Below the pieces are notes generated by a model. It searched no databases. It was not told the origin of the DNA and saw only the letters and a program-made list of their open reading frames with translations. A stretch of 64,000 nt of DNA from Ulota crispa (Eukaryota; Streptophyta; Bryopsida; Orthotrichales; Orthotrichaceae), in NCBI GenBank assembly GCA_963920765.1, contig OY987243.1:22563419-22627418 (forward strand), given 5' to 3'. The first letter of the stretch is position 1, and every line of letters begins with the position of its first letter. Positions 1 to 64,000 of the stretch are shown piece by piece. Position numbers and translations under genes: made by a program.

Positions 1-2452
1 TTGAGAAAGACATCCATATGTCAAGTTGTGAAGGCTTAAAACTTGATCAATTTTGAAATAGAATTTTACTTTGTGGTAGAAGTCCATATGATAATGTTCT
101 GCTACTTGTAAGAACATTATTAAAATATGCATTTTAGTTTCAAAGTTGGCTTGTAACACAATCTTAATGAGGTATCAACAAAAGTATCTCAATAGATACT
201 TCACACCAGGGTTCATTTTTCTTGCGAATTTACGCCTAAATTTTACCTCAAATTGTCTCTGGCAACTATTCCACGAAGAAAATTGCGTGAAAAATTGGAT
301 TAAATTGTCACATTCCTCCTTACTCAAACATCTTGTTCACCAGATTTTGGGTGAAAGAAAAAACCATATTCACAAATCTATTTTGGATATAAACTCTTTA
401 TAAATAAAATTTCTCAAAAAAACAATGCTATTGTTATTTTGAATGTCAACACACTTGAGACTAACTGAACACAAGGTATTCACGCACATTCATATGTTCT
501 TCTCCTCATTCACTTGACAGTGCTTAGTAAAGTTTTTGTTTGCAAATATAGGAAGATGATTTTTTCAATCAAACAAACTACAAAAAAATTTTAAGCTTCA
601 ATGCTATAATACCCTTGATTCAATCAAATTATATGGGCTATATTGTATGAAATTTCACCTTTATTAAATTTTTCTAAAATCATAATGAAAATGTTACAAA
701 CAAAATGGCATCCCATAAATGCGTAAAGAACATAGGATCACTATTTTGTATAAATTGTAAACTACCTCATTCTAGTGAATTTGATACATCTAGTACCTAC
801 AAGCTACTTGAACACCACATGTGATATGAACAACCATAGTTTGGTAAGAGGTATAGTGACACACACAAACACACACACACACACATATATATATACTAGT
901 ATAGGCACCCGTCGGACTGACGAGACCCAAAATGATTTCAAGCCCAATTAGGCAATTATGCAAAATATTTCCCCTGCAAGAAAATAATTCTTACTGTTTA
1001 TCTGTGCACTTCAATATCAAACTTTACCCAAAACATTTGTTTTTACTTACAAAACATTTTCTTGCAATAAAGCACTTTTTGTTTTATACCCATAGAGTTT
1101 TTTACCCAAACAATATAAGGAACTTCACTATTCACTCACGCAATTTATCATTGTTATTTGGTTACCTTCATAACTTTTTTACCAATGTAGTAATTATTCA
1201 TGCAATTTTTTTTATATGGGCACCTGCCAGTTCAATAAGACGCACAATAATTTCAGGCTCAATTACGCAAAACATTTTCCTTGTTTTTTTTAGCTTTTCA
1301 TCCATATAATCCAATCTCAAAATTTAGGCATGCCTATAAAATATTGGTTTTTGTTTACAAAACATTCCCTTGCAGTGAAGCCACATAGTATTTTACATGC
1401 ACAATGAAAGGATCGCTACTATTTTCTTGTGCAAAAAAATATTATATGTTTTCTACAATGCCATTGTTTTAACCCACACAATCAACATTTTTACATGTAT
1501 ATTTTTTACCTAGACAATTTTTTTACATTTTCATTTACCCACACCTTTTTATTTCACCCAAGTTTTTACTTACGTAAGTTTATACCTATGCAAGATTTTT
1601 ACCCAAGCAGGTTTATTTACAAATATGGTAAAAAATCATGGTAAAAAGATCGCTAGGATGGTAAAATTGAATTTTGTTATATATATATATATATAATTGA
1701 TATGTGTACCACACCTCAAAAGTAACCTTTAGATTTTTACTATCAAAAAGCTGAATTTGAGAATTTAAAATTCAGATTTGGACTTGCCCAATTAACTATA
1801 AGCTATTTTTCAAAATTCCTCCATGCAACAATTGTCATTGATTGAAAATCAATGTTCTGAAAAGTTATGAATGAAGATGAACCAAAAGTACTGTAACAAC
1901 ATAAATAAACAAAAGCTATAATAAGATACAAACATAAAATGTCATAATAGAAAAAATAGCTTTTGAATGAATAATAGTGTAAATGAGATGCCTTGCTTAA
2001 TTAGGTAGTCTATAAATATTCCAACATTCAAAAAGAAAAATCTTGCCCGTAGATGAACAAAAAATAGAAAGGTTTCACCCACACGTGTCCAATGTTATAT
2101 ATATATGTATGTGTATGTGTATATATGTTTATACTGCGTGGGAAGATCTCTTTTGAGGGGTCAATTCATATCAAGAGAGTTTAACAATAAAGAATTTGCT
2201 AGACAGTGGAATATGTTTTGATCACCATGATTCTGTACTGACTGCATTTTTCCTTCACATTCACAAAATAATGAAATACCGCATTGAGCTTGATAACACT
2301 AAACCCCATCTCTGAACAAGTCCATCTCTGAACAAGTGTAAACAAAAATTATATGTCTCACAAAGAACAGATACCCAAACATCCACTTATACAATTCTGT
2401 TTTTTTTCATATCTGATTTGGCCATGGCAAAATTTCTCACAAGGTTGTACTA
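1..2452 (+). repeat. Duplicated block, copy 1, segment A
   Basis: This stretch aligns in the same orientation with 46,842-48,836. Shared phrases run in order from the opening 'ttgagaaagacatcca' through the (CA)n/(TA)n tract to 'ggccatgg...aaatttc.cacaaggttgt'. Copy 1 carries an extra ~0.9 kb at about 895-1,785 and copy 2 an extra 555-bp MITE at 47,949. No gene is recognisable; the open frames are short and not conserved between copies. The left limit is cut by the window start. Confidence 0.85.
895..1785. repeat. Insertion in copy 1 of the duplicated block, TTTTACCCA-rich
   Basis: This piece is absent from the second copy, where the (TA)n tract leads almost directly into 'ggcccaattaactgtaagc'. 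It contains two diverged tandem halves, each starting 'gggcacc...' and running through 'caataatttcaggctcaattacgcaaaacatt' type sequence (about 902 and 1,217). It also holds many spaced copies of TTTTACCCA. Its right end, 1,692-1,785, is half of the GTACCACACC MITE family seen complete at 32,559 and 38,463. No coding content was recognised. Confidence 0.6.
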
Positions 2453-2460
2453 ATTAGGAC

Positions 2461-2822
2461 AAGAAAATCATGGTTGAATTTACAAAAAGTTGACAAAGAT
2501 CGTGACTTAATTTACAGTATATTGTAGATTACAGTAAAACTCCTCTAAACCGATATCCTCTAAACTTTATATCCTCTGGAATCTAATATATAACACAAAT
2601 CTCAATGTTAGACCATATGTCAGTCATAAACCAAAACAATTAATTCAATAGTAGTAATACTCCTTGATGCTATCCTGGCACTAACCTCAAGGTAATTATC
2701 TAATAATTTTCTTAAATTAATTTAGTTCTTGGAATCCCAACCTTATATGTTTAGAGGAGTTCCATTGTAAGTCACAATCTTTGTTAACTTTTTGTAGATT
2801 CAACCATAATTTTCTTGTAGTA
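2461..2822. mobile_element. Element with ~50-bp inverted ends, interrupted by a pogo-like MITE
   Basis: The left end (from 'acaagaaaatcatggttgaa') and the reverse complement of the right end match over about 50 bases with a handful of mismatches. The two ends almost abut the inner MITE at 2,532-2,767. The whole unit lies where segments A and B of the duplicated block are separated, and it is absent from the second copy. It is probably a small foldback element that received a second insertion. Confidence 0.65.
2532..2767. mobile_element. pogo/Emigrant-like MITE
   Basis: The 236-bp element starts CAGTAAAACTCCTCTAAAC and ends GTTTAGAGGAGTTCCATTG, which are imperfect inverted repeats. It is flanked by TA on both sides (2,530-2,531 and 2,768-2,769). 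The CAGTAAAACctCTA start and TA duplication match the Emigrant type of pogo-related plant MITE, from knowledge of that family. It has no coding capacity. Confidence 0.75.
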
Positions 2823-3410
2823 TAATTTTTATTGTATTTTGTGATAATTACCACAAAGTTTTACTCCCAAATATCATTGGTGGAGAACTTTTACTTTAAT
2901 TTTATTTTCCTTTTTATAAAAGTTTTTATTTGGGTCATTCTCACAAAGTTTTGCTGGCAAGTAGGGTGGACGGAGGCCTTGTGAACTTATTATGGGGGGG
3001 TCGTGTCCGGGGCCGTAGTGCAGTACTGGTGATGAGGCCAGTCAAGGGACAGGCGTGAGTGGATGATTCATGTTCTGTTCTGTCACCAAAATAAGTTACG
3101 GTGATCATCACTTTAGAGTCCAGGCCCAGGGGGGTTTGGGAGGGCATAATTTCTTTACGGCTGCAGGACCAGATGGGCATATTTGAGTACAGTAACAAGG
3201 ATATGAGTCATATGACCGTGGCCTCTCATGTGTGTGAACTCCTGAATTCTGCAGCAAAAGTTGACCAGCAAATTTTACTTGTGCAATAGGAAGTCGGCCA
3301 CATGAATTGGCAAAAAAACCGGTTGAAATTTGAATCTACTGCATAAAGATTGCAGATTTATGAAAAACATTTAGTTGTTGTAAGTTTTAGTAGGCAGTAT
3401 CCGGTGCGTG

Positions 3411-3764
3411 CACTTAGAGCACCTTCACATTGTGGTCAAAGGTCAAGAGCTTATCAATTTCTACCAATCATATTGTAAGAAATTGAGACTTTGGTCTCTC
3501 GATCCTTCACAATAGAGATTAAAGTCCAAAATTCCTCATTCAGCAAACTGCTTACATGGCAGCACTTTATTATCCAAAGTAACAACATCTTAAAGGGAAC
3601 TTTGGGTCTAACAAAAATGAAGACCCAAACTATGATCGAGAGGTTGTCAGTTGCAACATTTATTACCTATTTTTAACTCACTTTCTTGACCTCTCAACAA
3701 AGTTTGGCCACTCAATCCCATGACCTCTTGACTTGGTTGGCCATTGTATGAAGTGGCCCTTGCT
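3411..3764. mobile_element. Inverted-repeat element, AGGGCCACTTCA family (copy 1)
   Basis: The left end 'agagcaccttcacattgtgg' is an inverted match of the right end 'ccattgtatgaagtggccct'. The same family occurs at about 60,985-61,308 (the duplicate) and, larger, at 30,820-31,385. The termini resemble hAT-type MITEs, but no target duplication could be fixed. Confidence 0.5.
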
Positions 3765-4664
3765 TGAAAATGAGAAATGCCAAGTTTTGCCAATGAAGCT
3801 CTCAATATCCCTTGGACACTATTCTTGAACAAAGAGGATGGTAGAATTATTGCATTTTGTTCCAATAGATTTTGCAAGGAAAGAACTGTGCTATTGTGTC
3901 TATTTCCAATGTAAATGATAAGTGTATCAACACCAAAAAATAACAAAATGGACACAAAATTGAGTTGGAGCTAGATCCAATGAAGTGTCTTTGTTCTGGA
4001 TGTTGTTGTTGGGAGTAGGAAAAACCATATTTTCTTTGCACAGTTTTTTTGGTTCTTTTTTTAATACATCCTACACTTCACACACTAATGGTTCAACTCC
4101 GCCATGGTGGGCGTAATCAAGGCACCAAAGATCAAAGAAAGAAAGGATTTCTTTTGTTAGAGGAGCAATTTTTGATATAGATAGGAGTAATTGACTAGCT
4201 TGGCCCACCTTCACGTCATTGATTCGTGTTATGTCTTGGTTGGATATAGTTGTTTTTGATATGGCGCAGCAAATAAGACCCATGCTAAAGTAGTGTGCAC
4301 TAATTGCGACCCATTTGTGTAAAGCATTCTATATGTAGCTCAAGAATGAACATGCAGTGGTCATTAAATGGGCCTCTTTAAATCATAAAAAAATGTGTAT
4401 TTTATTGCAAGAATCAATCATACTTCTATGTTTCTCTTCATTTCTTTACAGTTTGTAAGGGAACAATTTATGAGAGACCAATTAGCCACATGGTTGAAAA
4501 ATTAAACGCTCATTTTCTGAAGCATATTTGGATGTATTTTGTGTATTTCACGCAATTCTTGCCCTAAGCAATTGAAGTGATACATAATACAAGTTTTACA
4601 CTCTGGCACTCTTAGGGTACATTCACACCAAGTGTGATGAAAACACAATCCCAATGAGTTTTGA

Positions 4665-5646
4665 CCCATTGCCTAAGTGGATGGAAAGTGTCCTCTAGAA
4701 TTCCAGAATTTCTATTTGAAGTGTTTTAACTTTTGTATTTATTGTCTAAATTCAATAAAAAAATTGGTGAAGTTGCACATACTAGTCTAGTTTTTATAAC
4801 AAAATTCTCAAATCAATCTAAGACATGCAGAGTTTTTGGAAGCCAATCAAACTCCCCAAGGTCAATTTGAGTTCACCACACAACTTTGTGATGGCTGCAA
4901 TTTTGGGGGCTTGTATCTTTTTCATCAAATGTTTGTTTTCAATAAAATTGGTTGGGTTTTGTTTGCCCTAAAGTCTAGTAAGGGTAATCAAACTTTCATG
5001 TCAATCCAAGTTTTTTTGAATGTTTGGGAGCAACTCAAAGTCAAAAATCCACACATTTTTGCATTACAATGAACTTTGGTGGCTTATAACTTCTTCATAG
5101 GAACTTTGTTTTCAATATTTGTTCTTAAGAAAGTTGTGCATGTTAGTTTAGTTAGTTTGATTAAAATTTCATATCAATCCAAGAAGTTATGAGTAAACAA
5201 GAAGAATTATAGTAGAGGGAGGTTTTGCCAAAGATGTGATTTTTTGTTACTTTTTTCACTGTTGTTTGACATTTCAAAACCATTTTGCAAACAAAATGAG
5301 TATATTGTTTGATAATTTCTTTCACCAATTTGTTTGTATATTGGTTTGAATCATTTTATATTTTAAATATTTTTCATTTGAGTAGGTTTAGAAATCAATT
5401 TTCACCTCCAAATGTGTTTTTAAGAAAAATTTAGCATCTTTTTGCAACACTAAAATATTATAATCTTCCAACCCATGTGATCAAATGACCTCAAATTCAA
5501 TCCACATCATTTACAAAATGCCCACATCATTTACAAAATGCACACTACAAGATTATACAATAAAGATTTTCATACTCTACTAACATTTAGACTTACAACA
5601 AAGCAAGGATACTTTCAAGCCTCTTTTGACCTTAGGCGATGAGGGG
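4665..5646. mobile_element. TTAA-flanked element (982 bp), GCCTAAG terminus
   Basis: Left end CCCATTGCCTAAGTGG and right end CCTTAGGCGATGAGGGG are inverted repeats. The flanks are TTGA (4,661-4,664, one transition from TTAA) and TTAA (5,647-5,650). The corresponding site in the second copy of the block is occupied by a different element (62,219-63,114). The interior is non-coding, with repeated phrases about 'caatccaagtttttttgaatg'. Confidence 0.65.
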
Positions 5647-6112
5647 TTAACTCACAACCCATGTGAGGATAAACAGACCCCAAACAATTGAAAACCCATT
5701 CACACAGAAATGGAATAAACAACTTTCAAGAGGTGCGCATGGAACTATAAAAACCCCACCCTCCCCATGGAGTTTAAATGCACTCACTACTTCCTTCCCA
5801 AATCTCAGGACGACCCTGGTTTTTCTCCCAAGGGGTCTTTTTACTACTTCCTTCCATTATTAGAATATTTTGAAGATTATAGTCCGATGGGAGTAAGTTA
5901 CAACCATTACAAATTTAAGATATAACCCATCAGTCATATAATATGCCACGTTGGATTTAGGCTAAAATTAGACCCTTTGAGGTAAAATTAAATGAGAATT
6001 TGAAATCTTAGCCTCACAAGTTTCATATTATAGTGTACCTTACGACTTAAGAACATTTAAAAAAATAAGTACAATACAGGCAGTTTACCCTATTATCATT
6101 TCAGGGCCTTAA

Positions 6113-7022
6113 CCCCTAAAGTCATGTTGTCCTCTCGAGGGACAAAGGGCAAGTACTTATGGTTTCAAATTTTGTTAAAATTTTTTGAAACTTTTTTTTG
6201 AAAATAGAAAAACACATTAAATTTTTGGGAATATAATTTTTATTTCTATTCATGCATGGGAGCAAAAGTTATGCCCAAATAAGCACAAATCTAGGGAGGT
6301 TGGACAGAATTCTTTTTTTACAAAACTTTGAAGTTTTCTTTTTTAACTTTTTTTCTCATAAGTTATAGTTTTTTCTAAATCTGAAGCTTTGATTCCTTCC
6401 ATTTGGACTAGTTATGAGAAAGTTATGGACAATCTTGATTTTTGGGTAGATCAAGCATCTTCCTGAAAAAATAACTTATAAACTTCATTTTTGAATGCAA
6501 GTTTAACATTTTTCCAATAAAATTGTTGGAAAGGGTGAAGATTGCTTGCTAGAACAAACTCACCATTGGGATTATTGTGTTTCAATTCCATTGCAAGGTT
6601 ATTAACCATTTAAGTATTTGTTCAATCTCATACCTTCTTCTACTCAAATCTTTTTTTTAGGAATGAAAATTAGATACTTTTTGCTGTGATTTTTTTCCAA
6701 AGATTCTCAATTCAATTTTCCACCATAAATATTTAAACCTCCAACACTTTGTGGTGCAAAAATTTTAAGTAAAAAAAGTTCAAAGTCAAGTAATCTAATC
6801 ATGCAAGGTGCAAAATTTTTTTTTTACACTTCAAACGCAAATATCTTGCAATATGTGCGGTCAAAGTTTTTGATATTTTTTTGATATTCTTATACTAGTC
6901 TAGTACAAGGTCCTACAGTTAGATATGCAAAAAGACCAGTCTTCAAACCTTTTTACTCTTTGCAATAGAAATGGTATTTTTGAGTGTCTTTTGACAAAGT
7001 AAAGGCCCTAGGGCTTTAGGGG
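6113..7022 (-). mobile_element. TTAA-flanked element (910 bp), type CCCCTAAAG
   Basis: Bounded by TTAA at 6,109-6,112 and 7,023-7,026 with ends CCCCTAAAG and CTTTAGGGG. In reverse orientation its interior matches the element at 15,298, including the 'ttttgacaaagtaaaggccct' end and the 'gagcaaaagttatgcccaaataagcac' module. Non-autonomous: no transposase frame. Confidence 0.8.
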
Positions 7023-7026
7023 TTAA

Positions 7027-8200
7027 TTTTAATGTTAATTTAAAAATCTACAATACACCAAAAGTCATGATTATGGTATTATCTAATAGATAATCAAGTC
7101 AAGGTTTTGTATGAGGTTCCATATTCTTAAATGAATAAAGTATGAGTTGGTCATCAAGGTTTCAATGAGGTAAGGTTAAGTATCTGCTCAAATTTGAAAT
7201 TGCCATGTTATCACTTCCTTAAAGGTTTTCATTGTCATGCATGATCATATTTTTTATTTTCATATTTAGACTTCTTCTTTCTTTCCTTGGCCTCTATGGT
7301 CATCAATAAGTGCTAACTTAGTTGACAAACTTCATTTGTTTTTTATGTTTTGCAATCAATATTGCTATAGCTAAGGTGTTGGTTCAATAAATTGTATGTC
7401 TAGCTAAGGTCATCATAACTAATACGCTGTCGGGTAGAGAGGAGTTTACCTTGGAAATACGCGGGGTGTCTAGCTATAGCCTATCTCATATCAACAGATG
7501 GAAAGATACCATAAAATAAAGTATAGCTCTCCAAAACAAAGCTACAAGATGATAAAAACAAAAAACATGCAAGAAGAAGAGTAAGATATGGAGTATGTAA
7601 AATATATTATGAAGAACATCTCATCATTTCTCAAGTAAGTTTCCACCTATATACTAAAGAGAGAAGACATAAAGTAAAAGTCCTCTACTATTAGTCATTG
7701 AGTTACTTTAAATAAAAATAACTCTAAGGTAAAAGCCACTCTCATTTATTGGTCCACGAAATCCCTTTATCAAAGTAAACTCCAATGAATTCTAGTCAAC
7801 TAACACTCTTGTACGGTTGTTGCCTCATCAAAACCTTATTTGGGAAAACCTTACTAAACATGGACAAAACCGCAGATGAAGGAAAAAGAGTACAACACCT
7901 CACAAACTACAATTTAATAAAACTTCACGCATATTTACCACATGTTGCGATTTACATCACGACAACGCTATATCATTTGTACATTATGGTCAATTGGAAA
8001 GAAAACTACATTACAAGTAAAGGACTCTAAGACCTTTCTTGCAATACTTGTAAACTTGGATTGAAACTAAACCCTAAAAGATATGAATTTTTGAAGATAA
8101 AGAAGTAATAATAGGGGCGGAGTGATAAAAGAGTAAACTACTTGCATGATTTTTTTTTATGACTAGGTTGGGCTTGTAGAGTTGGAGGGGAAGGTTGTAT
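7027..8200. other. Intergenic, no gene recognised
   Basis: AT-rich sequence with short open frames only. The longest, 7,785-8,030, gives an 81-residue peptide with no recognisable domain. No repeat ends with a clear target duplication were seen here. Confidence 0.5.
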
Positions 8201-8212
8201 TGTATTGCAACT

Positions 8213-9020
8213 TTGGAGCTATTTTCATTCACCCTCTCTTACCATTTAAATTCCTTGGCATCTATTAGAATAACATTAGCACTTTAGTATCTTGTATCAC
8301 TAGTTTTTAATTCTTACTCAACCCCAATCAAACATACTAGATTTATAGTTTCAAAAACTCAAAACCCTACTTTTGGTGAATTATTTTTGAAAAGTATTCA
8401 TGGTATTACATGATTATTGATTTAAAAATTTTGGTGATGAATTTTTGAGAATTGATTGCATAGATGTGTAGGACATATCCAAGCGCAAAAAATTTAAAAT
8501 TCCTTCTATGTAGATGTTTATGTTGGGGTGATTACAACCAAATCTTGTGAAATGGATATTTCTTTATGGTGACCAGACTTTGCTATTTGAGTTATACAAT
8601 ATGATTAGGTTTGAATTTTTGAGCATAATGATATGGTTATTTTGCCAAAAGTTAGTTAAAAAAAATTGGAGATCTATTTTACAAGATTTGATCATGACCA
8701 CAACATTAAAATAAACTTTTTGGAGATACTTGTTAAAAGAAAAAATGTGCGCTTTAAAATTTTCTACATATCCATGCAATCAAATCTCAAAAATTCCTCA
8801 CCAATATTTTTTAATTGATTATCATGTAAAACCATGACAATTGTGTAAAATAATTCACCAAAGGTAGGTTTTTGATTTTTTGAAACCCAAACCGTAGTAC
8901 GCTTGATTGGGATTGAGTACAAATAAAAAACTAGTGGTACATGATACTAAAATGCCGATTTTATTCTATTACGATGCCAAGGAATTTGAATGGTAAAAGA
9001 GGGTGAACGAAAACTATTAC
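8213..9020. mobile_element. Foldback element with ~280-bp inverted arms
   Basis: The left arm (about 8,213-8,490) and the right arm (about 8,740-9,020) are inverted copies. Both arms contain 'ttcaccctct', 'aattccttggcatc', 'accactagtttt', 'gtgaattatttt' and 'tgatta' in register. The central ~250 bases are less clearly paired. A transcript would fold into a long hairpin. No target duplication was identified. Confidence 0.75.
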
Positions 9021-9128
9021 AAGGGCACGGTACAGTGCAGGGACTGTGGAAGGTTGTTTTCATAGAATTGACCACTATTGATTGATATTACAATCACCAA
9101 CTCAGCTTGGGAACCTTACCGTAGTTAA

Positions 9129-10036
9129 CCCTTTAGAGACCACCGAACCATATTTTGGTTTGCAAGAGTAGTTTTTGGCCAATATAGTAAAATCGCTCAA
9201 CAATTTGGAAATTGATCTTGAAGAACGCTTGTGATTACAAGAATTTTGCATCCAACCCAAAAAATGATAATAGAATGGGATATGAGAGCTGATAAATAAT
9301 GGTGTTTATACATCATGGCCTCAAAATATGTATCCATATTTGGTCAAAGATGGATCAAAGCAACAACACAATACATCAATCATCCAAGAAGAATGTCACA
9401 TTTCAATTGTGCAATCTTAAAAAACTTCAAATTACTTAAGAAATACATTTGTATTGTTTCTCTATATAGTAGTAGTACAATTGTACTATTTGAGAATCCA
9501 TTGAAATGATGCTATCATTTTATTTAAAAAAAAAATTCATCTCACGTTTAAGGCCAATTCTTGATTGCTGTCACCGATGGGATTGTTTGTATCAATTATT
9601 AAATTTCTTGTAGAACTGTTTTAGGGTAGCAAAGAAAATGGGATTTTTGACCCTTTTTGTCCACTTAGCTACACCTTGTGATTGCTATTTTTGTCTATTT
9701 TGAGTGAAATTAGTCTTGTTGGAAAGGTGGGAAACCCTGCTTCCTAGAAATGTAAGGCTCTTCTCAATCAAAACTTGCATGAAGCGCTACCATTCAAAAG
9801 CACACAAGCATGAAAAACTAAAGATTTTCCATATACGGCTCACTCAATCATTATAATATTTCACCTCCAATGGTAAATCTAGCTGAAATTTTGATGCATT
9901 GCAACAAACAAGGTGTCCTTCACATTTGTATGGTTGGATTATTCAAGTTGGGTCCATATCTGTTTCAATTGCAGATCTAATCTTATTGCCCTGGTTTCTA
10001 ATGAATTTTGGGAAAATGTGTGTGGTCTTTAAAGGG
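9129..10036 (+). mobile_element. TTAA-flanked element (908 bp), type CCCTTTAGAG
   Basis: Bounded by TTAA at 9,125-9,128 and 10,037-10,040. Ends are CCCTTTAGAGACC and GGTCTTTAAAGGG. The interior is homologous, in reverse, to the element at 62,219-63,114; for example 'aataatggtgtttatac' and 'gatggatcaaagcaacaaca' recur there. No coding capacity beyond short frames. Confidence 0.8.
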
Positions 10037-10040
10037 TTAA

Positions 10041-11553
10041 TCAATTCTTGTGTTGCACTGAGTGAAGTGAACATAACTTACCCAAGATCTGAATTGAGCC
10101 ATAATTTTGCTCCCCTACAAGTGCATAGTGTGGGAACTTTGGTACCCATGTTCTAAAGCAAATCTGCTGCCATTAATTTTAGTATCTCTTTTAATGATGT
10201 ACCTTATGGGTAGGGCCCGGCAAAAAATAGTTAAACAAAAGAATTTTTTTTTTTTTTTTTTTTTTGCCTTACAAGTGAAAGGGGAGAAACAAAGCAGATG
10301 AGACGGTGCAAAGAGTAAATGAGACCACTAATAGTGATAGTTGGGAAGAATGTGCCAATCTTGTCCTTCACATACAAAGTGCTCAATGTCTAGGTTCAAG
10401 AGATTGAATCACTTAAAATTGACCTTTTTATTTAAATACTAGAAGAAAAACAAGTCCTAAACGACTGGTTCACAATGATTGCATAAATCCCAAATAATTA
10501 TAATATTGTTTAGGACATTTGCACTTGTTGTGAACAAGTTGTTTAGGACACATCTACTTGAAATTCTTGTGCAATATAATTCTACATTTTAACAACATGG
10601 AACTTCTGAGTAGGTTTTTACAATTACTTGTCAATTGTCATCTCTTAACAATTCACATATACTAAACTCGAGATTAAACTATTATGTTAAGTACAGTTTT
10701 CCATGTCCACAAAGCTCTTATAATATTTATTTATTTTTGTATCAAAGAGCTATGCATGTAAAGATACTTACTTGGTGCCAATTTGGATTCTGACTCTCTT
10801 AGAGAAGGAGTTCATCTTGTTTTGACGTTAATATGTAGAAATCGATAGTTTAGAGCCATGTGAAGAGGAACAAAAATAACACGGAGTTAGAATTGAATGA
10901 AGGTGGAGATTAAGAATAGATGGAGGCCGTGAATGAACGAGGTGGCCATTGAAATCTTAATCTTTCCATTTGCTATCATCTTTAGTTTTGGCAACTTTTT
11001 CTTTCCATTCTTCCTAGGTTGAGTGTAAAAAGCAAGATGTTTGTTTTCTCAAATGAATCAAAGGTGTTTGTAAAAATTCAAATTAATTACTTTGGTGTGC
11101 CTCATTTTATTTTGTTTCTATGGTTGTATATAAGTATAAACATTGTGTAGCAGAAATTAATGGGTTGGAGAGCCACCTTGTATGTGACAAGGATGGTTCG
11201 TGGCAAAAATGGAAACTTTAGTTGCTAGGTTTGCATTGTAGGTGTTTTGTGATTGTTTGCTTAATTTGAGGTTGAACATTATGTGTTTTGTAAAAGTTTG
11301 TTAGATTGTTGAGTTTTTGTCTTGCTATGTTGTATCTGCATATATATATGTGGATCTTTATAAAGATTTTTTGTTGTATTAGTAGGCTCTAAATGCACAC
11401 AAGAAATAAAAAGAATAAATTAATTGAATTTATTGGTTACAAGGTGAGTAGCCACCAAATAATTTAAGTGAGAGGGAAGTGTGTTCCAAATCATGTGCCA
11501 TTTGGAATGGATGATGTTGTTGGAGGCCAATTAAGTAGGATAATACAATCTAC
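10041..11553. other. Intergenic, no gene recognised
   Basis: Contains a T homopolymer of about 20 bases near 10,244-10,265 and otherwise ordinary AT-rich sequence. No domain-bearing frame and no repeat boundaries that I could support. Confidence 0.5.
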
Positions 11554-11682
11554 TTATGGTATGTTCACACTTAATATTAGGAGGAGTATTAGCAATATGA
11601 ATGTAGTCTAAAAATGTGTCCAAATACATCTAAATTTCTCTTGCTACTACCCATCTTAACACCAAGTGTGAACATACCTTAA
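11554..11682. mobile_element. Short hairpin MITE (129 bp)
   Basis: Left end TTATGGTATGTTCACACTT is inverted at the right as AAGTGTGAACATACCTTAA. Related 'acattcacaccaagtgtga' sequences occur at about 4,620 and 62,175. Too short to code; the superfamily is not assigned. Confidence 0.65.
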
Positions 11683-12068
11683 AAGCCACTTATATTTTAA
11701 CCAGTATCAAGAATTAAAGAGTTGAGACACCCTATGATGAGAATAAACTTAACATTGCTTATCACTGTACCATGCACACAGAAGAAATAAATTAAAACTA
11801 GAAAATGGTTCCATTAAAAACAAAATTTAAGGATTTGCTTTAAAAACTTGAGTCTGTATGTTATTAATAGCATGCAAACCACCGTAAGAAAATATCCTAT
11901 TCATGAGTAGGGCTAATTATTCTATCGATTTAGAGTGTCACGAAGGGCTACACAACCACAATAAGCAAATAGGGCTAACAAACTATTCAACCATTTCTAC
12001 ACACTTTGTTCATCCATATCCTTGCAATGGTTAAAACTATGAGATTTTGGCACTTTACTTTCCTTTAA

Positions 12069-12964
12069 TCCCTAAGGGACCAAGTCCCCCCTTTTTTTTT
12101 AGCAATACAGCAATTTTGGGCAAGTATATGCGATTGATTTTCATATTTTAGGGTCACATTTTAATAGAGTGTGAGAACAATGTTCATCTTTCATATGCAC
12201 TAGATTTCATTACATTTGAAATTATGAGTATAAAGTTATGGTCTAACATGTTGTTTTTTTCATTTGGCGAGCAGCCCGGAGATTTTAAAAAATCACTATT
12301 TTCAAAAACAAATATTTTAAATTGGTTTGAGAGACTTATGTGAATGTGGAAAGCTTTTGAATCATTTTGTTTTGATCAATGAAATGAAACTTATGAGTTC
12401 TTGTTTGCGGGTAGTTATGGGTTCTCTACTCTAAAATAAACTTTGAAATCCTTTATTTTACTCAATTTTCAATATTTTGAAATAAAACAAAACCAGAGGA
12501 TGTATATTGTTAATTACAACATTATAACAGTTGGGGTTGTCATTTTTCATTTCCATAATTAAATTCTCAACAATTTAGTGTTTTGAATCATTCTCTACTT
12601 CTTTTTACTTACTAATTTTTTCCATATATTGTGTAATTCCAAATGATTGGAAACTTTTTTGACATGTTCTTTACTTAAGTGGAATAAAGAATTTAGAGAA
12701 GCACCACCCACATGACCATTTTTCCTTAGGAATTTCACCTTCTGAAGGGTAGCTGCCCAATTTTTCACAAGAATTTTTGAATATTTAAACCATTCTAACT
12801 TCTAGTTCACAAGATGAAAACTCTGAATTTTTTTTCACATCTTCTAAAACTATTCCTCTACAAGATCCATATATACATAAAAATGTTTTTGTTTTCAAAT
12901 TTGGTTGATGCTCTCAAAAAAACAGTTTTGGAGAGTTTTTGGTGCAAACTTTGCTTGGTCCTTA
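12069..12964 (-). mobile_element. TTAA-type element, decayed right end (~900 bp)
   Basis: Starts after TTAA at 12,065-12,068 with TCCCTAAGGGACC. Its interior is the reverse of the elements at 44,304 and 17,617, including 'gggtagctgcccaatt' and 'gagagtttttggtgcaaact'. The right terminus reads ...CTTGGTCCTTAC instead of ...CTTTAGGGGTTAA, so the end is mutated and no second TTAA remains. Confidence 0.65.
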
Positions 12965-14220
12965 CTTCCAGGCGGAGAGGGCTTCTAAGCAAAATCATGA
13001 ATGCACTCCTGGTTTGGTTTGTTCTTCTGAAGCATATTCTTGCCTTCAAACTTCACAGGCTTCTGAATTCTGAATCTAAGTTACGAGTAACTGGTATTGG
13101 CAGTTTGGTCATAATGGAAGCCCAGCATCTTACACTAAGTTACTGGGCCAAAGCTACTAGCATTGGTAAAAATGATGCCATAGCTAGGCATAATAACGGA
13201 ACAGAGGGGACTAGGGGGTGGGACTAGGGGAGTGGGACTGCGGGCCCCTGTAAAAACAACGCAATTACTGCACAGCACTCATGAGTCATGACTGTACCCA
13301 GTTCAGTTGAAGTTGGGAAACGAGCTGGTATCTTATCACTAGAATCAGACCAGCAGACCAACGGAATTACTATTTCCCCCTTCAATTACAAGCCCCCCAC
13401 ATGATTTGAATTAAGCTTATATATGCTCCTCCTTCGGGACAATATAAGTGAGCACATCCCACTTTAATTTATTAGCTCTAACTTAGACGGCAGGGGAGGA
13501 GGATTTCCATTTAGAGAAACTATCCTGAGGAAGTTTGGGTTAAGCGTCTTACACAAAACAGCAAAAAGATGATGTTACAAGGACAAAGTTTTTCAAAGTA
13601 CAGCACACATTTAAAAATAAATAAACAATATGGTTCAACAAATGCTAATATCATGAATCTTCTCCATAAAAAATAGGAGATGTTCCTTGATTATGAAGTG
13701 GATAACCTACATTCATAATTTGACACCTTGATGTACGGCACTCAAGTGCTTGTGGGATCAAGGAGAAAAGACCCAACTCTTTTACCAAAACTTGATAAAA
13801 TTGGAAGTTTACCATTAGAAGACTGAATTTGAAAAATTTGAATCCAAATTTGGATTTAGAAACTTGGATTTGGATTTTAACCGTAAAGGAGTAAAAGTGA
13901 CCAACTCCCAAATAGGGACAGATTCTTACATATACCCTTGTTTGTAAAGAAAGCAGAGCTTTTCACCCGGATCCCACACTCTCATGTGTACAGTACATTA
14001 CTGCAGGCCTAATTTGGGAAGTGTTTTTTGAATTGTTTTCTACTGACCTGACCCTATAGAACTTGAGGGGGTCAGCACATCTTTGACTGATGCTTGAGTT
14101 CTTGTTAGGGACATGAGGTTTGGAAAGCACCTAAAAGCCCTATTCATTTTCTAAGGTTTTGGTTGTCCTGGGATAACAACAAAAATATACAAAAGAGAAT
14201 GATATCCTTCAGTTTTCATC
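12965..14220. other. Intergenic, no gene recognised
   Basis: Somewhat more balanced in base composition than its surroundings near 13,000-13,400. The longest frame, 12,814-13,227, begins inside the adjacent repeat and resembles no protein family. I see no promoter or splice pattern that would make it a gene. Confidence 0.4.
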
Positions 14221-14223
14221 TAA

Positions 14224-15148
14224 CCCCTGGCCCAAGCCTTTTTTTCAGTGAAAGTTACTGAAATTGTCACTTTTGGGGGAATGAGTAGAAAAGTAGGACT
14301 TTTTTTTGGAAACCCAACAAGAGGATCTTGTCCTAAACTATGGGAGGTACTTGTGTGAAAAAAATCAGCTCTTTCTAAATGTAGAAGAGTGAGATATTGA
14401 CATCTAAAGTGAAAATAAAAGCTTTTCCTTGCTGCCCAATAATTTCAGAAGCCTATGACAACTCCTATATCAAAAAATTGCTCTATGCAAAGTTGTGGTT
14501 TTTTTTTCCATGTAGAAGACCAAGTTAGATAAGTGTGGGAGAATTTTCAAATGAATTGGAGGTGTGAATCATACTTTGTAAAATCTTACAATGCCAGAAG
14601 GTCATGAAAATTTGCATATACACTAAACAAAATTAGAGAATGTATGTAAAATTCAAAAATTTGAGTTATTGTGACCCAAATGGTGAAAACCAAGGAATCT
14701 TAGTCTACTACAACTTGGAAAAGAAAATAAATCAAAAAACAAATACACAAAGAGCTAAAATATGTAAAGCACCAAATTTTGCAAGGGGCAAAAGGAATGG
14801 AGGTTTGGGAGTCCCATACATACGAGCAAAATAAAACTTCTCATAACTTTCATCTCATCAATCAAAATTGAATGATTAAAAGCTTCCCAAGTTTGGAAAA
14901 GTCTAAAGAGCTAGTTTCAAATTTTTTTTGAATTTTTTTTGAAGTGCCTCATTCTCCCTTGTTTTTCAATTATTCATGCATAACTTCTTCAATATTTTTC
15001 AAAATGAAGATTTTTTTTGATGTCCACGCAGATCTTTGAATTCCTCATCTTCTATAAAAAATTCAGAAAATCGCACAAAGTAGTTTAGTTGTAAGTACAT
15101 GCCGGAAATCCCACTTGGCTCCCAAGGGACCACTTGGGCCTTTGGGGG
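14224..15148 (+). mobile_element. TTAA-type element (925 bp)
   Basis: The left end CCCCTGGCCCAAGCC follows CTAA (a mutated TTAA), and the right end GGGCCTTTGGGGG is followed by TTAA at 15,149-15,152. The right half matches the right half of the element at 19,119 ('cttcttcaatatttttcaaaatgaag', 'cgcagatctttgaattcctca'). The left half differs from it. Confidence 0.7.
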
Positions 15149-15297
15149 TTAAAAGTTGATATATTTCTCATAGAAATCAATGACGACAACATTTCCCGAG
15201 AAGAATCTACATTTCTCAGTGTGGTTTGGACGTTGGCTTCTTCTTGTATTTTTCCTCACTTCTCACGCAAGAGCAAGAGCCTCGTGCTTGCACTTAA

Positions 15298-16217
15298 CCC
15301 CTAAAGGACCATGGCCTTTATTTTGTCAAAAGACACTCAAAACTATCACCTCTATGGCAAAGAGTAAAAAAGTTTGAAAATCAAGCATTTTGCATATTCG
15401 ACCGTAGGATCTTGTGCTAGACTATTATAAAAATGTGTCATACAAAACTCAAGAACTTTGACCGCACAGATTCGAAGATATTTGCATTTAAAAAGTAAAA
15501 AACAGCTTATTTTGCACCTTGCATGACTAGATTATTTAACTTTGAACTTTTATAACTTAAAATTTTTGCACCACAGAGTTTGGAATTCTGTTTTTGCATG
15601 GTGGGAAGTTGAGTTGGGAATCTTGGAATTTTTTTTCAAAAAAGAATACATAATTTTCATTCTTTAAAAAAACATTAGGTAGAGGAAGGTATGACATTGA
15701 TCAAAAACTTAAATTGCTAATAACCCTGCAATGGAATTGAAAAGCAACAATCCCAATGGCGAGATTGTTCTAGAAAGCAAACTTCACCCTCTCCAACAAT
15801 TTTTTTTGAAAAAATGTTAAATCTGCATTCAAAAGTGAAGTTTATAAGTTATTTTTTCAAGAAGATGCTTGAGTTGCCTGAAAAACAAGATTGTTCATAA
15901 CTTTCTCATAACTAGTCCAAATGGAATGAATCAAAGCTCCAGAAGTAGATAAAGATATAATCTATAAGAAAAAAATTAAATTTTTTTTTCAAGTTTTTAT
16001 AAGAATTTCTTTAGCTGCCCCTAGTCCTCAAATTTGTGCTTATTTGAGCATAACTTTTGCTCCTTGGCATCAATTGGAATAAAAATTATACTCCCCAAAA
16101 GCTAATGTGTTTTTCCATCTTCAAAAAAACATTCAAAAAACCAAGACAAAAATAGAGGCCGTAGGTACCTGCCCAAATTCCCATTTGTCCCCCGAAGGGA
16201 CAATGGTCCATTAGGGG
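15298..16217 (+). mobile_element. TTAA-flanked element (920 bp), type CCCCTAAAGGACC
   Basis: Bounded by TTAA at 15,294-15,297 and 16,218-16,221. Left end CCCCTAAAGGACCATGG; right end GGACAATGGTCCATTAGGGG. The left half is shared with 19,119 ('ttttgtcaaaagacactcaaaac'); the right half is shared, in reverse, with 6,113. It lies only about 150 bp from the preceding element. Confidence 0.85.
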
Positions 16218-16361
16218 TTAAGGTAGGAGCACCCATAAGCGTCAGTTTAAGGGTTTTGAACATGTTGAGTCTTAATAAACAACTAGCCAATTATAGGATC
16301 CTATTAGGAACAGAAAAACAATGAGTTTGCACTTTTGAATGTATTATTTGGATATTGTGAG

Positions 16362-16406
16362 AATAAATTGTGAATTTTTAAAGAATAAATTGTGAATTTT
16401 TAAAGA
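16362..16406 (+). repeat. 20-bp tandem duplication
   Basis: The unit 'aataaattgtgaatttttaa' is present twice in succession. Local slippage product; no function inferred. Confidence 0.7.
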
Positions 16407-16714
16407 GCAAATTGCCATTGCACCCATAACCAACACTAAGATTTCATGTTCACATGTTGTACATTCTTGTCATTACATCTATTCATTTCCACAGATTTTC
16501 CAAGATTTCAAAGGTGACGATTATGGGGACACTAACGCGTATGGGTGTTCCTACCTTATTTGCACCTCATTTTGTGCTTAAAAAAGCCTTTTTGATTTCT
16601 TCTGAGAAAACGCAATCCTACGTGATACAAACTCCATTTGCTCTTGCAAAAACATTCGAAGAAGTTTTTGCTTTCCTCAAAGTAGGTTTAAAATCTCTAA
16701 TGTTCATGGAAATG

Positions 16715-17125
16715 ATAGGGTTAGTCACCTCTTCTTCACCCCATTCTCAATCTTCAGAAAATGGGGTTAGGGCAATCCCCCTTGGATTTTTGGAGACCCC
16801 CATTCTTTGAAGATTGAGAAATTTTTCTCTTCACATCTGGGGTGAAAAAATCTTTGCACACAAATTTTTTATTGTGCTTATCTTGTTTTCACCCTACCCT
16901 AGTGGTTTTGATTTACCACCGCTTTTTTGTATTTTTACTTGTCGCTTTTCAATCTACAGAAATTATTCTTCTTATTTTCATCATTCTTCAGTCTTCATTC
17001 TTCACCACCCACAAAAGGGGAGTCACACCTTCTTCAATGGAAAAGTGCTCCCATTGACTCCTATTTTTACTCATAAATTTCTCATTCTTCATAAGTTCTC
17101 TCAGAAGGTGTGACTACTAGCCCTA
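16715..17125. mobile_element. MITE with TAGGGTTAGTCACC termini (~410 bp)
   Basis: The left end TAGGGTTAGTCACCT pairs with the right end AGGTGTGACTACTAGCCCTA. A related terminus, 'taggggtagtcacgg', occurs at 39,327. Short frames inside are incidental. Confidence 0.55.
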
Positions 17126-17296
17126 TTAATTTCATTTTTTGTTTTTATCATTACCTGCCAGTGACATGGGTTGTAGGTTGAATTTTTTGCAACCCACCTT
17201 GAATTTTAGTAGTGGGCAGGTTGCAATATTTTCTCATTTAGTTTAGTATTTTGTTTACAAGTTTTTTATTGCCTAAGAACTTTTAGCTACTTGCAT

Positions 17297-17347
17297 GGCA
17301 GCTTATTAGGTTATAAATGGCAACTTATTAGGTTGTAAATGGCAACT
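17297..17347 (+). repeat. 23-bp tandem repeat
   Basis: The unit 'ggcaacttattaggttgtaaat' is repeated about 2.3 times with minor differences. Confidence 0.7.
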
Positions 17348-17616
17348 TTTAAGTTTAGTTCATATATCCTTCATTTATGTGAATTGGTGACGTCTAACAA
17401 CAATCTTCAGTAGTTTTTTTATTTTGTTAGTTATAATGCTAAACTTGGACATTTGCAAAATGTACACTAACAATTTTGTCAAGTAGCCTATAAAAGACTA
17501 TTTAATACATTTGTACAAGTGCCAAACTTTGCCATGACACAGTAATTTGAAGTAGTTGTTTGAGGGAGGGCAGGAGGGAAATCAAATATGATTGATGGCT
17601 ACTCAAGTTATCTTAA

Positions 17617-18535
17617 TCCCTAAAGCACTAAGCTCAAATTTTCACCAAAACGTCTCCAAAACTGCCATTTCTAGTACAAGTACCAAATTTTAATTTTAAT
17701 TTTTTTTGACAAATGTAGTTGTAAGATCTTGTACTACATTAGCATTAAAAGATGTGAATTTTTTTAAGGAGTTTTCACCATGTAGATTGTTAGATATTTG
17801 AGTTTGAATTGACAAAAAGCCATATTTTGTCTTTGCAAAAATCCAGGCAAATGCAATTCACAAGGTCATATTTGTATGAAAAAACCTCCAAAATGATTGT
17901 ACTTTTTTGGATTTTTTCTTCAAAGCAAGTTGGGTGCACATTTGAAAATTTTAAAATCATTTGGAATTGTAAACACATGGAAAAACAATAGCAAGTAAAA
18001 AGAAGTAGAGAATCATTCAAACCACTAAATTGTTAAGAACTTAATTATGGAAATGAAAGATTCCAATCCCAATGGTTATAATGTTGTGATAAACAATCTT
18101 CATCTTTTGGTTTTTTTTCTCTAAAATATTGAAAACTGAGTATATCAATGGACTTCAAAGTTTACTTTAGAATAGAGAATTCATAACCGCCCGCAAACAA
18201 AAACTCCTCATAACTTTCATCTCATTGATCAAAATGGAACGATTTAAAGCTTCCCAAAGTATACATAAATCTAAAGAACCAATTTCAAAAAACAAAATTC
18301 AAAAAATGTAATTTTTAAAGAAGTTTTCTGGCTTCCAGTTGAGCAAAGAAAACCACATATCATGCAATAACTTTTGAACCATGAAGTTAGAAGTTATGAA
18401 AATTGTTGGGCCTTAAAGCTACTCCTTGGACACATTATGTGTGAAAATTCGAAAGAAAGAAAATGAAAACCCCATTGGTAGTGAGCTGCTCAAAATTGCT
18501 ATATTGCCAAAAAAGGGTCTTTGAGGCTTTAGGGG
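17617..18535 (+). mobile_element. TTAA-flanked element (919 bp), type TCCCTAAAGCAC
   Basis: Bounded by TTAA at 17,613-17,616 and 18,536-18,539. The left part matches 44,304 ('ttttcaccaaaa.gtctccaaaa'). The central module 'ctcataactttcatctcatt' is shared with 14,224, 19,119, 44,304 and the palindrome at 50.3 kb. Non-coding. Confidence 0.8.
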
Positions 18536-18748
18536 TTAATCTAAGGTCCCATCAGCAATAAGGCAGCACATCAAATTACACCTCAGTTCAAAGGTGGTTT
18601 TAAATCTTGAGACTTTGACTACTTTTTGAATTTTTTCTCTTTGTTTTTACTTTATTTTAGCGCAATCAAATTTGAGATTAAAATTTTGCTAAATTTGGCC
18701 AAATTTATTATTGATGGTGACTACCCCTGTTGCTTCACGGGGCAGATT

Positions 18749-18890
18749 GCCTACACTGAATATTGCATTTAGGTTGCCTTACACTGATTTTTATGAAAGA
18801 TACTGTAGCAGCAATAATTATTTATACAGTGTGAAATGTCGAAAAAATAGTGTGGGGCAACCTAAACGCAATATTCAATGTAGTTATTCC
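18749..18890. repeat. Hairpin-forming inverted repeat
   Basis: 'cactgaatattgcatttagg' with its following bases is inverted at 18,850-18,890 ('cctaaacgcaatattcaatg'). The arms are about 38 bases and the loop about 65-85 bases. It may be a MITE remnant or the fold of a small-RNA precursor; the sequence alone does not decide. Confidence 0.5.
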
Positions 18891-19118
18891 CACAAGTAAA
18901 GTGCAAACGGCCCTCTACCCTGTTCAGAATAATTATTGTGGAGGCACATTAATTCCCTATAAGAGATTGTTTTTTACAAGCTCAGAATCTTGGGGGAGGT
19001 GAAGATCGTCCAAAAGTATTTGAACGCGCAGGGTAACTTAAGGTAGGAGGCTCATAAACCGTCTAGGCTCTAAACCAACCACTCTCTAAAATGTACTCAA
19101 TATGTACATGCTGTTTAA

Positions 19119-20037
19119 CCCCTAAAGGATCATGGCTTTTATTTTGTCAAAAGACACTCAAAACTGCCACTTCTATGGCAAAGAGTAAATTTTTTTGAAG
19201 ATTGGTCTTTTTGCATATCTAACCATAGGATCTTGAACTAGACTTGTATACGAATGTGTTATTCAAAATTTAAAAACTTGGACTGCACAGATTGCAAGAT
19301 ATTTGCGTTCAAAGTGTAAAAAACAAGCTCTTTTGCACCTTGCACAATTAGATTATTTGACTTTGAACTTTTTTAACTTAAAATTTTTGCACCATGGAGT
19401 TTTGAGGTCTATTTTTTATAGTGGGGAATTGAGTTGAGAATCTTTGGAAAAAAACCAAAACAAAAAATACATAATTTTCATTCTCAAAAAAAACATTAAA
19501 TAGAAGAAGGTTTGAGATTGAACAAAATCTTACATTATTGATAACCTTGCAATGGAATTGAATCACAATAATCCCAATGGTGAGATTGTTCTAGCAAGCA
19601 ATCTTCAACCTTTCCAATAGTTTTTTTGCAAAAATGTTAAATTTGCATTCAAAAATGAAGTTTATAAGTTATTTTTTCAGAGCAAACCCACACCTATCCG
19701 CAAACTAAAACTTCTCATAACTTTCATCTCATCTATTAGAATTCAATGATTCAAAGCTCCCCATGTCTATATAGGTCTAAAGAATCTGTTTCAAATTTTT
19801 ATTTAAAAAAATGGAATTTTTAAAAAAGTTTTTGGCTGCCCGATCTCGCCTGTTTTTAGAAATTCATTTTTAACTTCTTCAATAAATGTCAAAATGAAGA
19901 AAAAATTACATTCCCACGTAGATCTTTGAATTCCTCACCTTCAATAAAAGTTTCAAAAAATCACGCAAATTAGTTTAACCATAGGTACATGCCCAAAATC
20001 CAATTATCCCCCGAGGGGACAATTGGTCCTTTAGGGG
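19119..20037 (+). mobile_element. TTAA-flanked element (919 bp), mosaic
   Basis: Bounded by TTAA at 19,115-19,118 and 20,038-20,041. Left end CCCCTAAAGGATCATGG; right end GGTCCTTTAGGGG. The left half resembles 15,298, while the right half resembles 14,224 and the palindrome arm at 50.1-50.4 kb, so it looks like a recombinant of two subfamilies. Confidence 0.85.
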
Positions 20038-20041
20038 TTAA

Positions 20042-21299
20042 CATAGGTTTCTTAAATATACAGCTAGTGTACATTTGAGGAGGTGGGCAGTTTTAGAGTC
20101 CTATGCCACTTCAACTTCAAAATTTCATAACTAATTCCACAAAGCTCCAAAAATTATGAATTTTTTGGGTCACAAGTAAATTCTTCTTGTCTTTTAAGGA
20201 AAATTCATTAAAAAATATTTCAAGAAGTTCTACCTCCCCAAAATTTGATTTCAGCCCTTAAATGGTTGGTTTAAGAGCCTCCTACCTTACCACTGCCCAG
20301 CCCCCAATGCACAATAGTAAGAACATCTCTTGTAGCACGTTAAAGCAACCCTGTGTATTCAACCTATAATAGCTTTTGCGATTCGAGTGTCCAATAGCAT
20401 TGTACTTGTTGATGTGCAAGAGTTGGGTGTTCAGGTTCAACCACTTTCGCATCAAGTTTGAGCTTTCTCCAAGCCCCTTCACAGTCCCTACCAAGCACTA
20501 TTCACACTGTTCATGCTCCAATGCCAAACATACCCTTACAATTTGTTGTAACGAAAGTGCAAGTTCTCAGACCTTGCGAACTACAGGGGAACTTCACACC
20601 CACACCCTATTACTTGCTGCTCCCATCCCCTCCAAACCTAATTTCCAAGCGTTTCTTTAAACGTGCTATATGAGATGCTGTAAGTGCAGCAAGGGTGTCA
20701 AAATAACTAAGCTTAAGTTACCTTCCCAGCCAGCCGTGATGAAGAAGACCAGGGAATTACTTACCTTTAACTTACCCCGGCCCTGGCAGCGCCCACAAAC
20801 CTCAGACTTGGAAGTCTTGTGATAAGAGAGTGGCTATTAGGTTCTTTGAAGGGTCTGATTGCACTAGCAACCTTCATTGCTAAGGTATGAAAGTATTTGC
20901 GACCTCAATTTCTTTTTAGTGTAGTAAATGGCTACTGTAATTTTTCAGCATTAGGGTTTTTTCTCTCGTTTGCATTGTAAGTATTTAGACTATCATCTCC
21001 TTCTAAGTATAAAACATATAATCTGACATTTCTGCATTGGAATAAAGTAAGAGTATATGGTTGAAAGGATAGGAACAATATTTCAAAGATTTTTTATTTA
21101 TTCTAAACTATAGGTCATCATATTAGAGAGGTGTCCAACATAGAATGTAGTTATAAAAAAAGTTCGCCAAAATTTTCAGATATTTTGTGATGATCACATT
21201 CTTGAGAAGAAAAATTCAAGCCAAAGCACATTTGATCATTGCAAAAATACTACCCTTTATGTTATATCCATGATAGAAGCATCATGCACTACAATGGAT
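20042..21299. other. Intergenic, no gene recognised
   Basis: Short frames at 20,282-20,673 are more GC-balanced than the neighbourhood, but they overlap on both strands and match no family. No repeat ends identified. Confidence 0.4.
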
Positions 21300-21530
21300 A
21301 AAATTGAAATTTTATACAACAAAGACACTTCAAATTGAAAAATAAGACACTTCAAATTGAAAAATAAGACACTTCAAATTGAAAAATAAGAACAAAATTA
21401 AATAGTAACTATATACAACAAAAAAAAATTGATTACATTCAACAATTTCTTGGGGGAATTGAACCCCACTCCATAGGAGCTTGCCCAACGCAACAAGGGA
21501 TTCCACCACCCCCACCTAATAGCTTCTCTC
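21300..21530 (-). mobile_element. Possible tRNA-derived SINE
   Basis: On the minus strand the sequence carries GGTTCAATTCC (plus-strand 21,455-21,465), a good match to the RNA polymerase III B box. It sits inside a tRNA-like T arm, GTGGGGTTCAATTCCCCC, and 40-50 bases upstream is a poorer A-box-like stretch. A T-rich tail and a 22-bp tandem repeat follow. I cannot fold a complete tRNA, so this is a tentative SINE call. Confidence 0.35.
21324..21391 (+). repeat. 22-bp tandem repeat, three copies
   Basis: Unit 'gacacttcaaattgaaaaataa' without change in three successive copies. It lies at the 3' end of the tentative minus-strand SINE. Confidence 0.85.
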
Positions 21531-22589
21531 TCTTCTCAATGGCAAAACAAACTTTGCACTGGAACTACATGATGCCTCCATTGGAACCGATCATTGCCTT
21601 TGTCCACACAAAGCTTTGCTATCCACAAGTCTTGGAAATGACAATTAAGACTGGAAGTTATATTCCTCTTTAATGCTAACACATGCATTTTAGGAATACA
21701 AATTGAATGCAGCATTTCCACATCATGCTCTATAATATTGGCAGGGGTGGACAACTTTCAAACTATCATGGCAACAACCTAAAGATTGAAGACATGGTAT
21801 TGCACAAATCAACACGAATAATCCCCAAAACAATGTAACGTCCCTTCGTCTAAACAAACCCGCAAGTGTCATACAAAAAATTGCAAAGTGTGAATTGCAT
21901 CTACAAAGGCCTTGCCTCCCCTAAAACCTTTAACAAATGTGCAAAAACAACACATCAAGACCGCAACTGCTGAATTGAAAGAGAGAAGGTAAGAAATCTT
22001 CTCTGAAGGCAAATTTATGCTTACAATTGCCAAACACATTGTCCAAACCTCCTCCAATCTCCACTACTCCGCCATTGCACCATTGTTACTTCAAAAGCGC
22101 CAGATCCACCAATGAATTGTCTCAACTAATTATGCAAACTAAACCCTAAACACTACCAATATACTCCGTCAACCTTACGACGCTCAAAAGGCAGTCATAC
22201 AAGGAACCCTAAACCAACTTTGCCAAGCTGCAACGCACAATTGCAGACACGCATAACCTGTACCCGAACTCCGGCAAGAGCACAAGCCCTCCAGAACGGA
22301 AGGTATACTATAATAGCAAACCCTATAAGACACACAACTAGGGCCTCATAAAGATACGAAGCAATCAAACAACAACAACAACAAGCAAATAACAGAGACT
22401 GTTGCTACACCAACACCTGCGTCAACAATGTTGTAAGAACAAGCAAATGAACGAGCAAAAGAAAACTCCTGAGCACAACACAGGCATAAGCTTATACCGA
22501 GTTCCACAAAAGCAAGAAGACGGACAACGGAGCGATTAACAAAAGGTAAGTAACTGAGGCGGAGATTCGGCAACAGGTCAGATCCTAAA

Positions 22590-24228
22590 TACAACAAATG
22601 CAACAGCAAATATGGCAGGAGAGGAGCGTTAGCGAATGCGACGAGGTTTGCGATTGCCTAAACTCAAAGAGCGGGAGAGAAAATTTCAAAGAGAAAGTCT
22701 GGAGGCGAATGTCTAGCAAGTTCCCTCCAAGAGCGGCTACAGCGACGCGGCCACTTTACTTTAGCCACTTTGGGCGGCGGTGCGAGCGGCGCCAGTGGCG
22801 CCACAACGGCAACCAATATCCGAGTCCGTCAGTCTCCGACTGTGGCGAACTGAAAATACTCGGATTTACACCTGGAAAATGCTTCTTGCGTTCGCCAGCG
22901 TTGGAACCAGGTAAGATTCTGCCGAAATTTCGTCAGAAATTTAAAGGCTGCCGAAGGACCATTTCCAGAGCCGGCCCCTGCCCGCGCTGCCCGCATCTTG
23001 TGGGGGCCGCCCGGGCAAAAATGCCGTCCTGGGGCCCTACAAAATTACTGAGGTTTAACTTATCTGGCGCACAGTCTTTGGCTCAGAGAGAGAGAGGCGG
23101 CAACAACACCCACACCAATTGCAACAAGCGCCTCGTCCGGCGACCTGCGCTGCTCGCTGCCGGTGCTTCGGCTTTTTTTTCGGGGTTTGCAGGCACACGG
23201 ATGGTCACCAGTTCACCACCACGACGACGATGAAAGAACGAGCGAGGCAGGCATGAAGGGGCCTAGTCGTCGTCGTCGTAGTAAAGCTTAGTTATTGTGC
23301 ACGGGCAGAAACACGTATAGCATCATCATCGTTCTGAGAGAGAGAGAGAGAGAGAGTGGAGTCGAGTGGAGGTGGGTTGTAGTCGTCGAGGCCTGCGCAG
23401 AATTTTTATTGATTTTTATTCTTACTTAACTTACCCCGGTTCTGCGGAAGTCTGACGAGACGATCGTCGTCACCGTCATCCGCTGGGGCTAGCCTGCCTG
23501 CCTGCCTGCTCTAAGCTTACTGTCGCTGCTTCTAAGTTACTACTGCATGAGAGCTTTGAGTTACTACGACTGCTGCTGCCTCGGTTGCTGCGACCGACGC
23601 TAGCTGGGAAGTGGAATCAGTCTGCGAGATCTTGCCCACGCCGTAGCATCATCCCAGCTCGGCCTGTGTTCGCTGGCTGACTGTGGCTTTTACTGCCAGT
23701 CACCGAGAGCGAGAGAAGGGACGAACGAGGGGCTGATTGAACGTCGAGCGACGTGAGTTCGAATATTCGAGTGACAGGGGAGGGGAAATAAGGAATATTT
23801 GAGGGAGTAAAAATTGGAGTGTTGACAATAAGCTCACTGTGGATCTTTTGTTCTTTTCCGGGGTGGTGGTGGTGGTGGGGTGTGTGTGTGTGTGTGTGCT
23901 TTTTTATTGTTATGATGAGGGGGCGAGGACTGGGGGGTGATCGTTACGGGTTTTCACCTTGAGAGTCAGCCGCTGGCGAATCAGAGTTTGGCGGTTACGG
24001 GATCTTGTGGAGGGAGGAGGGAACAGTGTTGCAGGGAATGCGCCGGAACGACGCACGGATGGTGGTTGCGATAGTGGTATGAGAGTAGAGCGTTGGGTTT
24101 GATTCGGATCACCGCCATGGGGTGGAGGGTGGACTGAGGCCTGGCCTAGCTTCGGAAGAAGGCGGTGTCGACGTTCTTGCGTGCTAAGGCGGCGCGGTTC
24201 TTGGTGGCGGACTGGGGGGCAGGGAGAG
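22590..24228 (+). promoter_or_regulatory. GC-rich 5' region of the trihelix gene
   Basis: Base composition rises sharply from about 22.6 kb and stays high up to the start codon at 24,229. The stretch includes a (GA)n tract at 23,336-23,356 and a GT-rich tract at 23,863-23,899, both common in plant core promoters and leaders. A 211-residue open frame at 22,598-23,233 has no recognisable domain and biased composition. I take the region as promoter plus untranslated leader. The transcription start cannot be read from the sequence. Confidence 0.5.
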
Positions 24229-26231
24229 ATGCAAAACACGGGGCAGTATGGAGTCTCGGACTCGCCGCAGTTCGTGGTGGGTCGAACTCCGCCTGCGCAC
24301 TTCTTCTCCATCTCGCATGACAACATGAGCATCGCGCCTCCAGCTGGGCACGCGCTTCAGGCGACGGGTCATCACCCACAGCAGCAACAGCAACAGCACC
24401 ACTTGCCTCATCACTTGCAGGCGCAGCAGCAGCAGCATCACCACTTTGGTACTCACCTGGGCCACCAACCTAACCCTAGCTTGCAGCAAATCCACCAAAC
24501 ACAGTCCCCTCATGCCTCTCACGCCTCGCACCCGCAATTCCCGCTCGCGCAGCATGCGCAACAACCACCGCAGGCTCATCAACAACAACAGCAGGCTTCT
24601 CCTCACCCAGACGTTCAGCAACACCAACAGGTTCATCAACAGCAGCAAGCTCAGCAACAAGCACAACAGGTCCAGCAGCAGCAGCAACAGCAGCAAGCCG
24701 CGCAACAGGCTGCTGCTGCCCATCAAGCTGCGCAACAGGCGCAGCAAAAGGCGATGGTGCAGCAGTTAGGTTTGGGAGGTCCAGACTCGCCGGAAGCACC
24801 ATCGCCGCCGAATTACACCCAGCAGATAGTGAGCGCGGCGGCGCAGCAAGATGACGATGGCATGGAGGAGGAGGGTCGCAGTGCGGGCGGCAATCGCTGG
24901 CCCAGGCAAGAGACTCTTGCGCTCATCAAGATCCGCTCCGAAATGGATGCCAACTTTCGGGATTCGGGACTGAAGGGTCCGCTTTGGGAAGAGGTTTCGC
25001 GGTGAGCAGACGAAATTTCTCTTCAAATTTTTTTTTATCTCCAACTCCACTGCGTCTGCCCTTCGTTCTTTATGTGCAAGTTTTCGTGTTTGGGTGCAAT
25101 TGTTGCCGAATAGAAGTTAAGTTCATTTCGACTGGAATAAGCATCGCCTCGGGCATCGCGTGTACCAGCCTCTTCGACTTCACCCAATTTACGTTTGACG
25201 CAAGTTCAGTATCCTTAAATTGGTCGATAGATTTTGATAGATCGAGCCGTGTCCATTGCAGAAAGCTGGCCGGAATGGGGTACCAGCGGAATGCGAAGAA
25301 ATGCAAGGAGAAGTTTGAGAATGTGCACAAGTATTATAAGAAGACGAAGGATGGCAGGGCGGGGAGGCAAGACGGGAAGAGCTATCGATTTTTCAGTCAG
25401 CTGGAAGCTTTATACGGAGGCCAGCAGAGTAGTGCTGCGCAATTGGAGAGCAATGCTGCAGCCGCGGCAGCTGCCACTCTGCTGACAGGAACGCCGATGC
25501 TGCAGCAGGCCAAGCCACCGCCGCCAACGACGACCGAGGATTACAATGTCTCGGCTCAACGACCGTCCGAAGTGTCGACAGGAGTGACACTGTCGGAGTC
25601 GTCGGAGGACGATTACGACGAACCCGGAAGCGGCGAGGCTGACAACCAGGAGAAGACGTCGTCGAAGAAACGGAAACGGATGATGGAAGGCAAGTCGGGG
25701 ACGACGTCGTCGTCCGAGCTGGACTTCTTCGAGAGCCTGATGAAGAATCTCCTGGACAAGCAGGAGAGCATGCAGAAGCAGTTTATAGATTTTATGGAGA
25801 GACGAGAGCAAGAGAGGCAAGCGAGGGAAGAAGCGTGGCGGAGACAGGAGACCGCGCGCTTGACGCGAGAGCATGATCTGCGAACGCAAGAGCATGCTTT
25901 AGCTGCAACTCGAGATGCAGCTCTGGTGGCATTTTTGCAGAAAGCCACGGGGCAGACGCTCCAGCTGCCACAGTTCCCCACGCGGCCTCCGCTGGTGGTG
26001 CCGCCGTCGATAGATTCCATAGTAGCAGCGGCAGCTCAGAAGCAAGCCTCTCAGGCAACAGCCCCACCTCCGGCGTCTGCAACCCCGTCTTCGCAAGCGC
26101 TGGCACTGGCCAACGTGGACGAGCATGACAATGACTCGGCGATCGACCCGAACAGCAAGCGGTGGCCGAAGCCGGAGGTGCTGACGCTGATCAAGCTGCG
26201 GAGCGACATGGAGCCGCGGTTCCAAGTCTAA
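24229..26231 (+). CDS. GT-2-like trihelix transcription factor, second trihelix cut short
   Basis: Plant-specific nuclear DNA-binding protein of the GT-2 type, which binds GT elements in promoters. The ATG at 24,229 opens a 257-codon first exon. A GT-AG intron at 25,002-25,261 splits an Arg codon and joins WEEVSR to KLAGMGY exactly inside the first trihelix, where relatives have it. Residues about 25-190 are Q/H-rich and disordered. The first trihelix (about 222-310) shows RWPRQETLALIKIRSEMD, GPLWEEVS and KCKEKFENVHKYYKKTKDG. A basic KKRKR follows, then the charged central helix (FIDFMERREQERQAREE) typical of the family. The second trihelix begins RWPKPEVLTLIKLRSDMEPRFQ and then stops after one more residue, losing the EAGPKGPLWEEIS-type part. 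The 580-residue product therefore has only one complete DNA-binding domain. A splice donor at 26,226 (gtctaa) is possible but weak, and no continuation exon was found. Confidence 0.85.
25002..25261 (+). other. Intron 1 of the trihelix gene
   Basis: 260 bases, starting gtgagc and ending ttgcag, AT-rich relative to the exons. Splicing restores the frame through Arg (CG|A) and rebuilds the first trihelix, which is the evidence for it. Confidence 0.85.
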
Positions 26232-26361
26232 GAGAAGGGTGACGACTGTTGATGAGAGAAAGCGCGCCGAGGACGCGGCTATGGCGTTTGCTAACACTCT
26301 CATTGAGCCCCATTTTGTGGCCGTGATGTCCGCGGCTCAAGTCCACCACGAGTTCCACCTG

Positions 26362-28542
26362 GTGAGCTTCGAAAACCAGATGCCTAACCGTTGCAAATGC
26401 GGAATTTCTGTGACACAGAGTCTGAGTATATATCACAGTGTTCTTGGCTGGTCATATAAGCTAATTCAATTACATTTGGCAAGTTTTTGATTGCTAATGT
26501 GGAGATGCACAAGCAATCTAATTTCCCTTGTTATGGACATGTTTATGTGTAGGTTTAGTGTAGTTGAAGCAAGCTTTGCTATTTTAGTTAGCTGAGGTTC
26601 CGTTGAGGAAAGACCCAAAAAGTTTTTGACTGATTAACGAGGCCAGGTCTTATTATTCATCAACCAAAACCTACATAGATTGTTTCAGTTCTCAATGTTC
26701 AGTGAAACGTGATAGTCCTTTAATCTTCTCTTACCTCCAGCTCAACAAAAGACGAGTGTCTAGTGAATTTAGTTCATAGAACCAACTAATTCATTTCTTG
26801 TAAAACTTTCGCCAGAATCTCACCTCGTGTTGACATTGGCAACCTCTAAGGAAAAAGTGGATGAAAGCCCTCTCAAACAGCATAAGGTTGGACCAATATT
26901 TGGATGATATTCTCTAACAATAGCAGAGCATGCTTCAGAGTGCTAAACTCTAAAAAACTGATGTAGATCTGAGGCTAGGGAATACTGACAGGACACTGCG
27001 AATTTTTTTGTCTGCATTTTTATAGAGCAGTTACGCTTACGTTGATGTTGCCGTGGAGGTGCACAAATCAGTGATTCCTCATATGATTTTCACTTGTATT
27101 TGAAGTGGCTAAAAACGTTGCTAAGAAACCTAAAACTTTCAGATTTAACATTGTAAAGTTCACAAGTTTTTTTTAGATACATGATTTTTTTTGTTTATCA
27201 ATCCTATGAAATGTAGCTAGTTTAACCCCCTTGAATGCCCCCAAAGGACCAAAAGTGTCTTCGCATGATTTTAAAGGCTTGTTTGAAACTTTGTATCTAA
27301 TTTTTTGATCTTCCTATAAATTGCATTCTAGTTGTTCATGCTGATGGAGTGTGACGAGGCAAGCCAAATGTTGTACAAGTTTTGAAGAGATTTGATTGGG
27401 TAAAACACCATACGGGGCGTGGTGGCAAGGAGCGTTTTACAAATTGCAGCCGGTCAATATCCTTTGCAAGTTTCCTTGTGTGTGCTTTATGGTAGCGGGA
27501 AATTTGTTGGCAAGGTTTCAAGCATGTTTTAGACCCTTATTGTGGCAACTGTCACAAATTGTGCTAGTCAATGTTTTTTGTACAATAGCAGTTTGAAGCC
27601 CCAAAACTTGACATAAAAAGAAGTGCAATCTTCAATAATTTGCAAGTGTGTGCATTTGCGTCTAATGTTGCTGCTCACAAAATTTAAGATGAACTAGGGA
27701 CTCATAGAATTTTGTAAAAATCATCAAATAGCAACTACCCCCCAAAAAGTGAGATTTTGCCATCACATGTTTGATCAAATGCTACAATCTTAGGTGGTTA
27801 GTTGTTCCAAAATTTTGCAAGTTGTTTTTTGAGTAGGTGTATCACTATTTTCAATGGTCACCTTTTGTGGATCATTTGATTGTGCAAGACACAATGCATC
27901 AAAGTTGTAGGTCTCCCGTAGCCTTGATTTTGGTGAAAGTGGCCAAGGCACTTAGGGATTTATGATTGCATTGCACGTGTGTGTAATGAGTGGAAACACC
28001 TTATTAGGTGAAGTAGTGCCTCTTTAAGATGAACTTTTATAAGAAAAAACGCTTAGCTAAGATGAAGGAGATGACTGTCCTTGGTGGTTGGGGAGGGCTA
28101 CAAAAGATGTGTTTGGTTACAATGAATGCTTTCCTTACATGAAATGAATATGTTGTTTGGATACCTTCATCTTATTGAGGCACCACTATATATTGAGAAA
28201 ATCAGAGGGATTATTTTGTACTCCACTTTAAACCCACATTAGTAAATGCACGTATTGATATCAAAGTTCTTGGAGGCAATCATTGGGACTTCTTTGTTGT
28301 ATAAGAAAATGTGTGCTTGTTTTTTTTGGCAATATGCTCATATATACAATCACTAAGATTTCACTATTGTACATTTGGCAAATATGCTAATGTATACCAT
28401 CATTGAGACTTCACTATTGTCCAAAAAAACGCTTGCGTATTTTTTTGGGTGATATGCTAATATACACAAAATGGCAAAAATAGTGAAAATCCCAGAATGT
28501 ATTGTTTTTCCCCAATTCACCTGATATGGAGTTTGGGGGTAG
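26362..28542 (+). other. Intron of the B3 fragment, AT-rich, with repeat debris
   Basis: The composition drops back to the AT-rich host background. The interval contains a possible decayed TTAA-type element (about 27,221-27,965) and a ~65-bp tandem repeat at about 28,325-28,470 ('atatgctaat.tatac'). No separate gene is recognisable inside it. Confidence 0.55.
27221..27965. mobile_element. Possible decayed TTAA-type element
   Basis: The left end 'tttaacccccttgaatgcc' and the right end 'ggcacttagggattta' resemble the CCCTAAATGCC termini seen at 29,712 and 30,370. The flanking TTAA is not intact on the right. Tentative. Confidence 0.3.
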
Positions 28543-28911
28543 GTGGTGCCAGAGAGCTTTGTGGTAAAAGCTTGCTTGCCGGTGACGTCAGCAATGGGGT
28601 TGCTCCTAGAGGATGGCGGTGGACATTCTTGGGAGATGCTGATGAAGAGGAACCGGAACAATGAGGTGGCGTTCCACCGCAAGTTTTGGGCGTTCTTTGC
28701 GGTGCACCACCTGCTCAAGGACTGCAACGTGTGTGTCTTTTTTTTGAAAAACCAACTGCAATCTCGCACGGCGGTGGTGGTGGTGCACACGTTTTGCGTG
28801 GTGCCCGTGTTTGCAAGTCATGTCTCTCCCCATGACCACTTTGTATTGCATAAGCTTGGCTCTGCAACAAAGCAACTCGAGAAGGAGAAACTTGTAGACT
28901 TGGTGATGAGA

Positions 28912-29030
28912 GAATGGTGCTCTGGTGAAGAGCAAACAGGAAAACATGAGAAGTGAAAATGGACGGGTGCTCTGGTGAAGAGCAAGCAAGAAAACAGGGA
29001 ATCGAAAATGGACAGGTGCTCTGGGGAAGA
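28912..29030 (+). repeat. ~52-bp tandem repeat overlapping the B3 gene 3' end
   Basis: The unit 'ggtgctctggtgaagagcaa...gaaaatggac' occurs about 2.3 times and extends across the stop codon at 28,956. The C-terminal residues of the B3 frame therefore come from a repeat unit. Confidence 0.8.
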
Positions 29031-29477
29031 AAAACAATGAAATCTAGAAAACGAAAGAAACCATGAATCTTGAGGTTATCTCCACCAGTCATGGTTGTGT
29101 CTTTGGGCCGCCTGTCCACTCGTCTGCCTGCCCACCTTAAGTGTTCGATTGCTATCATGGTACATTCAATGAAGTCAACTCATAGCTGACTTTAAAAATG
29201 GTACAAAATGATTAAAAAAAAACCTACTTCATACATGCTAGTGACACTCATCGTTGTCAACATGAAGTCAAAATGTAGATTCAAAACCATATCACGTAAT
29301 AAAAACAAAAAATGATCATATAATTCTTCAATTTTTGGATCAAAAACCCTAAATATGGCCTTAAAAACACAAAGGGGCAGACACGTTTGCTTGTCTTGTT
29401 TGTTTGGGCAGCCTCCCTGTGCTGTTTGACAGCCTCTAGTTGCCCAAAGTAACAATCTTGCGGCCAATGACAGCCAT

Positions 29478-29625
29478 CCTAGAACCTTACCAAAATTTTA
29501 CCAAAACATTATCAAAATCGGACCAAAACCTTACAAGAACCTTATCAAAACCTTATCAGGATCTTACCAAGCTCTCATCAGAGTCTTACCAAAATCTTAT
29601 CAAGGCCTTATCGGATCCTTAATAG
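29478..29625 (+). repeat. 12-bp degenerate tandem repeat
   Basis: About a dozen units of the form CTTAYCAAAAYC in succession (for example 'accttatcaaaaccttatca'). No spacers, so not CRISPR. Confidence 0.8.
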
Positions 29626-30819
29626 AGTCTGATCGATGTGAATTCCAAAGCAACCGGTGTGAAGTCAAGCTTTGAAGGAAAAAGGACATGCATAAACCCT
29701 AAAACTTAATTTTAATCCCTAAATGCCGAAGGCACTTTTTGAGCTTCTAGGAATTTGCTCCAAGTTAAACAAAAAGTCAAAATTTTGACAAATTGTATTA
29801 ATTCTTTTTTAAATTGTAATCATACACAATCAAACTACATATTTTTGAGATCACATATGAAAGAAAATACAACAATTTCATTTATAGATTGAAAGATTAT
29901 AATGCTTGATCATGAAGGTGTTAAAACTATAAAAATGACTTGAGGTCTTTCAATCCTCTTTTCACAAGTCAAATTTAAAAAATGGTCACATGAAAAACAT
30001 GAAGTTAAATGACAACATACATAACACCAATCAATTTATGACTTTTCAAAATCTCATCTACAATTTTTTTAAATGATTTTCTAATGTAAATTTCTCTCCA
30101 AGGTCTAGTGTATCCAAGGCTCACTTCCAAGAGCTCTCAGCACTACAAAAAGTCAAGATTGCAATGAACACCCTTGCACAAAATCTTGAATAGAAAAATC
30201 ATAATCAATTATTTACAAAATCTATTTTTTGATGCTAAAACTAGACTTCAAAAATAATAATTAAATTTTAATATCTACTATAAATAAAAATTTAGTTAGG
30301 TTTTATAGAAGTTCAAACATTCAAAACTTCAAAAAAAAATTAGACATTGAAGAGTTTAGGGTTTAATCCCTAAATGCCCAAGGCACCACATTATGGTGTT
30401 GACAATATTTTTATGTTTTGGTATGAATATATTATTTTGCCTCAAACTCATTTTGAATGTTTGTGTGTTTGCTATATTTCTGAAAATTTATAGTATTTGC
30501 CTCGATTGGTAAAAGAGTGGTGGATATTTGAAGAGTTTTTTTAGAAGAACAGGAAGCTGTTTGAAGAAAATGTCGACTTAGTGAAATACTTAGTTTCTTA
30601 TTCATAAATATGGATTTAAGTGAATGGCATATTGAAGGTCATTTACCATAGTGAAGAATCAATTGATGAGGTCAGAGTATTATGACATCGGTATCAGAGA
30701 ACCTTGCATGCATCAATAAAATTAAATAATTATTACTGGACTCAAAAGATTTTCCTGATAGCGAACTTTAAATTGTTGTAGCAGGAGACCAAGCTTGGGA
30801 CTTTGAGCCTCTTGGTTCT
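29626..30819. other. Intergenic with two CCCTAAATGCC termini
   Basis: 'taatccctaaatgcc' occurs in the same orientation at about 29,712 and 30,370, with different bases after it. These may be left ends of two decayed TTAA-type elements whose right ends I could not find. No gene recognised. Confidence 0.35.
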
Positions 30820-31385
30820 TTAGGGCCGCTTCATTCTATGACCTGCTAAGTCGAGAGGCAGTGGGATGGAGTGGCCAAACTTTGGTGAGAGGACAACAAA
30901 ATGGGTTGAAAATAAGTAATGAAATATTGTTTTTGACACCTTTAGTCGCCTTTAGTGTGAAATTTTCAAAAGCCAAGTCTAAAGGTCAAACTCTTAACAA
31001 TGAGCTTTCATGGCCTCTCAACTTGAATGGTCATAGTGTGAAACTTCCAAAGGCCAAGCCCAAAGTCCAAAATCATATCATTTATTAGACCTTCCAAATC
31101 CAACATCCAAGATCTTATAAGCTTTTGATTGTTTTATGAAAACAATGTGACGGCCTCTCAACCATAGTTTGGGTCTCCATTTTTGCTGAACCCAAACTAT
31201 TACCAAGAGGCCATCAACCTTGGATGATAAAGTGCTTGCCATGTAGACATTCTGAGGATGACAGCCTTTGGAATTTGGCCTCTAGTGTGAAAGGTTGAGA
31301 GGCCAGACTCTTGGTTTCTTGTAATCTCTTGGTGCAGCCCGACGGCCTCTCAACCATGGACCATAGTGTGAAACCGCCCTTAGAA
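30820..31385. mobile_element. Inverted-repeat element, AGGGCCGCTTCA family (large copy)
   Basis: The left end 'agggccgcttcattctatga' is inverted at the right as 'ccatagtgtgaaaccgccct'. The left third is the reverse complement of part of 3,411-3,764 ('gagtggccaaactttggtgagagg'). No transposase frame. Confidence 0.55.
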
Positions 31386-32549
31386 GTGAGTAGTGCTCCA
31401 AAATTTGCACTTCCTCCAAAATTCTGAACTATGTTTAAGGTTATCTGCGGAAAGTTGAAAAAAAATTGGCACTTGTTAGAATCTTCTAATAAGAACGTAC
31501 TCATGATTATGTCACATTTGAAGATGACATTTTTCAAAGGTTAGACAAATTCAACCGGCATGTAGGAAATGGATTTGACTGTTTCAAATTAAAAAATCAT
31601 TAGCTTGTGTCAATGAATTATATGCCTAGAAACGTGTTTTTTCATGAATTCTACTATCTTCTACATTTGCAACAAATTGTCACTTGTTTTTCTTGAGCTT
31701 GCACAATTATCACATATGAAATTTTCATATGCCATGTGATATTAATACAAATACAATATACAATATCATAAAATTTCCTTAACAAAATTTGAACCTTACA
31801 TAGCCTTTTATCATATAGAGGCCAAGTATCCTCCCAACTCATCAATGTTTGAGGTGAGATTGATGACTAAAAATCTGGAAACATCAAATGAGAAGAAATC
31901 AAGGTATAGAACTCAAAATTGTTGTCGTGGCAACGTTGTTCAAGTATCTAGCAACTTATAATCAAGATAGTTGGGACAAAAATGTGCAACCACATATGGC
32001 AAAGACATTGTGAATTGGCAACTTGGTGGGGCCCTCAATTGTGGAGGTTCCAATATTCAAAGGTCAAAAATACAAGAAGTTATTTTTTCATTGGCACAAG
32101 CACAACATATTCACAAACAAACAATGGAGCAAGGAAATGCCTCTTATGGCATAGAACCACAATTCCAAAAGAGACAAGGGTAGCATCTATTTCTAAATCA
32201 TTGATACTTCACAATTGCCAATAATTTATGATAAGAGTTTGTTAACATCCTATTTTGTTAAGGAATGGCCAACATGAACCTACCACTTGTGGAACTTTGG
32301 AGGAAAAAAGAAGGCCGATGATCATTTTTCATTGCTGGATTTCCTTTCCAAAACATTCTAATTTTCATTCTTCAACCTTTGTTTTTGAAATGCAGCCAAA
32401 AACTTGGTCATTTTCATCAACTAAGAAGTTTCTTGGGCATTGTGTAGAACACACAAGACCAACACTTTATGAGAATTTTTTTGTTGCATACCAAACCTTC
32501 ATAGTGCAAATGACACAACTTGCTTGGTTTAATTTGCAAAGTTTGATGG
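31386..32549. other. Intergenic, no gene recognised
   Basis: AT-rich; the frames at 31,971-32,224 and 32,255-32,641 run together but match no family. The latter enters the MITE at 32,559. Confidence 0.4.
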
Positions 32550-32558
32550 TAATGTTTA

Positions 32559-32970
32559 GGGAATTGATGTGTACCACACCCTTTCAACTATTGTACCACA
32601 CCCCTGGGGTGAATTTCAGATTTCTACTATCAAAAAGCTGAATTTCAGAATTTGGAATTCAAATTTGGACTTGGAGACCCTAAATTAATCTAGAATCATA
32701 AAAAAGTTTTAGTTGAACAACACCCAATGAAAAAGCTTATCTTTTTTTATAAATAAAAGTAAAAGTAATATTTTCTCCCGTAGCTGAACTTTGCCATTGG
32801 GTGTTATTCAATTACCAGTTTTTTTTTTATGGTTCAAAATCAAATGACTGTCTGTAAGTCCAAGTCTGAATTCCAAATTCTCAAATTCAGCTTTTTGATG
32901 GTAGAAATCTAAAATTTATTCCGGGGTGTGGTACAGTACTTGAAAGGGTGTAGTACATGTATCAATGCCC
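32559..32970. mobile_element. MULE-like MITE, GTACCACACC family (412 bp)
   Basis: A perfect 9-bp duplication TAATGTTTA flanks the element (32,550-32,558 and 32,971-32,979). The ends are GGGAATTGATGTGTACCACA and the inverse ...GTACATGTATCAATGCCC. Long inner inverted arms contain 'gatttctac.atcaaaaagc'. A 9-bp duplication is characteristic of Mutator-like elements. Non-coding. Confidence 0.85.
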
Positions 32971-32979
32971 TAATGTTTA

Positions 32980-34758
32980 TTGTCCTACGTAATACACAAG
33001 CATCTCTTTCTAGAAAGTCTTTATATACCACTACCTTTAGCCGCTTACGGGCTACCCATGCAATTAGGAACAATTGATGAGTGTGTATCAAACACACATA
33101 TACAATAACTTGTTTTTTTTGCTCATCCACATGTTTCTAAATTCCTTTGATTGTTCTTTTGCACAATTTGGTATAGATTTCTAAAATATGTTTGTACATT
33201 TATTTGACAATTCAGTGAGTTCAAGTTTGCTTCACCTTCAAAAACCACCATATAAAATTCTAAAGATGTCCCTTTCAAAACCAACTTCAAAGTAACATTA
33301 TGATAAAATATTTTTGAAATAATCACCAAAATATCAATGGAATATTATGAATGTAAAGCAAAATCATTGTGTTTCATCTAAAATCAAATCTCAAAATTAA
33401 TAAAAAAAATTGGTGATTGAAATCCAGGGACATATTCTAGAATTTTTAGCCTATAACTTTTGCTTAAACTTTGTCATTTAACAACTATTTTTGACTGTAT
33501 CTTATGACTCATCTTCACATTTTTTGAATCTAGAGCATCCACATGTCCTTGTTCAATCAAAAAATAATTCAAAGAAAGATTTCTCCCTTTGTACATTAAT
33601 GTTCGAACTAACAAATTTTGTTGGATAGGAAAAATCTAATTGATAGATTCAATGTTTGTTCTCCTTCTCGCAACCCAAAGACTTATTGGCATTATTTGGG
33701 ATGTAAGGTAGACTAGTATAAAACAATGCAAAATTTATCCACATACACTCTAAAACAAAGGGCCCTTTTTTTACAAATATTTGAAAACATATTCTAAATT
33801 GAGTCAAGTCACAATAGGCCAAAGATGTTTACAAAACAAAGTAGCACAAACAAAATAAAACAAAATAAAATAAAATACTTTGTATACGTTGTGTGCTCTG
33901 TTTCTCCAAACTCACTTGGTAAAAATCATGAACATGACAAACCTGAAATCCGAAGTAATCCTTCCAATTTCTTTAATTGTGGGTTTTCCTTTCCATTCCT
34001 GTTGGGCACAAGGGTCTAAAACCCATCCGGAACTATTATTATGTCGTAGGTTTTATAAATTTTCCATCATTGGCTTCGTTTCCAACTAGGTCTCCATTCT
34101 TCCAAGCTCCAAAATATCAGTTTCAAATTATTATTTTAAACATATGCTTGGTTTTTATAAAATATGGAAATTACTTTCACATTTTAGATAAATCCTTACT
34201 ACATTTTAATTTCTTTCAACCCAAAATTACTACATCCTCATTTCCTCATATAAAAAAAAATCTCTTACAAAAATTTGTTCACTTGGTGTGTAACAAATGA
34301 TAACGCTCACTTCTAAATTAGACTCTTTTAGAAGATCAATGTCATAAACACCGCTTATGTTGCCGATTGGTTTGACTGTCATACTCACAAACACAACATT
34401 AACTTATATATTAAATCAAGTAATCCCAACAATTCTTAGTCAACTCACTATCAAATGTCATGTTTTACTGAATATGAATTATTCATATAGTCTTTGATTA
34501 CGTGCATAATTATGAATATTTAAAACATTGAGACATCTCTCAATATTTAAACATTACAAGGCAAAACATTGAAAGATCCCCTAATATTTTGCATACATCT
34601 CATTTTTCTTTCTTGGAATATCATTAATGAACTTTGCAAAGTCCATTTATAGTTGGATGTGACATCAAAGCACAATCTTCAATAAATTTCACTTTGATTC
34701 ATATTAAATTTGAACAACTCCATATACTCCCCAACTAAAAACACTAAGAATATCAACC
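32980..34758. other. Intergenic, no gene recognised
   Basis: AT-rich, with 'caaaataaaacaaaataaaa' low-complexity sequence near 33,850. Overlapping frames at 33,825-34,300 have no recognisable domain. Confidence 0.45.
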
Positions 34759-34762
34759 TTAA

Positions 34763-35667
34763 CCCCTGAGCGCCCAACTCAAAATCCAACCACTGCAAGT
34801 TTTAAAAACCTCTTGGCACTCAATAGCGTGTGGTTTTTGCAAATCTAAGATTCACATATATGAACTGTTGAAAGTACTAGTTCCCTTGATCCCAAGGACC
34901 CTTCAAGAATTTGGGGCATTTTCATGGTACCGTTTCCATTATTATAATGGTCAAGGGCGTGTTGAAATATGGTGGTAGGCCCATATTTATGGACGTAAAG
35001 CACTGTTTCCTCTAATTTTGTCTGCTAGGAAATTTTGTAGGAAGGTTTAGTAGTACAACATTTGACTACCCTCCAATTTGCAAAGTGTTTTGACAAGATT
35101 CAGACTGCCAAATGTGAGCACGGTAGTCGGGAACCCAAAAATACCCACCAAGAATATAGTATAGGTCGGGCTAACACGCATGCTGTGCGGCGGCAGTATG
35201 AAGCTGGGGACCTTCCAAGAGGCAAGAAATGACTTATTCGAGAGTAAAGCAAATGCGCGGGTCATCTTCCCATCTTGCATCAATTCACTCCTCCCCAACG
35301 GTATGCCACCAGCCGTAGATGGTGGTGCTAGGCTTTGCCTAAACCCAATACCGCTCTTGAAGCAACTTTTTCTTAAGGTTCATTTGTCTTTAACATATCA
35401 TACAACAATGAACTTTGATAATACCCCCATTACTTGTACCCTCAATACATGCAACGCCCCAGTACCATCCAGTGTTTTTCTTTTTTGCTAAAACTTGCCA
35501 GTTTTGACAGATTTCCTCCAATGAATTTCCTTCCCTCTAGATACTCTCCAATGTGGAGGGGACAACAAATCACTCATTAACCAGAAAGTGAACCCTAGTA
35601 CCATCCCATCTGCCTCCTTAGTACCCCAAATTGCATTTCAAGAGGTCAGATTTGGAGCGCTCGTGGG
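34763..35667. mobile_element. TTAA-flanked element (905 bp), type CCCCTGAGCGC
   Basis: Bounded by TTAA at 34,759-34,762 and 35,668-35,671, with ends CCCCTGAGCGCCC and GAGCGCTCGTGGG. The interior differs from the other families and has a GC-richer stretch at 35,090-35,330, with an 83-residue minus-strand frame of unknown nature. Confidence 0.7.
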
Positions 35668-36129
35668 TTAACATTCAACATTTTGTGATTTGAAATGACT
35701 TGGCACTTCTTCATTACAAATCAAATTGAAGCAAACTCCAATTTGGTAACAATTTCATCACAATCACATGTGACATTGTCAATCAACACAAATAGGAACC
35801 ATAAACTCATAAGACACCATAAATTACCATTTGATTTCATCACAAACACAAAAATAACTTGAGAGCATTAGAAGACACAAAATCCAATATGTACATCCAA
35901 ATACAAAGCAAAAATTCCAAGTATGCAAGTTCTTAAGCCTTTGCAGTTTCCAATAATCAATCCATATTCCAATTTGGTAATACCAGCCTATCCCATGAAG
36001 AATAATTTTCCTTCCGAACTAGTACAACTATTTGACTTAGATTGTTAGACTCCTGTTTGAATTGCTAATACTCTTTGGAATAGCTGTAATACCTCCAATT
36101 GCACACTAATGTAACTCCAATTTGGTTAA

Positions 36130-37134
36130 CTCCTAAAGAACATGATCCATTTTGAAATGGTCAAACTTCATGTCTAATTTAGATTTTCATGTCTAATTTA
36201 GATTTTGCCTTTTAAAGTGTGTTCAAATGAGAATTTTATATTTTTATTGCTTTAAACTATGAACGATATATCACCGCAAGAAATTTTAGTTTGTTTCATG
36301 AAAAAATGTAATTTTTATCATTTTTTTCAAAACATAAACATAAATAAGTTAAAATAGCAAAAAAAAACCAATTTGCTTGAGTTTATTTTGAGAGGTTTAA
36401 GTAGCATGAAAGATTAGTGTAAAAAAATTGCAATTGGTTTTTTTATTTTTTAAAACTCAAACATCCACAATAAAGAATTTAAAGTCAAAATTGACTATCA
36501 AACCAAGTTTATCCTTATAAATAATTAATGTATAAAACTTTGATATTTATTGCTAGAAGACACATTCATTTTCTATTTATGTTAATTTTTTCGATAAATT
36601 TGATGGAAACTTTGAATTATTGTGATTTTTTAGATTTAAAAGTGGAAATAAAATCAAATTTAATAGAATATATATTAAAAAATCTATAATTTCTACTATA
36701 AATGAATGGTAGAATGAGAAACATAGTCTTGTAGTTTAAATTTAAAATGTATTTAAAGAGTAGCAAATATGAATGAAAAACACATCATATTATGTTATTT
36801 CACTAGTAGAAAAATTTGTTGAAGTCAACATAAACCACTTCATGTTTTTTTTCTTCTAACGTAGAAATTTGTGTTAGAAGCAAAAAAACATGAAGTAGTT
36901 TATGTTGACTTCAACAAAGTTTTCTTCTAGTGTTTGGGTTTTAACACTTGGAGCTTTCAATGACAATAATTCTTTCAATTTTTATCATTTTTCAAAAATT
37001 AAATGGAATAGACCCTAAACTTGTCAAGCTTCATTTTCTTAGTTTGAACCACGTACCAAAAACTCATATTTTGAAAATAACAATTAGGGTTGACCAAGGC
37101 ACATCCACTTTTTGGATGCACGGACCTTAAAGAG
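36130..37134. mobile_element. TTAA-flanked element (1,005 bp) containing a CACTA MITE
   Basis: Bounded by TTAA at 36,126-36,129 and 37,135-37,138. Left end CTCCTAAAGAACATGATCC; right end CGGACCTTAAAGAG. Without the nested 132-bp MITE and its duplication it would be about 870 bp, close to the other members. Confidence 0.65.
36801..36932. mobile_element. CACTA mini-element (132 bp)
   Basis: Starts CACTAGTAGAAAAATTTG and ends with the inverse ...CTTCTAGTG. The arms are over 45 bases long ('gttgaagtcaacataaac'). The 3-bp flank TTT is present on both sides. CACTA termini with a 3-bp duplication define the superfamily. It is almost entirely a hairpin. Confidence 0.85.
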
Positions 37135-37188
37135 TTAATGTAATCATATACAATAAAAGCTCCAAAACTATATATAACTATTAATTTA

Positions 37189-37595
37189 GGGAATTGTTAA
37201 AGCCACACCCAAAATTGCTAATGCCACACCCTTGTGAGCATGTAATTTCAGATTTTACTGTGTTTTTTATTTATTTAAGTGGTTCATTATTCATTCAATC
37301 ATGGCATTACAACCTCCTTGAAATGAAGAAAAATAAACACATGTTTTTTTGAAGTTTTATTGCACCATTGCTATTTTTTAATATGTATTTATGCTTTAAG
37401 TTATTCAAAAGCCTTATATTTTTATTATCAAATTTGAACACCTCCAGTTTTGTTGCATACAACTTTAGAATATTAGAGGTCAAATAGATTTTTTGATTCA
37501 AATCAAAAAATCATCATGGAATTCTCATAGTTCATGGTCAAAGCACACCTTAGGGTGTGGCATTAGCAATTTAGGGTGTGGCTTTAGCAAATCCC
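37189..37595. mobile_element. MULE-like MITE, GCCACACCC subfamily (407 bp)
   Basis: Flanked by TTAATTTA on both sides (37,181-37,188 and 37,596-37,603). The ends are GGGAATTGTTAAAGCCACAC and its inverse, with inverted arms of about 50 bases. The termini are related to the GTACCACACC elements at 32,559 and 38,463. Confidence 0.8.
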
Positions 37596-37749
37596 TTAAT
37601 TTATTTGGAATTTTATGTTTTTGTTGTCCATTGCAGTAGTTGTTGTATTGTTATGTCCAATAGACAAGATTAAAACATGTAAGTATTTTTTTGTTAAAAA
37701 TGCAAATACAATGAGAAATTGGTTTACAACCATTATACAAGCAAGGGTG

Positions 37750-38135
37750 TTGACAACTACCAACCCCTTCATTGTAATGTTATAAAATTTAGGGAAAATC
37801 TCATGGATACTTTTACAATTTGCAATATTTTCATAGATATCCTTGTTTTTTCAGAAATTGCACAAATACCCTTGGACCAAAATTTTCAGGTGTTTGTTTT
37901 GTTCCGCATGTCACTTCCCTTCTTTTGCATGCATGCATAACAAGAAAGAAGTAGTATGTGCACAAAAGGAGAAGGAAGTGACTTGTACCACAAAACAAAT
38001 GCCTAAGATTTTGGTTTAAGGGTATTTGTGAAATTTCTGAAAAAGCAGGGATGTTTATGAAAATATTGCATACTTCAGGGATATCCTTGAAATTTTCCTT
38101 AAATTTTAAAATAGTAATTGTTAGTTGCAAATCCC
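37750..38135. mobile_element. Foldback element with ~130-bp arms
   Basis: The left arm 'aaaatttagggaaaatctca...gcaatattttcata...cacaaataccctt' is inverted at 38,015-38,110 ('aagggtatttgtgaaatttctg', 'tatgaaaatattgc'). The outer limits are approximate and no target duplication was fixed. The open frames on both strands are mirror images of the arms. Confidence 0.65.
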
Positions 38136-38462
38136 TCTTTGCAAACTTCTTGAAAACTTGCAACGAATTAGGGGGTTGCAAGTTTTTGGAAACTTGTAAT
38201 TGGTTGGGGTTGCTATAACCTCACACAGAGATTAATTGATTTGGCGCTTGTTAAAAAAATAGATTTTGGTTTCAAAATCTCGTGCTTTTATTGATGACAA
38301 ATTGTACTGTTTTCAAGGTTTTGTTTGTATGCAAGACCATAAAAACTACAAGCATGTTCATGGTTGGGGACATCCATGACAAGAAAGTCACAAAACGCTA
38401 CACGAAAGTTGGCAACAACCAACCCCCTTTTGCAAGGCTTTTGTACCACGAGCACTTTTAAA

Positions 38463-38879
38463 GGGAGTTGATATGCGTACCACACCTTCTTGATTATCCC
38501 ACCACACCCAGGGGTAAATTTTAGATTTCTACCATCAAAACTTGGATTTGAGAATTTGGAATTCAGATTTGGACTTAGAGACCGTGATTTTGTTTAGAAT
38601 CACAAAAAAATTCTAATTGAACAACATCCAATGAAAAAACTTATCTTTTTTATAAACAAAAGTAAACGTTTTACTTTTTTTTTGAGTTAAGCTTTTTCAT
38701 TGAGTGTTGTTCAATTACAACATTTTTTAATGATTCTAGACTAAATCATAGTCTCTAAGTCCAAATCTGAATTTCAAATTTTCAAATTTTCAAATTCAGC
38801 TTTTTAATGGTAGAAATCTAAAATTTACCTCGGGATGTGGTGGGATAGTCAAGAAGGTGTGGTACGCATATCAATTCCC
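38463..38879. mobile_element. MULE-like MITE, GTACCACACC family (417 bp)
   Basis: Ends GGGAGTTGATATGCGTACCA and the inverse ...GGTACGCATATCAATTCCC. Flanks ACTTTTAAA (38,454-38,462) and ACTTTAAAA (38,880-38,888) are a 9-bp duplication with one mismatch. Inner arms are shared with 32,559. Confidence 0.85.
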
Positions 38880-39326
38880 ACTTTAAAACACCATATGTAT
38901 TTTTCATGAATACAATGATGTTTTGCATCTCAAATACATCGTCTTCTATATTTACAAAATGGCACTAAACTCTTCTTCAGGCTGATGTGGCCATTGATCC
39001 AAGGTACCACATTAGTGGCGTCAAAATTATAACTTTTGCTAAAAGATAGGACTCTTAAATGACACGTATGTCACATTAAAAGAGAAATAAAGAAACAAAG
39101 ATAAAACAGAAACCCAAAGGTCCTATTATAGCTACATGTAAGTTTATCATTTTTTAATGACAAGGAGAGGGGCTTAACAAAAAAGAATTTTAACAAAAAA
39201 ATTTCTCAAAATTCAACCCCTCTTCATGAATTTTCAAAATAGGTAGAAAAAGAAATCCTCAATGATGTGGATGTTTATCTTGAAATGTAAACCTACATGA
39301 ATTTTGTGTTGATGCCCCTAGTGACA

Positions 39327-39655
39327 TTAGGGGTAGTCACGGCACTTTCTTGGCGGTCCTTGGAGATTAAGAATGGTAACGTGTTGTTTTAGGGTTGGTC
39401 GCCAAAGCTTTTGCTTTTGTTCGCGTGCAAAACTTCTTGCGGCTCCGTTCTTCTCCTCCGGAGGTGAAGAATGGGCAATTCGCAGATGTTTCACCTTCTG
39501 CAACCCATTTTGCAACCCACGTTTCACCTTTTGTACTTTTTTATTAGGGGTAGTCACGGTACTTTCATGAATGGAACGAGAATGAAGATTGAGAAGCTGT
39601 GGAGGAAAAAGGGGAGCTAGTAGGAGTCGTTCTTCGTGAACATGGCGTGACACCC
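39327..39655. mobile_element. MITE with TAGGGGTAGTCACGG terminus
   Basis: The left end TAGGGGTAGTCACGGCAC pairs with GGCGTGACACCCCTA at the right, and 'taggggtagtcacggtact' also occurs inside at 39,545. Related to 16,715. The enclosed frames overlap on both strands and are not taken as genes. Confidence 0.5.
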
Positions 39656-39659
39656 CTAT

Positions 39660-39743
39660 TGTTAACTCACCCCCACTTGTTATTAACTCACCCCCACTTG
39701 TTATTAACTTACCCCCACTTGTTGTTAACTTACCCCCACTTGT
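39660..39743 (+). repeat. 21-bp tandem repeat, four copies
   Basis: Unit 'gttaactcacccccacttgtt' with T/C and A/G variation between copies. Confidence 0.85.
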
Positions 39744-40022
39744 TTGATTGCATTTACCAGGGTTCTTAGATGTGATTTCTGCTAGTTCAAGTGAGTTGGA
39801 AACATAACTGATTGTGCTAAAATCCCAAATTTATTATTTTGATTTTCACATTTTTGTAATTTTTAAAAGTTTTTACATTAATTAGTATGCCTTGTCCATG
39901 CTTAGTGTCATCTCTATTAATTTTAGGTGAATTTTCACCTTCCCTTTCCCTACTTTTTCCTCTCCTTCCCTTGAAATTCTTATGTAGGATAGATTCCCAA
40001 TGCTTGACCCTTGATATTTTGT

Positions 40023-40046
40023 TATATATATATATATATATATATA
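40023..40046 (+). repeat. (TA)n microsatellite
   Basis: About 24 bases of alternating TA. Similar tracts are at 1,680-1,696 and, much longer, at 47,550-47,612. Confidence 0.9.
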
Positions 40047-40049
40047 GAA

Positions 40050-41330
40050 ATTAACAGTGATATCCAAAATGAGAAGGAGTGATAAATTCAAAGCATGTAT
40101 AGATGATTATGGGATGGTTATACACTTTTTGCTAGTCATGGCAGAATTGTACTATTACTATTAGGGGGTTTCAAATATCCCAAAATAAAAGTAAACGAAT
40201 GGTCATGAACAAGTTTATGTTCACCACTGAATATGCTATCACGACCTCAAGGAGTTGACATGACTTGTCCATGAAGTGACTTGGCCAAGTTATTCACCAA
40301 TTTCATTTACCTAAACAAAATTGGTGGTAAACGGCATATTTGAAACCCCTACTGTAGAACTCCTCCAGTATTTTGCAATTTTGAAAACTGCAAGAGTACT
40401 CTTTAGAATATATAGGGATATTTTTCACATTTACTCTTACAAACAAAATGGGAGTTTGACCGGGTGGACTAAATCGTAAGGATGGAAAGGGTCCCATATT
40501 TGGGAGCATGATGGCAAGAGTACAGTCGGTCTGCAAGGGCAAGCATCATGGGACAACCTTGCTTGCAATTTGTGGCAATCCCATGATCTTCTATATGTTG
40601 TTATGTGTTCTCAACTTTCCTAAGTACTAGTTCAAAGATATTGCAATTTTGTTGGATTGTAAAGTAATAATTGTTGTTATTGACATTAGAGAGATTTTTG
40701 CAAAAAAAAAGTTGTTGATTTGGTTTTGTTTTTGTTTGGTTTCTTGTATGACCCAAATCTTAATGCAAAGTTTTTCTTTCTTGACATCATATCTTCAAAG
40801 TGTCCTTCACCCTTAAAGGATGGATGGATCACCGTGGCTTGTCCTGCCTGTAGCAGTCTACAGTGTTTTGCACATGGGCATTAGTAGTATTGCTTCAAAA
40901 TGTTGAAAAAGTCAACAATGCATGGTGTCCTCATGAAAATTGCAAGAAGGGCAGCTTGGGAGCTAACACCATGTTTCTGAATATTGTCACAATCTAGGTT
41001 ACAAAAAAAATTAATGCTTCTCAAAAGGTAATTTTTTGTCTTCCATGATGGACCACTTGTTTATGGTCACTTCTAAAAAAATCAGATGAAAAACAACTTT
41101 TTTCTTAATCACAAAATATTTTTTCAGAGCTAGAGTACATTTTTTGTCCTCCTCGATGTTTAGGGGTTAAAAACAATTATTATCATGTAGGTATTTCTAA
41201 AAAAAATACATATTAGAGAATTGAAACATGGTGTTAAGGGGCCATTCACTATATCTCATGTTCCACACCCCACTAAAATCTAAGAATATAACTGGTGCAA
41301 AGCTAAAAGTTGGAATTTGGTGCTTCACAC
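40050..41330. other. Intergenic, no gene recognised
   Basis: The only frame of note is 40,303-40,542 on the minus strand (79 residues), with no recognisable domain. 'tttaggggttaaaa' at about 41,158 resembles a right terminus of the TTAA family, but I found no matching left end. Confidence 0.4.
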
Positions 41331-41334
41331 TAAG

Positions 41335-43558
41335 AGAAATTACAAAATGAGTAACAAAAACAAAAGAAATTATAGTTTGGGTAACGGTTTGAAAATAATT
41401 ACAGTTTGGGTAACAAAATTCAATAACCTCAATGGATTTTGCATTTGCTAAGGGCGCAAGCTATTGAAGCTAGCATCAACGCCATTGCCAACTCATCATT
41501 AGTTGTGATCCTTGTTCTCTTAGTCCCTGCAATCAGTTGCGACCCTTGTTTGAATCTAGCCGCTAAACAATTGTAGATTGCACACTATCAAGGAACAATC
41601 ATGTAAATACATTTTGCTCGCAAGTACCACTTCAAGATTTCAACCTCACATGCTCACCGGTCGCGTTTCACTCATGGATGTGCATTGTACACCATCTAAT
41701 TGATATTCAACCATTACTTATGAATCAACTTGTGTTGGGAGACAATGCACGATGCACATTAATGAGTGAAATGCAACCACTGAGTGTGTGAGGTTGAAAT
41801 TCTAAATTGGTGCTTGCTAGCAAAAAATCAGTGATCATTTTTTGATAGTGTGCAATCTACAATTGTTTGACAAACATCAGCGGCTAGGTGCAAACAAGAC
41901 TCGCAACTGATTGCAATGTCCTAATGGAAAGTATTCCATCATGAAGATATTTGTGGTTTTATTAAATACTTTTGGATTTCAATATGTGATATATTTTGTC
42001 TTTAATTAAATAAAACTGCAAAAGAGAACGTGAATAGATTTGGAAAGTGTGAGAAGATAAGAGGATCAGTATCTTGATTAGGGGTTAGATTGGAGTGAGA
42101 GGATGAACTAACACGCCCCACATGCTTTTCAATTTAGGTTGAGAAAAGAAAGAGAGTTTACCTTTAACATGTATGAGTTGGAGTGTGAGTGTCAGTTAGG
42201 TACCACTTAGGAAATTTGAGCCTTGAGGGGAGGATAGCTCTTGGCATAGGTATCTTTTGTCTATGAAAATTTGAGAGCTTGTTTCTAATAAGGAGACATT
42301 TCTGGATTGTGTTTGCAATTTTGATTTGGAGCTAGGATGCAAATGTTATGATTGCTTGAACTTGAGAATAGCCAAGTCATTTGAGGTAGAAAGACTGAGA
42401 CTTTAACAAGTTATAGCTGATGTTTGGTTCATTAATTTACAACAAAATTTGGAAGGTGAGTTTTTCTTAGTCTTAGCTTTCTAGAAAGTTATTGTATTTG
42501 ACATTTGGAGCTTTCAAGAGGAAGTTATGAAGGTGCAAAGGCTTAAAGGTTGACTATCTCTAGTGAAAAGGAGGTTGCAACTTTGAAGAGCCATAACTTC
42601 TAGTTGGTTTTATATTTTGTTTTGAAACTTCTAGATGTGATAGCTTAAAATATTAGCTTTTCAAATTGTTATCACTTGAGTTATTTGAAGCATTATTGAG
42701 AGAGTTATGTTGTGTGGAAGTTGAGAGGTTGGCTGTCTTTTTGTGAGAGGGAGGCTGCAACTTTAATAAGCCATAACTTTTAGTGGGAGTCTTAGTTTTT
42801 AGTGAAATTTTTACTTGTTATATTTGGTGATGTTAATTTTCCAAATTGATTTCACACTTGTATTTAGTACCTATGAATCAAAAGTTGTAGAGTTGCAAAG
42901 GGATAGTGGTTGGTTTCCTAGAAGGGAGAGGAGTCTAGTCCACTTTGTTCTCTTTTGTCTTTTATCTTTTGCATAGTAGTTTAGAGTAAAGTAAAAATTA
43001 GGAATTTGAGAGGGTTTAGAGGTTTGATAGATTTGGAGATTTGAAGGACTTGGGGAATTGAAGAAAAACCCATTCTCGAGAGCATGTGCTCTCTAGAATT
43101 CTCCTTTAGAGTTTGTTGCAGACGGAAACCATTATGCAAAGCATGTGCTTTCTAAAATTTTGTCTAGAGCCTATAATAGGAAGAGCTCATTCTACAGATA
43201 CTCTTTAGAATTCCGTCTAGAATTTGTAATAGAGAAGCTCATTTTGCAAAGCAAATGCTCTCTAGAATTTTGTTTGGAGTCTACGATAAGATAGACCGAC
43301 AACACACACAGTTGCAACTAAACACCCATCATGTTCCCAAGGCGAGCTCCTCTCTATCCGACAGCGGCAACTAAGAGAACAAGGATCACAACTAACGACA
43401 AGTTAGCAATGGCGTCGATGCCGGCTTCAACAACTTGCGCCCTCAGCAAATACAAAATCCATTGAGATTATTGAATTTTGTTACCCAAAATGTAGTTACT
43501 TTCAAATCGTTACCCAAATTGTAATTTCTTTTGTTTTTGTTACTCATTTTGTAATTTC
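41335..43558. mobile_element. Long-TIR element (~2.2 kb)
   Basis: The left end 'gaaattacaaaatgagtaac' onward is inverted at the right end ('gttactcattttgtaatttc'). The pairing continues about 190 bases, through 'gttagttgtgatccttgttc'. Inside the left end is a second inverted repeat (about 41,520-41,935, 'caatcagttgcgacccttgt'). The interior has ~180-bp and ~62-bp tandem units ('gccataactt.tagt', 'tctctagaattttgt'). No transposase frame was found, so it looks non-autonomous. The target duplication is uncertain. Confidence 0.7.
43070..43300 (+). repeat. ~62-bp tandem repeat, about four copies
   Basis: Units share 'gctctctagaattttgtctagag' type sequence followed by a 'caaagca.gtgct' stretch; they are diverged. 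The array lies within the long-TIR element. Confidence 0.65.
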
Positions 43559-43699
43559 CCCTTCTCACTATCATAACATTCAGTAGCGCTCATTATGCCT
43601 GCCCTCTCTCCAAATAAAGAGTGTGGAATATTCCACACCCATTAATAGCTAAGAGGACACTTGGCTGAATTTGTCAGAGAGTTTATGGAAGAGAGGCTC

Positions 43700-44299
43700 A
43701 GTCTGATGCGCATACGTCAATGTGGGGGCAAGTCATGTCAGAAAAAATAAAAAATAAACAAAAATAAATAAAAATTGTGTCATGATGAAGTTCATGGATG
43801 ATACTTGAAGAGAAGGAAAGACAACCTCTCTTCAGGTTACTAAATGTTATGATATTCCAAGTTCCACATTTGGGTTCATTGCATTTTGCTAATAGCAAAG
43901 CTTTTTGGAAAAGTTGATGACAAAGAATATTGGAACTTTGCTCAAGGTTTGAGTGGACCACTTTGCTAAACCCAACCTTCAGCCCATATCCCACCAATAT
44001 TTTTGCATAAAATATTCGTAAATTTCTTTAGTACTCATTTTTGGCCTTGACAACCTAGCAAAGCTAGAATCACATATTAAGGTGGAACTTGTTCAAATAA
44101 GACGTGGAACATATTGTGAAGTGTCCATTAGAGAGTCCATATAAGGCACATCTTGATAGTATAACAACATGTCCAGTATCAAGAGTAGAGGCATATGTTG
44201 TTGTTCAAGTTTGTCACATTTAAGGTAGTGTGCTTGAACTGCAACCGTCTCATGTAAAGCATCCATATAATTAGCTTAAGAATGGGTATGAAGTGGTCC
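43700..44299. repeat. Older diverged copy of part of the duplicated block
   Basis: Sequence up to the TTAA at 44,300 matches 4,270-4,363 and 61,820-61,910 ('taaagcat.c.atat', 'aagaatg...atg.agtggtc'), and it resumes after the inserted element at 45,215. It serves as the filled site for the element at 44,304. A 99-residue minus-strand frame at 43,698-43,997 has no known domain. Confidence 0.6.
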
Positions 44300-44303
44300 T
44301 TAA

Positions 44304-45210
44304 CCCCTAAAGGACCAAGCAAAGTTTTCACCAAAAACTCTCCAAAATTGTCATTTTTAGTGCATCAATCAAATTTGAAAACAAAAACATTTTTATGCAT
44401 ATGTAACTGTAGGATCTTGTAGAAGAATGATTTTAGAAGATGTGGAAAAAAGTTCAGAGTTTTCCACCATGTGGATTGAAAGTTAGAATGGTTTGAATAT
44501 TCAAAAACTCTTGTGAGAAACCGGGCAGCTACCCTTTAGAAGGTGAAATTCCTAAGGAAAAAAGGCCTTGGGGGTGGTGCTTCTCCAAAGTCCTTATTCC
44601 TCCTAAGTCCTAAGTAAACTACGTGTCAAAAACGTTTCAAATCATTTGGAGTTGTATTACATATAGAAAAAAATTAGTAAGTAAAAAGAAGTAGAGAATG
44701 ATTCAAAACGCGAAATTGTTGAGAATTTAATTATGGAAATGAAAAATGCCAATCCAAGTGGTCATAATGTTGTTATAAACAATCTTTATCCTTTGGTTTT
44801 GTTTTTTTTTCCAAAATGTTGAAAATTGGGTAAAATAAAGGACTTCAAAGTTTATTTTGGAGTAGAGAATCCATAATTGCATGCAAACAAAAAATCCTCA
44901 TAATTTTCATCTCATTGATCCAAATGGAATGATTTGAAGCTTCCTACATTCACATAATTCTCCCAAGCCAAGTATAAAAATTTAAATTAAATTAAATCTG
45001 CCCAGGTTGCACGATAAAAGTAAAAAACAACATATTAGACCATAACTTTTTACTCATAATTCCAAATGTCATGAAATTTAGTGCATATGAAAGATAAACC
45101 TCATCCCCACATTCTATTGAAATTTTAACCTAAAATATGAAAAGCTCCAATCACACGTACCTGCCCAAAATTGCTATGTTTCTAAAAAAGGGGGTTTGGT
45201 CCTTTAGGGG
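44304..45210 (+). mobile_element. TTAA-flanked element (907 bp) with known empty sites
   Basis: Bounded by TTAA at 44,300-44,303 and 45,211-45,214, ends CCCCTAAAGGACCAAGC and TTTGGTCCTTTAGGGG. Paralogous sequence at 4,364-4,367 reads gtggtcaTTAAatggg with nothing inserted; 61,911-61,914 reads TTGA in the same context. This directly shows a 4-bp TTAA duplication. The interior is shared with 17,617 and 12,069. Confidence 0.9.
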
Positions 45211-45214
45211 TTAA

Positions 45215-46841
45215 ATGAACCATTGAGAGAATAGAAGGAAATGTGCATTCTATTACTAAAGCCATCCATACTCCTTGATTTCACCTCATCTCTTTACAAG
45301 TTACATATGGACAAATTTTGGGAGATTTACAAGTCACAAATAGGTGCCTCTGACATAAAGCTTTGAAAATTCATTAATAATCCAACAATACTTCAAAAAT
45401 TATGAAAAAAATTGTGTTACATTTAGCATCTCTTTTTCTTTGATTAAAATTTAGACAAAACATCTCGAAAAACCCATGAAAAGGGAAAGCCAGCCCTTCA
45501 AGTGTGGCTTTTAGAGCACAATACCTTAGTGTGGGTCCCTAAAGGAGAGCTGATTATAAATTTTGGAGAGAGGTCCGAGGTAAGAATGGCTGAGCTGATG
45601 GTCAAAACCGTGAAGGGTGAGAGTGACTAAGGGGGGTGGGTCATAAGTGGATGATTTGATGGGGGCTCAAGAGCAAGGACACCGTCAAGTCGTCCTCCAA
45701 CTTGGCTCTTCAGGAAGGGGGCGTCTGCCTGGCACTAAGGTACCATATTGAAGTTTAAGCTCTCATGAGATGTGCCAGGGATGTGCCGTTGTGTGCAGAA
45801 ATGACGGGGACCCCTGATGAATTGATTGATTTGTATGCTCACAAGCACACCCAACCTTTCCACTCACTAAGCAGCTACTCCTGTGATCCTGATGGGCTAT
45901 TCTGAGAAATACAAAGTCAGCAGTCAAATCTTTTTAACCCCAGTCAAATCCTTTTAACCCCAATCAAGTCCTTTTAACCCCAATCAAATCTTTTTAACCT
46001 TTAAATGTCTCAAGGGCATAGTAGATAAATTTTCATATAATTGACAGTTACTACCATCAAGATGTTTTTATTAGAGATCTCAAATAGCTCAGTAGGATTG
46101 TATTCATCTATGTACCAACTTATTTGTTGATCTTAAATGTAGTAAAGGTGCAAATCCATTCCAAATATAAGAAAAATACCTTGTATTGTATTGGCTGGAG
46201 TGGCACACTCAAACATATAAGGGTTAATGTCCATTAGTTGATATTTTTGAAACTTGTTTGAATTTGACATTTGAAAGTGGAAATTTACAATTACAAAATC
46301 ATTGATGAAGCTTTGCAAATGGGGCAGCATCATCAAATGTACATTGTGCTTGCTACAAGGATGAGCTAAATGCTTAGTCACTACTGTGAATGTTGTTGTT
46401 AAAGGCAACAACAAACCTCTACCCTAAGCGGGGCACTTTCCATTTTGTGCTGCGCTTTCAACTTAGGACATTAAATATTCATTGTTGTGATGACAAAATG
46501 AGAGGAATCTTCCTTGAGAGGAGCAATAATACATACATGTGCATGCAAGAATATGTAAGTAGCTTGGCCCATCTTCACATAGATCATTCTCGCAATCCTA
46601 GTGAAAATGAGTTGCCTTTTGATATGGTGCAGCATGATAGAGCCTCCACACTTGACATTGGGAATGTATAATATATTGATTGTGTTTTTTTTTCCTTTTG
46701 TCTTCAAGGATGATGCTCTTAAGCCACTCTTATGTGAATGAGCAAAGTTAGTTTCTTAGATATGTTAAAAACAACACCTTGTTGATTTACTTTTGTAAAT
46801 GTGACAAATGCTGAAAAAAGTCCTAGCAAAAAAGAACTTAC
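45215..46841. other. Intergenic, diverged block-like sequence
   Basis: 45,215-45,340 is homologous to 4,368-4,470. 46,558-46,650 resembles 4,196-4,282 ('tagcttggccca.cttcac', 'ttgatatgg.gcagca'). The short frames at 46,133-46,973 are not supported as genes. A slightly GC-richer stretch at 45,560-45,900 has no recognisable feature. Confidence 0.45.
45921..45999 (+). repeat. 20-bp tandem repeat, four copies
   Basis: Unit 'cagtcaaatccttttaaccc' with single-base variants. Confidence 0.9.
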
Positions 46842-47549
46842 ATGATTTGAGAAAGACATCCAGATGCCATTTTCTGAAGGTTGAAGGTTAAAAACTTGGT
46901 CAATTTTGAAATAGAATAATACTTTGTGGTAGAAGGCCATATGATAATGGTTTGCTACTTGTAAGAATATCATTAAAATATGTATTTTTGTTTCAAATTT
47001 GACTTGTAATACACTATTAACAAGGTGTCAATGAAACATATCAATTGATACTTCACATATCTATTTTAGACATAAACTCCTTCTAAAAAAATTCTAAAAA
47101 AACAATGTAATTGTTATTTTGAATGTCAACACACTTGAGACTAATTGAACACAAAGCATTCATGCACATTTATATGTTCTTCTCCTCATTCACTTGAAAG
47201 TGCTTAGTAAAGCTTTTATCTTCAACTAGAAGAAGATAGTTTTTTCAATCCAACAAACTATGAACATTCTTTAGGCTTTGATGCTATAATACCCTTGATT
47301 CAATCAAATTATATGAGCTATGTATGAAGATTTAAACCTTATTAAAGTTTTTAAAACCATAATGAAAATGATTCAAACAAAACGGTATCCCATAAATGCA
47401 TAAAGAATATAGAATCACTATTTTGTATAACTTGTAAAGTACCTCATTTTAGTGAATTTGATACATCTGGTATCTACAAGGCACTTGAACACCACATGTG
47501 ATGTGAACAACCATAGTTTGGTAAGAGGCACCATGACACACACATACTT

Positions 47550-47554
47550 TTATA

Positions 47555-47612
<58 letters not shown>
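47550..47612 (+). repeat. Long (TA)n microsatellite
   Basis: About 60 bases of nearly pure TA. It lies at the position where copy 1 carries its extra 0.9 kb. Confidence 0.95.
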
Positions 47613-47615
<3 letters not shown>

Positions 47616-47948
47616 ATTCATCCATAAACAAATAAGGCCCAATTAACTGTAAGCTATTTTCAAAAGTTCTCCATGCAACAATTGTCACTAATTGAAAATC
47701 AATGTTGACAAGAGTCATGAATGAAGAGGAGCCACAAGTACTCTAACAAAATATATAAACAAAAGCTATAAAAAGATACAAACATGAAATGTAATAATAG
47801 TAGAAAGAGCTTTTGAATGAATAATAATGTAAATGAGATGCCTAGGTAATCTATAAATAGTCCAACATTCAAAAAGAGAAACCATGCCCCTCCAAATGAA
47901 CAAAAACTTGAAAGATTTCACCCGCATGTGTCTAATATATACATGTAT

Positions 47949-48503
47949 AGAGATGGGGACACAAAGATCTATTCCCCAATCACACCCCTCCCATACCATC
48001 AATATTCAACTAAATCTAAAATTTAAAATTACATACGTTGAAAGCTCTAATAATGGGGTGAGAAATAATTGGTTTTAGGCTGATGGTGGAATTGTGTTTA
48101 TTTAAAAAGAATTTTAATTGTAATTTGATGTTTTTTCAAAATGATTTTTTATTAACACTTCTTCTAATTTTATTCATGTCAAATTTTAGCAAAATGTGTT
48201 GCTCTTTCTATCTACAAGAGGCTCGCTTGAGTTGAGGCAATTCTAAGCTCTCAAAGGTGGTTAAAAGCTTAAAAAATTGTTGTTGGAAGACTAAAAGTTG
48301 ATGAATATAACATATTTGATAGTGCAAAATTGCACTTGGCATGGGTTAAAGGTATGGAGTTGGAATACTCTACTTTTCAAAATTTAATACATGTCTTCAC
48401 CCATTATAAGTTTTTAAAATATGTAACTGGTTTTAGATTTGGTGAAGAATTGATTACATGAAAAAGATTTGAATGAGGAATGGATCTTTTTGTTCACATC
48501 TCT
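47949..48503. mobile_element. MITE in copy 2 (555 bp), AGAGATG termini
   Basis: Left AGAGATGGGGACACAAAGATC-like end (20 of these bases) pairs with GATCTTTTTGTTCACATCTC at the right. ATGTAT flanks both sides (47,943-47,948 and 48,504-48,509). Copy 1 lacks it near 2,095-2,130, which supports insertion, although the AT-repeat context makes the exact duplication uncertain. Confidence 0.65.
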
Positions 48504-48836
48504 ATGTATATGTGTTTATATGTTTATATTGGGTGGGAAGATCTCTTTGTAGGGGTCAATTCATATCAAGAGAGTTTAACAATAAAGAATTTGCTTGACA
48601 GTGGAATATGTTTTGATCACCATGATTCTATATTGTCTGCGTTTTTCCTTCACATTCACAAATTAATTAAATACCACATTGAGCTTCATAACACTAAACC
48701 CCATCTCTCAACAAGTGTAAAAAATAATCATATGTCTCACAAAGAACAAATACCCAAAAACCCACTTGTACAATTATGGTTTTTTACATATCTGTTTTGG
48801 CCATGGTCAAATTTCGCACAAGGTTGTTCTGTTTTT

Positions 48837-49239
48837 TAATTTGTTTTTGTAGTCATTAGAGCGTCCGTAATATAGCCGTAACAAGGCACGGAAAAGTTAT
48901 CAGAGAGTGTTAAACCCAACTTGAGTGAAAATCAGGATTTCAATGCAACAGTTATTTGCAACTAAATTTTTCAGGCCTCCCCATATAAGAGTCTCTCTTC
49001 TGCATATTTGTACAATTTGAGGATTCTTGAATACCACTCTAGAGTGTTTGAATCTTTGACTTTGAAGCAATTTGAGATGTTTCTGACATGAATCTCCTTA
49101 CATAAATATTTTTAAAAAGCATGAACAATTAAAAACTTGTGGTTAGTGAGTGTCATAACTTGTTTGCATTGGGGGCTGGTGGGTTGGGAAATGCCCCTGC
49201 TATGCAAGTGAGCCGCAGTCAAAAACAGTGTAATGCAAG
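48837..49239. other. Left end of the insertion in copy 2
   Basis: Non-coding sequence between the duplicated block and the inverted-repeat arm. No feature recognised. Confidence 0.4.
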
Positions 49240-50395
49240 ATTTTAAATATTGCCCTAGAAAGTGGGGCCCAACCGACGTGGCACCTTGGGCAAGGCATGG
49301 GCCTTGGTTGCCCGAACACGACCCCGTTGCCTGTCAAGCCGCTGCGTCTTGCGCAGTACGGCCCTTCTCAGACACTTGCATCCTGTGTCTTGCGTTATGT
49401 GTTACGCGCAGTACACTCCGCCAGCTCTATTCACATAACAACTTGTAAAGAAGAGTGGGGGTTTCTCCCACATTGTTTGGCGTTGTGGGTGAGTTACTTT
49501 GGATACAAGAAGGACCACTTGAGAGAGAAGAAACACATAATTGCATTTCTCTCTAAGCAAAAATCTACATCAAGAGCAAGAATTACCAAGCACCACAATC
49601 TACAAAGTTATCACCCTTGCAAAGCTTCACAAACTACTTGATAAAAAGTTTAGGAAGTTTTCAAATTGTATGTATGTGGTAATGTCACAAAGATTGGAAA
49701 TGTGATATTACAGAGGTCAAGATGTCATATTACAAAGGTCAATATGAATGTATCTACAATAAAACACAAAATCAAGATGTGATATTAAAGAGGTTGCAAT
49801 GTGATATTAATGAGGCTAGGTTGTGATAGTATTGTGATATTAAAAAGGTTAGGATGTGATATTAACGAGGGTAGGATGTGATATTATAGAGGTAATTTAA
49901 AATTTAGTATTATGACTAGTGCCAACACTAATCTCTTTAATAACATAGCCTTTAATATCACCTCTTAACCTTTTTAATATCACCTTAATATTACAGCCTA
50001 GCCTCATTAAAATCACATTGCAACCTCTTTGACCCCTAAATCCTTGAGTGTCCCCTCGGGGGACAAATGAGATTTCAGGCACGTACCTATGACTAAACTA
50101 CTTTGTGTGATTTTTTGAGACTTTTATGGAAGATGGGGAATTCAAAGATCCGTGTGCACATCTAATTTTTTTTTTTCCATTTGGACAATTTTTGAAGAAG
50201 TAAAAAATGAATTTCTGAATTTTTTGAAGATGGGGCAGTCCAGGCAGCCCAAATTCTTTTTTTAAATTTACATTTTTTTAAACTAAAAATCTGAAATTGG
50301 TTCTTTGAGTTTACATATACATGGGAAGCTTTGAATCTGTCGTTTCTGGTAAACGAAATGAAAGTTGTGAGGGCTTTAAGTTAACTGGTAGATAT
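49240..50395 (+). repeat. Left arm of a ~1.15-kb inverted repeat
   Basis: The arm runs from 'ttgccctagaaagtggggcc' to a 6-base turn at 50,396-50,401. The opposite arm is 50,402-50,713 continued at 58,571-59,405. The arms are nearly identical, with a single c/a difference noted near 49,290. Contents: a frame-bearing GC-richer stretch (49,240-49,640), an array of degenerate ~20-bp GTGATATTAAAGAGG units in both orientations (about 49,690-50,030), and a half TTAA-type element (50,034-50,395). Confidence 0.85.
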
Positions 50396-50401
50396 AGAGC
50401 C

Positions 50402-50775
50402 ATATCTACCAGTTAACTTAAAGCCCTCACAACTTTCATTTCGTTTACCAGAAACGACAGATTCAAAGCTTCCCATGTATATGTAAACTCAAAGAACCAA
50501 TTTCAGATTTTTAGTTTAAAAAAATGTAAATTTAAAAAAGAATTTGGGCTGCCTGGACTGCCCCATCTTCAAAAATTCAGAAATTCATTTTTTACTTCTT
50601 CAAAAATTGTCCAAATGGAAAAAAAAAATTAGATGTGCACACGGATCTTTGAATTCCCCATCTTCCATAAAAGTCTCAAAAAATCACACAAAGTAGTTTA
50701 GTCATAGGTACGTGCCTGAAATCTCATTTGTCCCCCGAGGGGACACTCAAGGATTTAGGGGGGGTCAAAGAGGTT
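50402..50775 (-). repeat. Right arm of the inverted repeat, proximal part
   Basis: Reverse complement of about 50,020-50,395, so 50,34x-50,45x is a near-perfect palindrome. The last ~62 bases (50,714-50,775) are repeated after the N gap at 58,571-58,629, with 7 rather than 4 G in one run. After 'tcaaagaggtt' the sequence switches to bacterial DNA. Confidence 0.85.
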
Positions 50776-51065
50776 TCGCAGAAGATGTGCTTGCCGGCCT
50801 GAGCCGCCGCCACGACCAATTCTCGGTGCCGGTTGGTTTCGGCGCAGATGATAACGCTGGTGATCTCCGGGTCGTCCAGGATCGCTTGTGGGTCGGCGAC
50901 GAACACGCTGCCTGGCAGTTCGGCGACCCGCCGCTGACCGCGCTCCACATCGTGATCGGTGACGGCCTTGCAGCGCATGTCTTCGGCGCGGTTTTTGAGC
51001 GTATGGATGAACCCTGGTGTGTGGATATGAGCAGTGCCTAAAAATGCGGCGACGAGTTGGGCCAT
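50776..51065 (-). CDS. Gfo/Idh/MocA-family oxidoreductase, N-terminal fragment (bacterial)
   Basis: NAD(P)-binding Rossmann domain of the glucose-fructose oxidoreductase/inositol dehydrogenase family. The ATG at 51,065 has GGAGG about ten bases upstream. Visible features: the first strand VAAFLGTAHIHTPGF in place of the usual GxGxxG, VTDHDVERG after strand two, and the typical AAAQAGKHIFCE motif where substrate-side residues begin (EKPL in relatives). Here the frame reads CETSL and runs into plant sequence, so about 95 residues remain of some 330. Reading CEKPL would need two more A in an A run, which hints at a base-call error right at the junction. Confidence 0.75.
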
Positions 51066-51141
51066 GAAAGATCGTTCCTCCGCCCGCCATTGTAGCAGTT
51101 CAAACGGAGAGCGTCAAGTCATGTCCATTCGGAGACGGCGC

Positions 51142-51798
51142 TTATCCTGTATAGCCGCGCAGGAGGCCGACGACTTTGCCGATGATGGAGGCGTTGTCGG
51201 CTTTGCGCAGTGGAATCGGCGCGTAGTTGGGGTTCTGCGGCTGCAATTCGATGCGGTTGCCGTGGCGTGAGAACCGTTTGACGGTGGCTTCCTCGCCCAG
51301 TCGGGCGGCGACGATGTCGCCGGTCTCGGCGGTCTGCTGGGGCTGGATGATGACCAGGTCGCCGGGCAGGATGTGCGCGCCGGTCATGCTCTCGCCCTGG
51401 ACGCGCAGCAGGAAATAGTTCTGGGTGCCGCTGCGGAGCAGTGATGTCGGGACGGGAACGATTTCCTCGATGTTTTGGGTCGCCAGCAGGGGGGTCCCGG
51501 CGGCGATAGTGCCGATCAGAGGCAGACGCAGGACGCCTTTTTCTTCGTCCTTCGCCCGGCCCTCCAGGCGTGCCAGGATGCGGATGCCACGACTCGTGCG
51601 CGGGCCGTTCTTGCTGGACAGGCGCTCGATATAGCCCTTTTTGTGCAGGGCGTCCAGGTGAATAGTGACCCCGCGCAAGGAGCCGATGGTCAGGCCCTCC
51701 TGCATCTCGCGGATAGTCGGGGGGTAGCCCTTCTCTTCGATATAGGTCACAATGAAGTTGAAGACTTCCTGCTGACGGTCAGTGAGGCCTTTTGCCAC
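51142..51798 (-). CDS. LexA repressor (bacterial)
   Basis: SOS-response repressor and self-cleaving protease, 218 residues. The GTG at 51,798 is chosen because VAKGLTDRQQEVFNFI matches the family start and GAGGAG lies just upstream. Domains: winged helix (residues 1-65, with YPPTIREMQEGL and the recognition-helix region GSLRGVTIHLDALHKKGYI), then the peptidase S24 domain. Cleavage site Ala-Gly in GTIAAGTPLL, catalytic Ser in VQGESMTG, catalytic Lys in EATVKRF. Its start overlaps the 3' end of the small membrane-protein gene by 20 bp, so the two are probably co-transcribed. I did not find a clear LexA box in the short divergent region upstream. Confidence 0.93.
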   Translation of the reverse strand: MAKGLTDRQQEVFNFIVTYIEEKGYPPTIREMQEGLTIGSLRGVTIHLDALHKKGYIERLSSKNGPRTSRGIRILARLEGRAKDEEKGVLRLPLIGTIAAGTPLLATQNIEEIVPVPTSLLRSGTQNYFLLRVQGESMTGAHILPGDLVIIQPQQTAETGDIVAARLGEEATVKRFSRHGNRIELQPQNPNYAPIPLRKADNASIIGKVVGLLRGYTG

Positions 51799-51988
51799 GG
51801 GTGCGCTCCTCGGTTTGCTCCTGCATGAGCTGGGACAATTGTGCAAATGGGGGCAATGGACTGCGGGACTGCTCGTCGCGGACCTCGTCGATGCGCGTCT
51901 TCAGCCTGGCGATGCGGCGCACCGTCTGCACAAGCAGAAGCACGATGATCGGTACGCCAAAAAGCAGCAGCCATTTGTCGGCGAGCAT
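51779..51988 (-). CDS. Small single-pass membrane protein (bacterial)
   Basis: 69 residues: an N-terminal hydrophobic helix (WLLLFGVPIIVLLLVQ) followed by a basic turn and a charged, possibly coiled-coil tail (RIARLKTRIDEVRDEQ). No family recognised. It lies immediately upstream of lexA with a 20-bp overlap and diverges from the methyltransferase gene across 58 bp, which should hold both promoters. Confidence 0.6.
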   Translation of the reverse strand: MLADKWLLLFGVPIIVLLLVQTVRRIARLKTRIDEVRDEQSRSPLPPFAQLSQLMQEQTEERTRGKRPH

Positions 51989-52046
51989 GTGTTTGTTACC
52001 CCGCAGGAAGTATACCCGATTTTGGGGGACGCGGGAAGAGGAAACG

Positions 52047-53261
52047 ATGTTGGAAATAGAAATGGCCCGCTTTCTGCTGTCTGCAGAGGGGCGGTCGCTG
52101 CTGACTCAGGCCGACAGACTCCGGGCGGCGCGCGTCGAAACATTGCCCGCGCTGATGCGTTTGCGCCGTATTGTCGCGCCCGAACAGGCGACTGCAGCCT
52201 GGGAGATGAGCGAACTGCGTCAACGAGGAGTAGCGAAATTCGGCCCGATGGCTGCGCAGATGTACTTCGTTCGCGAGGCGTTGGAACAGGCTTCCAGCGC
52301 GAGGGCGTCTGCCTATCATGCGTCCCGTTTTGCCAAGAGCGAAATGATGTCGGTTGCGGACCTGTGCGGCGGGATCGGCGGCGACGCTCTGGCACTGGCC
52401 CGGCAGGGGCGGCAAGTGACGCTGTACGAACTCGACCCCGTCAGGACGATGTTCGCTCAGGAAAACGCCGTCGTTCATAGCTTCGGTGGCAGTGTCCGTG
52501 TGATCCGGGGCGACAGCACGGTGTCTCCAATAGAAGCAGAGGCGGTCTGGTTCGACCCGGCCCGACGGCAGGACCATCGCCGCGTGTCCGACCCGGACGA
52601 TTATCTGCCCCCGTTATCGTTCGTCGAGACGCTCGCCGCGCAAGGCGTAACGAATATCGGTGTCAAACTCTCGCCTGCCATCGATCATGCGCTCGCCGCC
52701 CGTTACGGTGCGGAACTGGAATTCGTCTCCGATGGCGGCGAGTGCAAGGAGGCCCTGCTCTGGCTGGGGAAACTGCGACAGGGACTACCGCTCAGCGCGA
52801 CAAAGCTGACCGACGGCACCTCGATCTCGCTGACAGGAACGCCGGACCAAGACTCGTCAACGATGATGGACGGGGGAAACGGGCGGTATCTCTATGAACC
52901 GGACCCGGCGGCGATACGGGCGCATCTCGTGCAGACGTTGGCGGCACAACTTGCCGCCGCCCCGATCTTCCCACAGATCGCTTATTTGATCGGCGACGAA
53001 CTCATCGGGACGCCCTGGGCGGCGGCGTATGAGATCGTTGAACGCCTGCCATACCATCGGCGTCGGTTGCAGGAGGCGCTGACCGCCCATGATGTCGGGC
53101 GCGTGGTCATCAAAAAGCGCGGCTTCCCCCAGGAACCGGATGAGGTCCGAAAGCAGTTGAAACTCAAAGGCACGCGGGAAATGACCGTGGTCCTGACTCG
53201 TGCCGCCGATGGACACCAGGCCGTCCTGTGCCGCCCCATTCGGACTGAAAGTGGCTTGTGA
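52047..53261 (+). CDS. Class I SAM-dependent methyltransferase, THUMP-like (bacterial)
   Basis: 404 residues, ATG at 52,047 preceded by a purine-rich GGAAGAGG. The SAM-binding motif I is VADLCGGIGGDALALA, followed by acidic LYELD; the catalytic-side motif is VWFDPARRQ, with DPARR typical of this group. The C-terminus contains VVIKKRGFPQEPDEVRK and LTRAADGHQAVLC, as in the THUMP-like domain proteins. The substrate is not known from sequence, though an RNA target is often proposed for relatives. The stop overlaps the start of the permease gene as GTGA, indicating translational coupling. Confidence 0.85.
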   Translation: MLEIEMARFLLSAEGRSLLTQADRLRAARVETLPALMRLRRIVAPEQATAAWEMSELRQRGVAKFGPMAAQMYFVREALEQASSARASAYHASRFAKSEMMSVADLCGGIGGDALALARQGRQVTLYELDPVRTMFAQENAVVHSFGGSVRVIRGDSTVSPIEAEAVWFDPARRQDHRRVSDPDDYLPPLSFVETLAAQGVTNIGVKLSPAIDHALAARYGAELEFVSDGGECKEALLWLGKLRQGLPLSATKLTDGTSISLTGTPDQDSSTMMDGGNGRYLYEPDPAAIRAHLVQTLAAQLAAAPIFPQIAYLIGDELIGTPWAAAYEIVERLPYHRRRLQEALTAHDVGRVVIKKRGFPQEPDEVRKQLKLKGTREMTVVLTRAADGHQAVLCRPIRTESGL

Positions 53262-54554
53262 CAATTCCCCTCCTCTCGGAAACGGGTCTTTCCCGTGCCG
53301 ACAAGAAATTCAATTTTGGCGTGGCCCTCTTGGACGCCGTCGGCTGGCCGCTCGGCGCGGCCTTTCTCTCGCAGACGACGCTGCTGCCGTTGTTCCTGCG
53401 CCATCTCGGGGCCAGCAATACCCTCGTGGGGGCGCTGCCGGCGTTGTACAACCTGCTGGTCTTCCTGCCGGGGCTGCTGGTGGTCGGGTATTTGCGGAAC
53501 CGGCCACGGGCACGCGGCTATCTCTGGTGGGTGGCCCTGCTGGAGCGCCTCGCCCTGGTGCCGGTGGCCGTCCTGACGCCGCTGTGGGCGGGGACACACC
53601 CCGGCTGGCTGCTCGCGACGCTGTTCCTCTGTATCGGCGTCCATGCCGGGATGATGGGACTGAACCAGCCCGCTTACTGGGTGGTGATCGGAAAGACGAT
53701 CCCGCCCCATTGGCGCGGTCGCTTGTTCGGGTACGCCGGCGGCATCGCAGGGGTGCTGGGAATCGGCCTGGACCGGGTGCTGGATCGTTTGCTGTCCGGC
53801 CCGACGGGTGGCTTTCCAAACGGATACGCGCTGTGTTTCTGGATCGGCTTTGCGCTGATGACGGTCAGTTTCCTGCCGCTCGGCATCATCCGCGAGCCGT
53901 CGGCCCCGCCGATTGCCGATGACGACCCACACACGGGACACTATGGGCGGGACAGCCGCCGTGTGTGGCGCGAGAACCATGGCTTCCGCCGATTTCTTTA
54001 TGGTCAGATCTGCTTTTACTGCGCGACGCTGGCAACACCCTTCTTTGTCCTGGAGGCCGGACGCCGCCTGCACGTTGGGGCGGAGGCGGTCGCCGGATAC
54101 ACGGCCACACTGATCCTGGTCGGGTCGTTCGGAGGACTGGGGTGGGGGGCGTGGAGCGACCGGGTCGGCAACAAGGCCGTTCTGCTGGCTTCTGCCGTCT
54201 GTGCCTTCCTGGCGGCCCTCCTGGCCCCGCTGGCCCCATCGGCGGCGCTCTTTTATCTGGTCTTCGCCGCCCTGGCGCTGGCGACGGCGGGCGCGGGGAT
54301 CGCCGGCAACAACATGGTGATGGAATACGCGGCCAACAGCCGAGACATCCCACTGTATACGGCAATGTTCAACGCCATCACGGCTCTGCCGCGTGCTCTC
54401 GCGCCCTTGATTGGGGGGGCTGCTCGCCGACCATCTGGGCGGCTTCCATGCTGTTTTTGCTTTGTCTGCGGTGTGCGCCGTTCTGAGCCTGTTTCTGACG
54501 ATGCGCGCCGAGGAGCCGACTAGGGCGGGAGGAAAAAGAACGCCAGGGCAATGA
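53258..54554 (+). CDS. MFS transporter with one frameshift (bacterial)
   Basis: Multi-helix permease of the major facilitator superfamily; the substrate is unknown. GTG start overlaps the upstream stop (GTGA). Hydrophobic helices run from GVALLDAVGWPLGAAFLSQTT onward, and WRGRLFGYAGG resembles the conserved loop between helices 2 and 3. At 54,413-54,419 a run of seven G shifts the frame. With six G, the frame would continue as LLADHLGGFHAVFALS to a stop at 54,554, for about 431 residues. Without that correction the frame ends at 54,523 in a non-hydrophobic, unlike-family tail. The 3' end overlaps the convergent exchanger gene by 35 bp. Confidence 0.8.
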
Positions 54555-55614
54555 TGGCATAGGCCGCCAGCAGTTGTGCGCCTTCCAGCCAGTGGCATTT
54601 GCCGTCGCCCGCGATGAAGGCGATGATGATGACGCTGAAGCCGATGGCGGTCATTTCGGGGACGCTGAAGATGAATGTCAACGGGTGGTGCATGAGGAGG
54701 CTGGCGAAGACCAGGACCGGGGCGACGAACATGGCGATCTGTGTCGAAGAGCCGATGGCGATGCTCATGGAGATGTCCATCTTGTTCTTCATCGCCATCC
54801 AGACGGCTGTCGAATGTTCGGCGGCGTTGCCGACAATGGCGACGATGATGATGCCGATGAACACGTCGTTGACGCCCAGCGCGTGCGCCGCGCCTTCGAC
54901 GCTTTTGACCAGGAATTCGCTTTCCATTGCCACAAACACGGTCGCCGCGCCCAGCACCGCCATGGCGACACGCTTGTTCCAGTGCGGCGGATCTTCCTCG
55001 TCATCGCTGCAATCCCGTCCGACAAACGCTTCATGCGTCCGCAGCGAGAACCAGAGCGACGCGACATAGACCAAGAGCAAGATACCCGCGACCCACAGCG
55101 AGAGGTTTTCGATATCCGGGTTTGTGGAACTCTTGCTGCGATGAAACGACTCGGCGAAGATGGCCGGCAATGCCAGTGACAGAGCGGCCAGCAGCAGATT
55201 GATCGCCTGTGACTCGGCAAGGTCCTGGTTGAACGTCTGCAATTTGTGCTTCAGCCCGCCCGCCAGGATGCTCGCTCCCAGCACCAGCAGCAGGTTGCCG
55301 ATGATGGAGCCGACAATGGACGCCCGCACGAGTGGGATGAGTTTGTCGCCCTCGTGGAGCGCGAACAGACCGATGATGAGTTCTGTCGCATTCCCGAACG
55401 TCGCGTTCAGCAGTCCGCCCCAGTTCGCCCCCAGGTGTTTGGACATCTCCTCCGTCGCCGTCCCCATCAGTCCCGCCAGGGGAACGATGGCAAGCGCTGC
55501 CGAGACGAAGACCCAGAGCGGGTTCATGCCCGGCGTGTAGTGTAAGAAGACGGACACAGGGACAAAGAGCAGCAGCAGATTGATGCCACGGAAGAAGCGG
55601 AAGACGGCAGCCAT
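54520..55614 (-). CDS. Ca2+/H+ exchanger, CaxA type (bacterial)
   Basis: Inner-membrane cation/proton antiporter of the CAX family, 364 residues, about eleven helices. The two signature repeats are present: GGLLNATFGNATELIIG in the first half and VAIVGNAAEHSTAVWMA in the second, each carrying the ion-binding Glu in GN-A-E. An acidic loop (DCSDDEEDPP) lies between the halves, as in relatives. The length is normal and the frame intact. It is convergent with the MFS gene. Confidence 0.92.
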   Translation of the reverse strand: MAAVFRFFRGINLLLLFVPVSVFLHYTPGMNPLWVFVSAALAIVPLAGLMGTATEEMSKHLGANWGGLLNATFGNATELIIGLFALHEGDKLIPLVRASIVGSIIGNLLLVLGASILAGGLKHKLQTFNQDLAESQAINLLLAALSLALPAIFAESFHRSKSSTNPDIENLSLWVAGILLLVYVASLWFSLRTHEAFVGRDCSDDEEDPPHWNKRVAMAVLGAATVFVAMESEFLVKSVEGAAHALGVNDVFIGIIIVAIVGNAAEHSTAVWMAMKNKMDISMSIAIGSSTQIAMFVAPVLVFASLLMHHPLTFIFSVPEMTAIGFSVIIIAFIAGDGKCHWLEGAQLLAAYAIIALAFFFLPP

Positions 55615-55658
55615 GCGGCATTGTACCTGAAATAGTGGGGTTGAAAAGTAAACCCAGT

Positions 55659-56768
55659 TTAGGAGCGGTTTCGCAGCAGTGCCATCATCGCGGATTCTTC
55701 ATCGCGCAAGGCCTGTGAGTTGGCCAGAGATTCGCCCGTGCCGCGCTTTAAGACTGCCCGCAGACTGCCATCCGTATAGGCCTCCAGGACCGCCGGGTGG
55801 ACATAGCACTTGCGGCAGATCGCGGGCGTGTTTCCCAGCGCCGCCGCCACACACTTGATGACCCCGGTGATGTTCTTTTTGGCCTGTCGGGGCGATTCCG
55901 CCGCCTCGCACTCGGCCAATGCTTTGGCAGCCAGGATCGTCCCCGCCCAGGTCCGAAAGTCTTTGGCCGTGAAATCCTGCCCGCTGATTTCGCGCAAATA
56001 AGAGTTCACATCGTCCGAACCGACCGTGTGAGGAATACCGGCCGCGCCGATGTATTCGAACAGTTCCTCGCCCGGCAGTTCCTGACTGCGCTTGATGATC
56101 TTCGCCAGGCGTGGGTCGCGCAGATCAATGGCGTGGTCCTTGCCGCTTTTGCCGCGAAATTGGAAATGCACGGTCGAGCCATGGACGTCGACATGGGTGT
56201 TCTGCAGCGTGGTCAGCCCGTAGGACTCGTTCTGCCGCGCATACTGCTCGTTGCCGATTCGAATATGGGTCTCTTCCAGCAAACGAACGATCGTCGCGAG
56301 CATCTTCTCACGTGGCAGGCCGCGCAGCCCCAGATCGTGCGTGACCCGCTCTCGGATCTGCGGCAGCGCCTCGCCGAACGCGATCATCCGGCCATACTTG
56401 GTCTCGTCCCGGACTTCGCGCCAGCGGGGGTGATAGCGGTACTGCTTGCGGCCTTTGGCGTCCTTGCCGGTCGCCTGGAGATGGCCGTTCCACAACGGCG
56501 CGATCCACACATCACGGTAGGCCGGCGGGATGCCGAGCGCACGGATACGTGTCAGTTCGGCCTGACTCGTCACCGGTTTGCCATTGGGACCGAGATAGGT
56601 GAACCCGTTCCCCTTCTGCCGCCGCGTGATGCCGGGCTGTGCATCCGTGATATAGCGCAGCCCTGCCGCTTTGGCGGACAGGATCGGGTCCTTGCCGATC
56701 TCCGGTCGGTCATGGGCCGCTTGAATGACTTCGGTTGGTGACTTTGAAGTGGGTGTGTGATCTGCCAT
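55659..56768 (-). CDS. DNA topoisomerase IB (bacterial/poxvirus-like type)
   Basis: Type IB enzyme that relaxes supercoils by transient 3'-phosphotyrosine nicking. 369 residues from ATG at 56,768, chosen over an upstream in-frame extension that has no family similarity. Visible: N-terminal GLRYITDAQPGITRRQKG and RALGIPPAYRDVWI, then KGRKQYRYHPRWREVRDETKYGRM. Catalytic-domain marks are IRIGNEQYA (Arg), HFQFRGKSGK (Lys), FRTWAGTI (Arg), and the nucleophile Tyr in ICRKCYVHPAVLEAY. Only 34 bp separate it from the ATPase gene upstream on the same strand. Confidence 0.93.
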   Translation of the reverse strand: MADHTPTSKSPTEVIQAAHDRPEIGKDPILSAKAAGLRYITDAQPGITRRQKGNGFTYLGPNGKPVTSQAELTRIRALGIPPAYRDVWIAPLWNGHLQATGKDAKGRKQYRYHPRWREVRDETKYGRMIAFGEALPQIRERVTHDLGLRGLPREKMLATIVRLLEETHIRIGNEQYARQNESYGLTTLQNTHVDVHGSTVHFQFRGKSGKDHAIDLRDPRLAKIIKRSQELPGEELFEYIGAAGIPHTVGSDDVNSYLREISGQDFTAKDFRTWAGTILAAKALAECEAAESPRQAKKNITGVIKCVAAALGNTPAICRKCYVHPAVLEAYTDGSLRAVLKRGTGESLANSQALRDEESAMMALLRNRS

Positions 56769-56802
56769 AGATGGTGAAAATGTACCCATCAATGAGGCAG
56801 GC

Positions 56803-58370
56803 TTACACGTACTGTTTGGGTGGACGGAATGTGCGGAGGCGCAGGGCGTTGGTGACGACGGAGACGGACGAAAGGGCCATGGCGGCGGCGGCGAGCATGG
56901 GCGATAAGAGGCCGTGGCCGGTGATGGCATACAGCAGACCGGCGGCTAGGGGGATGCCCAGGGTGTTGTAGCCGAAGGCGAAGGCGAGGTTCTGCTTGAT
57001 GTTTCGGACGGTGGCACGGGACAAGGCGACGGCGACCACGACGCCCTGGAGATCGCCGCCGAGCAGGGTGATGTCGGCGGCCTCGATGGCGACATCCGCC
57101 CCGGTGCCGAGCGCGATGCCGACATCGGCCTGGGCCAGCGCCGGGGCGTCGTTGAGGCCGTCGCCGACCATCGCGACGACGCGGCCCTGGCGCTGCAGCC
57201 GGGTGACTTCGGCGGCTTTGTGTTCGGGGCGCACGTCGGCGATGACCCGGTCGATCCCAGCCTCCTGGGCGATGGCGCGGGCCGTGCGTTCGCCGTCTCC
57301 GGTCAGCATAACGACATCCAGCCCCAAGTCTCGCAGGGACCGGACGGCGGCGCGTGATGTCGGTTTGAGGGTGTCCGCGACGGCGATCAGCCCGGCGGAC
57401 GCGCCGTCCACGGCGACATACATCGGGGTCTTTCCCGATTCGGCCAGCGCGACGGCCTGTGCTGTCAGGCCGACGGTGGAAATGCCGTGGGTTTCAAGAA
57501 GACCGGCATTCCCGGCGAGCACGGAGCGCCCGGCGACCGTCGCCGCGATGCCCTGACCGGCGATGTTGTCGAAGTGGGTCGCGCTGGGGAACGCCTCACC
57601 TTCAGCGGCGGCTCCCTGGATGATGGCGGACGCCAACGGGTGTTCCGAACCTTGCTCGGCCGCCGCCGCCAGGCGCAGGATGTCTCGCGCAGGCAGGCCG
57701 TTGGCGGGGATGACATCGGTCAGAACGGGCCTGCCGGTTGTCAAAGTCCCCGTCTTGTCCAGCACGACCGTCTGCACGGCCCCGGCGCGTTTCCAGCGCC
57801 TCGGCGTTCCTGATCAAAACACCGTACTCCGCGCCCTTGCCGATGCCCACCATGAGAGAAGTCGGGGTCGCGAGACCGAGCGCGCAGGGGCAGGCGATGA
57901 TCAGGACGGAAATGAAACCCGAAAGGGCCAGACTCGGGTTATGCCCAACAGAGAACCAAAGGACGAACGTCAGGAGGGCGATGCTGAGGACTGTGGGGGA
58001 CGAAGTAGGACGTCACCCGGTCAGCCAGCGTCTGGATAGGGGCGCGAGAACTCTGCGCCCGCTGTACCAGTTGAACGATCCTTGCCAGGGCCGTCTCCGC
58101 CCCGGTGCGCGTGACCATGAAGACGAACGAGCCACGCGTGTTGAACGCACCGCCGGTAACGGGGTCGCCGATGCGCTTCTCGACCGGCAGGCTTTCCCCG
58201 GTGATGAGCGCCTCGTCCACCCAGGAACCGCCTTCGACCAAACGCCCATCAGTGGGGACGCGCTCGCCGGGCCGGACCCGCACATGGTCGCCCACCCGAA
58301 TCTGTGCGATGGGGAACATCCTGTTCTTCGTCGTCGCCTACCCGCCGCGCCGTCTTGGGCTGCAGTCCCA
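56803..58370 (-). CDS. Copper-type P1B ATPase, 5'-truncated, three frameshifts (bacterial)
   Basis: Heavy-metal-exporting membrane ATPase. In order along the minus strand: [17 protein letters not shown] and [10 protein letters not shown] (actuator domain), the metal-channel motif [11 protein letters not shown] near 57,880, the phosphorylation motif DKTGTLTTG, the nucleotide-binding [22 protein letters not shown] and [20 protein letters not shown] plus this HP context suggests Cu+ or a similar metal. The 5' end, including the metal-binding domain and first helices, is lost in the N gap. The frame breaks at 58,311-58,314 (GGGG), 57,995-57,999 (GGGGG) and near 57,785. Each is repaired by removing one base, and two are in G runs, pointing to sequencing error rather than gene decay. 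Confidence 0.88.
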
Positions 58371-58570
58371 NNNNNNNNNNNNNNNNNNNNNNNNNNNNNN
58401 NNNNNNNNNNNNNNNNNNNNNNNNNNNNNNNNNNNNNNNNNNNNNNNNNNNNNNNNNNNNNNNNNNNNNNNNNNNNNNNNNNNNNNNNNNNNNNNNNNNN
58501 NNNNNNNNNNNNNNNNNNNNNNNNNNNNNNNNNNNNNNNNNNNNNNNNNNNNNNNNNNNNNNNNNNNNNN
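58371..58570. other. Assembly gap, 200 N
   Basis: Exactly 200 unknown bases separate the bacterial ATPase fragment from plant inverted-repeat sequence. The round length suggests a placeholder rather than a measured distance. Confidence 0.98.
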
Positions 58571-59405
58571 GCCTGAAATCTCATTTGTCCCCCGAGGGGA
58601 CACTCAAGGATTTAGGGGTCAAAGAGGTTGCAATGTGATTTTAATGAGGCTAGGCTGTAATATTAAGGTGATATTAAAAAGGTTAAGAGGTGATATTAAA
58701 GGCTATGTTATTAAAGAGATTAGTGTTGGCACTAGTCATAATACTAAATTTTAAATTACCTCTATAATATCACATCCTACCCTCGTTAATATCACATCCT
58801 AACCTTTTTAATATCACAATACTATCACAACCTAGCCTCATTAATATCACATTGCAACCTCTTTAATATCACATCTTGATTTTGTGTTTTATTGTAGATA
58901 CATTCATATTGACCTTTGTAATATGACATCTTGACCTCTGTAATATCACATTTCCAATCTTTGTGACATTACCACATACATACAATTTGAAAACTTCCTA
59001 AACTTTTTATCAAGTAGTTTGTGAAGCTTTGCAAGGGTGATAACTTTGTAGATTGTGGTGCTTGGTAATTCTTGCTCTTGATGTAGATTTTTGCTTAGAG
59101 AGAAATGCAATTATGTGTTTCTTCTCTCTCAAGTGGTCCTTCTTGTATCCAAAGTAACTCACCCACAACGCCAAACAATGTGGGAGAAACCCCCACTCTT
59201 CTTTACAAGTTGTTATGTGAATAGAGCTGGCGGAGTGTACTGCGCGTAACACATAACGCAAGACACAGGATGCAAGTGTCTGAGAAGGGCCGTACTGCGC
59301 AAGACGCAGCGGCTTGACAGGCAACGGGGTCGTGTTCGGGCAACCAAGGCCCATGCCTGGCCCAAGGTGCCACGTCGGTTGGGCCCCACTTTCTAGGGCA
59401 ACATT
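58571..59405 (-). repeat. Right arm of the inverted repeat, distal part
   Basis: Reverse complement of 49,240-50,080. Its first ~59 bases duplicate 50,714-50,775. It ends at 'ttgccctagaaagtgg' (reverse), where the two arms' flanks diverge. The mirrored 20-bp unit array lies at about 58,620-58,945. Confidence 0.9.
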
Positions 59406-59621
59406 TAACGTCCTGCCAGTGTAACACGGTTTTCTGTGATAATGTTACGGCTACTGAAAAAGGTTTTGGGATAACTTTGTCCTGATTTTTTAATGAAATT
59501 ATGGGGTGATGGTTGAACTAAATTCTCCAAAGTTATGACCCTCGCAAAGCTCCACAAACTACTTGATAAAAATTTGAGTAAGTCTTCATAACTTATGTAT
59601 GGGATAATGTCACAAGATTGA

Positions 59622-59830
59622 TGTGTGATACTAAAGAGGGAGGGTGTGATACTAAAGAGGGAGGGTGTGACATTAAAGAGGGAGTGTGTGATATTAAAGA
59701 GGGAGGGTGTGATATTAAAGAGGGAGGGTGTGATATTAAAGAGATAATTTAGATTTTTGTAGTATGATTAACAATAACACCAACATCTTTAATGTCACAC
59801 CCTCCCTCTTTAGTATCACAATCTCCCTCT
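59622..59830 (+). repeat. 20-bp tandem array with inverted end
   Basis: Six direct units of GTGTGATATTAAAGAGGGAG form (59,622-59,743), a 45-base spacer, then two units in reverse orientation (59,790-59,830), so the array folds back on itself. It is related to the more degenerate arrays in the inverted-repeat arms. The preceding sequence 'cacaaactacttgataaaa' is also shared with them. Confidence 0.85.
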
Positions 59831-59880
59831 AGAAGAGAGCTACAAGATCACTTGATAACTTTTGTAACGAGAGGCCATAA

Positions 59881-60276
59881 GAGCACCTCCAGCCTTGCTC
59901 GCCAAACGACAAAGCATCGGACCCGAGCCTACGAGGACTCAAAATCCTGGTCTAGCGCAGGCTTGCCACACGCGAAACAAAGGCCAGGCTCCTCAAATTT
60001 CTCCTCCGAGATTGCAATTTTTAGTGTCTTTTGTAATTCTTAGCATGCTTGATTTTCGCAGCTTTGCAAGCTGTGGCTTAATATAATTTGTTTGTAGTTC
60101 CTAAAGAGCAGGAAGGTCATCACAAGTGCTTATTTTAATCCTGCTTTTAAGCCTTGGCGTGCGTGTTTGGGGAGGAACGTTGGCTCTCTAGACCGGAGCT
60201 GCTCTCTTCAAAACAAGAAGCGCTCTCCAAGCCCTGCTTGGCGTGCACCGTGTGACGTGAAAAGCTGGAGAAGCTC
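59881..60276. mobile_element. Tourist-like (PIF/Harbinger) MITE, 396 bp
   Basis: Ends GAGCACCTCCAGCC and GCTGGAGAAGCTC are inverted repeats, flanked by TAA on both sides (59,878-59,880 and 60,277-60,279). GAGC.(T/C)CTCCAGC termini with a 3-bp TAA duplication fit common plant Tourist/PIF MITEs. The interior is GC-richer than its surroundings. Confidence 0.7.
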
Positions 60277-60984
60277 TAACTAATTTAAGTTTTCAACCAC
60301 CTTTAGAGGTGGGTGATGAAGTTATCATGCCTTATAACTTCAAAAAATGATTGAATTGTGAGTTGGACCCAACCAAACTTGTCTAGTGAAAAATAGCCAA
60401 ATTTGACACCCACTATTTAGGGTGCTCTTACCAAAACTTTTACTCCCAAGTATCATTGATGGATAACCTTTACTTTTACTTTCTTTTCCTTTCCTCTTTA
60501 TAAATTTGGGTCATTCTCACAAAGTTTTGCTGGCAAGTAGGGTGGACGGAGGCCTTGTGAACTTATTGGGGGGGGGGACTTGTCCAGGCCGTAGTGCAGT
60601 ACTGGTGATGAGGCCAGTCAAGGGACAGGGGTGAGTGGATGATTCATGTTCTGTTCTGTCAACAAATAAGTTACCGTGATCATCACTTTAGAGTCCAGGC
60701 TCAGGGGGGGGTTGGGAGGGTATAATTCCTTTAGGGCTGCAGGACCAGATGGGTATATTTGAGTAACAAGAATATGAGTCATATGACCGTGGCCTCTCAT
60801 GTGTGTGAACCCCTGACTTCTGCAGCAAAAGTTAACCAGCAAATCTTACTTGTGCAATAGGAAGTCCGTCACATGAATTGGCAAAAAAACCGGTTGAAAT
60901 TTGAATCTACTGGATAAAGATTGCAGATTTATGAAAAACATGTAGTTGTTGTAAATTTTCGTAGGCAATATCCGGTGCGTGCAC

Positions 60985-61308
60985 TCAGAGCAGCTTCACA
61001 TTATGGTCAAAGGTGGCTATCAATTTCCACCAATCATATTATAAGCCTCTTGACACACAATAGAGGTCAAAGTCCAAAATCCCCCATCCATCGTACTGTC
61101 TGCATGGTAACACTTTATCATGCAAATCAACTACATCTCAAAGGGAAGTTTGGGTTTAGCAAAATTGAAGACCCAAACTATGGTCGTAAGGTCGTGAGTT
61201 TCAACATTTACTACCTATTTGCAACCCATTTTCTTGGCCTCTCAACAAAGTTTGACCACTCAATCCCACGACCCCTTGATTTAGTTGGCCATTGTATGAA
61301 GCGGTCCT
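60985..61308. mobile_element. Inverted-repeat element, AGGGCCACTTCA family (copy 2)
   Basis: Counterpart of 3,411-3,764, with ends 'agagcagcttcacattatgg' and 'ccattgtatgaagcggtcct'. It was present before the block duplicated. Confidence 0.5.
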
Positions 61309-62218
61309 TGATTGAAAATGAGAAATGCTAGGTTTTCTATCAATGAAGCTCAATATCCCTTGGACACTATTCTTGAACAAAGAGGATGGTAGAATTATTG
61401 GGTTTTGTTCCAATGGAATTTGCAAGGAAAGAATTGTGCTATTGTGTCTATTTCCAATGTAAATGATAAGTGTATCAACACCAAAAAATAACAAAATGGA
61501 CACAAAATTGAGTTGGAGCTAGATCCAATGAAGTGTCTTTGTTCTGGATATTGAATCTGGGAGTAGGGAAAATCATGTTTTCTTTGCAAAGCTTTTTTGG
61601 TTTTTTTTCAATACGTCCTACACTTCACACACTAATGGTTCAACTCCGCCATGGTGGGCGTAACCAAGGCGCCAAAGATCAAAGAAAGAAAGGATTTCTT
61701 TTGTTAGAGGAGCAATTGTTGATATAGATAGGAGTAATTGACTAGCTTGGCCCACCTTCACGTCATTGATTCTTGTTACATCTTGGTTGGATATAGTTGT
61801 TTTTGATATGGTGTAGCAAATATGGCTCATACTAAGATAGTGTGCTCTAATTGCGACCCATTTGTGTAAAGCATTCTATATGTAGCTCAAGAATGGACAT
61901 GAAGTGGTCATTGAATGGGCCTCATAAAAAATAATGTGCATTTTATTGCAAGAGTCAATCATACTCCTATATTTCTCCTCATCTCTTTACAAGTTGCAAG
62001 GGAACAATTTATGAGAGACCAATCTTCTAATAAAAGTAGTCACATGGTTGAAAAAATAAGCGCTTACTTTCTCAAGCATACTTGGATGTACTTCATGTGT
62101 TTCACACAATTCTTGCACTAAGTAGTTGAAGTGATACATAATACACATTTAAAATGTTGGCACTCTTAGAAAACATTCACACCAAGTGTGACAAAAACAC
62201 AATCTCAATGAGTTTTAA

Positions 62219-63114
62219 CCCTTTAAGGATCACACCCATTTTCACAAAATCCACTGAAAACAGGGGTTGTAAGCTTAGATTTGGAATTAACTCAAATATG
62301 GACCCATATTCAATAATCCAACCATACAAATGGGAAGTGCACCTTGTTTATTGTAAAGCACCAAAATTTCAACTAGATATACTGTTGGAGGTGAAACATT
62401 ATAATGATTGAGTGAGCCATATGCAGAAAATCTCTAGTGTTTCATTCTTGTATAGTTTTGAATGATAACGCTTCATGCAAGCTTTGATTGAAAAGAGCTT
62501 TACATTTCTAAAAAGCAGGGTTTCCCACCTTTCCAACAAGACTAGTTTCATACAAAATAAACAAAAATAGCAATAATAAGGTGTAGCTAAGTGGACAAAA
62601 AGGGTCAAAAACCCCACTTTCTTTGCTACCCTAAAATGGTTCTACAAGAAATTTGATAATTATTTGGAAAATCCAATTGTTGAAAACAATCAAGAATTGG
62701 CCTTAAATGTAGGATGACAAATTTTAAAACCAAAATGACAACAACATTTCAGTAGATTTTCAAATACTACAATTACATTACTACCGTATATGAAAACAAT
62801 ACAAGCATATTTCTTAAGCAATTTGAAATTTTTTAGAATCGTGCAATTGAAATTTGACATTCTTCTTGCATACTTGATGCATTGTGTTGTTGCTTTGATC
62901 CATCGTTGACAAAAAATGGATAAGTATTTTGAAGCCATTCCGTATAAACACCATTATTTGTCAACTCACATACCCAATTGCATTATTATTTTTTTAGATG
63001 GATGCAATATCACATGAGTTCTTCAAGACCAAATTCCAAATTAGTGAACAATTTCAACCTACATGCCAAAGACCACTCCCAACGACCAAAATATGGTTGC
63101 GTGGTCCTTAAAGG
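62219..63114 (-). mobile_element. TTAA-flanked element (896 bp), type CCCTTTAAGG
   Basis: Bounded by TTAA at 62,215-62,218 and 63,115-63,118, ends CCCTTTAAGGATC and GGTCCTTAAAGG. Homologous, in reverse, to 9,129-10,036. It occupies the same position in the duplicated block as the unrelated element at 4,665. Confidence 0.8.
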
Positions 63115-63384
63115 TTAACTCACAACCCATGCGAGGATAAACAAACCCCCAACAGTTGAAAGCCTGTTCAAACAAAAATGGAATAAACAACTTTCAAGAG
63201 GTGCACATGGAACTATAAAAACCCCACCCTCCCCATGGGGTTTAAATGCACTCACTACTTCCTTCCCAAATCTCAGGGCGGCCCTGGTTTTTCTCCCAAG
63301 GGGGTTTTTCACTAGTAGTTCCTTCCATTATTAGAATATTTTGAAGATTACAGTTCCATGGGAATAAGTTACAACCCTTGCAAA

Positions 63385-63698
63385 TCTACACTAATAATAG
63401 GTTTGGTTCCATTAGTTGGGTAGTTGGGTGTTTATAATAGAATAAAATCTCTATTAGTTAAGTAGTTGGGTGTTGCTCCAAGAAAATGAAGTGGCGGTTA
63501 TGTGGCAATTATTCTTATGGGGTGGTTGCCTGGAGGAGGCAAAGCGTGTAGGTAGGCATAGTACAGGTAAGGTCATTGTAACCGAAAGGAGAAGAATCTT
63601 GAAGAAGGTGATTATGAGGAAGGTCATGTTAATTTTTTTGCAAGGATCCCCTCCTGTGATGGCCCTCCACCGGAATGGCGGGTACAAGGGTCCACTAG
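63385..63698 (+). mobile_element. Short non-autonomous Helitron (314 bp)
   Basis: Starts TCTACACTAATAATAGG and ends GGGTACAAGGGTCCACTAG (CTRR type), with a short GC stem (CCACC...GGCGG, one mismatch) just before the end. It sits between A and T with no target duplication. Copy 1 at 5,911-5,918 reads aaa|ttta uninterrupted, the exact empty site. The enclosed 77-residue frames on both strands are incidental. Confidence 0.85.
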
Positions 63699-64000
63699 TT
63701 TAAGATATAACCCATCAGCCAAATAATATGCCACATTGTATTTAGGGTAAAATTAGACCTTTTGATTTAAAAATGAGATGAGAATATGAAATCTAAACCT
63801 CATAAGTTTCATATTACAGTGTACCTTAGGAGTTGAGAACATTTAAAAAAAACTTAAGTACAGTGGCCTCACAAAAACATTGTCGCCCCCTCTTGTTGCA
63901 TTCAAAGAAGTTTGCACAATACAAAACCTAATTGACATTTCATTCTCATATTGATGCTATCTGATCCTCATGCAATCCCAAACAAGTACACCAAATTTGA

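Follow-up and report, generated by a model that had tools for sequence, protein, structure and literature searches.

The window analysed here, a stretch of 64,000 nucleotides from the moss Ulota crispa, raises the question of what kind of transposon gave rise to the short elements with inverted ends that are spread along it. These elements are very probably non-autonomous DNA transposons of the piggyBac superfamily (MITEs, mostly 0.65-0.95 kb) that reside in the moss nuclear genome. They are a known kind of element in an unexpected host; the piggyBac group has been described chiefly in animals, fungi and protists. This assignment follows from the combination of a four-base target duplication, ends that begin with CCC, thousands of copies, and the presence in the same genome of piggyBac genes with TTAA-CCC ends.

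TTAA-bounded elements in the window

Twelve elements of 895-1005 bp were placed in the window. Nine of these have TTAA on both flanks, which bears out the original observation of twelve inverted-end elements of about 0.9 kb that are mostly bounded by TTAA. Their summed span, with one element counted from 14225, is 11,090 bp. This is 19.7% of the 56,430 bp of plant sequence that remain when a bacterial block and a gap are subtracted from the window, in agreement with the share of about a fifth noted at first. Under a strict definition, seven TTAA-flanked inverted pairs spaced 850-1060 bp apart occur in these 56,430 bp, and none appeared in any of 100 first-order Markov simulations of the non-bacterial window sequence.

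The exact 13-mer CCCCTAAAGGACC is present on at least one end of only three of the twelve elements. These are located at 15298-16217 (920 bp; CCCCTAAAGGACC and CCCCTAATGGACC; TTAA on both sides), 19119-20037 (919 bp; CCCCTAAAGGATC and CCCCTAAAGGACC; TTAA on both sides) and 44304-45210 (907 bp; each end a perfect CCCCTAAAGGACC). Termini of the form CCCTTTA..GA are found at 9129-10036 (908 bp; CCCTTTAGAGACC and CCCTTTAAAGACC) and at 62219-63114 (896 bp; left end CCCTTTAAGGATC, right end shorter by one base). The left end of 34763-35667 (905 bp; CCCCTGAGCGCCC) is of the CCCCTGAGCGCC type, and the right end of 4665-5646 (982 bp; CCCATTGCCTAAG and, as reverse complement, CCCCTCATCGCCTAAGG; TTGA on the left, TTAA on the right) is of the CCCCTCATCGCC type. 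The element at 36130-37134 (1005 bp; TTAA on both sides) has CTCCTAAAG and CTCTTTAAGG ends. Further members lie at 6113-7022 (910 bp; ends starting CCCCTAAAG; TTAA on both sides), 12069-12963 (895 bp; TTAA on the left, right tip gone), 14224-15148 (about 925 bp; CTAA on the left, TTAA on the right) and 17617-18535 (919 bp; TTAA on both sides). A shorter relative outside the twelve occupies 29716-30362 (647 bp; left end TCCCTAAATGCC; TTAA on both sides). The window elements are a set of related families with several end types rather than a single family with CCCCTAAAGGACC termini.

Sites that resemble the state before insertion had been noted for one element, and these are present in the window. 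The joined flanks of 44304-45210 align to 4286-4450, which carries one TTAA, and to 61806-62018, which carries one TTGA. Five diverged, unfilled relatives of the 19119-20037 site were also found, none of which has TTAA at the site. The possibility that the insertions at 4665 and 62219 share one empty site was rejected, since the pattern is absent genome-wide when up to two mismatches are allowed.

Termini and transposase copies across the genome

The 13-bp terminus CCCCTAAAGGACC occurs 9,597 times in the genome, compared to 3 times for a reversed control. An exact TTAA directly precedes 8,154 of these copies and none of the control matches. Counts for TTAACCCCTAAA are 30,972 and 77 for its control. 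The short terminal inverted repeats of the mini-elements begin with CCC, as is characteristic of the piggyBac superfamily; published piggyBac ends start CCCT, CCCTTT or CCCATT in the excerpted text of one report (PMC12732532).

Matches to the piggyBac transposase profile (PF13843, DDE_Tnp_1_7) number 120 in the genome, with a best E value of 1.3e-73. Only 10 of the 120 are stop-free; the other 110 contain stops, so most copies are decayed, which counts against present mobility. One stop-free frame (L043) matches the solved piggyBac 6x67 (E 4.1e-20) and piggyBat 9c0f (E 5.8e-17). It carries N at the expected third catalytic Asp, in a GVNVGDQ motif that we take to be this site, which also counts against present mobility. 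The catalytic triad positions are retained in the L044 and L045 frames. In the database relatives P0121 and P0123 a Cys-rich tail can be recognized by eye; none was seen in the genomic frames.

The boundaries of some coding copies can be placed by comparing them with each other. When L045 and L046 are compared, their outermost matches start precisely at TTAACCC and stop precisely at the last TTAA/TCAA. The elements delimited in this way measure about 5.5-5.7 kb and have the right ends CCC[AT]TTAAGGACC. The likeness between L030 and L039 ends one base beyond a terminal TTAA. DDE_Tnp_1_7 is thus carried by longer members of clades A and B that have ends like those of the mini-elements, though not identical to CCCCTAAAGGACC. 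On the opposing side, the right end is unclear in 7 of 14 slices downstream of piggyBac copies, and only 3 of 93 clade B right-end patterns adjoin a clade B transposase place, of which 35 were scored.

A comparison of 20 ends, taken from 10 of the twelve window elements, placed 14 at p 0.012 or less against shuffles. The clade B right ends CCC[AT]TTAAGGACC share 11 of 13 bases with CCCCTAAAGGACC, and 12 of 13 bases agree with clade B ends at both ends of 9129-10036 and at the left end of 62219-63114. For the element at 34763, the first 16 bases of the left end including TTAA are identical to an end downstream of piggyBac copy L057 on contig C10, and the right end has no match to piggyBac ends (best 9/13, p 0.16). 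The right end of the element at 4665 resembles by eye CCCTTCATTGCC of L030/L039 and has its best scored match to L057 (10/13); its left end reaches only 7/13 (p 0.79), which is no match. Ends of the CCCCTAAA type are best matched by L048, L055 or L056, three sequences that may themselves be mini-elements. L048, L055 and L056 belong to three further piggyBac copies; the ends 1.7-1.9 kb downstream of these copies are of the CCCCTAAA type and have about 450-590 bp in common with mini-elements, which speaks for the piggyBac reading.

None of the genome copies examined showed CCCCTAAAGGACC on both sides of an open transposase frame. A 5.1-kb copy with perfect ends (L010) was rejected as the coding parent, as it has no recognizable transposase and holds pieces like other repeats. 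For L010, L011 and L013, which are longer copies, a six-frame Pfam search returned no transposase. Three candidate parents with CCCCTAAA ends (near L032, C5:24512207 and C9:12442616) may carry inserted mini-elements.

Target duplication and rival sources

The TTAA site is changed at position -4 in 325 cases and at position -1 in 286, which are similarly rare. Among elements that are off TTAA at both ends, 11 of 15 carry an identical four-base sequence on the two sides (TTAG, CTAA or TTAT; p 0.00017 by random relabelling). These 15 were drawn from 196 listed places and cover changes at -4 and -1 only. The 196 comprise 96 of the first 100 listed at one position, four having fallen outside the range of the other list, and 100 at the other position. 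Of the four pairs that do not match, C1:193123 contains a further terminus and may not be a single element. When pairs were scored on termini alone, 34 of 47 were TTAA/TTAA, with some overlap among pairs and in regions picked for holding termini. A separate tally of 40 of 42 is set aside as evidence, since TTAA formed part of its own score. Because the outer positions vary equally rarely and the off-site pairs match, the target duplication is four bases, TTAA. The exact TTAA duplication that had been proposed is confirmed; a TA or other duplication, named beforehand as the contrary result, was tested for and did not appear.

The Stowaway (Tc1/mariner) and Tourist (PIF/Harbinger) MITEs of plants are short and gene-less, with inverted ends and very high copy numbers, and the moss mini-elements resemble them in these respects. 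However, Stowaway and Tourist duplications are 2 or 3 bp long, whereas that of the moss elements is 4 bp. If a TA duplication were combined with ends ACCCC...GGGGT, the same picture would be expected at a plain TTAA site, such that a mariner- or Harbinger-type duplication (TA or TTA/TAA) might merely happen to sit in TTAA. The equal conservation of positions -4 and -1 and the matching off-site pairs rule out TA, and the TTAG/TTAG, CTAA/CTAA and TTAT/TTAT pairs, which require a 4-bp unit, rule out TTA/TAA. The Pfam result for L010, L011 and L013 also argues against these superfamilies, and we regard such an origin as highly improbable.

Kolobok and Sola3 transposons duplicate TTAA, a property that the moss mini-elements share with them. 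One of these could move the mini-elements while the piggyBac copies are bystanders, and the failure to see an intact piggyBac with exact CCCCTAAAGGACC ends fits this arrangement. Against it, the piggyBac copies of this genome have TTAA-CCC ends that agree with mini-element ends at 11-12 of 13 bases, and the off-sites CTAA and TTAG are among the non-canonical piggyBac sites given in excerpts of two publications (PMC3983033; PMC10813416). A Kolobok or Sola3 source is therefore unlikely, and the three superfamilies originally put forward are narrowed to piggyBac by the DDE_Tnp_1_7 copies with TTAA-CCC ends. Contamination of the assembly with animal or oomycete DNA is another conceivable source of the elements and the piggyBac signal. 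Foreign DNA is indeed present in the assembly, given the bacterial block that adjoins a 200-N gap in the window, and the named relatives of the transposase are from animals and Phytophthora. However, PF13843 matches and clade B ends occur alike on contigs C1-C11, which are up to 41 Mb long, and window elements lie to either side of a trihelix gene that is of plant type and has relatives in mosses. There is very little chance that contamination accounts for these observations.

Known systems and the origin of the mini-elements

The moss elements resemble members of the piggyBac superfamily, such as T. ni piggyBac, piggyBat and their MITEs, in their TTAA duplication with rare TTAG/CTAA, CCC ends, DDE_Tnp_1_7 transposase and gene-less derivatives. 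They differ from known piggyBac systems in their moss host, in the tens of thousands of termini, in the co-occurrence of several end types and in the architecture of the coding copies, which are about 5.5-5.7 kb long and have their DDE domain roughly 1.5-1.9 kb away from the right end. A repeat table for the fern Ceratopteris, also a land plant, has a 'PiggyBac' row with 1,230 copies and 122 kb, but the row stands in the excerpt without ends, duplications or a transposase being described (PMC6890710). One abstract states without details that piggyBac has been isolated from insects, fungi and plants (PMC10813416). A MITE survey that covers 207 plant genomes, including four bryophytes, recognizes five superfamilies plus Micron, and neither TTAA nor piggyBac occurs in its main text (PMC12550479). 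Among the literature matches listed, none is a paper describing moss piggyBac elements; there are only the fern row and general mentions of plants. A Niphotrichum paper was discarded because both of its matches refer to 'piggybacking' of gene expression.

Abundant piggyBac-type mini-elements in a land plant imply that such elements may be overlooked or wrongly classified by the pipelines used for plant MITEs. They also raise the questions of vertical descent versus horizontal arrival, of occurrence in other mosses and of whether a plant-adapted piggyBac could serve as a tool. The thousands of insertions are material for studying TTAA targeting in plant chromatin.

In the mechanism that we propose, a piggyBac transposase produced from another locus of the genome would bind the short termini (CCC and about 10 further bases), cut out the element and paste it into TTAA. 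Insertion would duplicate these four bases or, rarely, TTAG, CTAA or TTAT. The resident piggyBac transposases may mobilize the mini-elements or may once have done so. The genome-wide counts, the 4-bp duplication and the TTAA-CCC piggyBac copies support the earlier suggestion of a non-autonomous, TTAA-targeting family in a plant with its transposase encoded elsewhere. The mini-elements presumably arose through internal deletion of piggyBac parents, probably in several lineages in parallel. It seems reasonably probable that co-resident piggyBac lineages each spawned their own TTAA mini-element tribe (CCCCTAAAGGACC, CCCWTTAAGGACC, CCCCTGAGCGCC and CCCYTCATYGCC types), which together would number about 15,000 copies or more and make up several percent of the genome, and that piggyBac is here a resident and very prolific transposon superfamily, in a kingdom where the classification of MITEs leaves piggyBac out.

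A few tails downstream of transposase copies touch on this relationship. The CCCCTAAAGGCCC tail of a copy on C7 may be a piggyBac tail or a truncated MITE; 39 other places have 74-77% identity to it, and none is within 5 kb of the listed PF13843 matches, in line with mini-element insertion at the three candidate parents. In a post hoc grouping in which two of the ten other slices are without a PF13843 row, mini-element-like tails are found in three of the four slices in which the match to PF13843 stops at profile position 347, and in none of the ten others (hand-worked Fisher p near 0.011).

Miniature elements in a moss genome

The twelve gene-less elements of the window are very probably MITEs of the piggyBac superfamily, an assignment that is well supported by the evidence described below. 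The kind of element is already known; the surprise is in the host and the scale. The assembly comprises 274.8 Mb in 157 contigs, and the window lies on contig C2. Its trihelix transcription-factor gene (about 24.1-26.2 kb) points to a moss as the host, since the best named relatives are from Sphagnum jensenii (51% identity) and Physcomitrium patens (55%). Flowering plants fall lower in the ranking, and unnamed sequences with up to 81% identity stand above the named relatives. A bacterial-looking stretch at 51100-58370 carries LexA (Pfam) and frames that by eye resemble an exchanger, a topoisomerase and a metal ATPase. It is directly followed by a 200-N scaffold gap (58371-58570) and most likely represents a contaminant contig that was joined to the moss chromosome during scaffolding. 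Just ahead of it, a palindrome (50041-50753) consists of the right part of a mini-element facing itself.

All twelve elements could be placed, at 895-1005 bp each, with TTAA on both sides in nine and on one side in the other three. They total 11,090 of the 56,430 non-bacterial bases, in agreement with the original observation of twelve elements of about 0.9 kb, nearly all TTAA-bounded, that fill about a fifth of this sequence. A strict pair rule recovers seven pairs from the window, whereas 100 simulated sequences yield none. When pairs were located by termini alone in the window and 20 fetched regions of contig C1, 34 of 47 had TTAA at both ends, in a set with some overlapping pairs and from regions chosen because they contain termini. 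One similarity group takes in 29 of 42 elements picked with TTAA in the score, and elements picked in this way average 83% identity over 94 pairwise matches longer than 500 bp. Related groups have ends CCCCTAAATGCCC with a length of about 645 bp, or ends CCCTTAAA with lengths of about 225-540 bp. A small subterminal hairpin-like repeat (TTGTCCC...GGGACAA or similar, by eye) adjoins one terminus of the elements at 15298-16217 and 19119-20037.

Genome-wide, the terminus CCCCTAAAGGACC occurs 4,753 + 4,844 times (reversed control, 2 + 1), with TTAA directly before it in 4,072 + 4,082 cases (control, 0). The shorter terminus TTAACCCCTAAA occurs 15,477 + 15,495 times (control, 41 + 36). At two ends each, these occurrences lead to an estimate in the region of 15,000 elements. 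With lengths of 0.65-0.93 kb, they would make up roughly 4-5% of the genome, again an estimate and not a count.

According to an abstract, piggyBac elements have been isolated from insects, fungi and plants (PMC10813416). The main text of a MITE survey of 207 plant genomes names five superfamilies and Micron, without TTAA or piggyBac (PMC12550479), and the repeat table of the Ceratopteris genome paper has a 'PiggyBac' entry (PMC6890710). Among the matches listed in open-licence literature, no description of piggyBac elements in mosses was found.

Length of the target duplication

Plain TTAA on both sides of an element is ambiguous, because a TA duplication combined with ends ACCCC...GGGGT looks alike. 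Copies with altered flanks are informative. The base at -4 is not T in 325 copies and the base at -1 is not A in 286, compared with 8,154 unchanged (controls for the two changes, 0 and 1). The two changes are similarly rare, so that conservation is as strong at the outermost base as at the innermost. The 196 listed places with either change include 15 facing pairs, 150-1,600 bp apart, and in 11 of these an identical four-base sequence is directly repeated at the two ends (TTAG in six, CTAA in three, TTAT in two; p = 0.00017 with right-hand labels drawn at random). The duplication is therefore four bases long, as originally proposed. A figure legend shows piggyBac integration at the non-TTAA sites CTAA, TTAG and TAAA (PMC3983033), and natural elements at TTAG, CTAA and other sites are mentioned in PMC10813416.

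Related empty sites had also been claimed for one element, and the joined flanks of 44304-45210 do align to two related window sites with a single TTAA or TTGA. This alignment would not by itself exclude a TA duplication.

Transposase copies and their ends

Searching the genome with the piggyBac transposase profile PF13843 gave at least 120 matches over the cut-off (best E = 1.3e-73), a few of them fragments of one copy. Scoring covered 116 of the 528 first-look candidates, and the real total is therefore probably higher. The profile matched none of 14 control genomes. Ten of the 120 rows are stop-free. The 476-aa stop-free frame of one copy, L043, matches the solved structures of piggyBac (6x67; E = 4.1e-20) and piggyBat (9c0f; E = 5.8e-17), and a profile built from the moss frames and their relatives detects piggyBat (E = 2.7e-63). 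At what we take to be the DDD-motif positions, the alignment has Asp kept in copies L044 and L045 and Asn at the third position in L043. Protein searches that started from the moss transposase gave 16 and 97 relatives; most rows are nameless, and the named ones are from animals and Phytophthora, with no land plant among them. A stretch of about 1.5-1.9 kb seems to separate the DDE domain, or frame end, from the right end in L042, L043, L045, L046 and slices L047, L051, L054 and L057, the slices having covered that range alone.

Comparisons between copies define their ends. Regions L030 and L039 are 90.5% identical, and likeness runs to one base past TTAA, with CCCTTCATTGCC before it. The outermost matches of L045 and L046, elements of about 5.5-5.7 kb with unmatched stretches inside, start exactly at TTAACCC and stop exactly at the terminal TTAA/TCAA; right ends are CCC[AT]TTAAGGACC and left ends CCCATTAAGGA. 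A pattern for this clade B right end has 93 matches (control, 0). Clade B transposases, defined by 50% or more identity to L043 in some part, were scored at 35 places, and three of these have a match on the expected strand at 1.59-1.66 kb downstream; by a hand calculation, about 0.01 would be expected. Of the three, the C8 copy (L045) contributed to the pattern itself and the C7 copy had turned up with the first version of it, which leaves the C6 copy as the new one. The remaining 90 matches adjoin no scored transposase copy.

The mini-element end differs from the clade B right end at two of 13 positions. Twenty ends from ten of the twelve window elements were compared with 15 piggyBac-copy ends. 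Clade B ends were matched at 12 of 13 positions by the element at 9129 on both sides and by 62219 on the left. The first 16 bases of the 34763 left end, including TTAA, equal the end downstream of the C10 piggyBac copy (L057). Agreement is poorer at the opposite ends of 34763 and 62219 (9 of 13 positions each) and at the left end of 4665 (7 of 13).

Candidate parents and neighbouring elements

Fourteen slices were examined downstream of other piggyBac copies, at distances of 1.2-2.0 or 1.45-2.0 kb. Seven show an exact GGGTTAA end oriented as expected, and one shows an exact end of opposite orientation. Three of these, L048, L055 and L056, with ends CCCCTAAAGGCCC, CCCCTAAAAGACC and CCCCTAAAGGATT, respectively, have about 450-590 bp in common with mini-elements. 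At the C7 copy this likeness ends about 590 bp in, and the mini-element's other 300 bp are missing upstream. Such a pattern would fit a mini-element that arose by internal deletion. It is also expected if the C7 tail is a mini-element that inserted there and was then truncated. A genome search that scored 40 of 1,659 candidates yielded at least 39 other places with 74-77% identity to this tail, and none of them lies closer than 5 kb to a listed PF13843 match.

The elements at 4665 and 62219 sit at the same TTAA of a shared repeat (4200-4670 + 5646-5900 and 61747-62224 + 63113-63371; flanks 84% and 91% identical), yet have no detectable likeness to each other. No empty copy of this repeat was found with up to two mismatches allowed. 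At about 907-915 kb of C1, one 920-bp element is present in two identical copies of opposite orientation (L019 6916-7835 and L020 3800-4719), about 7 kb apart and with flanks swapped, as a result of either recent inverted duplication or an artefact of assembly. At each of L015 487-2059 and L045 5834-5863, neighbouring TTAA elements have one TTAA/TCAA in common, as if one had inserted into the other's duplicated site.
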